DNA from: an uncultured Rhodospirillales bacterium
Lineage (GTDB): Bacteria > Pseudomonadota > Alphaproteobacteria > Azospirillales > Azospirillaceae
DNA: 64,000 nt
Assembly: GCA_903927615.1 (NCBI GenBank)
Contig: CAIYNU010000006.1
Span: 152,922 to 216,921, forward strand
Reading direction: 5' to 3'
Shown piece by piece: positions 1-64,000 of the stretch. Within the stretch, counting starts at the first letter, position 1. Every line of letters begins with the position of its first letter. A program made the translations under genes and the position numbers. The notes beneath the pieces were generated by a model, which ran no database searches, was not told the origin of the DNA, and was given only the letters and a program-made list of their open reading frames with translations.

Positions 1-539
1 CGCGAGAAGGTGCTGAGTAGAAAGAACAGCAGCGCGCCGCCGTAATCCCACCACCGGCCGTCCTGATGGTGACGCAGCACAAACAGCAGGGTGGCCAGGC
101 CGTAGGTCAGGGCGCCGATATTGTCGATACAGTTGATGTATCCGACGATGGTGAGCTGAATTCCGGAACTGAGAAACAAGGCCAGGGCGAGTCCCCGGGC
201 CAGCGGCGACGTGGTCAGGCGCAGCAGGACACGGTGCAACAGCAGCGCGATGACCAGCAGAAACAGGAAATTCCGAAGATGATGGATGAACGGGTCGAAG
301 GGCAGGGCCAGTTGGGTGCCCATGCTCCAGACCACCGCCGTCGGCCGGAAGAAGGGGCCGAAGGGCGTGAAGATCGCCTTCAGGATGTTCCCATCGGCGG
401 CCAGGTAGAGGGATCGGGTAATGAAATCTTCGCCGAAGAACTGGCCGCTGAACGCCGAATAGCTCACCGCCAGCAGCAGAAAGGCGCCGGTGCCGACGAA
501 GGTCAGGCTTTCCCGCCAGTGGTTGTCAATCTTGGTCAT
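1..539 (-). CDS. Polytopic membrane protein (GT-C/PMT-like), C-terminus cut by the window edge
   Basis: Not in the ORF track because it is open at the edge. Reverse complement from ATG at 539 reads MTKIDNHWRESLTFVGTGAFLLLAVSYSAFSGQFFGEDFITRSLYLAADGNILKAIFTPFGPFFRPTAVVWSMG... without stops to position 1. Confidence 0.7.
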   Translation of the reverse strand, partial: MTKIDNHWRESLTFVGTGAFLLLAVSYSAFSGQFFGEDFITRSLYLAADGNILKAIFTPFGPFFRPTAVVWSMGTQLALPFDPFIHHLRNFLFLLVIALLLHRVLLRLTTSPLARGLALALFLSSGIQLTIVGYINCIDNIGALTYGLATLLFVLRHHQDGRWWDYGGALLFFLLSTFS

Positions 540-611
540 CGGGCTAACCTTGCGCAATGGCTCCCGGCGTCCGGGACCATGATGGTCCGAGGACCGGCCT
601 GATGTTCTGGT

Positions 612-690
612 GTCCAGAGGCCCCGGGCCTTTGGTCGGTCCAGGGTGAAACCCTGGTGGGGGCGCGGGGGCAAAGCCCCCATGACCGCCG
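612..690. repeat. Intergenic composite palindrome (family A; ...GGGGGCAAAGCCCCC...)
   Basis: Several short inverted repeats (GGCCCCGGGCC, CCAGGGTGAAACCCTGG, GGGGGCAAAGCCCCC); similar arrangements recur in other gaps of this window. Confidence 0.6.
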
Positions 691-700
691 ATGGCTCATT

Positions 701-760
701 CTTAATGCTCGCTGGCTTAACGCTCGCTGGCTTAACGCTCGCCGGCTTAACGCTCGCCGG
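701..760. repeat. 15-bp tandem repeat, 4 copies (CTTAAYGCTCGCYGG)
   Basis: cttaatgctcgctgg / cttaacgctcgctgg / cttaacgctcgccgg / cttaacgctcgccgg read directly. Confidence 0.95.
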
Positions 761-781
761 CTTCCCCCGATCGGACGTCCG

Positions 782-1807
782 TCAAACCCGGGGCAGGTGG
801 CCGTGCTCGCGACACCAGGCAATGGCCTGAGCCAGTCCCTGGTCCAGGGTGACGACGGGGGCGTAACCCAATTCGCGCTCGGCCTTGGCGATGGAAACGC
901 CCACATGCCAATCGGCTTCTCCGACCAGATGCAGGGTTTGCCAGTAGAGGCCGCAGGCTGCCAGGGTCATGTCGCCGACATAGGCCAGTGGCGCCACCAG
1001 GCGGGGCAACGGCAGGAAGCGTGGCGGCACGCCCAGGGCCCGGGCCATGGCCTCGACCACCGACCGGGTGGTCTGCACCTCCCGGTCGGCGACATAATAG
1101 GTCTGGCCGGCGGCGGCGGGGTGGGTCAGGGCCAGCCGGCAGCATTGAATCAGGTTATCGATATGAACGACGCTGCGGGCGTAGTCGCCACTGCCGACCA
1201 AAGGCATTCTGCCGGCGATGATCCGGCGGTAGATTTCGATATGCCGGAGCGGAACCGGTGGACCATAAAACATGCAGGGCCGGAGATTGACCGTCTCCAT
1301 CCGGGCCGACAGGGCATTGACCGCCTGTTCGGCCTGTTGCTTGCTCCGGCCGTAATGGCTCATGGGCTTGGCCGGCTGGTCTTCGGTCAGCAGGTGATCC
1401 CGGGCGTGGGACCGGCCGCCGGCGGCGTTGCTGCTGATGTGGACGAAGCGGGTGACGCCGGCCGCCGCCGCCGCTTCCGCCAGAACCCGGGTTCCGGTGG
1501 TGTTGATGTCGTACCATTCGCGCGGCCGCCGGACATGCAGGATGGCGGCGCCGTGCAGAACGCTGTCCATCCCGGCGACCGCCCGCCCGAGCGCCTCGCC
1601 GTCACGCAGGTCGGCCCGCACGACCTCGATGTCGAGGCCATACTCCCGGCGCAAGGCGGCTTCATCGCAGGCCATGGCCGGCGCCACCAGACAGCGGACG
1701 CGCCCCAATCCTTCGGGGGGGTGATCGGCCAGCGACCGCAGCACCGCCGCGCTCAACCATCCCGGAACACCCGTGATCAGGCTATTGCCAAGACGCCGTA
1801 AAGTCAT
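782..1807 (-). CDS. NAD-dependent epimerase/dehydratase (extended SDR, 3-beta-HSD-like)
   Basis: ORF MTLRRLGNSLITGVPGWLSAAVLRSL... with SDR-like nucleotide-binding N-terminus and YGRSKQQAE (YxxxK). Start placed at ATG 1807 rather than the TTG at 1816. Confidence 0.85.
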   Translation of the reverse strand: MTLRRLGNSLITGVPGWLSAAVLRSLADHPPEGLGRVRCLVAPAMACDEAALRREYGLDIEVVRADLRDGEALGRAVAGMDSVLHGAAILHVRRPREWYDINTTGTRVLAEAAAAAGVTRFVHISSNAAGGRSHARDHLLTEDQPAKPMSHYGRSKQQAEQAVNALSARMETVNLRPCMFYGPPVPLRHIEIYRRIIAGRMPLVGSGDYARSVVHIDNLIQCCRLALTHPAAAGQTYYVADREVQTTRSVVEAMARALGVPPRFLPLPRLVAPLAYVGDMTLAACGLYWQTLHLVGEADWHVGVSIAKAERELGYAPVVTLDQGLAQAIAWCREHGHLPRV

Positions 1808-1874
1808 GGGTTCCAAGGGCCTCCGGCCTTTGGCGGAGGCCGGGGAGCATGCCCCGGACCGCCACCGGCGATGA

Positions 1875-2681
1875 TTATGGGGTGGGGGTCCCCCAAGGTT
1901 GCTGTCCGTCGCTCAAGGGCCGGGCGTAGACGCCGACCAGATCCCGCCCCCGGATTTTGAACATGTCGAGGGTATCGAAAATCACCGAGCGCATGACGCT
2001 GACCTTGGAGCCGTCCTTGTTGTTCCAATGGACCGGCTGATAGCGGCACGGCACCGAGAACTTATGAAACAGGAAGAACAACTCGACGTCGATCATCCCG
2101 CCATTGACGCGGCAATAGGGGAAAATGCGACGAACGGCGGTGGCCGTGAACAGCTTGAACCCGCATTGGCTGTCGATCACGGGCTTTTGAAAGACCACCA
2201 GATGGGCCAGCAATTGGGCGCACAAGCCGACAATGCGGCGCCACTTCTGTTCATTTTCCTGATAGGTCCGCACGCCGACCGTGACGCCGCCTTCGGGAAG
2301 TTGGGCGAGCATGGGCTCGACTTCCTGAATCGGCGTGGCATGGTCGGCATCCATGAACAGCACCCGGTCGTAACGGGCGGCCAGACAGCCGCGCCGCACC
2401 GCCGCCCCTTTGCCCAGCCGGCCGGGTTGGGTCAGGACGCGGATCACGTTGCGCCCGCCGTCCTTCGCCAGGGCCGCCGTCGCGGTGCCGTCGGGACTGT
2501 CGTCGTCGACCACCAGGATTTCATAGGCGGCGAACCGCTGATCCAGATACCCCATGATCTCTTGCAAGGTCAGCGGCAGGCGCCGCGCTTCCTTGTAGGT
2601 CGGGATCACGATGGAGAGCGGCGGCAGCGTCTCCTGCCCGGATGGGTGAGCGTCCGTTGGGTGAGCGTCCGTCATGGCCAC
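1875..2681 (-). CDS. Family 2 glycosyltransferase, dolichyl/polyprenyl-phosphate glycosyltransferase type (ALG5/DPM1-like)
   Basis: LSIVIPTYKEARRLPLTLQEI...ILVVDDDSPDGT...LFMDADHATPIQE motifs of GT2. Confidence 0.88.
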   Translation of the reverse strand: MAMTDAHPTDAHPSGQETLPPLSIVIPTYKEARRLPLTLQEIMGYLDQRFAAYEILVVDDDSPDGTATAALAKDGGRNVIRVLTQPGRLGKGAAVRRGCLAARYDRVLFMDADHATPIQEVEPMLAQLPEGGVTVGVRTYQENEQKWRRIVGLCAQLLAHLVVFQKPVIDSQCGFKLFTATAVRRIFPYCRVNGGMIDVELFFLFHKFSVPCRYQPVHWNNKDGSKVSVMRSVIFDTLDMFKIRGRDLVGVYARPLSDGQQPWGTPTP

Positions 2682-2687
2682 GGCCCA

Positions 2688-3329
2688 TCAATCCTTCACG
2701 AGCTTGAGGTAATAAAGGAAGAACCGCTGCTTGAGGCTGGCCACCCGCAAGGGACCATGATGGAGTTCCCGCGCCACCGCCGGCCATTCCCGCAAATAGG
2801 GGGCCTTGTAGCTCCACTCCTCGTCGACGATGGCGGCAAAGTTCCGCAAGCTGCCGGTGGGCGGATAGAGACCGGCGCGGAACATCCGGAACAGCAGCCA
2901 GATTTGCGGGCTGCCCGGAAAGTCGATGATATAAAAGCGTCCGCCCGGCTTCAGCACCCGGTGAACCTCGGCCACGAAGGCGCGCACGCCCAGGGCGCCG
3001 CCCAGATGGTGCAGGGAATGGAGGTTGGTGACGATATCGAAGCTGTGATCCGGGAACGGCATCGCGTGGACGTCGCCCTGGTGGATCACCGCCGGGCCAT
3101 CCTTGGCCCAGTCCGGATGCGGCGTCGCGTCGAGCCCGGTCAGGGCGGTGAAGCCCCAGTCGTGCATCACCGACAGGGCGATGCCCTGGCCGCAGCAGGT
3201 GTCGAGCACCGCCGCCGCGCGATCTTCGTCCTTCAGCCCCAACCGTTCCATTTTGGCCGGATACTTGGCTTTGCGCTGGGAGTTGTAAGGCTCTTGGTAA
3301 TGGGCCGATTGCCAGGAAACGCTTTCCAC
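2688..3329 (-). CDS. Class I SAM-dependent methyltransferase
   Basis: VLDTCCGQGIALSVM (motif I), FDIVTNLHSLHHLGG, RVLKPGGRFYIIDF. Confidence 0.85.
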   Translation of the reverse strand: MESVSWQSAHYQEPYNSQRKAKYPAKMERLGLKDEDRAAAVLDTCCGQGIALSVMHDWGFTALTGLDATPHPDWAKDGPAVIHQGDVHAMPFPDHSFDIVTNLHSLHHLGGALGVRAFVAEVHRVLKPGGRFYIIDFPGSPQIWLLFRMFRAGLYPPTGSLRNFAAIVDEEWSYKAPYLREWPAVARELHHGPLRVASLKQRFFLYYLKLVKD

Positions 3330-3649
3330 GTGTCACTCCCTCTCCGCTGTCGGCCCCATCCGCTGTCGGCGCGCGAAACCGCCCTCCCATGATCGGACGG
3401 AAGGCACGGATAAAAGCAGATCAGAGCCCCAGAACCGGCGCCAAGTCCACCGGCACCCGGTCCTGCCCATCGCACAGGCGAGCCGGGGCTGTCAATGGGG
3501 ATCCTCCGTCCGGTCCGGCCGCCGGTCCGGGATCAGCGGACGATAAAATCCCGGTGAGTCAGGGTCTTTTGACGATTTCGACCGGCCACCGCCAGCCGCT
3601 GTTCAGGGAAGCTGCCCTGGCCCGAGGTCTTCCGCAGCGTCGGATCGGC

Positions 3650-4783
3650 TCAACGTTCACGGGCACGGAAAATCAAATCCCGCTGAATCAGGAAGTTGGC
3701 AAGGTACATGATCGTTTCGACCAGGATTTTCGCCAGGGGAACCGAGATGTTAAAGTGCTCTGTCGTGAACATGATCATCCCATAGGAGAAAAACCCCAGG
3801 ATGATCACGGTCATGACATATTTCGGCAACGCATGCCGATGATCCTCGTCGGAAAAGAATACAAAATTCTTAATCATCAGGTAATTGATTACGCTGGCCG
3901 TGCCGCGCGAAACCACCTGGCCGGGAAAAACGGACCAACCAGTGCTTATTAAAGCAATAAATATCCCGTTATCGATCGCGGCAGTAATCAGAGATGACAT
4001 CGAAAAACGCAAAAGTGTAAAATATATTTTTGCCGAGTCAAGTATGGGATTGAAGTGCGAGCTTTTATTACCATCAAGATAAATGGTCGCGATCGGCTCT
4101 TCGACAATCTGGAGGCCGACATGCCGGCATAACAGCAGCATATCCAGTTCGAATTCGTAGCGTTGGGTGGGAATCAGCAGCAACTTGAATGCCAGCGCGC
4201 GGGGAATGCCGCGCAGGCCCGATTGCGTGTCGGTCAGCGGCACGCCGACCAACACCCGGAACAGGGTGCGCGTCAGAGCATTGCCGAACCGGCTGCGCAA
4301 GGGCACAGTGCCGTCGAAGCTTCGGGCGCCGATCACCAGTTTGCCGGCATCCGCCTGGAGTCGGGCCCCGACCTTCAGCGCGTCCTCGACACGGTGCTGG
4401 CCGTCGGCATCGATCGTCACCACGCCGGATCCGGCCGGCCAGTGGACGCAGTAATGATTGAGCCCGCTTTTGATGGCGGCGCCCTTGCCCAGATTGACCG
4501 CGTGATGCAGCACGGTCACGCCGTCCAGGGCCGCCAGGGCGGCAAAAATCCCGGCATAGGCCGCGCCGCCGCCATCATCGACGACGATCACATGGGGAAA
4601 CCCCCCCTCACGGAGCCGCCGGGCGAAGTCCACCAGGGCGGCGGCCGGTTGATAGGCGGGGATCAGCGCAACAACCTGGAGCTTATCGTCTGAGCATACG
4701 GTCACGGATATCGATCCAGAGCTGGTTGGGAATGGTTTCGCCACGGCTTTTTCTGCTGGTCCAACGTCCGGTCCGTCCAACAC
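3650..4783 (-). CDS. GT2 glycosyltransferase fused to a C-terminal GtrA-like membrane domain
   Basis: N-terminal VVALIPAYQPAAALVDFARR...VVTIDADGQHRVED (GT2); C-terminal four-helix region LLRFSMSSLITAAIDNGIFIAL...RGTASVINYLMIKNFVF typical of GtrA. Exact start uncertain. Confidence 0.82.
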   Translation of the reverse strand: MLDGPDVGPAEKAVAKPFPTSSGSISVTVCSDDKLQVVALIPAYQPAAALVDFARRLREGGFPHVIVVDDGGGAAYAGIFAALAALDGVTVLHHAVNLGKGAAIKSGLNHYCVHWPAGSGVVTIDADGQHRVEDALKVGARLQADAGKLVIGARSFDGTVPLRSRFGNALTRTLFRVLVGVPLTDTQSGLRGIPRALAFKLLLIPTQRYEFELDMLLLCRHVGLQIVEEPIATIYLDGNKSSHFNPILDSAKIYFTLLRFSMSSLITAAIDNGIFIALISTGWSVFPGQVVSRGTASVINYLMIKNFVFFSDEDHRHALPKYVMTVIILGFFSYGMIMFTTEHFNISVPLAKILVETIMYLANFLIQRDLIFRARER

Positions 4784-4916
4784 CGTTGGCCGGCTGTTAT
4801 GGCCGGTTTTTATCGGGGAGCAGAGCCGCCTTCGGAATCATACCAATGGCGATGCGATCATCATAGGTCGATTGACCGTTGGGGACCGTGATTGTGGTCG
4901 TCGGCGGTTTCGGGAT

Positions 4917-4964
4917 CCCGGTTTCTGGCCCGGTTTCTGGCCCGGTTTCTGGCCCGGTTTCTGG
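4917..4964. repeat. 12-bp tandem repeat, 4 copies (CCCGGTTTCTGG)
   Basis: Perfect 4x cccggtttctgg, just upstream of the 5048 CDS. Confidence 0.95.
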
Positions 4965-5047
4965 CAAGGATCCCTGGCCAAAGGCCCCCTCTTTTCGAGT
5001 ACCGTCGGGCCAAGACAATGTTCCACCCGGCCCCGTCAGGACGACCC

Positions 5048-7330
5048 ATGTCACGTTTCCGTCTGCCCGCCCTTGCCGCCCTGTTGTTTCGGTCTCTGCG
5101 GGCCGGGGTGACGGTGCTCGTCGTTGGCCTGCTGGGGGTGGCTGCCGCCTCCTGGGCCGGCCTGCTGGTCGTGGAACAAGGGATTGATCCGACACAGGTC
5201 GGGCCGGGACCGGTCCAGTGGATCGACTATCATGTGGATACGCCGTGGCGGACTTCCGGCCTGTTTGTCACCGAGTGCGACGACAATTCGGGGGAATCCC
5301 GAGGGACTCTGCGCTCCGAACTGGTGCTCTATGAGGATGGCCGGCGTCTGGGGCCGGACCACAGTTTTGATGATGCGATTCGCGATGCCGGCCGGGGCGC
5401 TTATTCATATCGCTGTCTGGACAGCGGCGCCAGCCGTGGCCTGGCCTTTTCGGCCTCCGACAACAGCGATCCGCGCGGCAACGGCCGGCATTACCGGGTG
5501 TCCTATCCGATCAAGATGGCGCCGACGCTGGTGATCGGTACCTTGGCCCTGTTTGTGATCCTGGTTCAGCGCCAGATCCTGAGCTGGGTTTACGAGCGGG
5601 ACTGTCGCCGCCCGCTCTCGCCGTCACCGGCCTTGTCCCGGTGGGAAGTGATCGTCATGGCCCTGGTGGGGCTATCGTTGACGATTCTGTGGACTTTAGG
5701 GCACGGCCAGAGCATCAATTGGGATCAGAAGAATTATCATATATACGTCGCTTACTCCTGGCTTCATGATAGGACTCATGTGGATATCGGCCCGGCTCAG
5801 GGGCAGGGCTGGATGAATCCGTTGCCCTATCTGCCCTATTACTTTGCCATTGAATACTTGCGGCCGATTTGGGCGGGAATCGTGATCGGTATTTTCCCGG
5901 CCATTAATTTCGTCCTGGTCTATGCCATCGGCTGGATGATGTTCAGCCACTATTCGAGACTTCAGCGGCATACCCTGGTGTTCCTGGCGGCGCTGGTCGG
6001 CGTGACCGGGCCGATCTTTTTGTCGGAAGTGAGCACCACCTATATCGACAACACCGCCTGCATTCCGCTGCTGGCCGCGTTGGGCCTGGCCATCCGGTCC
6101 TTGAGCTGCGAGGAGTCCGACCGGCGGTTGCCGTGGCTGATCTTTGGCATGGGGCTGTTTCTGGGACTGGCGCTGGGTTTCAAGCTGACCCACGGGCCGT
6201 TTGCCGTGGGCCTGGCGGCGGCGTTTCTGGTGTGCGGCGGCTTGCGCCGGGTGCTGGTCAGGGTCGTGCCACTCGGACTGCTGGGAGCGGGGGTCGGATT
6301 CGGACTCGGCGGCGGTTATCCGGCGTTTCTGTTGTGGGAACAGTATGGCAATCCGCTCCTGCCCATGTTCAACACGATCTTCCGTGCGCCGCTGTTTCCG
6401 CCCATCGTCTTCATTCCGTATGCGGTGATTCCCCACTCGTTCGCCGAGGCGCTCGCCTATCCCGTCAGTTGGTTTCAGGGCGGCATGGTGACCCCGGACC
6501 GGCCCTTCTGTCTTCGGCCGTTCGGCTACCAGATGGCTTGCCTGAGCCGGTACACCGCGGAGTCACCGTTCTACGATTGCCGGTTTCTGTTGATTCATGT
6601 CCTGATCATCCTGACCGCCCTGATCACGGCAATCCGGGCGGTGGTGATGCGCGCGCACTTTGCGGCTTTTTATCGGGCTGCGCTGGTGCGCTCGGAAATT
6701 CGGTCGTGGCTGTTCCTGACCGTGTTTTGCGTCGTGTCCTATGGGATGTGGCTTTTGGAATTCGGCCTGTCGCGCTATCTGGTGGCGCTCGAACTGGTCA
6801 GTGGTGTGCTTTTGATGGTTGGGTTGTCGGTGGTCTTCCGGCGTTACCGCCACCGCGTCCTGGCCATGACCGCCTGCACGGTGTTCTCGGTCGCCTGGAC
6901 CCAGCCCATGGACTGGTCCCGGGTTCCTTATGGCCAGACGTGGTTCGATCTGTCGATTCCGGCGCCCCTGACCGCGCCGAACACCCTGTTCGTGATGGTC
7001 AGCGAGATGGCCTTCAGTTACATTATTCCGTCGTTTCCCGAAGACGCCCGTTTCATCCGGCTGAGCAGCACCACGCTGTTTCTGGAGCCGGACGCCTATC
7101 TTGGCCAGGTCGCGTTTCAGGAGATTGCGGCCCATCGCGGGCCGGTGTGGATGCTCACGGCCATGCCCCTCAATGCCAGGGACAGAACCCAACTGGCCCG
7201 CTTCCATGTCGATGTCGATTTTGACCGTTGCCTTCAGTTTTCATCCAATTCCGACCGGTTCACGGCCTGTCCGGCGACGACCCATCGCCGTAGTGAGGGC
7301 GTTGCTCCACAGGCGTCAGGATCGCGGTGA
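5048..7330 (+). CDS. Polytopic membrane protein, GT-C glycosyltransferase-like
   Basis: Long ORF; start moved to ATG 5048 (MSRFRLPALAALLFRSLRAG...) since the upstream part of the ORF is tandem repeat. Many predicted TM helices. Confidence 0.75.
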   Translation: MSRFRLPALAALLFRSLRAGVTVLVVGLLGVAAASWAGLLVVEQGIDPTQVGPGPVQWIDYHVDTPWRTSGLFVTECDDNSGESRGTLRSELVLYEDGRRLGPDHSFDDAIRDAGRGAYSYRCLDSGASRGLAFSASDNSDPRGNGRHYRVSYPIKMAPTLVIGTLALFVILVQRQILSWVYERDCRRPLSPSPALSRWEVIVMALVGLSLTILWTLGHGQSINWDQKNYHIYVAYSWLHDRTHVDIGPAQGQGWMNPLPYLPYYFAIEYLRPIWAGIVIGIFPAINFVLVYAIGWMMFSHYSRLQRHTLVFLAALVGVTGPIFLSEVSTTYIDNTACIPLLAALGLAIRSLSCEESDRRLPWLIFGMGLFLGLALGFKLTHGPFAVGLAAAFLVCGGLRRVLVRVVPLGLLGAGVGFGLGGGYPAFLLWEQYGNPLLPMFNTIFRAPLFPPIVFIPYAVIPHSFAEALAYPVSWFQGGMVTPDRPFCLRPFGYQMACLSRYTAESPFYDCRFLLIHVLIILTALITAIRAVVMRAHFAAFYRAALVRSEIRSWLFLTVFCVVSYGMWLLEFGLSRYLVALELVSGVLLMVGLSVVFRRYRHRVLAMTACTVFSVAWTQPMDWSRVPYGQTWFDLSIPAPLTAPNTLFVMVSEMAFSYIIPSFPEDARFIRLSSTTLFLEPDAYLGQVAFQEIAAHRGPVWMLTAMPLNARDRTQLARFHVDVDFDRCLQFSSNSDRFTACPATTHRRSEGVAPQASGSR

Positions 7331-7360
7331 AGACACACTCAGTGTGAGGCGGCCTTGCCT

Positions 7361-7953
7361 TCATACCAATCGGTACCAGTCCCAGGCCATGTCGTTGAAC
7401 GCGAACACGCCTGCTTTGGCGATGGCGAGACCGACGCCGACGGTGAGAACGATCGCAAGCGTGATCGTGGTCCGATAGGTGACGAATTTCAGCGATGTGC
7501 GCTTCGTGCTTTCGGCTAGTGTCTCGTGTCAGCAAAATTGCCAGGTTAACGGTTTCCAAAGGCCGTCGGCCTTTGGTGGGGTCGTAGGGGCAAAGCCCCT
7601 ACAAAATGCCTTCGGCGACCAGGGCGTTGCCCTGGACTCACCAAAGGCCGACGGCCTTTGGAAACCATGACTTTTACCGTGCAATTTAGCTGACGTGGTC
7701 CACTAGGTCAAACTCGCCGTCGGCATTGGCCGGTTTGGGGGCATAGAGCTTGTCCCACAGATATTCATTGGCGGTGTAAAGGACGATCCCCATGCCGGTA
7801 AAGCTGGCGGTGAGAGTTATCGCCTGTCGCCAACTTCCGGTCGCCGGTTTCAGGAACAACATGTTGGTGATGATGGTCCCGATCTTGCAGGTAACGCCTT
7901 TCAGGATCGAGTCCCGGAGCGATGCCGCCCCAAGCCTTGCGGTTTATCGTCAT
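7361..7953 (-). pseudogene. DUF2061-like two-unit membrane protein gene, interrupted by a palindromic insertion and a probable G-run frameshift
   Basis: Removing 7519-7705 (insertion plus one TA) and one G from the GGGG run near 7930 yields a continuous 134-aa product: MTINRKAWAASLRDSILKGVTCKIGTIITNMLFLKPATGSWRQAITLTASFTGMGIVLYTANEYLWDKLYAPKPANADGEFDLAESTKRTSLKFVTYRTTITLAIVLTVGVGLAIAKAGVFAFNDMAWDWYRLV. Confidence 0.8.
7519..7703. mobile_element. 185-bp MITE-like element flanked by TA/TA (IS630/Tc1-mariner-type target duplication)
   Basis: TA at 7517-7518 and 7704-7705; outer imperfect TIR GTG(N6)GTCAGCWAAATTGC at both ends; inner perfect 28-bp inverted repeat GGTTTCCAAAGGCCGTCGGCCTTTGGTG at 7551-7578 and 7639-7666; central GTAGGGGCAAAGCCCCTAC. 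No transposase ORF. Confidence 0.8.
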
Positions 7954-8579
7954 TTTCCCACCATCGCCACTGCGGTTGGCTCGGGTTTTCCGCTAGACGT
8001 GAGACGGTTCCAGATCATGTCGTTTGCCACGTAGGCAACGGTTCGCGTCGTCGAGATGGCCACGGTCATCAGGGCCGATGCCCCGAGTTCGTTGCCAAAC
8101 AACAGGGCCAGCGTGAAGGTGCGGGTCATGCTGATGAGGCGATAGAGGATGGCTTTGTTGGGGTCGACGGGACGCACGCCGTCCGGCCCGGGCGGTTCCT
8201 CGCAGCATCGCTCCCAGGTGTATTCGAAGGCGTAGGTCAGCAGGGGCGAGGTGATCGTGTTGACGATCCCGAACAATCCTCCCGTGTCTTCGGCCTTTTC
8301 CGCTATCCCCATGTACCAGATTTGGTCCGTCGTGAGGACCGTGGCGGTATAGGTTATGGTTTTGTAGAGGGCCAGTATCGACGGCTCTGTGCCAACGAAA
8401 GGCCCCGGACTGACAGGCGCGTTGCTCTCGGCGAGGTCCCCTTGATGCTCGATCGGCCCGGCGAAGCCTTTTGAGGAGGGAAGGGCAGACAAGCACAAAA
8501 ACGCAGCAACGATTCGGACGGCGAGACGCCGCCGCCAGCATAGTCGATCCAGCATCGGAATAATCAGGCTTAAGGTCAA
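7950..8579 (-). CDS. DUF2061-like membrane protein (two units) with signal-like N-terminus
   Basis: Two related segments (YKTITYTATVLTTDQIWYM...AFEYTWERC and ISMTRTFTLALLFGNELGASALMTVAISTTRTVAYVANDMIWNRL) resembling the DUF2061 pattern. The stop overlaps the next ATG (ATGA). Confidence 0.6.
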   Translation of the reverse strand: MTLSLIIPMLDRLCWRRRLAVRIVAAFLCLSALPSSKGFAGPIEHQGDLAESNAPVSPGPFVGTEPSILALYKTITYTATVLTTDQIWYMGIAEKAEDTGGLFGIVNTITSPLLTYAFEYTWERCCEEPPGPDGVRPVDPNKAILYRLISMTRTFTLALLFGNELGASALMTVAISTTRTVAYVANDMIWNRLTSSGKPEPTAVAMVGK

Positions 8580-8836
8580 ATATCAGGGAACTGATTTTGT
8601 CCTAATAGCCCTACCTCTTGTAGCTAATTGCCGTCACAACCGTGACGACATTGCAAATCGTGGATATCACCTGCGAAGTAACTTGGCATCCCCTCATTCC
8701 CGGACAGAGTCATGCGCTCAGCACATGCGTTATCGACGACAACGTGTCTTTTCTGCACATCATCGATCAATCGCCGCCACCAGGACTTCCCTGCACCCGC
8801 CAGGAGGCTGGCCTCCTGGACCACATGACGAGAAGG

Positions 8837-8932
8837 GTTCAAAGGGCCGACCGGCCCTGTGCGGGTGTGTGGGCAGAGCCCACAATGGGGCGTTGCCCCC
8901 GGACCCCACCAGGGGTGACTCCTTGGGATCCG
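8837..8932. repeat. Intergenic composite palindrome (family A)
   Basis: GGGTTCAAAGGGCCGACCGGCCC...GGGCAGAGCCC...GGGGCGTTGCCCC...CCCCACCAGGGG. Confidence 0.55.
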
Positions 8933-8958
8933 TAACGTGTTGCGGTCACGCCCGCCCG

Positions 8959-11379
8959 CTACCGCGGCGCCGGCAGGCGGACCTGATATCCGGGAAAGAC
9001 GATCTCACCGATATCGCCGGTGATGCGATCGGCGCCGTTGACCGAATTCGCGCGGACGACGATGCGCAGGGAGTCGATGGGAGCCCCCGTCAGCGGAACC
9101 TCGATGGTCATCCGATCCCCAAGGCCGCTCAACCTGGCCACCAGCGTTTCCCGCCCCTGCACCCCGGTGAAGACATCCAGCGCCCTGAGCCTGGTTTCGG
9201 CGCGGTTAAACAGCACCATGCGCCGCAACGGCACCGGCCGGTTCAGGGTGATCCGAACAAAGTGCGGCATGGGGGTCGGCGTGGAAGACCAGGCCCGGCC
9301 GATGGGATGATCGACCCGGCCATCAAACAGGTATTCCTTGTGATAAGCGGGAAGGTCCTCGGAATCGGCGGTTATGCTGTCGACGGGTAACACGGGCAGG
9401 GTATCGGCGAAGAAATCGTCGTCCAGAGCCACCAGCCGTCGTTGACCGTCCGGATCCATCGGGATCAGGCCACGCACCGTGGCGTCAGGCTCCTTGTCGA
9501 TCCGGTACAGGAACAGGCCGGTGTCGAGGGCGCCTGCGGGAAACATCGGCCCCATTTCGGCGCGAAAGGCCGCATTGTCGCGCAAAATCAGCAACCAGTC
9601 GAAGAACCGCAACCGGCCGGCCCATCCGGCACGGTCGAGCCGACACAGGCCGTCTGTGGGCTGGCTGGCGTCCGGCCGGGTCACGACGCACGAGTCAAAA
9701 TGGTGCGGCAGCGCCTCCAGAAAGGGAACGAAATAGGGAAAGCCGATCGGTCGGCTGTGCCAGATGGTGGCGATCCGGCCGGTATGGTCGGCCCGCTCGA
9801 GCAGAAAGCCGATGCGGCGGGCGATCCGATCCCGTTCGGATTGCTGTGCTTCACTCTGGAGGTGATGCGTGACCGTGCTCGTCCAGGGCGGCAGCACCAG
9901 CAGCCAGGCCCCGCTCAGAACGAGCAGGACCGCCATACGGCTTCTCATCCGTCCCGGGCTGGCGGCCGGTTGCACCAGCAGGGCGATGGGCGTGAGCCAC
10001 AGGGGCAACACCACGATGCTCATGTAACGCTCGAACGAGGACATCAGCCGGGCATCGTCGAACCCCAGGTTAAAGGAATACACCCGCAGCAAGCCGACCA
10101 GGAAAATCAGAAAGGCCAGGATCGAAACCACGGTCAGGATGACGGCGTGCCGTTGCTCGCGGCCACGGCTGGTGATCACCACCGCGATCAGGGCGACCAG
10201 CGCCCCCAGGGCGTAGACCAGCATCGGCAGCGGTTCTTCCCGGCCGCTGGGAAGGATGCCCAACAAGGCCGGGCCGAACTTGGCCGCGGCGATTTTTTGC
10301 TGGGGCGTCGCCTGCCGGTCATCGATCAATCCGCCGATGGTCTCGGCCACCGATCCCTTGATGGCGATCTGGGGGACCATCTGATGGCCGGCCAGCCACA
10401 GGCTCCAGCTTTGCGCCGCGGCGATCGGCGTCGCGAACAGGACGGCCACGAGCAGCAATCGCTTCAGCACCACCGTCCCGGCCGGTCGCCGCGCCATCAG
10501 GGCCGCCAGTTCGAAGGCACCGCAGACCGTTGCCGCCACCAGGGCCAGAAACAGGCCGGCGTCCTTGATCAGGGGCAGGGCGAAGACGCACAGCAGCGTC
10601 ACCCAGGCGAATCGCCGGCGGGAGGGGAGCAAGACCTGCAAGGCGATGGCCGCCCCGGCCAGACCGCCGATCAGGTGATCGACATAGGCCGTCAGCAAAC
10701 CGGCGCCATGGGGCGAAAAGGTCGCGATCAGGGCCGTCATCAGCCCCACGGTCAGGCCAAGGGCCAGGGGTCGGCGCCAGGTCAGCGGCGCCATCACCGC
10801 AGAAACGAAGGACAGGAAAAAGACGCCTTGGGCGAACAGGACGTCGTCTTCCCGAAAGGGCGGGCTCCCGCCGGAAAAAGGGCTTCCCGCCAGGAAAAAG
10901 GCATCGAACAGGGCGGCGCCGGGCGGATAGAGCCAGTAGTGCAACTCGGTGCCGGCGTTCGGAAGTCCGTTGGTCAGGATCAGCGCCTTGACCGCCGACC
11001 CCCAGTGAGAAAACTCGTCGGACAGGTAGAATCGGGTTCCCCGACTGGCCAGCCACAGGCTGCCGGCGAAGATCAGAAACAGGATCAGGGCCGGCGGTGC
11101 CGACCGGAGGTCGGCGCCGATCCGCCGCACCAGGGTCCCGAGTGCCATCGGCGCCGGCGAGGCCAGGCGTCGGCCATAGACCAACAGCGATCCGGCCAGG
11201 ATCAGGAGTCCGGCCGCCTGGAGCAGCATGATCGCCTGGTGGACCTGGCCGATCGCCGCCGCCGGATAGAGCAGCCCGACCAGTCCCGCCGCCACCGCCA
11301 CCGGGGAACAGGCGATGGGCAGTCGCGTCAGCCACGAGAGCCCGGCCGCCAGTCCGACGAAGGAAAGGAAAGCAATCAT
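8959..11379 (-). CDS. Polytopic membrane protein (GT-C-like) with C-terminal soluble domain
   Basis: MIAFLSFVGLAAGLSWLTRLPIACSPVAVAAGLVGLLYP... 806 aa; start set at ATG 11379, because the upstream extension overlaps the pentapeptide-repeat gene. Confidence 0.75.
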   Translation of the reverse strand: MIAFLSFVGLAAGLSWLTRLPIACSPVAVAAGLVGLLYPAAAIGQVHQAIMLLQAAGLLILAGSLLVYGRRLASPAPMALGTLVRRIGADLRSAPPALILFLIFAGSLWLASRGTRFYLSDEFSHWGSAVKALILTNGLPNAGTELHYWLYPPGAALFDAFFLAGSPFSGGSPPFREDDVLFAQGVFFLSFVSAVMAPLTWRRPLALGLTVGLMTALIATFSPHGAGLLTAYVDHLIGGLAGAAIALQVLLPSRRRFAWVTLLCVFALPLIKDAGLFLALVAATVCGAFELAALMARRPAGTVVLKRLLLVAVLFATPIAAAQSWSLWLAGHQMVPQIAIKGSVAETIGGLIDDRQATPQQKIAAAKFGPALLGILPSGREEPLPMLVYALGALVALIAVVITSRGREQRHAVILTVVSILAFLIFLVGLLRVYSFNLGFDDARLMSSFERYMSIVVLPLWLTPIALLVQPAASPGRMRSRMAVLLVLSGAWLLVLPPWTSTVTHHLQSEAQQSERDRIARRIGFLLERADHTGRIATIWHSRPIGFPYFVPFLEALPHHFDSCVVTRPDASQPTDGLCRLDRAGWAGRLRFFDWLLILRDNAAFRAEMGPMFPAGALDTGLFLYRIDKEPDATVRGLIPMDPDGQRRLVALDDDFFADTLPVLPVDSITADSEDLPAYHKEYLFDGRVDHPIGRAWSSTPTPMPHFVRITLNRPVPLRRMVLFNRAETRLRALDVFTGVQGRETLVARLSGLGDRMTIEVPLTGAPIDSLRIVVRANSVNGADRITGDIGEIVFPGYQVRLPAPR

Positions 11380-11435
11380 GGTCTTGAGGCTTCCTGAGCC
11401 GTGCCGCGCCGGCCTGAACGGGCAGGGTGGCGCGC

Positions 11436-11948
11436 TTACCGGCAGTCGCCGAGCGATTTGGGGCCGCATTTCCGGCCATCGATCCAGATCGCGTCGACGA
11501 TGTTGGCCCCGGTCAGCCGGGCTCCGGTCAGGATGGCCCCGGTCAGATTGGCCTCCGACAGGTTGGTGTCGCGCAGGTCGGCGCCGGCCAGATTGGCCTT
11601 GCGCAACGAGGCGCCGCTGAGATCGGCGCCGGCCAGATACGCATTGCTCAGATCCGCCGCGGTCAGCAGGGCGCCGGCCAGGCTGGTGCCGCTGAGATCC
11701 GCCGCGGTCAGCACGGCCCCGTCCAGATCGGCGCCTTTCAGGTAGGCGTGTTGCAGATCAACCCCGGGACAGACGGTGTTCGACTTGATTTCGCAGCCAT
11801 GGATGACGTGTTGCGCCCGGACCGCCGTGACCCCGATGACCAGGGTCAAAACGGCGGCCGCGACCGTGCCGGCGGCGGTGAAGGCAAAACGCATGGCGGT
11901 TCTCCGGCTGCCAGCCTTGGTCCGGGACACGGTCAGCACGGTCCCCAA
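11436..11948 (-). CDS. Secreted pentapeptide-repeat protein
   Basis: Tandem A(D/N)LXX: LKGADLDGAVLTAADLSGTSLAGALLTAADLSNAYLAGADLSGASLRKANLAGADLRDTNLSEANLTGAILTGARLTGANIVDA. Confidence 0.92.
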   Translation of the reverse strand: MGTVLTVSRTKAGSRRTAMRFAFTAAGTVAAAVLTLVIGVTAVRAQHVIHGCEIKSNTVCPGVDLQHAYLKGADLDGAVLTAADLSGTSLAGALLTAADLSNAYLAGADLSGASLRKANLAGADLRDTNLSEANLTGAILTGARLTGANIVDAIWIDGRKCGPKSLGDCR

Positions 11949-12742
11949 TTGTCCGGGTCGTCCCAGATGATGGTGTTCTGATTGATCGGCAGCCCCTGAT
12001 AGGTCTGCCCGATCACGGTGCCGGGATCGACGATGCGAATCTGGATGCGGGTGTCGTTGACGGCTTCGACGAAGCCGACCATTTTGGTATCGATCATGCC
12101 CAGCATGGACGAACCGGGCCGGCAGATTTTGGTCCCGACCCGTCCCACCGACAGGCGCTCGTCGGTGGTGTAGAGGCGGTTCCCGGGGCCGATGACACCG
12201 TCGGTGATCACCGCGGCATAGCGGGTGCGATCGGCCTTGGTGTAAATGCCCGAGACCGGCTTGTCGTCCTGATAAAGTCCGTCGAAGCGGTCGCCGTTCG
12301 GCCAGATATAGGTGGCGTTACCCTGCTTCTTGCCGTTGCGCCAGTCACCCTGGTAGCCGCTGCCGTTCTTCCAGGTATAGGTTCCCTTGCCGCTCGGGGC
12401 GTCGTTTTTCCATTCGCCCTCGTAGCGGTCGCCGGTTTCCCAGGTGTTGACGCCGTGGCCCTGGGCCTTGCCCGCCACCCGCTCGCCGACATAGCTGCCG
12501 TTGGCTTTGCCGTCTTTGAACCACAGCAAGGTGCCCGAGCCGCTGGCCAGACCGTCCTGGCAGGGGCCGTCCCAGGACACCGATTCCCCGGGTTCCGGGA
12601 CCCCATCCCACACCTTGCATCCGGTTTTGCTATCGGCCAGCCAGTTGTCGGCCCCTTCGGCGCGGGCCTCCGGCAGCGCGGCCACGACCATCACCAGGGC
12701 TCCGGCCACCAGGCCAGCCAATACAGTCGATCTCGAACTCAT
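11933..12742 (-). CDS. Exported MORN-repeat protein
   Basis: Signal-like MSSRSTVLAGLVAGALVMVVAALPEARA, then GSYVGERVAGKAQGHGVNTWETGDRYEGEWKNDAPSGKGTYTWKNGSGYQGDWRNGKKQGNATYIWPNGDRFDG. Confidence 0.9.
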   Translation of the reverse strand: MSSRSTVLAGLVAGALVMVVAALPEARAEGADNWLADSKTGCKVWDGVPEPGESVSWDGPCQDGLASGSGTLLWFKDGKANGSYVGERVAGKAQGHGVNTWETGDRYEGEWKNDAPSGKGTYTWKNGSGYQGDWRNGKKQGNATYIWPNGDRFDGLYQDDKPVSGIYTKADRTRYAAVITDGVIGPGNRLYTTDERLSVGRVGTKICRPGSSMLGMIDTKMVGFVEAVNDTRIQIRIVDPGTVIGQTYQGLPINQNTIIWDDPDNWGPC

Positions 12743-12899
12743 GGTTACTCTCCGGGATAATCCGTGCCGGGCAGGGCGGGACGGCGGCACAGGTCCGGAG
12801 TATTGTCGATCGGGGCCTTTGGATCAATGGTTCGCGCAGGGCCATGGTTCGCGCTGGAACGGGGCGGGGCGGGGCGGCGGCAGGGGAGGAACGCGGGCG

Positions 12900-14219
12900 A
12901 TGGTGGAACCAAGACGGGTGCGACTGGCCGGTGGGGCGACCCCCGCCGCCGAGGGCGACCGGCTGGCGGCGGCCGGACGCCTGGAGGAGGCCCTGGCCGC
13001 CTACCAGGCGGCCCTGACCCAAACCCCCGACAACCCCGAAGTCCGGAGCAATCTCGGCAATGTGCTGTTGGGCCTGGGTCGGACCGGCGAGGCCCTGGCC
13101 GCCTATCAAGCGGTGCTGGCCATGGGCTTTGACCACCCGTTGGTGTGCTACAACATGGGAACGGCGCTGCGGGCGCTGGGCCGGCCGGAGGAAGCCCTGC
13201 CGGCCTTTGAGGCGGCGCTGGTGCGGGCGCCCGGCTTTGCGCCGGCGCACAACAACCGCGGCAACGCGCTCCGGGATCTTGGGCGTCAGGCCGAGGCGGC
13301 GCTGGCCTATCTCGAGGCCCTGGCGCTGCGGCCGGGCGATGCCGGGACCCGGGTCAATCTCTCGAGCGCGCTGAGCCTGCTTCACGAACAGGATGCCGCC
13401 GGCGCCGAAACCGCCGCCGGGCTGGCCCGGCGCTGGCGGACGGCCCACCCGGACGACCCGATGGCGCGGCATGTGGCGGCCGCCATGGCCGGCGGACCGC
13501 CGCCGCCCCGGGCCGAGGATGGCTATGTGCGCCAGCTTTTCGACGGCTTCGCCGCCGGTTTCGACCGGCGGCTGGCCACGCTGGACTATCGCGTGCCCGG
13601 GCTGGTCGCGGCGACGCTGGCCCGCCTGTGGCCGCAACCGACGTCTGGGCTGGCGACGTCCGGGCTGGCGACGTCCGGGCTGGCGGTGCTTGATGCCGGG
13701 TGCGGCACCGGGCTGGCCGCGGCGATGCTCCGGCCCTACGCCCGGACCCTGACCGGCGTCGACCTGTCGCCCGAGATGTTGGAACTGGCCCGGCAACGGG
13801 GCCTTTACGACGCACTGGAGACGGCGGAACTCACCGGCTTTCTGGCCGGCCATCCGGAAGCCTTCGACCTGATCGTCGCCGCCGACGTGCTGTGCTATTT
13901 CGGCGAGCTGGGTCCGGTGCTGAGGGCGGCGGCGGCGGCGCTCGGTCCGGGCGGGCGGCTGATCTTTACCGTGGAACTGGACCCCCGGCCCGAGGCGCCG
14001 CCCTTTACCCTGCAACCGAACGGACGCTACCGCCAGACTCCATCGGCGGTGATGGCGGCCTTGACCGCGGCGGGTTTGGCGGCGCCGCCGCCGGCGTCCG
14101 TGATCCTGCGTCGGGAGAATGGGCGGGATGTGGCGGGGGGCCTGGTTGAAGCCGGCCGACGGCCGGTCCCGGATGGCCCCAGCCGTCCTGAAATCGCCGA
14201 TGGCCGGCCTACGGGATAG
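12900..14219 (+). CDS. TPR-repeat protein fused to class I SAM methyltransferase
   Basis: TPR units (GRLEEALAAYQAALTQTPDNPEVRSNLGNVLLGLGRTGEALAAYQ...) then LDAGCGTGLAAAMLRPYARTLTGVDLSPEMLELA. Confidence 0.88.
   Translation: MVEPRRVRLAGGATPAAEGDRLAAAGRLEEALAAYQAALTQTPDNPEVRSNLGNVLLGLGRTGEALAAYQAVLAMGFDHPLVCYNMGTALRALGRPEEALPAFEAALVRAPGFAPAHNNRGNALRDLGRQAEAALAYLEALALRPGDAGTRVNLSSALSLLHEQDAAGAETAAGLARRWRTAHPDDPMARHVAAAMAGGPPPPRAEDGYVRQLFDGFAAGFDRRLATLDYRVPGLVAATLARLWPQPTSGLATSGLATSGLAVLDAGCGTGLAAAMLRPYARTLTGVDLSPEMLELARQRGLYDALETAELTGFLAGHPEAFDLIVAADVLCYFGELGPVLRAAAAALGPGGRLIFTVELDPRPEAPPFTLQPNGRYRQTPSAVMAALTAAGLAAPPPASVILRRENGRDVAGGLVEAGRRPVPDGPSRPEIADGRPTG
13641..13685. repeat. 15-bp in-frame tandem repeat x3 (ACGTCYGGGCTGGCG, encoding TSGLA)
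   Basis: Read directly; located immediately before methyltransferase motif I. Confidence 0.95.
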
Positions 14220-14372
14220 ACGGCGCCGCCGTCGGGGCCGGTGTCGGCCTTCCGTTCGACACCAACGGCTCCCAAGCAGCGAAAGGTCGCGCCCTTGGCG
14301 GTGATGGTCGCCAAGGTGTTCAAGAGTTGAGGCCAACCGCGTCGCAATAAGAAATTCACACAACGCTCTGCG

Positions 14373-14795
14373 TCATGATGCCGTCCATGGATTGATCACG
14401 GTGAGGCCGCAACCGTCGAACCCGCCGCTATCGCGCGTGACCACGCTGGCCCCATGGACCCGCGCCACAGACGCAATCATGAGATCGACCGTCCCCGCCG
14501 GGCGGCCAATTTGGCGACGTACCGCGTAGAGCTCGGCATAGGCAACGGCCGCCGCGCCGTCGAAGGCCAGCAAACGCCCTTCAAAATCCTCCGTGAACAT
14601 CGCCCGCGCGGCCGATTCAAGTGCGGCCCGACGCCGACCGTCCGGCATCACAGCGATTCCCGACAGGATTTCTGCTTGGCAGATGGCGGCCGTAAACAGG
14701 CGTTCAGACGGCTGGCGTGTAATCCACGCCGCGACCTCGGGCACCGGTCGGGCGCCGATGATCGCGGACAGAATGTTGGTGTCGAGCAGAAACAT
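14373..14795 (-). CDS. PIN-domain toxin, VapC/FitB type
   Basis: MFLLDTNILSAIIGARPVPEVAAWI...FTAAICQAEILSGI...GRPAGTVDLMIASVARVHGASVVTRDSGGFDGCGLTVINPW. Confidence 0.93.
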   Translation of the reverse strand: MFLLDTNILSAIIGARPVPEVAAWITRQPSERLFTAAICQAEILSGIAVMPDGRRRAALESAARAMFTEDFEGRLLAFDGAAAVAYAELYAVRRQIGRPAGTVDLMIASVARVHGASVVTRDSGGFDGCGLTVINPWTAS

Positions 14796-15046
14796 CAGTC
14801 GAACCGTGGCGGATCACGCAACGCCGGACGCGCCGGCAATTCAAGATCGTCCGCCCCACCAAGCGGCGCGAAGCGCGCCCGAATGCGGTCGTAGAGATGA
14901 CGCGGCGGCGACCGCTCCGGCTCCTTGAGCGTGATTTGGAGAATCTGCCGAGCTTCGGCCTCCATGGAATGCCCATGTTCGGCCGCACGCATCCGCAACC
15001 GCTCCTTCACCGCGACATCGAGGTTACGGATTGTCAGTGTGGCCAT
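14795..15046 (-). CDS. FitA/VapB-like ribbon-helix-helix antitoxin
   Basis: MATLTIRNLDVAVKERLRMRAAEHGHSMEAEARQILQITL; stop overlaps the toxin start (TGATG). Confidence 0.92.
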   Translation of the reverse strand: MATLTIRNLDVAVKERLRMRAAEHGHSMEAEARQILQITLKEPERSPPRHLYDRIRARFAPLGGADDLELPARPALRDPPRFD

Positions 15047-15298
15047 CGTGGTCTCAATGGGAGACTGGCTCTGGGAGACTTGCGCTGCTGCATGATGATG
15101 GCATTGTACGCGATGACTGCATTGATTGCAATGCCATAAGAGCTGCCACCGGCCAGGGGGCATACACTGCCGCATGCGGGCGAGCGGTTCGTGGTCCCAA
15201 CGGCGACCCAACCCGACCGGAAAACGCTCCGGCGTGGTCCATGGACTGTACGGTGCCCTCGGCACCAGGGTCAGAAACGAAGCGTCCCAGTCACAACC

Positions 15299-15799
15299 CT
15301 AAAGGATCGGCGGCGGCGCCGTTGGGGCCGGGGCCGGGACCGGGGCCGGGACCGGCGGAACATAGGCGGCATACCGCTTCACCGTAACCTTGCGGTAGCT
15401 CTTGATGTGCCAGAACTGAAGCTGGAGATGGGCGAACGCCAGCCCGACCGAGGTCACGAAGGCGATGCCGGCCAGCAAACCGTAGGGATAGAACGATGGC
15501 CGCACCCCGTCGAGCAGGCCGTAGTCCCACAGCACCAGGCTGCCGGTGACCACGAACGCCGTCGACATGAAGATGCCGACCGGACCGATCGAGGTATAGA
15601 TGATCGGCCATACCGCGCCGTAGGCGGTCAGCAGGGCAAGACCGCAGGCGACCTTCAGCGACAGGTAGTCGCTGTTCCGGCCGGTGACCCAGTGATAGTA
15701 GGATAACCCCGACGGGTTATAGGTGGCGCTGAGCACGAACAGGGCCAGCAGCCAGCGGGTGGTAAAGCGGCCGACCGTAAACGGTGGAAAATGCGCCAT
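15299..15799 (-). CDS. Small polytopic membrane protein, DUF6524-like, with Pro/Ala-rich tail
   Basis: MAHFPPFTVGRFTTRWLLALFVLSATYNPSGLSYYHWV...; tail VPPVPAPVPAPAPTAPPPIL. Confidence 0.65.
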   Translation of the reverse strand: MAHFPPFTVGRFTTRWLLALFVLSATYNPSGLSYYHWVTGRNSDYLSLKVACGLALLTAYGAVWPIIYTSIGPVGIFMSTAFVVTGSLVLWDYGLLDGVRPSFYPYGLLAGIAFVTSVGLAFAHLQLQFWHIKSYRKVTVKRYAAYVPPVPAPVPAPAPTAPPPIL

Positions 15800-15951
15800 C
15801 GGATGCTCCCTGGGAACGCCGGACGGAACGCCGGGCCTGTGATCCCGGCGTTCCCCCTACCTCCTATCAAAATTCCGCGGGCGAACCAAGCCGTCCGACA
15901 TCCTCGTCACCGCACCATCCCGTCACCGCACCAGAGAACCGGCGGCCGGCC

Positions 15952-16809
15952 TTAGCGCCAGCCGGTATCCAGCAGAACCACCACAAACAGCGCCGCCAGG
16001 TACTGCATGGAGGCAAAGAAGTTGCGCCGGGCCCACAGCCGGTTGGGAACCTTCACCAGTTGCCAGTTACACCACAGCAACAGGACGCCCAGCATCATCG
16101 ACAGCACCCCGTAAATCTCGCCCAACTCGCCCAGCCACCAGGGCAGCGCCGCCACCGCCACCATCAGCAGGCTGTTGGCGAAGATCACCCGGGCGGTGAC
16201 GGCGTCGCCGGCCAGGACCGGCAGCATCGGCAGCCCGGCCCGGGCGTAATCGTCCTTGATCATGATCGCCAGCGCCCAAAAATGGCTCGGCGTCCACAAA
16301 AACAGCACCGTCGCCAGTAACATCGGCAACAGCATCCGTTCGGGGTCCACCGCCGCCGCCCCGGCCAGCACCGCAAAGCTACCGGCCGCGCCCCCGATCA
16401 CGATGTTGAGCCAGGTCCGGCGCTTCAGCCAGACCGTGTAGACGATGGCATAAAAGAACACGCCGAGAAACAGGTGCAGGGCGACCATGGGGTTGAAGGC
16501 CAGCCAGGCCAGGGTCAGTCCGGCCACCAGCAACACCGCCGCGATCACCAGCACCCATTCCGGATGAGCCAGCGCGTTGCTGGCTAACGGACGGTTGCGG
16601 GTCCGCTGCATGTGCCGGTCGATGTCGCGATCATACCAGTGATTGAAGATCGAGGCCGCCGCCGATCCCAACATCATCGCCACGGATAACACCGCAACCT
16701 GGCCACCGTCGAAATGATGGGCGATGGCGCAATACCCCATAACCGCGCTTAACGCGATCATGACGCCGATACGCATCTTGAAAAGCTCGATATAGGAGCG
16801 AATGGGCAT
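15952..16809 (-). CDS. ctaB: Protoheme IX farnesyltransferase (heme o synthase)
   Basis: UbiA-family: FNHWYDRDIDRHMQRTRNRPLASNAL, FLWTPSHFWALAIMIKDDYARAGLPMLPV. Confidence 0.95.
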   Translation of the reverse strand: MPIRSYIELFKMRIGVMIALSAVMGYCAIAHHFDGGQVAVLSVAMMLGSAAASIFNHWYDRDIDRHMQRTRNRPLASNALAHPEWVLVIAAVLLVAGLTLAWLAFNPMVALHLFLGVFFYAIVYTVWLKRRTWLNIVIGGAAGSFAVLAGAAAVDPERMLLPMLLATVLFLWTPSHFWALAIMIKDDYARAGLPMLPVLAGDAVTARVIFANSLLMVAVAALPWWLGELGEIYGVLSMMLGVLLLWCNWQLVKVPNRLWARRNFFASMQYLAALFVVVLLDTGWR

Positions 16810-17050
16810 GCTCTGTTCTCGTCTGGACCGATTGCTGGAGCCGGCGCCGCTGGATGCCTGAGAGACGATCAGCCTGAGAGACTATCATGGGTGTGGTAAG
16901 AACGGATCAAACGCCGATTGACCGGACCAAGGGGCCGGGGGCCGTTCCCCGCCCGGTTTCCACCGCCACTGTACGCCTTTTGAGAGCCGGAGGGAGAGCA
17001 ATCGACGGCCGGCTTGGGCTCTTCCGGGACGTCAATCCGGTGCCGACCGG

Positions 17051-17938
17051 TTACTGCTCGCCCAGCCCGGTTTCGCCGCGGGCCACCCGCCAGAGATACT
17101 GGCCATAGCTGGTTTTGCTCAGGCGCTCGGCCTGGCGTTCGACCTCGGCGACGGTGACGAAGCCCTTTTGCAGGGCGATTTCCTCGGGGCAGGCGATTTT
17201 CAGGCCCTGGCGACGCTCGATGGTGCGGACGAACTCCGAGGCTTCGTGCAGGCTGTCGGGGGTGCCCGTGTCAAGCCAGGCGAAGCCGCGGCCGAGGCGA
17301 ACCACCTCAAGCTGTCCGCGTTCGAGATAGGCCCGGTTCACGTCGGTGATCTCCAACTCGCCGCGCGGCGACGGCCGCAGCGCCGCGGCGATCTCCACCA
17401 CCTGGCGATCATAGAAATAAAGGCCGGTCACCGCCCAATTGGAGCGCGGCCGGGCCGGCTTTTCTTCGATATTGAGCGGACGATGGCTGCGGTCCAGTTC
17501 CACCACCCCGTAAGCGGTGGGGTCCGCCACCGGATAGGCAAAAACCCGGCCGCCCTGGGTCAGCCCCGCCGCTTCCACCAACAGGGCGGTCAGGCCATGC
17601 CCGTAAAAGATGTTGTCGCCCAGCACAAGCGCGCAACAGTCGTCGCCGATAAAGTCCCGGCCGATCAGGAACGCCTGGGCCAGGCCTTCGGGGCGGGGTT
17701 GCCCGGCGTAAGACAGGGCAAGCCCCCACTGGCTGCCGTCGCCCAGCACCGTCTGATAGCGGGGCTGATCCTCGGGCGTGGTGATCACCAGAATCTCGCG
17801 GATGCCGGCCAGCATCAGGGTCGACAGCGGATAATAGATCATCGGCTTGTCGTAAATCGGCAGCAACTGCTTGGTGATGGCATAGGTGAGCGGATAGAGC
17901 CGGGTGCCGGAGCCGCCGGCCAGGATGATGCCCTTCAT
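17051..17938 (-). CDS. rmlA: Glucose-1-phosphate thymidylyltransferase
   Basis: [57 protein letters not shown]... Confidence 0.97.
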
Positions 17939-18132
17939 GCCCATATGCCCAACCCCTTGTTTTTTAACAATCATTGTTGAATGGCGGCGCAACCTCGCCA
18001 GACCGCGGGTTTCGGCCTCTTCCGCAACATGCTTTTAGGGCGACGGGAGCGGGTTTTCAAGGGCTGGACAGAGGATGCCAAGGGGTCCCAAGGGGGCGTT
18101 GCCCCCTTGGGGTGTCAGTCGACAAGGTGCGG

Positions 18133-19002
18133 TTACTTTAACAGCGGGATGATGGCGCTCTGAAGGTGGAACTCGCCGTTGACCTTGCGGGCCGCCGCTT
18201 CCGCCGCCCGAATGGTGCCATAGGGGCCGATCCGGAACCGGTGGTAACTGTTGCCCTGAACCTCCACCACCTTGTCTTCAAAGCCCAGACCAAGCTTGTC
18301 AAGCTCGGCCCGCACCCCCTTGATGTTTTCGCTCTGACCGAACAGGCCGATCTGGACCTTATAGAATTCCCCCAACCGATGCGGGGTCAAGGCCGCGGCC
18401 GGATGCACCTTGACGTCCATCGATCCGGGCGACGGGGTCGCCGTTCCGGGCGCCGACGCCAGATCGATCTTCCTCTGGGCCTGCCGTTCCACATGGATGC
18501 GCAGGGAATATTCCTGGGCCAGGGCCTGGCCCTCGATAATCTCCTTGTCGTGGCCGGCCTGCTTCAGGCTGTCGCTCAACCGGGTCAGGTTATCGTTGGC
18601 GATGGTGCTGCTCTGGCCGTCATTCTGAGCCGCCGCCAAGGCGTACCAGGCGTAAGCGACCACCGGATTGGCGGGCTGAACTTGGCCCTTTTCGTAGATC
18701 AGGCCAAGGTTGTTCTGGCTGTCGGAATTCCCCAAATAGGCCGAGCGCAAATAGGAGCGATAGGCTTCAAGGTAATTTTGCGGCTTGCCCTTGCCTTCAT
18801 ACCACATGGTGCCGATCCAGAACTGGGCGCGCGCATCGCCCTGTTTGGCCAGCTTGTCGAACATGACAAATGCGTCACGGTATTCACCATGCTGATAAGT
18901 GGTCAACGCATCAGCATAGTAATCCGCTTTCGCCGGAGCCGCCAGGCACAAAGACAAAGCCAAGGCTGCCGGGATGCACGCCAGTGTATTTCTTGCTTTC
19001 AT
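18133..19002 (-). CDS. Exported Sel1/TPR-repeat protein with C-terminal SPOR domain
   Basis: Signal peptide-like N-terminus, Sel1-like GDARAQFWIGTMWYEGKG..., SPOR-like C-terminus FYKVQIGLFGQSENIKGVRAELDKLGLGFEDKVVEVQGNSYHRFRIGPYGTIRAAEAAARKV. Confidence 0.82.
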   Translation of the reverse strand: MKARNTLACIPAALALSLCLAAPAKADYYADALTTYQHGEYRDAFVMFDKLAKQGDARAQFWIGTMWYEGKGKPQNYLEAYRSYLRSAYLGNSDSQNNLGLIYEKGQVQPANPVVAYAWYALAAAQNDGQSSTIANDNLTRLSDSLKQAGHDKEIIEGQALAQEYSLRIHVERQAQRKIDLASAPGTATPSPGSMDVKVHPAAALTPHRLGEFYKVQIGLFGQSENIKGVRAELDKLGLGFEDKVVEVQGNSYHRFRIGPYGTIRAAEAAARKVNGEFHLQSAIIPLLK

Positions 19003-19028
19003 GTGATTTACCCCAAATTAGCCTAGTG

Positions 19029-19844
19029 TCATGGCTTCTTGAGCCCGGATGAGCGGAATCTCAGGACATAGCGATCGGTGCCATGCTCGGTTTTGCGCTC
19101 GAGCTGGACCCGATCATTGAGCACCGCGGTGACCGTCATGTTTTCCAGTTGATCGCCTTTGCGGATGTCCTTGTTGTCGACCGTCGCCACCTGCTCCTCG
19201 CCGATCCGCCCGATACCCGACAACTTGTAAATCCAGGTCAGATCAATTTCGGTGGTGACCACCTTGTTGATGTAGGTGAACCGTTGGAACGGATTGCGCC
19301 GGTCCGGGGCTTCGGCCGCTTCCCGCAACGCGGCGATGCGGGAACTCTCCAGTTCCTTGGCGTCATGGCGCGGCGTGATGGTGAACTCGATCGCGTGCAC
19401 CGGCGTCTTCTTGGTGTTGTCATACGGGTGGATTTGCAAGTCGTTGATGGCAACGTCGAGCGATTCCAGGCGCATGATGAACTTGAGGAAGGTATAGAAG
19501 TCGGTGGTGATCTTGATGGTAAATTTGATATTGCGATCCTTGGACGGGATCAATTCGTTGACGATGACGTTGGTCTGATGGGCGATGGCGTTGATGCGCT
19601 TCAGGAAGGCGGGCAGACTGTGAATCACCTGTTCTGCGCCGGTCTGCCGATCCTCCGCCATCTTGGCCTGAATCACCGCCAGGACCTGATTATCCTTTCT
19701 GATGATGTCCGCAATGATGGCGGCGTCGGAGCGCGCCACCGTCGCCGGACTGATCAGCACCGAATAGAGCAAGGCCGCGAGCGCCGTCAGGAGGAAGACC
19801 ACCGAAACAACGAAGGGCTGATATTTCCGGATAAAGGCGTCCAT
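19029..19844 (-). CDS. PilO-PilP-like fused pilus/T2SS assembly protein
   Basis: N-terminal TM + PilO-like segment (FLKRINAIAHQTNVIVNELIPSKD...FYTFLKFIMRLESLDVAINDLQIHP) and C-terminal PilP-like RNPFQRF...DLTWIYKLSGIGRIGEEQVATVDNKDIRKGDQLENMTVTAVLNDRVQLE. Confidence 0.72.
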   Translation of the reverse strand: MDAFIRKYQPFVVSVVFLLTALAALLYSVLISPATVARSDAAIIADIIRKDNQVLAVIQAKMAEDRQTGAEQVIHSLPAFLKRINAIAHQTNVIVNELIPSKDRNIKFTIKITTDFYTFLKFIMRLESLDVAINDLQIHPYDNTKKTPVHAIEFTITPRHDAKELESSRIAALREAAEAPDRRNPFQRFTYINKVVTTEIDLTWIYKLSGIGRIGEEQVATVDNKDIRKGDQLENMTVTAVLNDRVQLERKTEHGTDRYVLRFRSSGLKKP

Positions 19845-19878
19845 GATTCACCTCGAAGCCAATAAAATTGCGCGCGAC

Positions 19879-21900
19879 TTAGTGGCCTCCGTTGGGAGCC
19901 ATGCCGGGGATTCGTTGGAGCTGCTGGTTGTGCTGCTCCGTCGCCTGTTTCATGGCATCGATGCCGCCGGTTCCGCCCGAGGCGGCCGAGGTGTTGATGA
20001 CTTCCTGCCGCTTGGCTTCGTCATACCAGGCTTCGATGGTGAACCGGACCACCTGATCGGACTCGGCGGTGTCAATGGACAGCCCTTCGAACGTAATGTC
20101 TCTGAAGTCACTCATGAACTGGTTCTGGTCGTTCTGAAGCGCCTCGATGTATTCGGCGATTTTCTGGATGTGACCGTCGGTCGACGGCAGCACCGCCCCT
20201 TCCATCACCAGCTTTTTGGTGCTCAGCGATGTCTTGTCGATGCTTCGGGTTTCGGTGGTCAGGTAGAGATCGGTCAACCAGATTTCATTGGTCAGATGGT
20301 TGGACAAGGCGATGATCTTTTCGGTCCACAGCACTTTGTCCACGTCTTCGGCCGCGTGATACTGGACCCCGCCGCTGGCCACCGCCAGATGGCGTTGGGC
20401 GTTGTCCGTGACCACGGTGTTGAGGGCGCCCACTTGATTCAGCAGCTTGCTGTGGGCATCGTTATAGCTGTTGAACAGCAGATAGCCGACGCCGAACACG
20501 ATAATGCCCAGGGCCGCGAACCCCTGCTGATCGGCCCGGGCGGCGTCGTTGGGGGCTCCGGCCTCGCCGTCGCCCGGGGCCTTGCCGCCGTTCAGAAGCG
20601 CGCGCAGTTGGGTCAGCGCCGAGGGCTTGGCCGGCGCCGCCGCCGCGCCGCGCCGGCCGCGGGTGGTGGTGGACGAGCGGCGCTGTTGCTGCGGCTGGGC
20701 CTGTTCCCGGGCCGCGACCTCGCGGCGAACCTCGTCGGCCGGGCGGAACTGCTGGTTTTGGAAGGTGTAGGTGACGGCGCCGATCCGCAGGTCGCCGGTG
20801 GCCTCGGACAGCAGATTGAGCGGCACCTCGACCGGATAGGCCTGAATCAGATCCAGGATCGACCGGTCGACGAACTGCACGGTGAGCGGTGACGGCCCGT
20901 GGGTCAGGGTGTCGTGCAACAGCCGTTCCAGCCCGCGGACCCGCTCCACATCGCCGAAAATGTCCATGACCACGGGGCGGCCGGCGCACCGCTGTTCCTC
21001 GAAGAAGGCCAGCGAGGCGGCGATGTCGGTCAGGAAGCCCCGGATCGGTTCGCCCAGGATGCGCTCGGCCGGACTGCTGGTCAGGCTGGCCAGGGTGTCC
21101 TCGACCCCGCCGATGCGCAGGTCGGAAATCAGGTCCTGTTCGGCCAGCGACCGCATGGCTTCTTCGTGGGACACGCCGCTGCCCTGGGCCAGCAGGCGGC
21201 CCAGGGTGCCGACGCCGAACGGCAGCACCCGCCGGGTCACGGCGCCGATGGCCGGGTTGGACAGCAGCAGGGTGCTGGACAAGGCGCCGATCTGAAGCGC
21301 CACCGCCGGGCCGGACCGGTTGCCGCTGTGGGCCTGGCGGATCATCAGGTCGGAATGGGGCGTGACCGAGCGCACCTTGAGCGCCAACCGGTCGAGCCGC
21401 GACAGGTAGGCGCCCAGCCGGGTCGCGTCGATGAAGGCGATGACGCCGCCGCTGGCCTTGGCCAGCCCCCGATCGCTGGGCCCGAATTTGGCAAGACCGA
21501 AGGACACGCTGCGGCAGCGCAGATTGGCCCGGCCGAATTCATGCAGGGTGGCGGTGGACGCCGACGAAAAGACGTCGGGCAGCATGTCCTGATACAGCAC
21601 CTTGGGGTCGCCGAGGATCACGCGGATATCGGCGATCCGGTGGGGTTCGTGCTGGCGCAGGCTCAGGCCGGCGATCCGGAACATCTGTTCGATCGCCTGC
21701 TCGGAACTGTGGTCCTTGGGCAGATCGGCCAGGGCCTTGGCCGCCTCCCCCTGGTCGGTGATGAACCGGGTCTCGTGTTCATGGTGCTTGTCGACCAGCG
21801 CCGCCTGCCAACCGTCGTCGGTGACGTACAGGTACACCAGGAACCGCCCCTCACCCGCCTGCGCCTCCTCCGCCTCGCGCTTCTTGAATAGCTTGAACAT
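19879..21900 (-). CDS. PilM-PilN-like fused pilus/T2SS assembly protein
   Basis: N-terminal actin-like PilM-type region, Arg/Gln/Ala-rich linker, single TM (FAALGIIVFGVGYLLF), then PilN-like periplasmic domain (LWTEKIIALSNHLTNEIWLTDLYLTTE). Confidence 0.72.
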   Translation of the reverse strand: MFKLFKKREAEEAQAGEGRFLVYLYVTDDGWQAALVDKHHEHETRFITDQGEAAKALADLPKDHSSEQAIEQMFRIAGLSLRQHEPHRIADIRVILGDPKVLYQDMLPDVFSSASTATLHEFGRANLRCRSVSFGLAKFGPSDRGLAKASGGVIAFIDATRLGAYLSRLDRLALKVRSVTPHSDLMIRQAHSGNRSGPAVALQIGALSSTLLLSNPAIGAVTRRVLPFGVGTLGRLLAQGSGVSHEEAMRSLAEQDLISDLRIGGVEDTLASLTSSPAERILGEPIRGFLTDIAASLAFFEEQRCAGRPVVMDIFGDVERVRGLERLLHDTLTHGPSPLTVQFVDRSILDLIQAYPVEVPLNLLSEATGDLRIGAVTYTFQNQQFRPADEVRREVAAREQAQPQQQRRSSTTTRGRRGAAAAPAKPSALTQLRALLNGGKAPGDGEAGAPNDAARADQQGFAALGIIVFGVGYLLFNSYNDAHSKLLNQVGALNTVVTDNAQRHLAVASGGVQYHAAEDVDKVLWTEKIIALSNHLTNEIWLTDLYLTTETRSIDKTSLSTKKLVMEGAVLPSTDGHIQKIAEYIEALQNDQNQFMSDFRDITFEGLSIDTAESDQVVRFTIEAWYDEAKRQEVINTSAASGGTGGIDAMKQATEQHNQQLQRIPGMAPNGGH

Positions 21901-21942
21901 GGTCTCCTCGTCGGTCGGCTGGGGGTGGTCGGTGGGGTGGGG

Positions 21943-22872
21943 TTAGTTGGTGGGGGTCATGGGGATCGGGGCATTGCGCATAAGAAATTGAATCTTGGCT
22001 ATACCCTCATAAGGGGTGGTGCCGGATAGAACTGGTGTTGCCAATCCAGAAGAGACCGTTCCACATCCGACATAGTAGTACTTGCTCGTGCCTGTATCCA
22101 ATACACTGTCATCAACACAGAATCCAACGGTCAGACGATCAGCGCGATCCTTCAGATCGGAAAGCACGGGTATCGTTCCACTATCAGTCACGGATATATC
22201 GACCCGTAAATCACGATCATTATTCGGGAGCGCAAGAATGCCATGATCTCTCACCAAAGCCTGTATCGTAATGAAATAAGGGTTTGCGGTGTCCGTAGCT
22301 GAAACATTGGTCTGTTGTGGATACACCCAACGTCGAAACCCTGGTGAGGCAAAAGTTGGCGCATTTCCCTGCGAGTCCAACTGAATTTCGACCCTTTTGG
22401 GAGTTAACGTTGCATCACCGTCTAAGTAGCTTTGCAAACTGCGCGCCGGATATCCGGTCGGACTTACTGCCGGAAAGGCGTTATTGGTTGCGGTGAAAGG
22501 AAGACTGGTATTAACGGCTGCATCATCAAAGCATGCTATCGGCGTATTGTTTTGGTCACACTTACTCGCCCAGCTTGCAGCGGTGCCGGTGCTCATACCA
22601 CAAAAATAGTCTGTATTAGAATGTGAACTATTAGTGTTGTCGGTATCGCCACAGAGTCCCTGCCCACCAACCCGGCTAAACATATAATTGACATGCCCCA
22701 TCATCGCCCAATAGGTCCGGACATCGACCAGACTGGCTTCCACCTCGTTTTCTTCGGATGTTAGAAAATAGTTGGTGAGCGTGCCGGCCATCAACATAAT
22801 TATGGCCATAATGACCATGACGGTCAGTAACACCGCGCCACGCTGTTTGACTTTTGCTCGTGCGCACGTCAT
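21943..22872 (-). CDS. PilX-like pilus assembly / minor pilin-like protein
   Basis: KQRGAVLLTVMVIMAIIMLMAGTLTNYFLTSEENEVEASLVDVRTYWAMMGHVNYMF. Confidence 0.65.
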   Translation of the reverse strand: MTCARAKVKQRGAVLLTVMVIMAIIMLMAGTLTNYFLTSEENEVEASLVDVRTYWAMMGHVNYMFSRVGGQGLCGDTDNTNSSHSNTDYFCGMSTGTAASWASKCDQNNTPIACFDDAAVNTSLPFTATNNAFPAVSPTGYPARSLQSYLDGDATLTPKRVEIQLDSQGNAPTFASPGFRRWVYPQQTNVSATDTANPYFITIQALVRDHGILALPNNDRDLRVDISVTDSGTIPVLSDLKDRADRLTVGFCVDDSVLDTGTSKYYYVGCGTVSSGLATPVLSGTTPYEGIAKIQFLMRNAPIPMTPTN

Positions 22873-23585
22873 GGCGGTACCTGATCAATTAAATTGGTGA
22901 GGGCGGTCCAATAGACCGTTGATATTTCATCATCGGCCACATGATTGTTGCCATAGAATAGGGGGTTATATAGGTCAAATACAACCTCTTGTATATTTTG
23001 ACTGAAACCTCTCGTATTAGGGGTGGTCATCCGAAGGTACCCAGTCACATTCATATCTTGTCCGGTGACGCACCCAAAAACTGGTTGATTGGTGCCGGTG
23101 CAGGTGACCGTCACGGTCGGGACAGTGTCACTTGATAAAACATCGCTTTCTTGCACAGTTTGAGAAAAACTCGAAATCGCGGCATCGGTCGGCGGTAGCC
23201 CAAAAGTATCTTGTGGTGGTCCCCAAGCAGACACCCCTGATCTCAAGTCTGACGGAATTGACCATCCATCACCTTTTTCTACATTATTTCGCCCCCGCAA
23301 GCCAAATATATATTTGTAATTAACGTCAGTCGCTGGAGTGACAGCCGAACTCGTGCTGATATTAACCCCAGTTCGAAAGCCGCCAAGCGCAACTATATCA
23401 AACATCATCCGTGCTTGGCGGTTGAGTTCGGCCTTGTTCATCATGGCATCGGCGTTGCCGATGGCGTCGATGAACAGGCTGGCCAGGACCATCATCAGGA
23501 TCAAGCCGATGGTCATTGACATCATCAGCTCAATGAGCGTGAAGCCGGTTTGACTGTGATGCCGCAAGGGAAGCATGCTCGTCAT
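22869..23585 (-). CDS. Type IV prepilin-like protein (PilW/minor pilin type)
   Basis: HHSQTG|FTLIELMMSMTIGLILMMVLASLF. Confidence 0.85.
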   Translation of the reverse strand: MTSMLPLRHHSQTGFTLIELMMSMTIGLILMMVLASLFIDAIGNADAMMNKAELNRQARMMFDIVALGGFRTGVNISTSSAVTPATDVNYKYIFGLRGRNNVEKGDGWSIPSDLRSGVSAWGPPQDTFGLPPTDAAISSFSQTVQESDVLSSDTVPTVTVTCTGTNQPVFGCVTGQDMNVTGYLRMTTPNTRGFSQNIQEVVFDLYNPLFYGNNHVADDEISTVYWTALTNLIDQVPP

Positions 23586-24481
23586 GACTTGCGCTTTCCG
23601 ACGATGGTCTCGGCGGTGATGGTCTCCACCGGCGTGTCCGGGATCGGAACGCCCACCTTTTGAGTTGGGTCAAATCGGAAGGGGTAGTCAATATAAACGG
23701 TCAAGAAATAGCATGCGGTTAGATAGCAAGGACTGGTTGCCGTCGTCGGCGTGGGGGCACCAGTGCAGTCTTTAGCCGTAGGATAATAAGTATCATTGAT
23801 ACTGTATGTATTCGGCATTAGACAATAATCCCAGCTTAACTGGCCGACGATTTGATGAGCCTGATCAAGCCAGACGAAATTCCGCCGCGAAGCCCCCGTC
23901 CCCGTCATCAGGATATTGGTATAAACTGCTTGAGCGGTTGGTGGCGTTCCAGTTCCATTTGGCAAGCCTCCGTCTGGCGAAACCAACGTTTCGAAGGTTG
24001 TCAAATCGGCAGCAACCCCAGCATCAAGAACATATGACAATGCAGTTGTTGGGGCGCCTGGTGTATTTTTCCCAATGTTATAAACTCTACGGTTTGCTGC
24101 CTGTCCATTGGGATAGCTGTTGGTCGGTGTCGTGGATAAGAACGAGCCGGCATAGGCAGAGATAGCTTCAGTATAGGCAGGATTATTTTGTGTATAGTCG
24201 ACCCCGATGTCCAGTGGAGGTGTTTGTATGGTTGGATCGGTAATTGTAACGGGGGGGGGTCCGGCAACGGAACTGCTGTAGTTATACAACCCCACCAACC
24301 GCTCCATCTCGCCGTTCAGGCGAAAGATGGCCTTCTGGCGGTAGACCAGACTGTCGAATTGGGCGGCCACCACGGTCCACAGTGCGCTCATGCCGATCAT
24401 CAGCACCATCGTCAGCGCGAAGGCAACCATCACCTCGATCAGGGTAAAGCCGGACTGACGGCGGGTAGCGGGGCGGGGCAT
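23582..24481 (-). CDS. Type IV prepilin-like protein
   Basis: MPRPATRRQSG|FTLIEVMVAFALTMVLMIGMSALW; start ATG 24481; overlaps the next gene by 4 nt. Confidence 0.85.
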   Translation of the reverse strand: MPRPATRRQSGFTLIEVMVAFALTMVLMIGMSALWTVVAAQFDSLVYRQKAIFRLNGEMERLVGLYNYSSSVAGPPPVTITDPTIQTPPLDIGVDYTQNNPAYTEAISAYAGSFLSTTPTNSYPNGQAANRRVYNIGKNTPGAPTTALSYVLDAGVAADLTTFETLVSPDGGLPNGTGTPPTAQAVYTNILMTGTGASRRNFVWLDQAHQIVGQLSWDYCLMPNTYSINDTYYPTAKDCTGAPTPTTATSPCYLTACYFLTVYIDYPFRFDPTQKVGVPIPDTPVETITAETIVGKRKS

Positions 24482-24495
24482 GGCGGGGGCCGGGC

Positions 24496-25236
24496 TCAAT
24501 TGTTCAGGGCGTCGGAAAGGGTCACGCCGCCAAACCAGATCAGACCGGTGGTGGTGGCGTTGAGGGTGGTGCTGGCGTCGGTGCCGTCCTGCGCCTGGGG
24601 ATAGCTCATCACCAGCACCCGGCCTTCGCTGCCCCTGCCGCCGACCGCCGAGCTGAGAACCCAATTCTCCGGCGTCATCTTGGGCGTAGCGGTGGGATAA
24701 CTGGCGGTGCTGCATGTGACGGTGGGGTTGGTCGACGGTGTGACACTGGTCGGATCGGTGGGTTGGGTCCCCGGTGCCCGCAACACCGCGACGACCTGGA
24801 ATTGCGGCGCATGTCCCGTTACATTCATGTCCAGGGTATTGATCATGGCGCCGAAGTCGGTGTCGCTGGTGCTCAAGCTGCCGCCATCGTAATTTCCGCA
24901 TGACCATGTCGACGTGCCGACGCACATCACCATGAAACAGAAATCGCCGGCGTCATGGAGATCCAGCCCCAGTTTCTGTTGCAGTTGCTGCTCGTTGCCG
25001 GTGGCCAGATAATAGCCGGTGCGGTTGAAGTGCATCCGCTCCTTGGCCTTAATGGCCTCCATCAACGGCACCGCCTGCTTGAGGTTGCCCTGGAGCATAT
25101 AGCTGGCGAAATAGGGCAGGCCGACCGCTGCCAGGATACCGACGATGGCGATCACCACCATCAGTTCGATCAGGGTAAAGCCGGCCAAGCCGCGCCGCCG
25201 GGCCGTCCACTTCGCCGCCTGATTGTCCGTCGCCAT
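24496..25236 (-). CDS. Type IV pilin / pseudopilin
   Basis: MATDNQAAKWTARRRGLAG|FTLIELMVVIAIVGILAAVGLPYFASYMLQGNLKQAV; start ATG 25236 (upstream part of the ORF is antisense noise). Confidence 0.88.
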   Translation of the reverse strand: MATDNQAAKWTARRRGLAGFTLIELMVVIAIVGILAAVGLPYFASYMLQGNLKQAVPLMEAIKAKERMHFNRTGYYLATGNEQQLQQKLGLDLHDAGDFCFMVMCVGTSTWSCGNYDGGSLSTSDTDFGAMINTLDMNVTGHAPQFQVVAVLRAPGTQPTDPTSVTPSTNPTVTCSTASYPTATPKMTPENWVLSSAVGGRGSEGRVLVMSYPQAQDGTDASTTLNATTTGLIWFGGVTLSDALNN

Positions 25237-25253
25237 GGCGTGTCTTCCCTTTG

Positions 25254-26300
25254 TCAATGGCCACCCGCCAGATTGCCCATCTGGAACACCGGCAGGAACG
25301 CCGCCACCATCATGCCGGCGGTGGCCAGACCGACGAAGATGGTCAGGATCGGGTTGATCAACTGGGTGATCTGGTCCAGCCGGTCCTGAAGCAGACTGTC
25401 GAAGTAATCCGCCGACGACATCAGCAGTTCGTCCAGGGAGCCGGCCTCTTCGCCCGCCGCGATCATCTGCACCACGATGCCGTGGAAGACGTGATGATCC
25501 CGGAAGCTGACCGACAGGCCGCGCCCCCGCTCCACATCTTCGGCGATGTTGTAGATGGTTTCGCGGACGAACACGTTGCCGCAGGTGTCGGCGGCCAGCC
25601 GCAAGGCCGCCAGCACCGCCACCTCGTTTTCCACCTGGACCGCCAGGGTCCGCAGGAAGCGCGCCAGCGCCGCCATGCGCCACAACGGCCCCAGCAACGG
25701 CAACTTCAGCTTGTATTGGTCGAAGATCGCATTGCCGTCGGGCGTGCGCACCCAGGCCTGAAAGCTGAGGATCAGGGCCACCAGGGAGCCGACGATCCAG
25801 GTCCAGTTGGCGCCCCAATAGGCGCCCATGTCGAGCAGAAACTGCGTCGGCGCCGGCAACGCCTTGTGCAGATTATTAAAAATCGACTGGAAGCGCGGCA
25901 GGATGCCGAACACCATGCCGTTGAAGATGCCGAAAAAGGCGATCAAGACAATCATCGGATAGGTGACGGCCGAACGGACCTTGCGCTCGGTGTCGTGAAT
26001 GACCTTGAGGTAATGGGCGATTTCGGTCAACGAACCGGCCAGCCGGGCCGATTCCATGCCGGCCCGCACCACATTGACATAGACGCTGTCGAACATGCGC
26101 GGATGCATGGCCATGGCGTCGGCCATGTCCACGCCATGCTGCACCTCTTCCGAGATGCTTTCGATGGCGGCGCGCAATTTCTTCTGGGGCGTTTCCGCGG
26201 CCAGATTGTCGAGAACATCGACCAGCGGCAACTTGCTGCGCAACATCGAAGCAAATTGCTGGGTAAAGATCATCATGTGGACGCGAGAGACGCCGGCCAT
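25254..26300 (-). CDS. Type II secretion F / PilC-GspF inner-membrane platform protein
   Basis: FTQQFASMLRSKLPLVDVLDNLA...QHGVDMADAMAMHPRMFDSVYVNVVRAGMESARLAGSLTEIAHYL; duplicated T2SSF architecture. Confidence 0.93.
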   Translation of the reverse strand: MAGVSRVHMMIFTQQFASMLRSKLPLVDVLDNLAAETPQKKLRAAIESISEEVQHGVDMADAMAMHPRMFDSVYVNVVRAGMESARLAGSLTEIAHYLKVIHDTERKVRSAVTYPMIVLIAFFGIFNGMVFGILPRFQSIFNNLHKALPAPTQFLLDMGAYWGANWTWIVGSLVALILSFQAWVRTPDGNAIFDQYKLKLPLLGPLWRMAALARFLRTLAVQVENEVAVLAALRLAADTCGNVFVRETIYNIAEDVERGRGLSVSFRDHHVFHGIVVQMIAAGEEAGSLDELLMSSADYFDSLLQDRLDQITQLINPILTIFVGLATAGMMVAAFLPVFQMGNLAGGH

Positions 26301-26301
26301 G

Positions 26302-28863
26302 TCAGTAGGCCTCACCCAGGACGCGAACGACTTCGGAATGGGTGGTCATGCCCTCGTCGATCAGCATCAGGCCGTGGCCGATCAGCGTGGTCATGCCCCG
26401 GTCCCGCGCCCGGCGCCGCATCACGTTGGCGTCGAAGGTGGGCGAGACGATTTCGGCGCGGGCCTCCTGATCGACCTCGAAAATCTCGAACACCGCCTGC
26501 CGGCCCTGATACCCGGTGTTCCGGCAGTGAACGCAGCCGCGGCCGCTGACATAGGTCAGATCGGGATCGACGATGACGCCCAGGGAGGCCAGGCGTTCAT
26601 CGGAAATGGCGTCATTGTGCAACCGCTCCAGCACCGACTGCCCCTCCTCGGGCGCCTGGCAGTGCTTGCAGATGCGCCGCACCAGTCGCTGGGCGATACA
26701 CAACGACACCGAGTTCGCCACCAGGAAGGGTTCGACCCCCATATCGATCAGACGCGGGATCACGCCCACCGCGTCGTTGGTGTGGATGGTCGAAAACACG
26801 ATGTGACCGGTCAACGCCGCCTGGATCGCCATGCCCGCGGTTTCGCCGTCCCGACACTCGCCGACCATGATCACGTCCGGGTCCTGGCGCAGAATGGTGC
26901 GCAGACCCGAGGCGAAGGTCAGCCCGATCTTTTCGTTGACCTGCATCTGGTGGACGCCCTTCAGCCGGTATTCCACCGGGTCTTCCACCGTCAGCACGTT
27001 CTTGGTCTTTTTGTCGATGTAACTGAGGCAGGAATAGAGCGTGGTGGTCTTGCCCGAACCGGTCGGCCCGCTGATCATCACCAGCCCGAACGGCGCGTCG
27101 AGCTTGTCATAGAGCAGCCGCAAATCCCGGGAGATCATGCCCAGATGCTCGGGCGAAGGCCGCAGGGCGTTCTTGTCGAGAAGACGCATCACGATCTTCT
27201 CGCCGTAAATGGTCGGGTAGGACGAAACGCGGACGTCGATGGCGTTTTCCCGGATCAGGGTGCCGATGCGGCCGTCCTGGGGCCGGCGCTTTTCGGCCAC
27301 GTCCATACCCGAGAGAATCTTGATACGCGAAATGATCTCCGGGTGCATGGGGGCCGGCAGCGTCGTCAATTCGTGCAGGATGCCGTCGACCCGGTTGCGC
27401 ACCAGCAGGAAATCTTCGGTGGGTTCGATATGGATGTCGGAAGCGCCCTCGAAAAACGACTTTTGCAGGAAGTAGTTGACGATCTTGGGGACCTCGACGC
27501 TTTCGACCTTGAGCTGCACTTCGCGTTCGGTTTCGCTGTCAAGGTTGATGACCAGCACCGCGGCGCTGCTGTCATCGTCGTCGGTCCGATTCTTCATCCG
27601 TTGCAGGGCCGCCTGAAACACCGTCGGCAGCACCAGGACCTTGCGCACCGTCGCGACATTGGCGCTGGCCGCGATCCAATCGGCCATGACCACATCATAA
27701 GGATCGATGGTGGCGATCTGGATCACGCCGGGATCGGTGCTGCGCAGCAGCACGGCGCCAAGGGTGCCGGCCTGGGCAAAGGTCAGCCACTTTTCCTCAA
27801 TCGCCTGCTCCATCAGGTACTTTTCATCTTCGATCAGCGGAATGGCCAGGGCCTTCGACACGTGATCGTAGATTTCCTTGTGCGCCTTGATGGTGGGGTC
27901 GGTGGCCAGGACCCGGAAAAAGGTCTTGCCGGTTTCCGCCGCCTGCCGGCACAGGGCGGTCAGGCGCGCTTCCTCCCGGAACACGTCCACCGCCAGGTCC
28001 AGGGCGATGCCGCGGAAGCCCGCCTCGTGCAACTCGTGCCGCCGGTTGGCCCGGCTGGAGGTTGCGGTGGCCGGACGCGGCGGCGGCGGCGGTGACGGCG
28101 CCTTGGCCCGGGGCGGCTCCTTGCGCGGAACGGTGACGGTCCGCTCCGCGGCCTTCGCCGGTGGCGTGTGGGTCGGCGCATGGGTGTGAACCACGGCGGT
28201 CCGGTCGCTGCCGGCCTCGTCGGCCAGCATCGTGTGCTCGGCCGAGTCGTAGGACGGCGCCCGGCCTTGGGGCGGCCTGGTTTGGGACATCATGTCTTGG
28301 GGCGACACGATCATCGTCGTTTCGATGCCCGGCGCCTCGATGCCCGACGCCTCGGCCGCCCCGGCGCCCGGCGTAAAGAGAACGGTCGAAGCGCCGCCAT
28401 CGGCCGGCGCGCCAAACAGCACCGTTCCCCCTTCGACGGCACCCTCGCCAAAGGTGGCCTGGGTGTATTCCGGCATCAGGGCGCCGGCCTCCGCCGAGGC
28501 CCCGGTGTAATCAAACCGGACCATCAGCGACGTGAGGCCCATGGAGACCTTCTGACCGTCCAGCAAGGGAATCAGGGTATCGGAGATCAACTCGTCGTTG
28601 ACCCGGGTCCCGTTGGAGCTGAGGAGATCCCGAATGGTCCAGCCACCTGCGGCGCGATCGACCACAATCTCGCAATGGCGTCGCGAGACATGACGGTCCG
28701 GGAGCGGCAGATCCACCGAAGTCCCCAATTGGGCTTCGCGACGGCCGATGACGTAGCGGTCACGGCGATGGTCCAGCACGACGTCCCGTTCCTCACCATC
28801 GGCTTGGATGATCGAAAGATGGATGTCGGGAACCTGAAGGGGGGCGTTGATCATGCTCGACAT
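26302..28863 (-). CDS. PilB/GspE-type assembly ATPase with N-terminal FHA domain
   Basis: FHA: YVIGRREAQLGTSVDLPLPDRHVSRRHCEIVVDRAAGGWTIRDLLSSNGTRVND; ATPase: ISGPTGSGKTTTLYSCLSYI, VMVGECRDGETAGMAIQAALTGHIVFSTIHTNDA, CKHC/CVHC tetracysteine motif. Confidence 0.95.
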   Translation of the reverse strand: MSSMINAPLQVPDIHLSIIQADGEERDVVLDHRRDRYVIGRREAQLGTSVDLPLPDRHVSRRHCEIVVDRAAGGWTIRDLLSSNGTRVNDELISDTLIPLLDGQKVSMGLTSLMVRFDYTGASAEAGALMPEYTQATFGEGAVEGGTVLFGAPADGGASTVLFTPGAGAAEASGIEAPGIETTMIVSPQDMMSQTRPPQGRAPSYDSAEHTMLADEAGSDRTAVVHTHAPTHTPPAKAAERTVTVPRKEPPRAKAPSPPPPPRPATATSSRANRRHELHEAGFRGIALDLAVDVFREEARLTALCRQAAETGKTFFRVLATDPTIKAHKEIYDHVSKALAIPLIEDEKYLMEQAIEEKWLTFAQAGTLGAVLLRSTDPGVIQIATIDPYDVVMADWIAASANVATVRKVLVLPTVFQAALQRMKNRTDDDDSSAAVLVINLDSETEREVQLKVESVEVPKIVNYFLQKSFFEGASDIHIEPTEDFLLVRNRVDGILHELTTLPAPMHPEIISRIKILSGMDVAEKRRPQDGRIGTLIRENAIDVRVSSYPTIYGEKIVMRLLDKNALRPSPEHLGMISRDLRLLYDKLDAPFGLVMISGPTGSGKTTTLYSCLSYIDKKTKNVLTVEDPVEYRLKGVHQMQVNEKIGLTFASGLRTILRQDPDVIMVGECRDGETAGMAIQAALTGHIVFSTIHTNDAVGVIPRLIDMGVEPFLVANSVSLCIAQRLVRRICKHCQAPEEGQSVLERLHNDAISDERLASLGVIVDPDLTYVSGRGCVHCRNTGYQGRQAVFEIFEVDQEARAEIVSPTFDANVMRRRARDRGMTTLIGHGLMLIDEGMTTHSEVVRVLGEAY

Positions 28864-28893
28864 CCGTTTCAGGGCGCGTGGCGTTAAGGGTGC

Positions 28894-30531
28894 TTAGCGG
28901 TAAACGAGGCGAAAGCCGATGTCATTGCGCGATTCGGTCGGTGGCGCGGAAGAGCGGAAGGCGCAACGTCCCTGCACGGAGAATGACTGGAAGCTGCCAC
29001 CGCGCAAAACCCGGTGGGCCTTGGGATTGACGTTTTTGGGATCGTTAACCGGATTGAGTGTTCCCTGCTGAATATTCGTATAGAATTTTTCTTCGTAAAC
29101 GTCCAGACACCATTCCCAAACATTCCCACACATATCATAGATTTCAAAGCGATTGCTACCTTCGGGATAGGCCCCGACGATACTGGTCGTTCTGGAAATG
29201 TTATTGATATTGGCGCGAACCGGAGATGGAGGATCGTCGCCCCAAGGATAATCAATCAGTTTTTGTCCGGCCCGGGCCGCATATTCCCATTGCGCTTCGG
29301 ATGGTAAAGTTCCTCCCGCCCAGCGCGCGAACTGCATGGCCTCATCGAAGGTAACGCCAACCACCGGATGGTTGGGAGCCCCAAACGCCGGATGGTCGTG
29401 CAACGGCGGTTTGCGCCGCCCGGTGCTTTCGGCATACTCAATATATTCCCGGTTGGTGACCGGCATGCGATCGATGCGGAATGGGTTGAGAATGATCTTC
29501 CGGGTCGGCAGTTCGTTGGCGTTGACGCCCTTGGCCCCGGCCTTGGCCCCCAACAGATAGTCGCCCCCCGGCAGTTCCACCGCCTTGGACGAACGGAACC
29601 CCTGCCCACCCGCGCCGACGATCTCCAAACTGTCCGGCGGATAGAGCAGGTCCTTCGGCTTGGTCAGCACCGTCACCAGATCGTCGGCGGACTGGATGCG
29701 ACGCTCCGGCTCGTAGGCCGTCAATTGCAGGATGACCCGGTCGAAGGGCGGCCGCACCGCCGCATTGAAGTCGCTGGGCGGCTGAATCTCGTGAAGGGGG
29801 ATGCGGGGCGGCTTGCGGGTCTTCAGAATGTCCTTGAGCGAATGGGGCGGAATCCGACCCGTGAACAGCTCATAGGCCAGAATGCCCAGGGCGAACAAAT
29901 CCGCCCGCCGATCGACCTTATCCGGCGCCTCGTACTGCTCGGGCGCCATGTATTTCGGGGTGAAGGCCTGGGCGGTGGTGCGATCGGTCTTGTCGCCGAT
30001 CACCGAAAACCCGAAGTCCATAATGACCGGCTTACGGATATCCCCTTCACGCAGAAAAATATTTTGCGGCTTCAGGTCCCGATGAACGATGCCGGGAAAA
30101 TCACTGGTCGGGGTGTGCGCGTAAGACAGCGCCTCGGCGATTTTGCGCAATAATTCCAGTCGTATTTCAGCGGTATCCAGCAGGTCATCGAGATGGTTGT
30201 TCATCCAATCCCGAAGTTCCAAGCCGTTGATCAAGTCCATGACGGTCCCGAACCCTTCGGGACCGTCGTAAAGATCGTGGATCGCGCAGATATTCTGGTG
30301 GCGAAGCCGGCGCGAAATCAAAACTTCGGTGCGCAGGCTTTGCTTCATTAACTCCCGATTGCTTTCGCTGCTCAGGATCTCAGGCTTCAGGATTTTGATC
30401 GCAACGTCATAGTTCAGTTCGGTGTCACGCACCCGATACACATTGGCGGTGCCGCCCTTGCCCAGCATCCGCCAGTCCGAATAGCGGCTGGGTCCGGCTG
30501 CCGGGGTCTTTGTCTGGTTCATCACCGACAT
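28894..30531 (-). CDS. Ser/Thr protein kinase fused to formylglycine-generating-enzyme-like (SUMF1/FGE) domain
   Basis: LGKGGTANVYRV, VAIKIL, IVHRDLKPQNIFL, IMDFGFS (kinase); FRIDRMPVTNREYIEYAEST...HPVVGVTFDEAMQFARWAGGTLPSEAQWEYAARAG...NVWEWCLD...RVLRGGSF...IGFRLVYR (FGE-like). Confidence 0.95.
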   Translation of the reverse strand: MSVMNQTKTPAAGPSRYSDWRMLGKGGTANVYRVRDTELNYDVAIKILKPEILSSESNRELMKQSLRTEVLISRRLRHQNICAIHDLYDGPEGFGTVMDLINGLELRDWMNNHLDDLLDTAEIRLELLRKIAEALSYAHTPTSDFPGIVHRDLKPQNIFLREGDIRKPVIMDFGFSVIGDKTDRTTAQAFTPKYMAPEQYEAPDKVDRRADLFALGILAYELFTGRIPPHSLKDILKTRKPPRIPLHEIQPPSDFNAAVRPPFDRVILQLTAYEPERRIQSADDLVTVLTKPKDLLYPPDSLEIVGAGGQGFRSSKAVELPGGDYLLGAKAGAKGVNANELPTRKIILNPFRIDRMPVTNREYIEYAESTGRRKPPLHDHPAFGAPNHPVVGVTFDEAMQFARWAGGTLPSEAQWEYAARAGQKLIDYPWGDDPPSPVRANINNISRTTSIVGAYPEGSNRFEIYDMCGNVWEWCLDVYEEKFYTNIQQGTLNPVNDPKNVNPKAHRVLRGGSFQSFSVQGRCAFRSSAPPTESRNDIGFRLVYR

Positions 30532-30581
30532 GTCACAATCCCAGACCGAGGCAAGGCCGAAACCCGTTTTCCGTACCGCGT

Positions 30582-31241
30582 TCAGCTACCGACTATGGCG
30601 CTCATCAGAACCCGAGACCCTTCCGGCGTGTCACCGTAACGGTACTCCATCCGGACGTAATTCTTGGTCGCCGGCGCATACCACCACCGCTCATAGGCGG
30701 TCCAATCGCTGGTCAGGCTGCGCTTGCGCATGACGATGACGAAGGTGTCGAAGGTGCCGGCGGGGACCGTGATCCGCTCCCGGTTTTCAATCACCCACGA
30801 CGTTTGATGTCGCACCAGTTCCTTGTCGCGCAAGTACTCTTCGATGTAGACCATCGGCTGGCCGAGCGGGGCCTTGTAAAACACCGCGTCCGGATTCTCG
30901 GAGCGGAACACCACCTGCCGGGTCGTGCCCTCCTGCTGGGAGGTCTGACGGAAGAAGCCGTTGTTGATGAACCATTCGCCGGGAACATCAAGCCGTTCGA
31001 ACTTCGTCAGCGCGTCTTTGGCCTCGGCCACCCGCACCGCGTAACCGTCGCTGTAGCGCCATTCGTCACCAACCCGCCACTGCGGCTTGGCCAACACCAG
31101 GCTTTCCAGCGAGTTGGTCGCTTTCGGCGCGGCAGGCAAAGTCGGCATTGAACCGATCGAAGGCGACGACGGCTCGGGCGTGCTGCATGCAGAAAGAACC
31201 AGCATACCTGTCAGGATAACCCCAAGAGTCCGCGCTTTCAT
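30582..31241 (-). CDS. Predicted lipoprotein of unknown function in the pilus cluster
   Basis: MKARTLGVILTGMLVLSAC|STPEPSS lipobox; start ATG 31241. Confidence 0.75.
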   Translation of the reverse strand: MKARTLGVILTGMLVLSACSTPEPSSPSIGSMPTLPAAPKATNSLESLVLAKPQWRVGDEWRYSDGYAVRVAEAKDALTKFERLDVPGEWFINNGFFRQTSQQEGTTRQVVFRSENPDAVFYKAPLGQPMVYIEEYLRDKELVRHQTSWVIENRERITVPAGTFDTFVIVMRKRSLTSDWTAYERWWYAPATKNYVRMEYRYGDTPEGSRVLMSAIVGS

Positions 31242-31358
31242 TGTTCCTCCTCGTTCGGCGCAAATATCATCCGGCCTGGCCCGATAAATCGAGACAACGA
31301 TCGACGACGGTGGCCGCTGCTCCGACATCGCTGGTGGTACGCTTATCCGTCAAACCGA

Positions 31359-31826
31359 TCACAAACCCACAAGTGCCAGCAAACCCACAGACTGACCGGA
31401 CAGCCGTTCCCACGAGCCCTCGGCGTGGCCCCCTTCCTTGGGGAACCCACTCACATCCCCGACCGCGTAGGTATAGAGTAACGGGGCTTGCCCCGCCCGC
31501 ATCGCGGCGTCGCTGGTCATGGCCCGAAGAACCAGGGTATGGGTCTTATCCGAGTATGCGTCATAGACAAAATTCGCGGCGGCGTCCTTCAGCGGGACCC
31601 CCAAGGTCCCGCTGATGATGCCCTGTTGGTTGGTCCGAAAATAGACGACGTTCCCATTGGGTTCGAACGCTTTCAGGCGCTCGGCCTGTACGATCTGGTC
31701 CATGGCGGCGGATGCGGCAGTCTTCGCCGTAGCCACTTGGGCTTGATAGTAGAAGGGGTAAGCGACCGCGACCGCGACCGCGAGACACCCGATCAACCAA
31801 TTCAATGACGCAACCAACCGCAGCAT
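31359..31826 (-). CDS. Membrane-anchored pilin-like protein of unknown function
   Basis: N-terminal hydrophobic helix MLRLVASLNWLIGCLAVAVAVAYPFYYQAQVATAKTAASAAMDQI without a canonical prepilin G|F site; sits between the secretin and lipoprotein genes. Confidence 0.55.
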   Translation of the reverse strand: MLRLVASLNWLIGCLAVAVAVAYPFYYQAQVATAKTAASAAMDQIVQAERLKAFEPNGNVVYFRTNQQGIISGTLGVPLKDAAANFVYDAYSDKTHTLVLRAMTSDAAMRAGQAPLLYTYAVGDVSGFPKEGGHAEGSWERLSGQSVGLLALVGL

Positions 31827-31858
31827 GACCGCTCTCCCCCACTCAGTCGCCCGCCCCT

Positions 31859-33898
31859 TTATTCATCGTCGTGGACGGCCTTGGGAGCGAGATCCAACAA
31901 CCGGCTCTTGTTCCGGACGCCATCGGCGATCCGATCGATATCGGCACGCTCGGCCTGAAGATAGCGCTTCTCGGCGACATCCTTGGAATACAGCGCGGCA
32001 CGCGGCACGATCTTCGGTGTGATGAAGAACATGGTTTCGGTATAGGCCCGATCCGAGGTGGTGCTTTTGAACAATTCACCCAGAACCGGAATGTCACCGA
32101 GCAGCGGCACCTGATTCTTGGCCTCTCCCCGATTGATATGGCTCAGACCGCCCATGATGAAGGTCGAACCGTCCGGGATGACCACCTGGGTCTGGATCTG
32201 CTCGCCGTTACGGGCCGCGCTGGCCGACGCACTGGTCGGAGCCGTGACCGCGGTTTGCTCGGCCTCGATCACCATGCGCACCATGTTCTCGCCGCCGGCG
32301 TCGTCATGCCGGAGCACCGAGGGGGTGATTTTGAGCGTGGTTCCGGCCGGCACGGTCATGAACCCGCCGGGCGTGTTGGCCGCCGCGGGAACCGGGACGA
32401 AGGTGGTGCCGTCGGTGCTGATCTTGGCGGCGACGTTGTCGATGGTGACCACCCGCGGCGAATCCACGATATGGCCCTGATTGTTTGACTCCAGCGCAGT
32501 CAACTGGGCGTTCAGGGTGGTATTGGCACCGCGGAAGATCAGCGACGCGAAGGTCCCCGCCCCGCTGCCGGCCCCGGCCAGATTCAGGGGCGACACATTG
32601 CCGGTGGTGTCATTCGGGGTGTTTGGGGGCACCGTGTAGAAGGAGTTCGTCGAGCGGGCGAGGGTTCCGATTGCACCACCCACCGCCTGCGAACCGACCA
32701 GGGCGGCATCATTGCCAAAGGTGACGCCCAAAGACCGCGAGAAACTTTGGGTGGTCTGGGCGATGATGGCCTCGATCTCCACCTGTTCCATCTGCTTGTC
32801 CAGTTTGGGCAGCAAACTTCTGACCTGTTCGATCTCGCCGGGGGTGCCGCGCACGATCACCGAATTGGTCCGAACGTCGGCGGAAAGGGTGCCGTGGAAG
32901 TCACTGGGGGGGCGCTGCTGGGGCGCCTGGGCCAAGGACGGACCACCGGCCATAAACCTCTCATTCACCGAAGGCGGTGTGCCGGGGCGATTCTGATCCG
33001 ATGCCGGAATCGGCGGCGTGATGAAAGGTGACCGGGATTCCCCGTTGTCGCCCTGGGCCGCCGCCTTGGCGGCGTTGGTGACGCCAAGCAGGTTGTTGAG
33101 TGTATCGATCACACCCGGAATGGTGACGCTTTCCCCCTGGAACTGAACCCGGGTCGGGCCGACGCTGGCATAGTGCAGCTTGAGGACTTCGACCTTGATG
33201 CTGTCCACGTCGGACTGCGCGCGCTGTTCCTGAGCCAGACGATAGGCGGCCTGCTGGGCTTCGGCCTGTCTCTTCATGGCCTCGGCCTGGGACAAGGCTG
33301 CGGTGCTGGCGGCCGCATAGTTGTCGGCTTCGGACTTGTCGCGCTCGGCCGCGGACGCTTCCAACCGGCTGATCAGATCCGCGAGGTTCTTAACCTGATC
33401 GGGTTTGCCCCTCAGCATGATCGTCTTGCTGGGCTGGTCGTAAATAATCGAAACGTCCTTATCGAGGTCGAAATGGTGGGCGGCGCTTTTGACGGCCTCG
33501 TCCGTGACGTTCTTGTTCTTAAGAGGAATAAAGGTCGTCTCGGTCACGCCTTTGGCTAAAATCGTGACGGTATGAGTTTCGTCATTATACTCATAATCAA
33601 GACCATTCTCTTCCATCAGCTTGTTGAAAGCCGCCAGCAACGGCATCGGGGTCGTCATAAAATCAAAGGTGACGGTCCCCTTCACGTCCGGGCGGAAGAA
33701 CGCGGAGAGCTTATCCGCGGCCAGCAGCTTGCGCAGAACATCACGAATATCTTCGTCGTGCGCGTTCTCCTGGAAGACTTCGGTCTTGCTCAAGGGGATT
33801 TCCATCGCCTTGGCCATCGGCGCCACAGCAACCAGAACCGCCGCCGACAGCAACACCCGGCGCATGGCGACACCGAAACACTCCGTAGCCTTTCGCAT
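31859..33898 (-). CDS. Outer-membrane secretin (PilQ/MshL/GspD family)
   Basis: N-terminal domain VFQENAHDEDIRDVLRKLLAADKLSAFFRPDVKGTVTFDFMTTPMPLLAAFNKLMEENGLDYEYNDETHTVTIL; C-terminal NNQGHIVDSPRVVTIDNVAAKIS...VIPDGSTFIMGGLSHINRGEAKNQVPLLGDIPVLGELFKS. Confidence 0.93.
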   Translation of the reverse strand: MRKATECFGVAMRRVLLSAAVLVAVAPMAKAMEIPLSKTEVFQENAHDEDIRDVLRKLLAADKLSAFFRPDVKGTVTFDFMTTPMPLLAAFNKLMEENGLDYEYNDETHTVTILAKGVTETTFIPLKNKNVTDEAVKSAAHHFDLDKDVSIIYDQPSKTIMLRGKPDQVKNLADLISRLEASAAERDKSEADNYAAASTAALSQAEAMKRQAEAQQAAYRLAQEQRAQSDVDSIKVEVLKLHYASVGPTRVQFQGESVTIPGVIDTLNNLLGVTNAAKAAAQGDNGESRSPFITPPIPASDQNRPGTPPSVNERFMAGGPSLAQAPQQRPPSDFHGTLSADVRTNSVIVRGTPGEIEQVRSLLPKLDKQMEQVEIEAIIAQTTQSFSRSLGVTFGNDAALVGSQAVGGAIGTLARSTNSFYTVPPNTPNDTTGNVSPLNLAGAGSGAGTFASLIFRGANTTLNAQLTALESNNQGHIVDSPRVVTIDNVAAKISTDGTTFVPVPAAANTPGGFMTVPAGTTLKITPSVLRHDDAGGENMVRMVIEAEQTAVTAPTSASASAARNGEQIQTQVVIPDGSTFIMGGLSHINRGEAKNQVPLLGDIPVLGELFKSTTSDRAYTETMFFITPKIVPRAALYSKDVAEKRYLQAERADIDRIADGVRNKSRLLDLAPKAVHDDE

Positions 33899-34501
33899 CC
33901 CGCACCTTTCGGCAAGCCTGTGGTCGTCTGACCCGGCGACAAACAAAGACACCACGGTCCAGTTGCGGGAGCGAAAAATCTCTCACCCGCAAAAGCCGTA
34001 CTGAGATGTCTTAACGCGAGGAGCAACCTCTTTCAATACACAATAAACCGCCGACCGCGCCTTTGATGACGAACCCTTCGAAGCTTGACTTGTTTGCCAC
34101 AAGCCGAACAACCAGTGAACGCAGATCCGACTGTTCTCAAGGGCAGAATTGAAACGTTCATGACGGCCAATAAACCGCCGGGAACCATGGTTTTTGAAAC
34201 AAGTCCAAGGCCTCGTCCCGGGTTTCGGGGCGATCAGATGGCGGCAAGTGGCTTCCGGGACCCGATGTCCGGATGAATCGAGGCCTAGCTTTGGGAGTCT
34301 GATCTGGCCATCACCGGCAAAGCGGAGGCGGTGAAATGTCCAAAGTTCCAGGGTCAGGAAATCTGGTGTTTCCGGAAGCGAAAAGAGGCCGTTGACGGCT
34401 GCGCCTGCCTGATCTTGACGGTCAGCCAGGGATGCTGCGGTCGGTGTCACCTTCGTTCAAGGCCGTCTGATCGGGGGCCGGGCACCGGTTCATTGTCGAT
34501 A

Positions 34502-35347
34502 TCAGCCCCGCAAACCAAACATCGCACCCAGCGTGCCCCCCCACAGCAAGGCTGCGACGCCCCCAATGAGCAGAAACGGTCCGAACGGCACCGGTTGCGA
34601 ACGATGTCTATTTCCAGAGAAAACCAGGGCGAGCCCCACGATGCTTCCGAGTACGCTCGCGATCACTGCCACCTGCGGCAGGTGACTCCAGCCGATCCAG
34701 GCCCCGATCGCGCCCAGAAGCTTGGCATCACCGGCTCCCATGACCGGATGTCCGGTCAGCCGGGCCCCGACTCGACTGAGCATAAGGAAAGCCAGGTAGC
34801 CGGCCACGGCACCGATGATCGCGACCGAGGAGGTGACGAAGATGTTTTGGGTCGATGCCAGCAATCCCAGCCATAACAGCGGCAAAGACAACAAATCCGG
34901 GATCAACATGTGGCGCAGATCAATCGCAGCGATGGCGATGGCAAACCACACGAACACCGTGGCCGTCAGCCCCTGGGCGGTTAAACCGAAGTGCCAGGTC
35001 AGCAGCGGACCGGCGGCGGCGGATGCCGCCTCGACCACCGGGTAACGCCAGCCAATGGGGGCGGCACAGGCCGAGCAGCGGCCGAGCAGCACAAGGTAAC
35101 TCAGGAGCGGCACATTTTCCCATGGCCGCAACCGGTGGCCGCAGCTTGGACAGGCCGAAGCCGGCAGCGCCAGATCATATCGATCGTCTTCGCCGGCGTC
35201 GCCGTCTTCGCCGGAGCCGCGGTCGATCATGATCGGCAGGCGATGGATGACGACGTTGAGGAAACTGCCGATCAGGGCGCCGATCAGTCCCAGACCGATC
35301 AGTTGCAGGGTTTCGGGCAGGTGCAGCAGGCCAGACAGTGACGTCAC
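34502..35347 (-). CDS. pilD: Prepilin peptidase (GTG start)
   Basis: GALIGSFLNVVIHRLPIMI...CPSCGHRLRPWENVPLLSYLVLLGRCSACAAPI...AIDLRHMLIPD...GHPVMGAGDAKLLGAIGAWIG. Confidence 0.95.
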   Translation of the reverse strand: MTSLSGLLHLPETLQLIGLGLIGALIGSFLNVVIHRLPIMIDRGSGEDGDAGEDDRYDLALPASACPSCGHRLRPWENVPLLSYLVLLGRCSACAAPIGWRYPVVEAASAAAGPLLTWHFGLTAQGLTATVFVWFAIAIAAIDLRHMLIPDLLSLPLLWLGLLASTQNIFVTSSVAIIGAVAGYLAFLMLSRVGARLTGHPVMGAGDAKLLGAIGAWIGWSHLPQVAVIASVLGSIVGLALVFSGNRHRSQPVPFGPFLLIGGVAALLWGGTLGAMFGLRG

Positions 35348-35349
35348 CG

Positions 35350-36324
35350 TTATCTTCCCCGTAAGAGCAACTTCGATGGCGCGGCGGCCGAGGCATCGTA
35401 CGGAAGCCGACTCGAGGGATAGCGATTGAGGATACGGCGGACATAGGTTTGGGTTTCCGAGAACGGCGGAATGCCGCCATGGGCCTCCACCGCCCCCTCG
35501 CCGGCATTGTAGCCGGCCAGGGCCAGTTGGACGTCGCCCTCGAAACGCGCCAGCAACCAACGCAGGTAGCTCATGCCGCCCCGGAGATTGTCCTCGGGAT
35601 CGAACAGGTCGACCACCCCGAAACGGGCGGCGGTTTCCGGGATCAGTTGCATCAGGCCGCAGGCTCCCCGGTTGGACACGGAGCCCGCCTTGAACCCCGA
35701 CTCGGCGTCGATGACCACCAGCACCAGGGCCGGATCCAGATGGTAACGCGGCGCCATGGATTGCACCAGGGAGACGATACGCTGGGGCGGCGGCGACGAA
35801 AAGCCGGAGGGGGGCCGGGGCACCACGCCCGGCTGGTAGGGGACCGGCACGAACGCCGAGGGTTGACGGCGCGGTGAGCATGATGGCGCGTCGCCGCCGA
35901 AATAGCTGCCCATGGCCCGGGCCATGGCCTGGGCATAGGAATGGCCGTTCCTCGCCGCCACCCGAACCCAGGCCTGGCTGTTGCGGATGTCGACCGGTAC
36001 GCCCCAACCCATCAGGAAAATCTGACCCAGGCGCCACGCCGCCTCGGGATGACCGTGCTCTGCCGCCTTGCAGTACCATTCACGGGCCTTGCGCAGATCG
36101 GGCGGAACATCTTCGCCCAAGTCATAAACCCGGGCGAGATCGAACTGGGCGGCGACATTCTTATCGTGCGTGGCCTCGGCTTGCAGCGCGGCCACCTCGG
36201 GTGGCAGATCCGCGGCCGGAACCGGTCCCACCTGCGCCAACATCACACCGGCCGCCAATGCCCCCAGGCGGCTGGCCCTGACCCCGTGCCGTCGCGACAA
36301 ACCTAGCCCCCCAACGCCGGTCAC
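35350..36324 (-). CDS. Sel1-repeat / lytic transglycosylase (SLT) fusion
   Basis: Sel1-like segments then LVLVVIDAESGFKAGSVSNRGACGLMQLIPETAARFGV...LALAGYNAGEGAVEAHGGIPPFSETQTYVRRIL. Confidence 0.9.
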   Translation of the reverse strand: MTGVGGLGLSRRHGVRASRLGALAAGVMLAQVGPVPAADLPPEVAALQAEATHDKNVAAQFDLARVYDLGEDVPPDLRKAREWYCKAAEHGHPEAAWRLGQIFLMGWGVPVDIRNSQAWVRVAARNGHSYAQAMARAMGSYFGGDAPSCSPRRQPSAFVPVPYQPGVVPRPPSGFSSPPPQRIVSLVQSMAPRYHLDPALVLVVIDAESGFKAGSVSNRGACGLMQLIPETAARFGVVDLFDPEDNLRGGMSYLRWLLARFEGDVQLALAGYNAGEGAVEAHGGIPPFSETQTYVRRILNRYPSSRLPYDASAAAPSKLLLRGR

Positions 36325-36370
36325 ACCCCCGCGCCGGACCCGCCCGACCGGCGCCCCCTCAAACGGCGTC

Positions 36371-36418
36371 GGGAGTCCGATCGACTCCCCCGCCGACGGG
36401 CGGGTCGATCGGACTCCC
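36371..36418. terminator. Strong hairpin, 14-bp perfect stem (GGGAGTCCGATCGA / TCGATCGGACTCCC)
   Basis: Inverted repeat at 36371-36384 and 36405-36418; upstream of the SLT gene, downstream of the pilin gene (minus strand). Confidence 0.65.
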
Positions 36419-36540
36419 GGATTGGAATGATCTATGGAAAATGCGGCTTCATCGTATGCTTTTTCTCACAAGAACCGGGACTCATGCCAACGGCCCCACG
36501 GTCCGGGACCATCGTACGAGAACGCCTTGCGCCAGGTCAC

Positions 36541-36571
36541 TTCATCGCAGCCACGGAATGGCTGCGATGAA
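36541..36571 (-). terminator. Hairpin TTCATCGCAGCCA-N5-TGGCTGCGATGAA just after the pilin stop
   Basis: Perfect 13-bp stem with 5-nt loop, about 14 nt downstream of the pilin stop. Confidence 0.8.
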
Positions 36572-36584
36572 TATCCCCAAGTCC

Positions 36585-37244
36585 TTAGCCTGCCGACGAC
36601 GTGCCCGCACTGCTGCTGGTAGCGCAGGCGCCACCCGCAGTAAAGGTCGAAGCCGCGACGTATTCACCGGTGAAGGTGTTGCCCGTCCAGCCTGTATTGG
36701 TTGATGGGATCGAGGAGAAGTAAACGTGAGACTGCGTTGTGGGAGTTGCCGCCGTCCAACTACTGCTGGTAATAGATCCCGCCTGCGCGACCACGCAAAC
36801 ATTAATCGGGCTCGCCGAACCGGCAGTGGCGGCCGCGGCATAAACCTTGTATTCCCAGGTCGTGCCCGACGACAAAGACCACGCCATGGCCGACAAAGCC
36901 TTGGAGATGTCGTGAGTTCCGCCGGTGCCCGTTTCGGACGGATCTTCGACCTTGCCGTTGACCGCACTGACGACGTTCGCCACCGTCATGCCGACGCCGA
37001 GCAAACCGGCCACCGACGAGGAAATCGCCGCCGCGTTCTGGATCGGGTCGGTGGTCTGCGCCTGCTTCACGAAATTCATGAACACAGGAATGCCGATGCT
37101 CGCCAGGATGCCGATGATCGCGACCACGACCATCAGTTCGATCAGGGTGAAGCCGCCCTCTTTGCTAAGCTTCCTTTGGTTGATAACATACCTGATCTGA
37201 TCAGCGACAGGCATGGCATCAATATTTTCGCGCCCGTTTTTCAT
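36585..37244 (-). CDS. Probable major type IV pilin with long leader
   Basis: MKNGRENIDAMPVADQIRYVINQRKLSKEGG|FTLIELMVVVAIIGILASIGIPVFMNFVKQAQTTDPI; AAGGAAC SD-like sequence upstream of ATG 37244; strong terminator after the stop. Confidence 0.87.
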   Translation of the reverse strand: MKNGRENIDAMPVADQIRYVINQRKLSKEGGFTLIELMVVVAIIGILASIGIPVFMNFVKQAQTTDPIQNAAAISSSVAGLLGVGMTVANVVSAVNGKVEDPSETGTGGTHDISKALSAMAWSLSSGTTWEYKVYAAAATAGSASPINVCVVAQAGSITSSSWTAATPTTQSHVYFSSIPSTNTGWTGNTFTGEYVAASTFTAGGACATSSSAGTSSAG

Positions 37245-37536
37245 GCGCCCGTTCCTTTGCATTCTCGGTTGTGCCAACCGTTAGTTGCGAATTTCGTACT
37301 TTATGCCACCAATGTTGCACACGCATGCAAAACATGGCGGCATCTTGTGCCCCCACCGGCCCTGGTTGCCGAACGTCACGCCGGAGCGAGAATCGACAGG
37401 GTGTGATCATCGCTCAACGGATCGACTGTTTCCAGAGTCATGTAACGGTGTTGTGAGGGCCCCACCATTTTTTTGATGATCATGCGCCCGACCATACCAC
37501 CAGCGACGGGTGAGTACGACCTCATTCGAGCCGTCG

Positions 37537-39555
37537 TTATGATGTAATATTGACGGACTTGCCTTCTGGACTCACCAAAGGCCGGCAACCCCTGGAATTC
37601 TTGACCTTAATGAGGGTCTGACGGGCCAGCACGATCAGGATCAAAAAGCTTAGCGACCAAACCAGATGGCCGTAGCGACCGCCCGAATTGTAGAACAACA
37701 GGACCGCATGCTGGGCCAGCACCACCCCCGCTAGCGTACGCAAGGGTAACGGGATCGAACGGCCAAAAACGGCCCAAATGGTGGCGATAACCGCCGCCTG
37801 CCGCCAGACTTCGTAGGGCGCGACCCAGGCGGCGATCTTGTGGCCGACCCGGATCAGCACCGGGTCCTGCCAGTCAAAGGTCAGCAACGGCAGCACCGCA
37901 TGCCGGTAATCGGCTGGACTGGCGACCAGATTGGCGCTGATGTCCGCAGCCGTGGTGAAGGGCACGAACACCCCGCCATAGACCCAATTGTGCAGAGGCA
38001 GCAGGAGTACGGGCGCGAAACCGGCGGCGAGCGGGACCAGGGCGCCGGGCCGATGGCGGTACACCAGCCAACCCGCCGCCACCGTCAGCAGAATGGCGGC
38101 GCCCGGCGCCAGATTGGGCCGGATCGCCACCGCCCCGGCCAGAGCCAGTCCGACCAGCAGCCAGGGAGCGACCCGCCGGTCCGCCGGGATGACCGATGAG
38201 CGGGACAGTCGGGGCAAGATCAACGCCAGGGCGGCCAGGAACAGACCATAACCAAACGGCTCGCCGAAGCCCCGGAGCAGTAACCGGATGTAGTAAAAGT
38301 TCCAGAAGCCGTAGGTCTCGAACAGCGGTACCGACAGAAAGACCAGAAACAGCCCGACCGCCCAACGCTCCGGCAGCAGGGTCCGCATCACCGCCAGCAG
38401 GAGCAGGGGAAACAGGCCGGTGAATAGTAAGGCGCCGTACGCGGTCTCGCCGAACAGGACCAGTTGGAGCGCATCCAGATACCGCTTGCCGGGCATGAAA
38501 TAGAACGCGTCCTCGTTGCCCCGAAGCGCCTCGGCCCAATCGCCCCGGACGGCCGCCTGGACCATGTCATGAGCGAAGGAGGCGTAGGTCAGGCCGTCGT
38601 TGCCGCCCTCGAAGATCACGAAACCGGACCGCAGGTCCCACAGAAAGCCGGGCCTGTGCTCGCCTGAGATGATAAAGGCGGTGACAATCGCCGCAATCAT
38701 CGAAATAGCCGGCAGCGGTACGGCATGGCGGTTGACCCGGATCAGAAGTACGCCGACCGCCAGGACGGTGATGAGTCCCAAACCGGTCGCAAGCCAAGTC
38801 AGAGCGGCCACCGGCAGCGGTGGTTCAAGCGTCACGGCCAAAGGCCGTTGCGGGTCGATGTCGATGCCGAACAGGGGACCGGGCAACGGCCCGTCAAGGG
38901 TGCGGCATGTGGTCGCATCGTGCCCCGTCCGCTCGAAGCCGCCGGCGGCGGTGGGCCAGAACAGGTCGCCTCGCCAACAGACCCGGCCCCCGGCCAGAAC
39001 CGCAGGCAGCTCCAGCCTGACGAAGTACGGCAGAGCGGTTCGCACCAGCCCATGCTCGGGCAGCCAGACATTATAGTGCCAACCGTTGACCGCGCCCAGC
39101 CGAAGTCCGGCCGCCGAGGCAAAGGCCAAACCGTGGAGCACCCGGGAATAGTCGGGCGCCTGAAACACCCCGTCGCCCGAGAAGGCATAGGGCGTGTCGG
39201 CGGCCCGGGCGGCGACGCCCTGGGGATACCGTGTCACAAAACCATCACGCAACGCCCGAAACACCTCGGCCGGCAACGCCCGCTCGAAGACGCCGCCCGG
39301 TCCGGCGTAGACGAAGACGTTTTCGCCCTCCTGAATCATGGGAAGCGGTAACGCCACCCGGACACCGGTCAGCACCGCCACCGCGCCCAGCGCCAGGGCC
39401 CAGCGCCGGGTCCCGGCCCGTACGGTTCCGGCCGCCAGCGCCACCACCAGGGCCGCCAGGGCCGCCGCCTCGACGGGCGTATTGACCGGAGCCCCCAACC
39501 CCACCACCGCCAGAACCAACACACCGAGAATTCTCAGAATGCCAAGCAAGGTCAC
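37537..39555 (-). CDS. Polytopic membrane protein (GT-C-like)
   Basis: 672 aa with many hydrophobic helices; architecture similar to the other large membrane ORFs here. Confidence 0.72.
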   Translation of the reverse strand: MTLLGILRILGVLVLAVVGLGAPVNTPVEAAALAALVVALAAGTVRAGTRRWALALGAVAVLTGVRVALPLPMIQEGENVFVYAGPGGVFERALPAEVFRALRDGFVTRYPQGVAARAADTPYAFSGDGVFQAPDYSRVLHGLAFASAAGLRLGAVNGWHYNVWLPEHGLVRTALPYFVRLELPAVLAGGRVCWRGDLFWPTAAGGFERTGHDATTCRTLDGPLPGPLFGIDIDPQRPLAVTLEPPLPVAALTWLATGLGLITVLAVGVLLIRVNRHAVPLPAISMIAAIVTAFIISGEHRPGFLWDLRSGFVIFEGGNDGLTYASFAHDMVQAAVRGDWAEALRGNEDAFYFMPGKRYLDALQLVLFGETAYGALLFTGLFPLLLLAVMRTLLPERWAVGLFLVFLSVPLFETYGFWNFYYIRLLLRGFGEPFGYGLFLAALALILPRLSRSSVIPADRRVAPWLLVGLALAGAVAIRPNLAPGAAILLTVAAGWLVYRHRPGALVPLAAGFAPVLLLPLHNWVYGGVFVPFTTAADISANLVASPADYRHAVLPLLTFDWQDPVLIRVGHKIAAWVAPYEVWRQAAVIATIWAVFGRSIPLPLRTLAGVVLAQHAVLLFYNSGGRYGHLVWSLSFLILIVLARQTLIKVKNSRGCRPLVSPEGKSVNITS

Positions 39556-39664
39556 AGGGGCGGTCTTTCCAGTAGCGGCAATCGGGTGCTGAGAGGGGCA
39601 GAATGCCGACGGGAAATCAAGATGCCTCCGACGGCCACGGGCCGCCCCCCAATGGCCGCTGTGG

Positions 39665-42292
39665 TCAAGCCGGCCGCCAGCCCATCGGCAGCCTCTCGCC
39701 TTGGCCGGCGGCGGTCACGGCGGCGTCAAGGAAGGTCTCGAACTCTCGGACCACCCGCATGTCGGCAAACAACTGCTCGTGCGCGCTTACCACCGAGGCT
39801 TCACGGAACGCCTTGTTGCGGTCGGGGTTTCGCCCAAGTTCCAGCGCCAACGGTGCATAGTCTTCCCGTCGATCCACCACCGGCGCCTCGGTGAGTTCCA
39901 TCTGCTTATAGGCGCCGGCGGCAATGCGGCCGCGCAGGAATCGACCGGGCCAAATTACGACCGGCGTGCCGGAGTACATGGTATCATAAAAACTGGTTCC
40001 TCCTCCGAAATGAATTGTATTCAGAACCACATCGCAGACAGACATAAGTTCAATATAACGCTCAGTAGTCATCGGATTGAGAAACAATGTCCTGGTCACG
40101 AGCGCCGGGGACGATCGATGCCAGCGCTTGAGCAATTCTGATTTCCAATGTGCCCAAGGATTATCGATAAGCACCAGATGCCCGGCGGGATCACCGTCAC
40201 AAATCTCGGACAGGATCGCATCAAAATCGGGATGAAATTTAAACAGGGTATGCGGACAGCAGTAAAGTGTGCCCTTGGGGGGCAGACCAAGACTCGAACG
40301 GGTAGCCTTCATTGGCGGGTTAAACAATTTCGGATAAAAGAATGGGATACGGTTTAGGCAAATGAGTCTTTCACTATAATGAGAATCAGCGTCAGCAGGC
40401 TCTATGCTGGTAGCAGAGATAAAATAATCGATTGTATCAAGTCCAGTTGTCTCAGGATGTCCTATACTTACGACTTGCACTGGAGCCAGACGGGAATACG
40501 CCAGGATGTACGTTGTTTGACTCATGCCAATATCAGGATAGAACAGGACATCAAATTCGGCGTCTGCAATCATTTGTTGTTTTTCGATGAGAGTACCAGG
40601 AGTGTTGAGGACCCTGTCGGCGAAGCTATTAAGGAGCTGAGTGAAATCATCGGATTTGGTAGGGTCGGTGTGAATCAGAACAACTTCGAAACGCATGCGA
40701 TCGAGATGGCGTATTAAGCCTGAATAGACCTTGCCGATGGTGTGATTTCTCAGAAATTGGGAGATAATCCCGACCCGGATTCGCCTATGACTCTCGTGAT
40801 GGCGCCAGCTTGAAATGTGCGGTGCAGTAAATGTTACTACAGATGACTTGGTACGTAATAGTCTAGTTAAACTCTTGGTCAGATCACAATTATTATAATT
40901 ATGACACGCCAGATAAAATGGGGAAATATTTAAACTTGTCGGATCGGTGACGTTTCCTGTATATGACATTAACATATCAATACGATCGGCATAACGTCTA
41001 CGCCAATAATTTATATCATCCGATGATTGATAAATTTCTGGCATGAGCAGTTCTGCATTAAAGGCATAATTAAGATACTCAGGTGCGAGTGATAGAGCGC
41101 GCCGATAACTGTCCTCTGCTTCGTTGAACCGGCCAAGGTTTTTCAGGACCAGCCCAAGGTTGCTGTGAATCTGGGCATCCTCCGGTTTAAGCGTAAGTGC
41201 CTGTCGGTAACAGGCTTCAGCTTGGTCAAGCTGACCGCGCGCCCGGAGAATGTTGCCCAGGCTATTGTGGACCTCGACAAGACTCGGACGAATCACCAAA
41301 GCCCGTCGATAACAGGCTTCGGCCTCGTCAGTCCTGCCAACGACCTTGAGGAGTCCGCCGAGACATCTGTAAGCTTCGGCATCGTCTGGATTGATCGCAA
41401 GGGCCTGCCGGTAACGGGCTTCAGCGTCGTCCAGCTTGCCTTGTTCCTGAAGCGCGGTTCCAAGATTGTTGAGCACGTCCGGGGACGCGGGTTTGAGGCG
41501 CAGCGCCTCCGTATAGCAGGCAATCGCGTCGTCCAGCTTGCCTTGTTTTTGCAACACAAGGCCCAGGTTATTGTGCGCTTCGGGATACTCCGGCTGGCAG
41601 CGTAGGGTTTCGCGATACTGGATTATGGCTTCATCGAGCCGGTCGAGTTTCTGAAGGGTAAGGCCAAGATTATAATAAGCCTGCGGATAATTGGGCATAA
41701 TCGCAATAGCTTTACAGAACTGAGTAGCCGCTTCGTCAAATCGACCTTGCTCTTGTAGCATATTTCCATAATTATTGAAATAGATATGATTACTACCATC
41801 GACTTGGATCGCCCTAACGATCATCGTGATTCCTTCTGCCAACTTCCCATTCCGAAATAAAATTATCGCGAGATCATTCAAGCTGTCCGCGTGCCGATAG
41901 TCTACCTTCAAGATTTCCAGATATTTTTGCTCTGCTTCTGCTAGCCTGCCGGCCTCATGCTGCAATCTGGCGTATGCAAATGTCTCCATGATATACTGCT
42001 TTTGCGCAGAGATGTCCACACAATTGGCGGCGGTCGTGCGGGGGGTCGTTTCCTGGAGCGGCGCGGGATTGGCCGCTGTCCCGGCCAACCGCTCCTTGAG
42101 TGTCGTGATCGCCGCGGTGTGCCCGATTTCTTGGGCTAAGATCAATAATATCTCCATGATGTCCGGATTGCGCACGCGGTTCAGCAGCCAATTGGCAAGA
42201 ACAATACGTACCAGTTGTCGCGCAAACCATCCCCCCCGCGGCCGATTGGGTTCCACGCGATCGGTCTTTCCATCTTGATCCACAGCAATCAC
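39665..42292 (-). CDS. TPR protein with O-GlcNAc transferase-like (GT41/SPINDLY-like) C-terminal domain
   Basis: About ten TPR units; C-terminus RRIRVGIISQFLRNHTIGKVYSGLIRHLDRMRFEVVLIHTD...VVSIGHPETTGLDTIDYFISATSIEP...CDVVLNTIHFGGGTSFYDTMYSGTPVVIWPGRFLRGRIAAGAYKQM. Confidence 0.85.
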   Translation of the reverse strand: MIAVDQDGKTDRVEPNRPRGGWFARQLVRIVLANWLLNRVRNPDIMEILLILAQEIGHTAAITTLKERLAGTAANPAPLQETTPRTTAANCVDISAQKQYIMETFAYARLQHEAGRLAEAEQKYLEILKVDYRHADSLNDLAIILFRNGKLAEGITMIVRAIQVDGSNHIYFNNYGNMLQEQGRFDEAATQFCKAIAIMPNYPQAYYNLGLTLQKLDRLDEAIIQYRETLRCQPEYPEAHNNLGLVLQKQGKLDDAIACYTEALRLKPASPDVLNNLGTALQEQGKLDDAEARYRQALAINPDDAEAYRCLGGLLKVVGRTDEAEACYRRALVIRPSLVEVHNSLGNILRARGQLDQAEACYRQALTLKPEDAQIHSNLGLVLKNLGRFNEAEDSYRRALSLAPEYLNYAFNAELLMPEIYQSSDDINYWRRRYADRIDMLMSYTGNVTDPTSLNISPFYLACHNYNNCDLTKSLTRLLRTKSSVVTFTAPHISSWRHHESHRRIRVGIISQFLRNHTIGKVYSGLIRHLDRMRFEVVLIHTDPTKSDDFTQLLNSFADRVLNTPGTLIEKQQMIADAEFDVLFYPDIGMSQTTYILAYSRLAPVQVVSIGHPETTGLDTIDYFISATSIEPADADSHYSERLICLNRIPFFYPKLFNPPMKATRSSLGLPPKGTLYCCPHTLFKFHPDFDAILSEICDGDPAGHLVLIDNPWAHWKSELLKRWHRSSPALVTRTLFLNPMTTERYIELMSVCDVVLNTIHFGGGTSFYDTMYSGTPVVIWPGRFLRGRIAAGAYKQMELTEAPVVDRREDYAPLALELGRNPDRNKAFREASVVSAHEQLFADMRVVREFETFLDAAVTAAGQGERLPMGWRPA

Positions 42293-42488
42293 CTTTTTAC
42301 TGTATCTGCTAATGGTGTACTCGACGAGCGATGTATTTCACGTCTTCATTGGGCCGGAACACTGGCGGGCGACACCGGCACGTCAGTCGGCCGGCGCGGC
42401 CGGTTATAGCACCGGCCCCAACATCTTGTCGCGCCACATGCCACGGTCCGGAGATCCGGACCGACGCGACTTCCGATCAGGGTGCGGA

Positions 42489-42570
42489 GTCTGGACCGCG
42501 GCCGTCCCGGCCGCAAAAGGGGCGGGCGAGACGCCCACGCTCCCAACGGCGATCCACCGGGATCGGAAAC
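42489..42570. repeat. Intergenic repeat family B (GGGCGTCTCGCCC-type)
   Basis: ggaccgcggccgtcccggccgcaaaaggggcgggcgagacgcccacgctcccaacggcgatccaccgggatcgg; related block near 59870-59935. Confidence 0.55.
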
Positions 42571-42736
42571 CGCTAACGGGCGCATCACGGTTCCGTGTCC
42601 CGGTGAGCCCGAGCGATCATGCCATGTCCTTCGGCACCCGACCGCCCTCGCAAATTCTCCCGTCGCAAGCCGGTGGCCAACCCCGGATTCCGGCGTTAGG
42701 ATCGGCGGTCAGGGCCTTCCTCGGGAAAGGAACCTT

Positions 42737-43204
42737 GTGAGCAGAATACGGCGCAACCGACGGGACCGTGTGTGGCTGGCCGGCGGCCGGCGGCGCGGGT
42801 GGTTGTCGGCGCTGTCCTGGTTGTCGATCGTCTCGATTCTGTCCCTCCTGTTCATGCCGGTTCCCGATGGCCTGGCCATTGGTGACGATCCCGGGGCCGC
42901 CGTCGCGCCGTGCAGCACCGCCGCTCCCGCCGGTCCCAGCCCGCCGGGACCGGCGGGCCATGGGGAACACGGGAACTGCCCGTTCTGCGTGGCCCATGCC
43001 GGCTACACCCCGCCGCCGCCACAACCGCCGGCATTGGCGGTGGCTCCGCCGCCGCTCCCGGCACCGGCCCGGCCGGTGGCCGGACCGTGGACGTCAACCC
43101 GGTTTTTCCTGATCAGCCCGCCATCGCGGGCGCCCCCCGGTGACGGGCGACGTCCCTCAGCGATAACACGCTGTTCCGGCGCCGAAGGGCTGTGCCCGGT
43201 TTAA
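42737..43204 (+). CDS. DUF2946-like small protein (GTG start)
   Basis: One N-terminal TM, GHGEHGNCPFCVAHAGYTPPPPQPPAL... and C-terminal PPSRAPP; upstream of the copC/copD locus. Confidence 0.65.
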   Translation: MSRIRRNRRDRVWLAGGRRRGWLSALSWLSIVSILSLLFMPVPDGLAIGDDPGAAVAPCSTAAPAGPSPPGPAGHGEHGNCPFCVAHAGYTPPPPQPPALAVAPPPLPAPARPVAGPWTSTRFFLISPPSRAPPGDGRRPSAITRCSGAEGLCPV

Positions 43205-43271
43205 GAGCCGGACAGGGCGCTCGTCGCGTCCCGGAACGCCTCCCGCAGGTTTCCGATTCAGGAGTTTACCG

Positions 43272-44162
43272 ATGAACCGTTTTTCCGTCTGTGCGGCGGC
43301 GCTGGTCGCCGTCGCTTCCGGCGCTGCCCAGGCCCACGGCATTGCCGGCGACCGGGTGTTTCCCCCCACCTTGACCATCGACGATCCGGCGGTGGGCGAT
43401 GAGTTGTCTTTGCCCACCTTTTCCACCCTTCACAACGGCGCCGCCGCCGACGGCAGCGCCCCGGGCAATCGGGAGTTCGATCTCGGCGGCGAATGGGACA
43501 AGACCATCACCGAGCATCTGGGCGTCTCGATCAATCTCGATTACACGCGCCTGTTGCAGGATGGCGGCGGCAGCGTCGCCGGCTGGCAGGATGTCGTGCT
43601 GGGGCTGAAATATCAGGCCTACGTCAACCCCGAGCATGAGTTCATGGCGTCGGTCGGGGTGGTTCGGGATTTGGGCGGCACCGGCGCCGCGGGGGTGGTG
43701 ACCAATGGCGGCGTCGGCTCGACCACGCCGACCGTCTATGTCGGCAAGGGGTTAGGCGACCTGCCGATCGGCGCCTTGCGACCGCTGGCCGTGACCGGCG
43801 TGGCGGGGTATCAGGTCTCCGACCAGTCGAACGTCAGCTCCAATCAATGGAACGTGGGCTGGTCACTTCAGTATTCGATCCCCTATCTCCAGCAGCATGT
43901 CAAGGACCTTGGTCTGCCGGCGGTGATCGCCGGGCTCACGCCGCTGGTCGAAGTCAATCTGGCGATCCCCACCGCCGCCGGCGCTCAGACCACCGGCACC
44001 ATCGCCCCCGGCCTGCTCTACGACGCCGACACCTGGCAATTGGGAATCGAAGCCCTGATCCCGGCCACTCACGCCACCCATACCGGAATCGGGATGATCG
44101 CCCAGCTTCATTTCTTTCTCGACGACCTCTTTCCCGCCAGCCTGGGCAAACCGCTCTTTTAA
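43272..44162 (+). CDS. Secreted/outer-membrane beta-barrel-like protein in copper locus
   Basis: Signal MNRFSVCAAALVAVASGAAQA; alternating pattern and aromatic C-terminus (...ASLGKPLF). Confidence 0.65.
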   Translation: MNRFSVCAAALVAVASGAAQAHGIAGDRVFPPTLTIDDPAVGDELSLPTFSTLHNGAAADGSAPGNREFDLGGEWDKTITEHLGVSINLDYTRLLQDGGGSVAGWQDVVLGLKYQAYVNPEHEFMASVGVVRDLGGTGAAGVVTNGGVGSTTPTVYVGKGLGDLPIGALRPLAVTGVAGYQVSDQSNVSSNQWNVGWSLQYSIPYLQQHVKDLGLPAVIAGLTPLVEVNLAIPTAAGAQTTGTIAPGLLYDADTWQLGIEALIPATHATHTGIGMIAQLHFFLDDLFPASLGKPLF

Positions 44163-44189
44163 GGAACCCCTGTTTTAAGGACGCTGCCC

Positions 44190-44573
44190 ATGCGGAAAGT
44201 TCTGCTGGTGGTCACGACACTGATGGTCGCGATGCTGGGCCCCGGTCCCGGGGGCCTCGGCTCGGCCTCGGCCCACGCTCTGCTCAAGGCCGCGGTTCCG
44301 GCGGTCGGCGCCACCGTCGGCGAGGGTCCACAAGACCTGCGCCTTCGGTTTTCGGAAGGCGTCGAGGCCGCGTTTTCCGGCGTGGACATCACCACCGAGG
44401 ATGGCCGGCCGGTCGGGCCGGTCACCATCACCGTGGAGCCGGCCGATGCCGCGACCCTGATCGTCACGCTGCCGGCGCCGCTGGCCCCCGGAACCTATAC
44501 GGTTCAGTGGCATGTGGTGTCGGTCGACACCCATAAGACCCGGGGCCGCTACGGCTTCACCGTCAAACCCTAA
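44190..44573 (+). CDS. copC: Copper resistance protein CopC
   Basis: Signal peptide then HALLKAAVPAVGATVGEGPQDLRLRFSEGVEAAFSGVDI...YTVQWHVVSVDTHKTRGRYGFTV. Confidence 0.95.
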   Translation: MRKVLLVVTTLMVAMLGPGPGGLGSASAHALLKAAVPAVGATVGEGPQDLRLRFSEGVEAAFSGVDITTEDGRPVGPVTITVEPADAATLIVTLPAPLAPGTYTVQWHVVSVDTHKTRGRYGFTVKP

Positions 44574-44582
44574 GGCGCCGGG

Positions 44583-45533
44583 ATGCACGACGCCCTGATC
44601 ATGGCGGGTTGGCTCCATCTGGTGGCGGTGATGACCCTGTTCGGATCATTACTGTTTCCGCTCTACGCCGGCGGCAGCGCCGGTTTGCGGACCCTGAACC
44701 GGACCTGGCCGGGCTTCACGGCCTGGCAACACCCGATCCTGGTCGGGGCGAGCGGTCTGGCCCTGGTCTCGGCTCTGGTCTGGCTGGTCCTGGAGGCCGG
44801 CGAGATGAGCGACCGGCCGGCGGATGCCCTGAATCCGGACGTGATCATGGCGATCCTGACTCACACCCGTTTCGGCGCCATTTGGCAGTATCATCTGGCG
44901 CTGTCCGCGGCCCTGATGGCGGCCGTGGTCCTGTTGCCGCCCAAACGCCGTCGCGGGCTGGGGGTGGGGGATTGGGGGTTTGCGGGCCCGGGTTTGCTGC
45001 TGGCCGCCCTGTTGCTGGCCTCCCTGGCCTGGGTCGGACATGCCCAGATGGCCACGGGGACCGAGGCCACGGTGCGACTGGCCAACCAGACCGTTCACCT
45101 GATCGCGGCGGCGGCATGGCTTGGAGGATTGGCACCTCTGGCCTGGATGCTGAAACAGGCCCGCAGCCACCCGACCGCCGGTCCGCCCGGCCCGGTCTTC
45201 CGGGTCTTGCGACGATTTTCCGCCATGGCCCTGACCGCCGTGGTTTTGCTGGTGCTGAGCGGCTTGGTCAACGGCTGGTTTCTGGTGGGAAGCGTCGATG
45301 CCCTGGTGTCCACCGCCTATGGTCAGGTCCTGATGGTCAAACTGGTCCTGTTCTTCGGCCTGCTGGCCATCGCCGCGATCAACCGCCTGATCCTCATGCC
45401 GCGCCTGATCGCCGCGACCGAGCCCCGGTCCACGCTGACCGCCTTGCACCGGGCGGTGGTGGCCGAACAAGGGCTGGGCTTGGCGGCGCTGGGGGTGGCC
45501 TGCGTGCTGGGCTCGTTGGCGCCGGCGGGATGA
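44583..45533 (+). CDS. copD: Copper resistance protein CopD
   Basis: Polytopic, MAGWLHLVAVMTLFGSLLFPLYA...; follows copC by 9 bp. Confidence 0.9.
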   Translation: MHDALIMAGWLHLVAVMTLFGSLLFPLYAGGSAGLRTLNRTWPGFTAWQHPILVGASGLALVSALVWLVLEAGEMSDRPADALNPDVIMAILTHTRFGAIWQYHLALSAALMAAVVLLPPKRRRGLGVGDWGFAGPGLLLAALLLASLAWVGHAQMATGTEATVRLANQTVHLIAAAAWLGGLAPLAWMLKQARSHPTAGPPGPVFRVLRRFSAMALTAVVLLVLSGLVNGWFLVGSVDALVSTAYGQVLMVKLVLFFGLLAIAAINRLILMPRLIAATEPRSTLTALHRAVVAEQGLGLAALGVACVLGSLAPAG

Positions 45534-45651
45534 CTCATAATTTTCCTGACGGGCGTCATCGGCAATGGGTCATGGTCATGGCTCGCCGGTATGACACCGT
45601 GGCACTCACGGCCAATTTCATGAGGTGCCACAGCATGCCCCATCCTTGCGC

Positions 45652-47553
45652 CTATGGATCATTCCCGACGCCTGCCGGTGGTCTCATGGGGACAAATTCC
45701 CCCTCCAGCTCCCGCACCAGGGGCTCCAACCGCCCCTGGTAGCGCCGGGCGCGTTCCAGGGAGCTGCGGAACAGCGGTTGGCGGACTTGGGCGGCGCTGG
45801 CGGTGCGGACCGGACGGTGGGTTTGGTGAAAGGCCAGGCAGCGGTCATCCCAGGACAGGCCGCAATGGGCCAGCAGGCGCCGGGCCTGGCCTTCCAGATC
45901 CTCCACCACCGCCTCGTAGCGGACATCCAGAATGGCGTCCTCGGGGAGAACGCGCCGCCAATGGGCCATCAACGCCTGGTATCCGCGGTAATAGCGGCCC
46001 AGTTCGGCCAGATCGAAGCTGAACTCCTGGTGATCCACGAACAGCCGGGTAAAGCACGACAGGCAGGTATCGAGGGGATCCCGGACGGTGTGGATGATCC
46101 GGGCATTGGGCAGGATCAACCGGATCAGGCCGATATGCAGAAAATTGCCCGGCATTTTGTCGGTGATGCGGGTCCGGCCCGCGGGCAGCGGCGGCAGCCG
46201 GGCCAGATAGGCCTGGCCGAGCCGGGCGAAGGCCGCGGCGTCAAGCTCCGGGACCCCTTCGGGATAGGGCAGTTCGTCGCCGACCGCAGCCAGCGCCCGG
46301 AGTTCCCCGGCGCCCAGAACCTCGGGATGGCTGGCCAGAATCTGTTCCACCAGGGTGCTGCCCGAGCGGGGCATGCCGACCACGAAAATCGGCCGGATCG
46401 AGGGGTCCCCGACCCCGCGCCGCCGTTCGAACAGGCCGGCATCGAACACTGCGGCGATCCGATCGAACAGCGCCCGGGTGGCGGTCTCGTCATAGTCCAG
46501 ACGGCTGCGCTTGAGGGCGTTGCCCCGGACGAAGTGGTCGAAGGCCCGTGGCGCGTCGCCGGCGTCTTCCAGGGCTTTGCCGAGGGCGAAGTGCAGGAAC
46601 ACCGCCCCGCCGGGCGGCTGACGCCCGGTGTCGGCGGCCAGGGCCTCGAGGGCGGCCAGGTCGGGATCCCCGGCGTGGAACCGCTTGAGATCGGCCCGGT
46701 TGTAATGGGCCTCGGCATAATCGGGCCGGAGCGCCAGGGCCCGTTCAAAGGCCGCCAGGGCCGGGGCCAGGTCTCCCTGTTCCCGAAGAATATGACCGCG
46801 GTTGTTCCAGGCCTCGGCCAGATCGGGCTTGAGCGCCAGCGCCCGCTCGTACCCGGCCAGCGCCGCCTCGCCGTCGCCGAGCGCCATCAGGGTGTTGCCC
46901 AGATTGAGATGGGCCTCGGCATAATCGGGCATGATGGTCAGCGCCCGCCGGTAATGGGCCACGGCCTCGGCGAGCCGGCCCTGATCGTGCAGCGCGTTGC
47001 CGAGATTCATCAAAGCGCCCGGATGGTCGGGCCGCAGCACCAGCACCTGCCGGTACCAGGCCTCGGCTGCCACCGGCCGCCCGGCGGTCTTGGCCAGGAG
47101 TCCCAGATTGAGATGGGCTTCGGCCAGGTCGGGCTTGAGCGCCAGCGCCCGCCGGTAGTCGGCCTCGGCCTCTTCAAACCGTCCCTGCCGTTGACGCAGA
47201 CTGCCCAGGGTCTGGTGGGCCTCGGCCAGGTCGGGCCGCAGCGCCGTCACCCGCAAGAACGCCTCCGCGGCCTCGTCGAACCGCCCCAGGGCCTGGAGCA
47301 CCAGACCGAGATTGGTGTAGATCTCCGGGACCCGATTGCCCATGGCGATGGCCCGGCGGATCAGCTCGACCGCGGCCTCGGCGTGGCCGGTCTGATGGGC
47401 CAGGACGCCCAGCAGGTGAAGCGCGTCGGGGTGATCGGGGACCGTCGTCAGAATCTGCCGGTAAAGCGCCTCGGCCTCGGCCAGTCGCCCGGCCTGGTGA
47501 TGGGCCACCGCCGAGGCCAAGGATGAGGCCACTCGTTTCTGCTTCCGGTTCAC
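45652..47553 (-). CDS. TPR-repeat sulfotransferase family protein
   Basis: TPR array then RPIFVVGMPRSGSTLVEQILASHPEVLGAGEL...ITDKMPGNFLHIGLIRLILPNARIIHTVRDPLDTCLSCF. Confidence 0.94.
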   Translation of the reverse strand: MNRKQKRVASSLASAVAHHQAGRLAEAEALYRQILTTVPDHPDALHLLGVLAHQTGHAEAAVELIRRAIAMGNRVPEIYTNLGLVLQALGRFDEAAEAFLRVTALRPDLAEAHQTLGSLRQRQGRFEEAEADYRRALALKPDLAEAHLNLGLLAKTAGRPVAAEAWYRQVLVLRPDHPGALMNLGNALHDQGRLAEAVAHYRRALTIMPDYAEAHLNLGNTLMALGDGEAALAGYERALALKPDLAEAWNNRGHILREQGDLAPALAAFERALALRPDYAEAHYNRADLKRFHAGDPDLAALEALAADTGRQPPGGAVFLHFALGKALEDAGDAPRAFDHFVRGNALKRSRLDYDETATRALFDRIAAVFDAGLFERRRGVGDPSIRPIFVVGMPRSGSTLVEQILASHPEVLGAGELRALAAVGDELPYPEGVPELDAAAFARLGQAYLARLPPLPAGRTRITDKMPGNFLHIGLIRLILPNARIIHTVRDPLDTCLSCFTRLFVDHQEFSFDLAELGRYYRGYQALMAHWRRVLPEDAILDVRYEAVVEDLEGQARRLLAHCGLSWDDRCLAFHQTHRPVRTASAAQVRQPLFRSSLERARRYQGRLEPLVRELEGEFVPMRPPAGVGNDP

Positions 47554-47682
47554 GGTCGTCCTCTCCTCACGATACCGGCGCGCTTAAAGACTGACGGTGT
47601 GGACGGCCGCTACCCACCAGTGAACCGAGGCGATCCTGGACCTCCGAGACGTTACGGGTTCAAAGGGCCAGCCGGCCCCGGC

Positions 47683-48648
47683 TCAGGCCTCCGGCCCCGG
47701 CTCGCCGCCGGAACCGGTCGGGAGTGCCGGAAAGCTCAAGTAACTCAGACGTTTCATCTCCTGGCGGCCCCGGGTCACGGTCTCCAGGATCAGGCCGCAC
47801 CCCAGGCTGAGAAACGCCAGCAGCATCATGCCGGTGGCCAGTACCGCGGTCGGCAGCCGCGGCACCAGGCCGGTGTGGAGGAAGGTGATCACCACCGGCC
47901 AGATCACCGCCACCGACCCCACCGCCAGCACCGCGAACAGAGTCGTGAAGAACGCCATCGGCCGTTCCTGCTTGATCAGCCTCAGGATGGTGCCGAGGAT
48001 GCGCAGGCCGTCGCGGAAGGTCCGCAGCTTGCTGACCGAACCCACGGGCCGGTCCTTGTACGGTGTCGTGACCTCGGCCACCGGCAGATCGAGTTCAAGG
48101 GCGTGGACCGTCAGTTCGGTCTCGATCTCAAAGCCGCTGGACAGTGCCGGAAACGACTTGACGAAGCGACGCGAGAACACCCGGTAGCCCGACAGCATGT
48201 CGCTGATCCGGTTGCCGAAAATGCGCGCCACCATGGTGGTCAGCAGCACATTGCCGAAGCGGTGGCCAGGCCGGTAGGCCGCCTTGATGTCGGTCACGCG
48301 CGCGGCGTTGACCATGTCCAGGTGTCCGCTCAGCAGGCATTCGATCAGCGCCGGGGCGCTGGCGGCGTCATAGGTGTCGTCGCCATCGACCAGGACATAA
48401 ATCTCGGCCTCGATATCGGCGAACATCCGCCGGACCACATGGCCTTTGCCCTGAAGCGGCTCGCGCCGGACCACCGCGCCCGCGGCCCGTGCCACCTCCC
48501 GGGTCCGGTCCCGGGAGTTGTTGTCGTAAACATACAGGGTGGCTGACGGCAGCGCCTGCCGGAAATCGCGAACCACCGTCCCGATTGCCGCTTCTTCATT
48601 GTAACAGGGGATCAGGACGGCGATGCGGTTCGAACGGGAGCCGGTCAT
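47683..48648 (-). CDS. GT2 glycosyltransferase with C-terminal TM helices
   Basis: MTGSRSNRIAVLIPCYNEEAAIGTVVRDFRQALPSATLYVYDNNSRDRT...VLVDGDDTYDA; ATGA overlap with the upstream gene. Confidence 0.92.
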   Translation of the reverse strand: MTGSRSNRIAVLIPCYNEEAAIGTVVRDFRQALPSATLYVYDNNSRDRTREVARAAGAVVRREPLQGKGHVVRRMFADIEAEIYVLVDGDDTYDAASAPALIECLLSGHLDMVNAARVTDIKAAYRPGHRFGNVLLTTMVARIFGNRISDMLSGYRVFSRRFVKSFPALSSGFEIETELTVHALELDLPVAEVTTPYKDRPVGSVSKLRTFRDGLRILGTILRLIKQERPMAFFTTLFAVLAVGSVAVIWPVVITFLHTGLVPRLPTAVLATGMMLLAFLSLGCGLILETVTRGRQEMKRLSYLSFPALPTGSGGEPGPEA

Positions 48649-49409
48649 GACGGGCCTTCGGGGACCACGGGGTTGTGCCATCGAACAAGTTCACCATGAC
48701 GGGTGCAGGCAGGTTCGGCCAACTCGACGAACAGGTCGGTGACGGTTTCGGGTAACGGCCAACGGTTGCGATCTTCTCCCGGAAAGGCCTGGGCGCGAAA
48801 CGCGGTCCGCAGCGGGCCGGGGTCGATCAGGTTGACCCGCAGTTCCGGCCGGACCACCTCGGCGGCGTAGGTCCGCACCACCGTTTCCAAGGCGATCTTG
48901 CTGGCGCCATAAACGCCCCAGAACGGCGCGATGGCCCCGGTCGCGGCGGTATCGGTGACGAACATCGCCCGCCCCGCATCCGACTGGCGCAGCAGCCGGT
49001 CGAGCGTACCGATCAGCCGGGCATTGGCCAGGACGTGCAGGGTGTGCGTCCGATGCCAGGTCCGGGCATCCGAGGCCGCAACCGGCGACAACGCCCCCAG
49101 CACGCCGGCATTGGCGACCAGAATATCGAGCCGGCCATGCCGCCCGTGGATCGCCGGCCCCAGAGCGTCGATGGCGTCCAGTTCCATCAGGTCCTGGGGC
49201 ACCAGCGTGGCGGGCAAACCGCCCGCCTGACGGATGGCATCGTCCACCGCCTCGAGGGCCCCGACGGTGCGGGCCACCAGCACCACCTGCGCGCCCTCGG
49301 CGGCAAAACGCCGGGCCACCGCCGCCCCCAGCCCCCGGGAAGCCCCCGTCACCACCGCCACCCGTCCCGCCAGTCTTCGTGACACGCCGCCGGCATCCCG
49401 ACCAATCAT
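48645..49409 (-). CDS. Short-chain dehydrogenase/reductase
   Basis: GRVAVVTGASRGLGAAVARRFAAEGAQVVLVAR...ILVANAGVLG...YGASKIALE; start ATG 49409. Confidence 0.93.
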   Translation of the reverse strand: MIGRDAGGVSRRLAGRVAVVTGASRGLGAAVARRFAAEGAQVVLVARTVGALEAVDDAIRQAGGLPATLVPQDLMELDAIDALGPAIHGRHGRLDILVANAGVLGALSPVAASDARTWHRTHTLHVLANARLIGTLDRLLRQSDAGRAMFVTDTAATGAIAPFWGVYGASKIALETVVRTYAAEVVRPELRVNLIDPGPLRTAFRAQAFPGEDRNRWPLPETVTDLFVELAEPACTRHGELVRWHNPVVPEGPS

Positions 49410-50512
49410 GACGTCTGGGGCCTGAAGGCCCCGGTGGCGTCCAGGGGCAAAGCCCCCGGCCGGGCCGCCGGCACCCTCATTTCGTGCAGCGCCCAAATCA
49501 GCAAGGCCAGCAAGATAAAGGCTCCCGCCTGATGCCCGACCGCCACCGGCACCGGCACCGCCAGCAACAGCGTGGTGATCCCGAGACTGATCTGAAGCAC
49601 CACCATCGCCCCCAGCAAATGGGCGATCCGCCGGGTTTCGGCGGTCAGGGCGGCCCGGCCGATGCGGGTCCGCACCCAGTAGGCCAGCACCACCGCCCCG
49701 GTGGTCAAGGCCAGCCACCGGTGGCAGAATTGAACCGTCGGCGGATTTTCGAAGATATTGATCCAGGCCGGTCGATAGGCCCAGGCTTCGCCCGGCAGCC
49801 AGGCGCCGTTCATCAACGGAAAAGTATTATAGATCAGACCGGCATGAAGGCCGGCGACCAGCGCCCCCCAAACCAGGGTCACCAGGGCCAGCACCAGGGC
49901 CAGGGCCAGATGGCGGCGCAGGGACCGGGCCGGCCCCAGGGCGCCCGAATAGGCCCCCGGTTGCAACAGGTTCAGCGCCTGCCACAGCAGCAGGGTAAAA
50001 ATCAGCAAGGCGGTCGACAGATGGGCGGCCAGGCGGTAATGGCTGACCGACGGACGGTCAACCAGGCCGCTCGCCACCATCAGCCAGCCAACCACGCCCT
50101 GGAGTCCGCCCAACAGGAACAACCCGATCAGCCGCGGCATCAGCCGGCGGCTGATCGCGCCCCGGGCCCAGAACCACAGGAAGGGCACGACGAAAACCAC
50201 CCCGATCAGATGGGCAAACAGGCGGTGGAACCATTCCCACCAGAAAATGCCCTGGAACTCCGGGAGGCTCATGCCCTGGTTGACCGCGTGGTATTCGGGC
50301 GTCGCCTGGTAAAGGCCGAACACCCGCTGCCACTCCGGCTCGGACAGCGGCGGCAACACCCCAAGCAACGGCTTCCATTCCACCATCGACAGGCCGGAAT
50401 GGGTCAGCCGGGTTACACCGCCGATCACCACCATGGCGAAGACCATGGCGCAGCAGGTCAGCAGCCACAGGCCAATCGCCTGGTTGTCCTGGCCGGACCG
50501 GTTCACGGGCAT
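49406..50512 (-). CDS. ctaA: Heme A synthase (COX15/CtaA)
   Basis: VVIGGVTRLTHSGLSMVEWKPLLGVLPPLSEPEWQRVFGLYQATPEY...GIFWWEWFHRLFAHLIGVVF. Confidence 0.96.
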   Translation of the reverse strand: MPVNRSGQDNQAIGLWLLTCCAMVFAMVVIGGVTRLTHSGLSMVEWKPLLGVLPPLSEPEWQRVFGLYQATPEYHAVNQGMSLPEFQGIFWWEWFHRLFAHLIGVVFVVPFLWFWARGAISRRLMPRLIGLFLLGGLQGVVGWLMVASGLVDRPSVSHYRLAAHLSTALLIFTLLLWQALNLLQPGAYSGALGPARSLRRHLALALVLALVTLVWGALVAGLHAGLIYNTFPLMNGAWLPGEAWAYRPAWINIFENPPTVQFCHRWLALTTGAVVLAYWVRTRIGRAALTAETRRIAHLLGAMVVLQISLGITTLLLAVPVPVAVGHQAGAFILLALLIWALHEMRVPAARPGALPLDATGAFRPQTS

Positions 50513-52437
50513 TATTCTTTCTCCACAACCGTCATCAAGCTTCGCATCTTATTGTGTTCCAGACCACAATACTCGCTACAGACCAGCGAGATCGGCCCCG
50601 GCCCGACCGGCGTCAGGGTCAGCAGCGCGGCCCGGCCCGGCACCAGCAGCGCCTCGTGGCCGGCGATGACCACGCCGTGCAGGATATCCTGGCTCGCCAC
50701 ATGCAGGCGGTAGGACTGGCCGGCCTGAAGTTCCAGAACCGGACGGAAACGCCAACGCTCGGCCGCGATATACACGTCGCCGGGCGGCGGCCGCACGACC
50801 GGAAGGCCGTCCTCGGTCTCGCCGACGCGGTAGCGCGCCACCATGGCGTCGTAGCCGGCCTCGAACGCGGTGGCGTCCATGGCCTCGCTCTCGAACGCCG
50901 CCTGGGGCACCCCGCGCCAGGCCGGCATGGTCACGAACGCCGCCACCAGCACGGCACCGACACCGATCACCGCCAACCGCTCCCACCGGCGCCCATCCGC
51001 CGGAAGCCGGTCATCAGTCCGGGGCGAACGCGGATCAGTCATGGGTGGGTTCTTGCAGGGGGTGGGTTCCTTGCGGGCCAACAAACAAGACAGCACCACC
51101 GCGATGAACAGCACCCCGCCCACCACCGCCGCGACGCCGCCCAGACCATAGACGCCCATCGCCACCTTTTTCAGCGGGCTGTCGAGGCCCTGGGCCACCG
51201 CGCCCATGGTCTTGCGCGGCACCCCGGCGGCGCCGGCCACGAACATGCCGAGGGAAAACACCAGCTGGCCCCAGCCATAGAGGTGAAGCGGCCGCCAGGC
51301 CAGCGCGTCCCGGACCCCGCGCCCGAGCGCCGGCAGGATCACCGCCACGAACAAGGCCATAAACGCCAGATTCACGCCGCCGATGGCCGCGTGATAATGG
51401 GACGGCGTCCGGGCATCGCTGGCTCCGAGAAAGAAACCCATCAGGCCCCCGACCACGAACACCGCCAGGGAAATCGCCAACCCCTGCACGGCGGCCGAAC
51501 CGGCCAGGTCGGCCCGGCGCCGGATCAGCAACGCCGCCAGCCCGCCGCCCACGATCACCGGCGGCAACGTCAGCCCGGACCACAGCAGACCGGTAAAGGC
51601 GAGGCGGTGTTCCAGTCCCAGCACGTCAAAAAGGCCATAAAACACCGCCCCCGCCAGCACAAACGCCACCATCGACCCCAACACCAACCGGAACAGAGCC
51701 GGGGGCACCGGCGTTTCACCCAGCGCCTGTTCGGCAACCGCGGTCCAGGCCGCCAGCATCAGCGCGGTGTTGACGAATTGCAGGACATGCCCGCCCCCCC
51801 AAAACAGGCGTTCGTTCAGGGTCGCCAGGTCAAGGCCGGCGGGCAGGGCCAGCCCGGCCAGGGCAAAACACACCAGCGCGACCAGATAGCAAATCCCCGC
51901 CACCCCGACCGCAAAGCCGGCACACTGGCGAAGGCCGCCGGGATTGACCAGCAGGCGGATCACCGCCAGCGCCACCCCGGCCGCCACCAGCGCCAACCCG
52001 AGAGAGTAAAGGGGATGAACGACGATCGGAACATAGTTGTTCAGCTCCGGTTCGCCGACATTGAGCAGTGCCGGCACCACCAATGCCACGGCGCCCGCCG
52101 CGGCCAGCGCCAGGCCCAGCGGTCCGAGCCAGCCCAGGCGCCGGGCCGGGCCGCCGCCCGCCGCCGTCACCAGCACGGTAAAGGCCCCCAGCACCGCCAG
52201 GAACCAGACCACGAACGACAAAATGACGTGGGTGACCAGGGCGGTGTAAAAGAAACTCTGCCACGACCAGGGCAGCAGCACCTGAGTCTGGGGCACCCGC
52301 GACAGCACCAGCAGCAGCGCCAGCGCCCCGGCCATCGCCAGCGAGCCGATCGCCAGCAGCGCCCAGCCATGGAGTTCGGCACGCAGGGCAGGAGGTAACG
52401 GCAGGGGCGATACCGTCGGAACCCGGGCTCCGGTCAT
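50512..52437 (-). CDS. Heme-copper-oxidase subunit I-like protein fused to a CuA subunit II-like domain
   Basis: Subunit I-like helices with THVILSFVVW, WGGGHVLQFVN, PSHYHAAIGGVNLAFM; C-terminal CuA domain SQDILHG...CSEYCGLEHNKM; no stop codon between the two parts. Confidence 0.82.
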   Translation of the reverse strand: MTGARVPTVSPLPLPPALRAELHGWALLAIGSLAMAGALALLLVLSRVPQTQVLLPWSWQSFFYTALVTHVILSFVVWFLAVLGAFTVLVTAAGGGPARRLGWLGPLGLALAAAGAVALVVPALLNVGEPELNNYVPIVVHPLYSLGLALVAAGVALAVIRLLVNPGGLRQCAGFAVGVAGICYLVALVCFALAGLALPAGLDLATLNERLFWGGGHVLQFVNTALMLAAWTAVAEQALGETPVPPALFRLVLGSMVAFVLAGAVFYGLFDVLGLEHRLAFTGLLWSGLTLPPVIVGGGLAALLIRRRADLAGSAAVQGLAISLAVFVVGGLMGFFLGASDARTPSHYHAAIGGVNLAFMALFVAVILPALGRGVRDALAWRPLHLYGWGQLVFSLGMFVAGAAGVPRKTMGAVAQGLDSPLKKVAMGVYGLGGVAAVVGGVLFIAVVLSCLLARKEPTPCKNPPMTDPRSPRTDDRLPADGRRWERLAVIGVGAVLVAAFVTMPAWRGVPQAAFESEAMDATAFEAGYDAMVARYRVGETEDGLPVVRPPPGDVYIAAERWRFRPVLELQAGQSYRLHVASQDILHGVVIAGHEALLVPGRAALLTLTPVGPGPISLVCSEYCGLEHNKMRSLMTVVEKE

Positions 52438-52658
52438 CGGGCGACCCCGCGGCCGGTGCTCACGCCACCCTGTGGAAATCCGGACTCCTGGTCAGCATTT
52501 TCGCGCGCACGGATAACGGCACTGTGGTCCAAGACGGCGGCCTCCCCCTTGACCATGGCTCTTTCCCTCACGGGTCATGGTGAGAACCGGCACCTTACCC
52601 AAGTTTTACCCATGCGCAAGCCCGATCCATCGGAACACCCGACGGTTACGGCGCGCCA

Positions 52659-53375
52659 TCAGGAGTCAAGAAACCGGGCCGAGCGAATCTTGCGGGCCAG
52701 AATCTCACTGCGCAGCCGGATCAGGACCGCGGTCATAAAATAGAGGGTAAATCCAACCCCCATCACCAGCAGCGGCGCCAGCATCGCGGCATCGATGGTC
52801 GGCGCCCCCAGCCGGCTGATGCTCGCCGGTTGATGCAGGGTGTTCCACCAGTCCACCGAGAACTTGATGATCGGGATGTTGACCGCGCCCACCAGCAACA
52901 GGATGTTGCCGGCGGCGGTGCCGCGGCTGGCGTCGTCGAAGGCGTTCACCAGGGCGATGTAGCCGAGATAGAGGAAGAACAGGATCAGCACGCTGGTCAG
53001 ACGGGCATCCCACACCCACCAGGTGCCCCACATGGGCTCGCCCCACAGGCTGCCGGTGATCAGGCAGAGGGCGGTAAAGCCGGCCCCGATCGGGGCCGCG
53101 GCCTTGGCGAAGAGATCGGCCAGCGGATGCTTCCAGACCAACCCGACCGCCGCCGCCGCCGCCATGTTGGCGTAAATGAACATGGCCATCCACGCCGCCG
53201 GAACATGGACATACATGATGCGCACCGCCTCGCCTTGCTGATAGTCGGGCGGCGATCCCACCAGCGCCAGCGCCAGGCCGGCCAGCAGCGTCACCACGGT
53301 CAGACCGGCGCACCACGGCAACACGATTTCGGCAAGGCGCTGGAAACGGGCGGGATTGGCAAGGTGATGGATCAC
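52659..53375 (-). CDS. ccmC: Heme exporter protein CcmC
   Basis: YVHVPAAWMAMFIY, GEPMWGTWWVWDARLTSVLILFFLYLGYIAL (WWD motif). Confidence 0.97.
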   Translation of the reverse strand: MIHHLANPARFQRLAEIVLPWCAGLTVVTLLAGLALALVGSPPDYQQGEAVRIMYVHVPAAWMAMFIYANMAAAAAVGLVWKHPLADLFAKAAAPIGAGFTALCLITGSLWGEPMWGTWWVWDARLTSVLILFFLYLGYIALVNAFDDASRGTAAGNILLLVGAVNIPIIKFSVDWWNTLHQPASISRLGAPTIDAAMLAPLLVMGVGFTLYFMTAVLIRLRSEILARKIRSARFLDS

Positions 53376-53413
53376 GGGAGCCGCTTTCTGATCAGCTTAA
53401 GGCGACCTGAATT

Positions 53414-53941
53414 TTACCTGAGTTTTTGAATAAGCGGCATGACGGTCTGTTCGAGGTCTTCCGGAGCCAGCGGTCCGACATGTTTGTAGCGGATGCGCCC
53501 CCGGCCGTCGATGATGAAGGTCTCGGGCACCCCGTAGACCCCGAAATCCAGGGCCACCCGGCCCTGCCGATCGGCGCCGATACTCTTGAAGGGATTCCCG
53601 AACTGGTCAAGCCAGGCGACCGCGTCTTCCGGCCGGTCCTTGTAGTTCAGCCCCCGCACCGTCACCCCGGTCCCGGCCAGGTGCCGCAGCACCGGTTGCT
53701 CGGCCCGGCACGGCGCACACCACGAAGCGAACACGGTCAGCACCTGGGGCTCGCCGGTCGCCAGCGCCGCGCTATCGAGCCCCACCCCGAGGCCGGGCAG
53801 CGGCGGCAGGGTAAAGACCGGCACCGGCTTGTCGATCAACGCCGACGGCACCAGATGCGGATCCCGGGTCAGACCGGCCGCAAAATACGCCACCAGGGCC
53901 GCGAACAGCAGAGCCGGCGCCAGAAAAAGCCCTCTGGACAT
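53414..53941 (-). CDS. ccmG: Thiol:disulfide interchange protein CcmG/DsbE
   Basis: VLTVFASWCAPCRAEQPVLRHL...GVRG..YKDRPEDAVAWLDQFGNPF...FGVYGVPETFIIDGRGRIRYKHVGPL. Confidence 0.96.
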   Translation of the reverse strand: MSRGLFLAPALLFAALVAYFAAGLTRDPHLVPSALIDKPVPVFTLPPLPGLGVGLDSAALATGEPQVLTVFASWCAPCRAEQPVLRHLAGTGVTVRGLNYKDRPEDAVAWLDQFGNPFKSIGADRQGRVALDFGVYGVPETFIIDGRGRIRYKHVGPLAPEDLEQTVMPLIQKLR

Positions 53942-53945
53942 GGGA

Positions 53946-55952
53946 TCACCGACCGTCGCTGCCAAAAACCGCCAAAGCGGCGGCGGCGGCAGCCGGCCGC
54001 CGCCGCACGGCGGGCGCCCCGATCCGCAACCGCCGGTCCCCCAGGCTGACCAGCCCACCCAACACCATCACGGCGCAGCCCAGCCAGAGCCAGGGCACCA
54101 GCGGGTGGTGATAAAGCCGGATGGTCCAGCCCCCCGCGCCGTCGTCATCGCTCAGCGCCAGATAGAGATCCGCGGTGCCGGTGGTGTGGATGGCGGCGTG
54201 ACTGACCGGCATGCCGGTCACGGTGTAGTGCCGTTGCTCCGGCGTCAGCAGGCCGACGTCCCGGCCGTCCCGCGTCACCACGAAGGTCGCGCGCCGGGCG
54301 TCGTAGTTGGGACCGGCCACCGGTTCCACCTCCCGGAACGTCAGATGATACCCCGCGATCTCGACGGTGTCGCCGGGATGGGCCACTTGAATCCGCTCCG
54401 AGACCCAGAACGCCGAGCCGGTCATCCCGGCGATGGCGATCCCCAGCCCGGCATGGGCCAGGGTCATGCCCCAGGCGGCCGACGGCAGACCCGCCGCCCG
54501 CCGGACACTGATGGCCAGCGGCACCCGGAACAAGCCGATACGCTCGGCCCACTCGACCCAGGCGCCGAAGAATGCCCAAGCCGCCAGCGCCACCCCCACC
54601 AACGCCATCACCGGCCCGTCGCCGTGGTACCAGCACGCCGCCAGCACCGCCAGGGCGGCCAGGGCCGCCACCGTCGCCAGCCGGCCCAGCACCCCGGCCA
54701 GGTCGGCGCGCTTCCAGGTCAGCAGCGGCCCGACCACCATGGCCGTGACCAGCGGCACCATCAGCGGCACAAAGGTGGCGTTAAAAAACGGCGGTCCGAC
54801 CGAAACCTTGCCGGCCCCCAGCACGTCCAGAAACAGCGGGTACAGCGTGCCGATCAACACCGTGGCGGTGGCGGTGGCCAGCAACAGGTTGTTCAGCACC
54901 AGCGCCCCCTCCCGGCTGACCGGGGCGAACAGGCCGCCGGTCTTGAGGGCCGGCGCCCGCACGCCATAGAGCACCAGCGAACCGCCGATGACCACGGTCA
55001 GCAGCCCCAGGATGAACACACCCCGGGCGGGGTCCACGGCGAAGGCATGAACCGAACTCAGCACGCCCGAGCGCACCAGGAAGGTGCCGATCAGCGACAG
55101 GCTGAAGGCCAGGATGGCCAGCAACAGGGTCCAGCTTTTGAGGGCATCCCGTTTTTCCACCACGATGGCCGAATGCAAAAGCGCGGTTCCGGCCAACCAG
55201 GGCATCAGCGAGGCGTTCTCCACCGGGTCCCAGAACCACCAGCCGCCCCAACCCAGGGTGTAGTAGGCCCACCACGAGCCGAGGGCGATGCCCAAGGTCA
55301 GGCAGGTCCAGGCGGCCAGCGTCCAGGGCCGGACCCAGCGCGCCCAGGCCGGGTCCACCCGGCCTTCGATCAGGGCGGCGATGGCGAAGGAGAACGCCAT
55401 GGAAAAGCCGACATAGCCGAGATACAGGAACGGCGGATGCAGCGCCAGGCCGGGGTCCTGGAGCAGCGGATTCAGGTCGTTGCCGTCCAGCGGCGCCGGG
55501 TCCACCCGCTGGAACGGGTCCGAGGTCGCGAGGATGAACAGCAGGAAGCCGGTGCCGATCATCGCCTGCACCGCCAGCACCCGGGCCTTGAGCGGCAACG
55601 GCAGCGACCGGCCGAACGCCGCCACCGCCGCGCCGAACGCCGCCAGGATGGTGACCCACAGCACCATCGAGCCTTCGTGATTGCCCCAGACGCCGGCAAT
55701 CTTATAGAGCAGGGGCTTGGTCGAATGGCTGTTCTGGACCACGTTCAGGACGCTGAAATCGGACACGATGGCGGCCTGAATCAGCGTGGCGAAGGCAAAA
55801 CCGATCAGCCCGAACTGGGCCAGCGCCGCCGGCCCGGCCAGGGCCATCCAACCGGCATCCCCGCGCCGGGCGCCCGCCAGCGGCAAAGTCGCCTGGACCA
55901 GCGCCACCAGCAGCGCCAGCACCAGGGCGTAGTGGCCGAGTTCTGGGAACAA
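53946..55952 (-). CDS. ccmF: Heme lyase CcmF (TTG start)
   Basis: LFPELGHYALVLALL...GVWGNHEGSMVLWV...TLGWGGWWFWDPVENASLMPWL; AAGGAG 6 nt upstream of the TTG. Confidence 0.96.
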   Translation of the reverse strand: MFPELGHYALVLALLVALVQATLPLAGARRGDAGWMALAGPAALAQFGLIGFAFATLIQAAIVSDFSVLNVVQNSHSTKPLLYKIAGVWGNHEGSMVLWVTILAAFGAAVAAFGRSLPLPLKARVLAVQAMIGTGFLLFILATSDPFQRVDPAPLDGNDLNPLLQDPGLALHPPFLYLGYVGFSMAFSFAIAALIEGRVDPAWARWVRPWTLAAWTCLTLGIALGSWWAYYTLGWGGWWFWDPVENASLMPWLAGTALLHSAIVVEKRDALKSWTLLLAILAFSLSLIGTFLVRSGVLSSVHAFAVDPARGVFILGLLTVVIGGSLVLYGVRAPALKTGGLFAPVSREGALVLNNLLLATATATVLIGTLYPLFLDVLGAGKVSVGPPFFNATFVPLMVPLVTAMVVGPLLTWKRADLAGVLGRLATVAALAALAVLAACWYHGDGPVMALVGVALAAWAFFGAWVEWAERIGLFRVPLAISVRRAAGLPSAAWGMTLAHAGLGIAIAGMTGSAFWVSERIQVAHPGDTVEIAGYHLTFREVEPVAGPNYDARRATFVVTRDGRDVGLLTPEQRHYTVTGMPVSHAAIHTTGTADLYLALSDDDGAGGWTIRLYHHPLVPWLWLGCAVMVLGGLVSLGDRRLRIGAPAVRRRPAAAAAALAVFGSDGR

Positions 55953-56017
55953 CGGGCTCTCCTTAAACGGTATCCTGCCGGGTTCCAAGGGGTCACCCCT
56001 TGGCCGCCGGCGGCTCT

Positions 56018-56470
56018 TTACCGGACCAGGGTCGACGTCGCATGCTGCTGGCCGGCGCGTTTCAGGGCGTCGGCCACCGTCGGCGGCATGTATTTCTCGT
56101 CATGCTTGGCCAGCACCTCGCGCGCCTCGAACACGCCGTCGGGCCGCAACCGGCCCTCGGCCACCACCCCTTGCCCTTCGCGAAACAGATCGGGGAGCAG
56201 GCCGGTATAACGGACCGGAACGCTGGTCTGCAGATCCGTCACGGTAAACTGCACGGTGAGGCCGTCGGACGGACGCTGAACGCTGCCCAGGGCCACCAGT
56301 CCGCCGACCCGGATGCCGCGTGCGCCCGGCGGGTGCTCCTTGAGGTCCGACGGACTGTAGAAGAACACCAGATTGTCCTGAAAGGCGGTCAGCACCAGCG
56401 CGGTTGCAGTGCCGAGGCCAAGCATGACCAGCACCAACACGATCAGACGGCGTTTTTTCTTGGGAGTCAT
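56018..56470 (-). CDS. ccmE: Heme chaperone CcmE
   Basis: [17 protein letters not shown]...FFYSPSDL...IRVGGLV...[12 protein letters not shown]. Confidence 0.97.
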
Positions 56471-56747
56471 GCGGTCGTGTCTTCTCCGGCGCGCCGGGCC
56501 GCCGGCCGCGGCAACCGCGCGGCTTCCAGCGCCGCCAGCAAGTCCTGGCGGCGACGCAGGGACCGGATACTGACCACCATCATCCCGACCAGCCCCAACA
56601 CCGTAACGGCATAGGCCGGCCAGACGTAGGCAGCATAGCCGCCCATCGCAAAGAAATCCGCCATGACACCCATTAAGGGAGACAGCGCCCGACGCCCGGG
56701 CCTTTCTCAGTCGCCCTTATGATAAGGACGTCGCTTGCGTTTCGTCC
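56121..56747. other. Placeholder removed: see repeat at 56747-56121 mis-ordered; correct entry follows
   Basis: Coordinates invalid; ignore this entry. Confidence 0.
56467..56661 (-). CDS. ccmD: Heme exporter protein CcmD
   Basis: [39 protein letters not shown]; 4-nt overlap with ccmE. Confidence 0.93.
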
Positions 56748-56821
56748 AGCATCGATTTTGGCAGCATCGATTTTGGCAGCATCGATTTTGGCAGCATCGA
56801 TTTTGGCAGCATCATTCTCGG
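56747..56821. repeat. 15-bp tandem repeat (CAGCATCGATTTTGG), 4 perfect copies plus one diverged
   Basis: Read directly; lies between divergent ccmD and the REC-HATPase gene. Confidence 0.95.
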
Positions 56822-56930
56822 CCACCGGCATCTGTGGAATCGAGACTTGAGGAATCGGGCGTCCTTCGCCATGATCAACGTGGCAAAGTGGTTCCAACAA
56901 CTGTCATAAACTGCGGGTAAGGGATTGGCC

Positions 56931-57836
56931 ATGAGTGCCAAAGGGGTGATCCTGGCGGTCGACGACGCGACCGATATGTTGTTAATAATCCAAGTCATTT
57001 TGCAAAAATCCGGCTTTGACGTCGTGACCGCCCGAAATGGCCGGGAAGCTCTTGATATCATTTCTGTTTCTCCAGATAAATTTGATGCGATCATTCTTGA
57101 CCGATTTATGCCGGTGATGGGCGGCTTGGAACTCTTAAGTATTATTAAAAATGATCCACGATTTAATGCGATCCCGGTGGTCATGCTGACCCTGTCCGCC
57201 ACCCATCAGGATGTCCAAGAGGGGATTTCTGCCGGTGCGTTCTACTATGTGACCAAACCCTACGATGCCGGCACCATCGTTGCGATTACCAGAGCCGCGG
57301 TTAATCAGTATCGCGAATATAAAGCCATGCAAGGCGCGGCCCGCCAGGCCGAACATAGCCTCAGACTCCTTGATCATGGCGTATTTTCCTACCGAACCAT
57401 CGACGAGGCGAATCTACTGACAAATATTCTAGCTTGGGGCTTTCCTCAACCATTTCGGGTGGTTCGTGGGTTGATGGAGTTGCTGGTCAATGCTGTCGAG
57501 CATGGCAATCTTGGGATTCGCTATGATGAAAAAAAGTCTCTGCTGTTTTCAGGTCAATGGTATCCCGAGCTGATGCGCAGAATGGAATCTCCGGAATATC
57601 GGCATAAGGTGGTCAAGGTCTTCTTTGAACGCCGCCCGGAGGCAATTGAAGTCACGATCAGCGATGAAGGAAAAGGATTTGATTGGGTGAAGTATCTTAA
57701 TTTTGACCCTGACCGGGTATTTGATCCCAATGGGCGCGGCATTGCCATGGCTCACGACAGTTTTGATAAGATCGCCTATCTCGGCAATGGCAACATTGTT
57801 CAGGTGACCGCTCATACCGGCAAATCTCAAGGCTGA
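56931..57836 (+). CDS. Response regulator receiver domain fused to HATPase_c (RsbW-like) domain
   Basis: ILAVDDATDMLLIIQVILQKSG...IILDRFMPVMGGLELL...YVTKPYD (REC); MELLVNAVEHGNLGI, ISDEGKGFDW, NGRGIAMA (HATPase N, G1, G2 boxes). Confidence 0.9.
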   Translation: MSAKGVILAVDDATDMLLIIQVILQKSGFDVVTARNGREALDIISVSPDKFDAIILDRFMPVMGGLELLSIIKNDPRFNAIPVVMLTLSATHQDVQEGISAGAFYYVTKPYDAGTIVAITRAAVNQYREYKAMQGAARQAEHSLRLLDHGVFSYRTIDEANLLTNILAWGFPQPFRVVRGLMELLVNAVEHGNLGIRYDEKKSLLFSGQWYPELMRRMESPEYRHKVVKVFFERRPEAIEVTISDEGKGFDWVKYLNFDPDRVFDPNGRGIAMAHDSFDKIAYLGNGNIVQVTAHTGKSQG

Positions 57837-57868
57837 CCCATCAGCCGGGACTGGCTGCTTCCCACGCT

Positions 57869-59848
57869 TCAATGAAGATCGTGCCAGACGGCCCGTTTGC
57901 ACCCATACATCAGGCCGGTCAACACCAGCAGGAACAGCATGACCCGAAGGCCCAGGTGCTTGCGCTCGTCCTGGGTCGGGTCAGCGACGAAGGACAGAAA
58001 GACCGCCACGTCCTCGGCCTCCTGTTCCGCCGTCGCCTTGGTCCCGTCGGCATAGCTCACGCTATCATCCTGGAGCATCTGCGGCATGCCGATCTGATGA
58101 CCCGGGAAATATTCGTTGTAGAACCGACCATCGATCAGCTTGAAGCCAGCCGGCGCCGACTCTTGATAGCCGGTCAGCAGCGCCGCGATATAGTCCTCGC
58201 CGCCATGCCGGGCCTTGGTGATCACCGACAGGTCGGGCGGCAGAAGACCGCCCATGACGGCCCCGGCCTCCTTGTCGTTGGCGAACGGCCCGACGATCCG
58301 GTCATAAGGCCGCGGGGCCCGCTTCAGGACCTTGCCCTCGTCATTGGGTTCGTCATCAACCTGATACGGCCACTGGGCGGCGATCTCCTTGATCTGATCC
58401 TCGGTGAACCCGATGCCCGCCAACGCCCGGAACGGCACCAGCGTCAAGGCATGGCAATGGGAGCACACCTCCTGGTAGACCTGAAAACCCCGTTTTGCTT
58501 GTTTCTGGTCGATGGTGCCGAAGGGACCGGCCTGGTGCCAGGTGTGGGACGGCAACGCGACCTCTTCCGCTTGAGCGACCCCGGCGAAACCCAAGGTCAA
58601 CGCCCCGGCAGCCGTCGCGAGCACGGCCACGCCCGCCGCTTTCTTCAAGGACTCCAGGATGCTGGCCGGCATCGGGCGCGGCGTCTCGAACCGGCCCAAC
58701 AGCGGCATCAGGATCAGGAAATAGACGAAGTAATATCCGGTCCCAACCCGCGCCAACAAGACCCACACGCCTTCGGGACTTCTGGCACCGCAGAAGCTGA
58801 GCACGACGATGTCGATGATCATCAGCCAGAAGCAGACGCGCGCGCGCGGCCGGAACTTCAGGCTACGGACCTTGGCGGTATCGAGCCAGGGGATCACGAA
58901 CAGCACCAACACGGCGCCGAACATGGCGACGGTGCCGCCAAGCTTGTCGGGAATGCCGCGCAGGATCGCATAGAGCCACAGATAGTACCACTCGGGCACG
59001 ATGTGCGACGGCGTCACCATGGGGTTGGCGGGGATGAAGTTATCCGGATGGCCCCAATAGGTCGGCGCAAAGAACACGAAAGCTGCGACCACCAGCAGGA
59101 ACACGCAACAGGCGAACAGGTCCTTGATCGTGACGTAAGGATGGAACGGCACCGTCTCGTCCGGCCCCCGGGGATCGATGCCCAGCGGATTGTTGGACCC
59201 GACACTGTGCAGCGCCGCCACATGCAGGATCACCACCGCCAGCAACACGAACGGCAACATGAAATGCAGCGTGTAGAAGCGGTTGAGGGTGGGGTTGTCC
59301 ACCGAGAAGCCACCCCACAGCCAGGTGACGATCGGATCGCCGACCACCGGGAAGGCCGAGAACAGGTTGGTGATGACGGTCGCGGCCCAGAAGCTCATCT
59401 GACCCCAGGGCAGCACGTAGCCCAGGAAGCCGGTCATGACCATCAGCAGGAAGATGAGCGCACCGATCAGCCACAGCAGTTCGCGAGGATTCTGGTACGA
59501 TCCATAATAAATGCCGCGCGCCATATGAACATAAATCGCGGCGAAGAAGAACGAACTGAGGTTGGCGTGCAGGTCGCGCAACAGCCAACCGTAATTGACA
59601 TCACGCATGATGTGCTCGACCGAGGCAAATGCCATCGTGGTATTCGCGGTGTATTGCATCGACAACAGGATGCCCGTAACCATCAACATTACGAGCGCCA
59701 GCGTCGCGAGCGCCCCGGATGCCCATAAATAGTTGACATTCCGTGGCATCTGGAATTCGAGATATTCGCGCTGCAACAAGGTGAAAATCGGCAGACGCGT
59801 ATCGATCCACTTAATCACGGGATTGGTGAATTTTGAATCGTGAACCAT
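57869..59848 (-). CDS. fbcH: Fused cytochrome b / cytochrome c1 of the bc1 complex
   Basis: Cytochrome b (GGFSVDNPTLNRFYTLHFMLPF, PEWYYL) followed in-frame by a signal-like segment and c1 (CSHCHAL, MPQMLQDD, C-terminal TM anchor). Confidence 0.97.
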   Translation of the reverse strand: MVHDSKFTNPVIKWIDTRLPIFTLLQREYLEFQMPRNVNYLWASGALATLALVMLMVTGILLSMQYTANTTMAFASVEHIMRDVNYGWLLRDLHANLSSFFFAAIYVHMARGIYYGSYQNPRELLWLIGALIFLLMVMTGFLGYVLPWGQMSFWAATVITNLFSAFPVVGDPIVTWLWGGFSVDNPTLNRFYTLHFMLPFVLLAVVILHVAALHSVGSNNPLGIDPRGPDETVPFHPYVTIKDLFACCVFLLVVAAFVFFAPTYWGHPDNFIPANPMVTPSHIVPEWYYLWLYAILRGIPDKLGGTVAMFGAVLVLFVIPWLDTAKVRSLKFRPRARVCFWLMIIDIVVLSFCGARSPEGVWVLLARVGTGYYFVYFLILMPLLGRFETPRPMPASILESLKKAAGVAVLATAAGALTLGFAGVAQAEEVALPSHTWHQAGPFGTIDQKQAKRGFQVYQEVCSHCHALTLVPFRALAGIGFTEDQIKEIAAQWPYQVDDEPNDEGKVLKRAPRPYDRIVGPFANDKEAGAVMGGLLPPDLSVITKARHGGEDYIAALLTGYQESAPAGFKLIDGRFYNEYFPGHQIGMPQMLQDDSVSYADGTKATAEQEAEDVAVFLSFVADPTQDERKHLGLRVMLFLLVLTGLMYGCKRAVWHDLH

Positions 59849-59951
59849 TGTGGTATGTCCCAATCCGAAAGAGCCACCCGTTGGATCGCCGCTGGGAGCG
59901 CGAGCGTCACGCCCGCACGCGGCCCCGTGTGCGCCGTGCCCGGTGCCCACC

Positions 59952-60524
59952 CTAGCCGATCTTGATCACAGCCTCGCTCAGAAAGACATATCTGGGGACA
60001 CTCAGATTGCGCGGTGCCGGGCCCTTGCGGATCCGCCCCGCCGTATCGAACTGCGATCCGTGACACGAGCAGAACCAGCCGCCGAACCCGCCATCGCCAA
60101 GATGGAGAGCGTTGCCGTCGAACATCGGAACGCAACCGAGGTGGGTACAGACGCCGATCAGAATCAGCCATTCGGGCTTTTGAACCCGTGCGCTATCCGC
60201 CTCGGCATCCCGCAGGGTGGTGATGTCGACGTCCTGGGCCGCCTTGATCTCCTCCGGCGTCCGCCGGCGGATGAAGACCGGCTTGCCCTGCCAGGCGGCG
60301 ACGATCATTTGGCCGGGTTGAACCGACGCGATGTTGACCTCGATGGTGGCCAACGCCAGGGTGTCCGAGGCCGGGTTCATGCTGTCGATGAACGGCCAGG
60401 CCGCGGCTCCAAGACCGGCGGCCCCCATTGCGGCGGTGCCCAGATACAGGAAATGACGCCGGCTCGGCGCGCCCCCGCCACCCTCGGCAGCGTCCGCACC
60501 AATGGGATGGGTGATGCTCGGCAT
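59952..60524 (-). CDS. petA: Rieske iron-sulfur subunit of bc1 complex
   Basis: Tat-like RRHFLYLG; CTHLGCVP and CSCHGSQFD cluster motifs. Confidence 0.98.
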   Translation of the reverse strand: MPSITHPIGADAAEGGGGAPSRRHFLYLGTAAMGAAGLGAAAWPFIDSMNPASDTLALATIEVNIASVQPGQMIVAAWQGKPVFIRRRTPEEIKAAQDVDITTLRDAEADSARVQKPEWLILIGVCTHLGCVPMFDGNALHLGDGGFGGWFCSCHGSQFDTAGRIRKGPAPRNLSVPRYVFLSEAVIKIG

Positions 60525-60632
60525 CCGTTTTCTTTCCTCTCCTGGTCCTTCGGACGGGCGTCAGGCCCGGGACCTTACGCGCATCCTTGGGTGCCGTCGC
60601 CGGATGCCTCCGGCATGCCGGAACAGATCTTC

Positions 60633-61022
60633 TTAGGGGTTGCTTTTCAGGTAAGCGATGAGGTTGGCTCGCTCCGCCGCATCCTTGACGCCGGCAAAGG
60701 TCATCTTGGTGCCGGGGACCATCGTCTGCGGTCCGCTCAGCCATGTTTCGAGCTGGTCTTCGGTCCAGGTGATCCCGCTGGCGCTCAGCACGCTGGAGTA
60801 GGCAAAGCCCGGATAGGACGCCGCCTTCCGACCAACCGTACCCTTGAGGCTGGGGCCGATTCTGCTCTGATCCATCGTCGGGAGATTGTGGCAAAGTGTG
60901 CAATATCTCTTGAACACCTTCTCGCCGACGGCGGCGTCCTGAGCGCAGGCATTGCCGCTGACGGCAAACAGCGCCGCGGTGACGGCGACCAGACCGAAGC
61001 CGACTTTCGAAGACGGACGCAT
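60633..61022 (-). CDS. Class I c-type cytochrome (mitochondrial-like cyt c / c2)
   Basis: Signal peptide, YCTLCHNL (CxxCH), GPSLKGTVGRKAASYPGFAYS, PGTKMTFAGVKD; start ATG 61022. Confidence 0.95.
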   Translation of the reverse strand: MRPSSKVGFGLVAVTAALFAVSGNACAQDAAVGEKVFKRYCTLCHNLPTMDQSRIGPSLKGTVGRKAASYPGFAYSSVLSASGITWTEDQLETWLSGPQTMVPGTKMTFAGVKDAAERANLIAYLKSNP

Positions 61023-61175
61023 GACCTGTTCTCCCCTGTTTATGATCGTCGTGCGGAACTTTGTTGTCATAAAAATCAACAAAGTAAACAAAAAAACAAA
61101 GCAGAATAAACCGGTCAACTCCCAACCACGATGGTCGTATCCTAAAATCGTCGACTCTTTGGGGAGCCCCGCCTC

Positions 61176-61811
61176 ATGTCACCGAACCCGTTCCGACGTT
61201 ACACCCTATTCGGCCTCGCGGTGGTGCTGCTGGTGGCAGGATCGCTCTGGCTGAAGGCCGGCCCAGCGCCGGACACCGGTCAGAACGAAACCAAACCCCT
61301 CTCGTTCGATCTTGGCGGTCCGTTTACGTTGACCGACGCCGGCGGCCGGCCGGTCAACGAAGCCAGTTGGCCGGGCAAGCTGCTGCTGATCTATTTCGGT
61401 TATCGGTTCTGCCCCGACATTTGCCCGACCACCCTGCAAACCATCGCCACCGCCGTCGACCGGCTGGGACCCGATGGCGAAAAGGTTCAACCGCTGTTTA
61501 TCACGGTAGATCCCGCACGCGATCGTCCCGAAATGTTGCCCGCCTATGTCGGTCTGTTCCACCCTCGCCTGATCGGGCTCACCGGGACGCCGGACCAGAT
61601 TGCAGCAATAGCCAGACTATTCCGGGTTTACTACCATAAGGTGGACAGCGCAGACCCGGAAACCTACACCATCGATCATTCGGCGTTCAGTTTTCTGGTC
61701 GGCGAGCATGGCAAGGTTCTCAAGATTTTCGGACATGAGACGTCGGCCGATGCGATGGCCGCGGAAATCAAAGCCCGTCTGATCCCGGCGCGCGTTAAGA
61801 AGGACCCATAA
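61176..61811 (+). CDS. SCO1/SenC copper chaperone for cytochrome oxidase
   Basis: LLLIYFGYRFCPDICPTTLQTIA (CPDxCP), VDPARDRPEML, YTIDHSAFSFLV. Confidence 0.96.
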   Translation: MSPNPFRRYTLFGLAVVLLVAGSLWLKAGPAPDTGQNETKPLSFDLGGPFTLTDAGGRPVNEASWPGKLLLIYFGYRFCPDICPTTLQTIATAVDRLGPDGEKVQPLFITVDPARDRPEMLPAYVGLFHPRLIGLTGTPDQIAAIARLFRVYYHKVDSADPETYTIDHSAFSFLVGEHGKVLKIFGHETSADAMAAEIKARLIPARVKKDP

Positions 61812-61822
61812 GCCGTCATGGC

Positions 61823-61884
61823 GAGGGGCGTTGCCCCCCCAAGCCCCCACCAGGGGACCCCACCAAGGGGTGACCCCTGGGAAC
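61823..61884. repeat. Intergenic composite palindrome (family A)
   Basis: aggggcgttgcccc...ccccaccaaggggtgacccctgggaaccc between SCO and the ABC transporter gene. Confidence 0.55.
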
Positions 61885-61959
61885 CCATCCGTGTTGCGCA
61901 CCGAAATCCTGCCCATGGGTCAGGAGTTCAACAGGACGCTATTCCTTCCGGGAGGTCCG

Positions 61960-63777
61960 ATGTTTCGCAAACCATCTTACGCCGAATCCACCCTGAAACC
62001 GGCCGCCGCCGCGGCCGCCGCCGACGCCGTGCGCCAGCGCGATCTCCGGCCGCTCCGACGGCTGGCCCCCTACCTGCGGCCCTATGGCTGGCCGATCGCC
62101 GGGGCGGTGCTGTCCCTGACCGTCGCCGCCATGACCATGCTGGCCATGGGCCAGGGGTTGCGGCTGCTGATCGACCGGGGCTTTGCCGCCGGCGACCCCG
62201 GAATGCTCGACCGGATGCTCGTGGTGCTGCTGGTGGTGACGGTGCTGCTGGGCGCCGCCGCCTTCGGCCGCTTCTTCCTGGTGTCGTGGGTGGGCGAACG
62301 GGTGGTCGCGGACCTGCGGCAAGCCGCCTACCAGCATGTGCTGCGGCTCAGCCCCGGTTACTTCGAGCACACCCGGACCGGCGACATCCTCTCGGTGCTG
62401 ACCACCGACACCACCCTGCTCCAGGTGGTGATCGGCTCGTCGGTGTCGATTGCGCTGCGCAACGGGCTGGTGCTGATCGGCGGAACGGTGATGCTGGTGA
62501 TCACCAGCGCCAAGCTCACCGGCCTGGTGTTCCTGGCGCTGCCGCTGGTGGTGCTGCCGATCATCGTCCTCGGACGCTGGGAGCGACGGCTGGCGCGCCT
62601 GTCCCAGGAGCGGGTCGGCGACGTGGGGTCGCATCTGGAGGAAACCCTGTCGGGAATTCGGGTGGTTCAGGCCTTCGGCCACGAAGCCATCGATCGCCGC
62701 CGCTTTGCCGGGCGGGTCGAGGACGCCTTCCTCACCGCCCTGCGACGGGTCCGGATCCGCTCGGTGACGGCGATGACCGTCATCGTGCTGATGTTCGGCG
62801 CCATCGGCATCGTGCTGTGGATGGGCGGCCATGACGTGGTGGCCGGCCGGATCACCGGCGGCGAGCTGTCGGCCTTTATCATCTATGCCGCCCTGGTGGC
62901 GGGGGCCGCGGGGTCCATCAGCGAGGTCTATGGCGACCTCCAGCGCGCCGCCGGCGCCACCGAACGGCTGTTCGAGCTGCTGACCACCGAGCCCGCGATT
63001 CTGCCGCCGGCCCAACCGGTCCCCTTACCGGAACCCGCCACCGGCCGCGTCCACTTCGAGGCCGTGACCTTCCACTACCCGGCCCATCCCGAGCACGCCG
63101 CCCTCGACGACTTTTCGCTGGAGGTTCAGCCGGGCGAAACCGTGGCGCTGGTCGGCCCCAGCGGGGCCGGTAAAACCACGGTGTTCCAGTTGCTGCTGCG
63201 CTTTTATGACCCCCAGGCCGGCGCGGTCCGGCTTGACGGCATCGACATCCGGACCGCCGACCCCGCCGCCGTCCGGATGCGGCTGGGACTGGTGCCCCAG
63301 GATGCCGTGATCTTCTCGGGCAACGCCTGGGAGAACATCCGCTACGGCCGCCCCGACGCCAATGACGCCGAGGTCCGGGCCGCGGCCGAGGCCGCCCATG
63401 CCCTGGACTTCCTGGACCGTCTGCCCGACGGCCTCGACACCTATCTGGGCGAGAAAGGGGTGCGGTTGTCGGGCGGTCAGCGCCAGCGCATCGCCATCGC
63501 CCGCGCCATTCTGCGCAATCCGCCGGTGCTGCTGCTCGACGAAGCCACCAGCGCCCTTGATGCCGAAAGCGAGCGGTCGGTGCAACAAGCCCTCGACGAG
63601 CTGAAAAAGCACCGCACCACCCTGATCATCGCCCATCGCCTGGCCACCGTGCTGAATGCCGACCGGATCGTGGTGATGGACCGGGGACGGGTGGTGGCGT
63701 GCGGCCGTCATGCCGATCTGATCGGAGAAGAAGGCTTGTATGCGCGACTGGCGGCGTTGCAATTTCATGGGGTTTAG
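61960..63777 (+). CDS. ABC transporter, fused permease/ATPase (MsbA/ABCB type)
   Basis: TM domain then VALVGPSGAGKTTVFQLLLRF, LSGGQRQRIAIARAIL, LLLDEATSALDAESE; SD GGGAGG before ATG 61960. Confidence 0.95.
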   Translation: MFRKPSYAESTLKPAAAAAAADAVRQRDLRPLRRLAPYLRPYGWPIAGAVLSLTVAAMTMLAMGQGLRLLIDRGFAAGDPGMLDRMLVVLLVVTVLLGAAAFGRFFLVSWVGERVVADLRQAAYQHVLRLSPGYFEHTRTGDILSVLTTDTTLLQVVIGSSVSIALRNGLVLIGGTVMLVITSAKLTGLVFLALPLVVLPIIVLGRWERRLARLSQERVGDVGSHLEETLSGIRVVQAFGHEAIDRRRFAGRVEDAFLTALRRVRIRSVTAMTVIVLMFGAIGIVLWMGGHDVVAGRITGGELSAFIIYAALVAGAAGSISEVYGDLQRAAGATERLFELLTTEPAILPPAQPVPLPEPATGRVHFEAVTFHYPAHPEHAALDDFSLEVQPGETVALVGPSGAGKTTVFQLLLRFYDPQAGAVRLDGIDIRTADPAAVRMRLGLVPQDAVIFSGNAWENIRYGRPDANDAEVRAAAEAAHALDFLDRLPDGLDTYLGEKGVRLSGGQRQRIAIARAILRNPPVLLLDEATSALDAESERSVQQALDELKKHRTTLIIAHRLATVLNADRIVVMDRGRVVACGRHADLIGEEGLYARLAALQFHGV

Positions 63778-63828
63778 CCTGCGGCTTAATGGGGTTTAGC
63801 CTGCGGCTTATGGGGTTTAGCCTGCGGC
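63767..63828. repeat. 22-bp tandem repeat (ATGGGGTTTAGCCTGCGGCTTA), ~2.8 copies
   Basis: Read directly; the first copy contains the TAG stop of the ABC transporter gene. Confidence 0.93.
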
Positions 63829-63862
63829 GGCCAGGGGCGCCGTCCCTGGCCGCCGTTAAGGA

Positions 63863-64000
63863 TCACCAGAACTCCGGCAACCGCGGTCCCAGCACCAGCT
63901 TGGCGATGAACAAGGCTCCCAGCGGCGCCATCATGTCCCGGTCGGCGGTCAGGACATGGTGCCGGAGTGCCTCCGGGCTGATCAGGACGATCTCCAACCC
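63863..64000 (-). CDS. C-terminal fragment of a CDS running off the window
   Basis: Reverse strand reads GLEIVLISPEALRHHVLTADRDMMAPLGALFIAKLVLGPRLPEFW* to the edge. Confidence 0.55.
   Translation of the reverse strand, partial: GLEIVLISPEALRHHVLTADRDMMAPLGALFIAKLVLGPRLPEFW

Follow-up and report, generated by a model that had tools for sequence, protein, structure and literature searches.

A Ser/Thr kinase paired with an FHA-bearing PilB/GspE-class ATPase: a candidate phosphothreonine-controlled fibre-assembly motor

Introduction

Known regulators of type IV filament motors are c-di-GMP and partner proteins. Regarding kinases and their FHA partners, TagR is an FGE-like activator of PpkA, and the mycobacterial gene pknF adjoins Rv1747, the linker of which carries phosphosites. 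In type VI secretion systems (T6SS), a Ser/Thr kinase, an FHA reader and a PP2C phosphatase control an envelope machine, and Fha binds phosphorylated TssL (PMC10482370). Rv1747 is a transport ATPase with FHA domains that is regulated by the Ser/Thr kinase PknF (PMC5549992), and GarA carries an ETTS phosphosite in a disordered extension that is bound by its own FHA domain (PMC5448819). On a type IV filament ATPase, an N-terminal FHA domain and a disordered linker are described for the class III CpaF proteins of Tad pili, in the consulted sections of a report that make no mention of a kinase partner of CpaF (PMC12019362).

An FHA domain and linker on a PilB/GspE motor, together with a kinase, was not found in the open-access papers searched. 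Here we describe such an arrangement in the window, that is, the whole stretch of 64,000 nucleotides that was analysed. A sequence-only reading of this DNA had proposed, by analogy with the PpkA-Fha pathway, that a kinase gates pilus assembly or secretion through the FHA-bearing ATPase encoded next to it.

Results

Organization of the locus

ORF calls and Pfam matches delimit a pilus/T2SS-like block on the minus strand, at 18133-37277 (Table 1). Read from 37277 down to 18133, the gene order is prepilin, Sel1-SLT, prepilin peptidase, secretin, unkA, unkB, kinase-FGE, FHA-MshEN-T2SSE ATPase, PilC/GspF, three prepilins, PilX/GspK-like protein, PilM-PilN, PilO-PilP and Sel1-SPOR. The kinase gene lies upstream of the ATPase gene on the same strand, with 30 bases between the kinase stop and the ATPase start, and the 3' end of the ATPase gene overlaps the PilC ORF. 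Promoter and terminator scans remained at chance level.

All genes named in the sequence-only reading were found on the minus strand, at the positions it had given them or close by, and some of its assignments need to be widened. The weak similarity behind its PilM-PilN and PilO-PilP fusions is present, but the two proteins are equally GspL-like and GspM-like, and no solved relative was found with the PilO-PilP profile. Likewise, its PilX-like protein is minor-pilin-like but equally GspK-like. As for the two small proteins left without assignment, unkA indeed has no Pfam match, whereas unkB belongs to a conserved lipoprotein-like family of such loci. The unkA protein appears pilin-like by eye, lacks the prepilin cleavage motif and is less well conserved than unkB.

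Two neighbouring regions should be mentioned. A TPR protein with a glycosyl transferase family 41 domain, encoded at 39665-42292, adjoins the pilus block and is a candidate pilin glycosyltransferase. At 14373-15265, reading of the translations alone indicates an apparent VapC/PIN-type toxin and antitoxin gene pair.

Table 1. Features of the pilus/T2SS-like block, with the evidence for each assignment.
Feature	Coordinates	Strand	Evidence and remarks
Prepilin, long leader	36585..37244	-	N_methyl
Sel1-repeat lytic transglycosylase	35350..36324	-	Pfam
Prepilin peptidase	34502..35347	-	Pfam; start approximate, within ORF 34502-36079
Secretin	31859..33955	-	Pfam; start codon uncertain, 33865 or 33898 likely
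unkA, small protein	31359..31826	-	N-terminal hydrophobic segment; relatives in same position
unkB, lipoprotein-like	30582..31328	-	Alignment; conserved family typical of such loci
Kinase-FGE fusion	28894..30531	-	Pfam; kinase ~29692-30480, FGE/SUMF-like ~28903-29586
FHA-linker-MshEN-T2SSE ATPase, PilB/GspE class	26302..28863	-	Pfam; nearest solved structures PilB and GspE
FHA domain of ATPase	28537..28755	-	Arg41, Ser60 and Asn84 present
FHA-MshEN linker, candidate phosphosites	27994..28518	-	Thr-hydrophobic-hydrophobic motifs
PilC/GspF platform protein	25254..26315	-	Pfam T2SSF
Prepilin 1	24496..25236	-	N_methyl
Prepilin 2	23582..24481	-	N_methyl
Prepilin 3	22869..23585	-	N_methyl
PilX/GspK-like minor pilin	21943..22872	-	Weak GspK match, E 6e-4, below cut-off
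PilM-PilN fusion, GspL-like	19879..21900	-	Weak profile match to solved PilM
PilO-PilP fusion, GspM-like	19029..19844	-	T2SSM match below cut-off
Sel1-SPOR protein	18133..19002	-	Pfam; syntenic in G004

Class of the machine

The block holds a type IVa pilus set, namely a PilB-class motor, PilC, PilD, a secretin, prepilins and PilM-N-O-P, the last four as two weakly similar fusions. The curated T2SS cut-offs were not reached (GspE 492 of 630 bits, GspD 172 of 351, GspK 19 of 130), and the profile scores of the ATPase fall between PilB and GspE, those of the secretin between PilQ, GspD and SctC. From these profiles the machine is best described as type IV pilus/T2SS-like, and their intermediate scores would fit a pilus and a secretion pseudopilus alike.

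The sequence-only reading had seen neither PilT nor PP2C, and none occurs among the scanned proteins of the block. A PilT-type retraction ATPase was not found in the draft genome either, which is 98% complete and yields two T2SSE matches, one being the window ATPase and the other, on contig C87, a CpaF/TadA-like protein. One PP2C (PP2C_2 match) is encoded outside the locus, at C2:17511-18185.

Membership of two known classes was rejected. Like a Tad/CpaF motor the ATPase bears an FHA domain, but it is of the PilB/GspE class, with a best CpaF match of 39 bits versus 359 for PilB. Regarding T6SS, no core family of that system occurs among the proteins of the block, and no transmembrane or hydrophobic segment is seen in the kinase sequence, PpkA being membrane-bound.

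The kinase-FGE protein

Pfam recognizes both parts of the fusion (Pkinase 8e-38, FGE-sulfatase 7e-51). The kinase described earlier as active-looking does keep its catalytic residues: Lys46, Glu69, His-Arg-Asp 150-152, Asn157 and Asp-Phe-Gly 172-174 are retained by all 13 orthologs identified below, this protein included. Both catalytic cysteines of FGE, by comparison with solved FGEs, are absent here and in the orthologs, and an active formylglycine-generating enzyme was rejected; the domain is thus probably a binding or sensing domain.

A second kinase-FGE copy, 72% identical, is encoded in the same genome on contig C76 (L042, 11316-13115). It is a pseudokinase, with HGN for HRD and KFG for DFG; its neighbours are Era- and LepB-like genes rather than an ATPase, and G004 lacks a counterpart. 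The Era-like ORF ends early, at 244 aa, possibly through a frameshift or an assembly error. Catalytic residues are therefore retained in every ATPase-linked kinase copy and lost in the single unlinked paralog.

Pairing of kinase and ATPase across genomes

Orthologs were searched with the kinase alone as query, so that the neighbouring ATPase remained outside the query. Among 385 sampled genomes of the class, presumably Alphaproteobacteria, only G124 and G227 were returned besides the window's own genome; relatives of G227 added G417, and 398 genomes sampled from the phylum added seven outside the class. The resulting 13 loci comprise two from the window's genus (including G004), three from elsewhere in the class and eight, in seven genomes, from outside it. 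The system is rare, occurring in about 1% of the class sample and about 2% of the phylum sample.

The concern that the kinase-ATPase adjacency might be unique to this genome can be set aside, as in 13/13 loci the next gene downstream of the kinase, on the same strand, encodes a PilB/GspE-like ATPase. The gap varies from an overlap to 311 bases, and PilC comes next after the ATPase wherever the contig reaches. Directly before the kinase stands a prepilin gene outside the window's genus (where the contig reaches), and unkB in the window and in G004. Distances of kinase, ATPase motor and PilC correlate (Spearman 0.84-0.89, with rho 0.89 for kinase versus ATPase), and 0 of 2000 permutations gave values as high. 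At 28 ordinary ATPase neighbourhoods of the relatives, no kinase-FGE or FHA relative lay within 1.5 kb. Chance adjacency was considered and rejected.

Within the genus, G004 carries a syntenic copy from the prepilin peptidase to Sel1-SPOR, with a kinase 86% and a PilC 93% identical to those of the window. Synonymous sites between the two are near saturation and the kinase dN is about 0.08, which indicates purifying selection on the kinase protein. The same-genus genomes G001 and G003 gave no kinase match and only dissimilar ATPases, and in G002 the kinase and FGE parts were matched only weakly and incompletely, the ATPase not at all. No relative was found on plasmids at 1e-40. A kinase-alignment scan of genome contigs with two very general patterns returned at least 80 loci, holding unrelated kinases or FGE proteins of 25-37% identity.

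The FHA and MshEN domains of the ATPase

The fusion of an FHA domain to the assembly ATPase, noted earlier from the translation, is borne out by Pfam (FHA 3.6e-14, MshEN 1.3e-5, T2SSE 1e-119). Solved bacterial relatives of the domain include the FHA of mycobacterial TB39.8, and a resemblance to TagH falls below cut-off. An FHA domain is present on 8/13 of the ATPases beside kinase orthologs; the other five show that a fused FHA is not obligatory. The sequence-only reading had made its case depend on the phosphothreonine-binding residues, and these are conserved in the alignment: Gly40-Arg41, Ser60-Arg61 and Gly85-Thr86 are invariant in 8/8 domains and Asn84 is kept in 7/8, while identity to the window copy outside the genus is just 23-29%. 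Catalytic kinase residues and phosphothreonine-binding FHA residues, as a signalling pair of kinase and FHA would need, are both present.

The c-di-GMP motif RLGxx(L/V/I) is absent from MshEN in all five family members checked (the window and four relatives), so that a c-di-GMP-binding MshEN was rejected; the absence suggests that phosphorylation may have taken over from c-di-GMP in the control of the motor.

Threonine motifs in the FHA-MshEN linker

Between FHA and MshEN, the window ATPase carries four Thr-hydrophobic-hydrophobic motifs (GGTVLF, STVLF, TTMIV and EHTMLA), compared with 0.5 in shuffled sequences. The linkers of the eight ortholog FHA-ATPases hold 3-11 such motifs each. Acidic residues usually precede the motifs, and some relatives have them in almost perfect tandem repeats; examples are DATVVRP (G499), DEATIMAP (G522) and EEATMLA (G464). 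Each of the eight exceeds its own shuffles (p 0.0095 or less). Taken together, FHA-ATPase linkers contain 54 motifs in 1947 residues, those of FHA-less relatives 11 in 2055 and those of ordinary PilB/GspE-type ATPases 2 in 1026. It should be noted that the G417 linker is overlong in this count because its Walker A is altered; when it is left out, the FHA-less relatives have 9 motifs in 1428 residues and the conclusion is unchanged. These threonines, which the sequence-only reading had not seen, are likely candidate substrates of the kinase, and the motifs resemble GarA-type self-bound phosphosites.

The locus of G124 is informative in this regard. Its ATPase has no FHA domain and contains DETVFE twice, and a gene run of the same operon (L044:5293-7360) encodes a PP2C phosphatase and a histidine-kinase-like protein that bears an FHA domain at its C-terminus, near which lies DETIFF. 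DET[VI]F motifs are thus common to the ATPase and the FHA protein, from which we infer the same reader-and-mark pair, split over two proteins. The PP2C of this locus is similar to the one encoded in the window's genome (E 8e-37).

Related loci found with unkB

A reverse test with unkB as query, independent of the kinase, recovered further loci with unkB relatives. In G525 the gene just upstream of an FHA-ATPase encodes a different, longer kinase-FGE, and in G567 the FHA-ATPase has no kinase next to it, so that kinase-FGE adjoins the FHA-ATPase in 9/10 loci. The slot that separates pilin from ATPase differs among the other genomes: it contains two genes, for a kinase and for an FGE-TIR fusion, in G427 (L175:10330-12982), an FGE-like protein alone in G556, and neither kinase nor FGE in G538 and G439. 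This varied content indicates that FHA, kinase and FGE are associated but exchangeable parts.

Some of these relatives have further peculiarities. The ATPases of G538 (L176:11034-18233) and G439 (L178:11577-18626) begin with about 440 residues that Pfam does not recognize; in both loci the protein after PilC has about 1160-1190 aa, with weak WD40 and cyclase matches in L176. A caspase-like (Peptidase_C14)-FGE fusion follows the PilO-P gene in G468 (L144:5674-7533). An ExeA/MshM-like AAA ATPase with a peptidoglycan-binding domain is encoded near PilC in two loci (L143:17352-19157 and L146:17828-19999) and was not seen in the window's locus.

Discussion

The recurrence of the kinase-ATPase pairing in distant relatives suggests that phosphorylation switches the fibre machine on or off. 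Our main reading, to which we give a probability of roughly 60%, is that of a phosphothreonine-controlled fibre-assembly motor, in which the kinase would mark linker threonines and the FHA domains of the ATPase ring would read them and so set motor activity. Its basis at the level of sequence is the gene pairing, the intact kinase and FHA residues and the enrichment of motifs where FHA is fused. A signal or partner bound by the pseudo-FGE domain would control the kinase, which would phosphorylate threonines of the ATPase linker; as in GarA, the marks would be bound by FHA domains of the hexamer, either in cis or across protomers. Such binding might then alter the activity of the motor, or how it docks to PilM-PilN and PilC, and thereby gate assembly of the pilus or pseudopilus, and a PP2C encoded in trans could reset the marks.

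The earlier kinase-FHA-ATPase proposal is partly supported, by the adjacency (13/13) and by the FHA residues, and has to be adjusted in its T6SS analogy and for the absence of FHA from 5/13 ATPases. In favour of the motor reading are G124, whose operon encodes both an FHA protein and a PP2C besides an ATPase without fused FHA, and the similar PP2C of the window's genome. Those FHA-less ATPases, the motif-free linker of G525, the lack of a kinase in G567 and the position of PP2C outside the locus count against it.

G525 also bears on a different reading, in which the FHA domain docks on the autophosphorylated kinase or on a phosphorylated inner-membrane part and recruits the motor to the platform, the linker motifs being secondary. 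That genome has kinase and FHA-ATPase with no linker motifs, and the binding of phosphorylated TssL by Fha offers a precedent (PMC10482370, PMC3953482). We nevertheless judge docking unlikely, since the Thr motifs are concentrated in FHA-ATPase linkers, the remaining proteins of the operons having only 37 in 8045 residues. The same FHA stretch matches Yop-YscD_cpl, as would suit a phosphate-independent scaffold that positions the ATPase like the FHA-like cytoplasmic domain of the T3SS YscD ring; this is very improbable in view of the near-invariant binding residues in otherwise divergent domains and of the kinase that adjoins nearly every FHA-ATPase. We attach scarcely any weight to co-transcription without direct action, with kinase-FGE as a separate signalling protein travelling with the operon, which the kinase-less, FGE-only and kinase plus FGE-TIR slots would allow but against which stand the fixed position, the correlated evolution and the loss of catalytic residues in the unlinked paralog alone.

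The phosphothreonine-controlled motor can be extended to a wider proposal, which we advance tentatively and with the odds somewhat against it: the loci may form a separate type IV filament branch in Pseudomonadota, in which a multisite phosphothreonine counter, built into the motor, took the place of c-di-GMP control. Tandem Thr marks would be written on the linker by a sensor kinase with a pseudo-FGE domain and read by the FHA domains of the hexamer, with the reader sometimes on a separate protein. In the wider family the pilin-ATPase slot exchanges signalling modules, among them kinase-FGE, FGE-like protein alone and split kinase plus FGE-TIR. With a conserved kinase and repeated Thr motifs, kinase control of the PilB/GspE motor is open to a direct test.

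Compared with known systems, the locus shares MshEN ahead of the T2SSE motor with MshE and PilB and differs from them in the missing RLG motif of the five members checked. With the PpkA-Fha-PppA pathway of T6SS it shares a kinase, an FHA reader and a PP2C, here in trans, and it differs in having a fibre motor, an FHA domain fused to the assembly ATPase, a soluble kinase with a fused FGE-like domain and a PP2C outside the locus. The kinase-FHA pairing of the original analogy therefore stands, but not the membrane-bound kinase. As FHA and candidate phosphosites lie in one protein beside the kinase, the likeness to GarA-PknG or Rv1747-PknF is at least as close, even though GarA/OdhI is a small metabolic regulator with one motif rather than repeats and Rv1747 is an ABC transporter with two FHA domains. 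Class III CpaF differs in its motor, which here is of the PilB/GspE class with MshEN, and the window's ATPase has an adjacent kinase. An FHA-linker on Tad CpaF, kinase-FHA control in T6SS and a kinase-regulated FHA transport ATPase were thus already known separately; if the present reading is true, these loci would join them in a PilB/GspE motor that a Ser/Thr kinase controls directly by way of the motor's own FHA domain.
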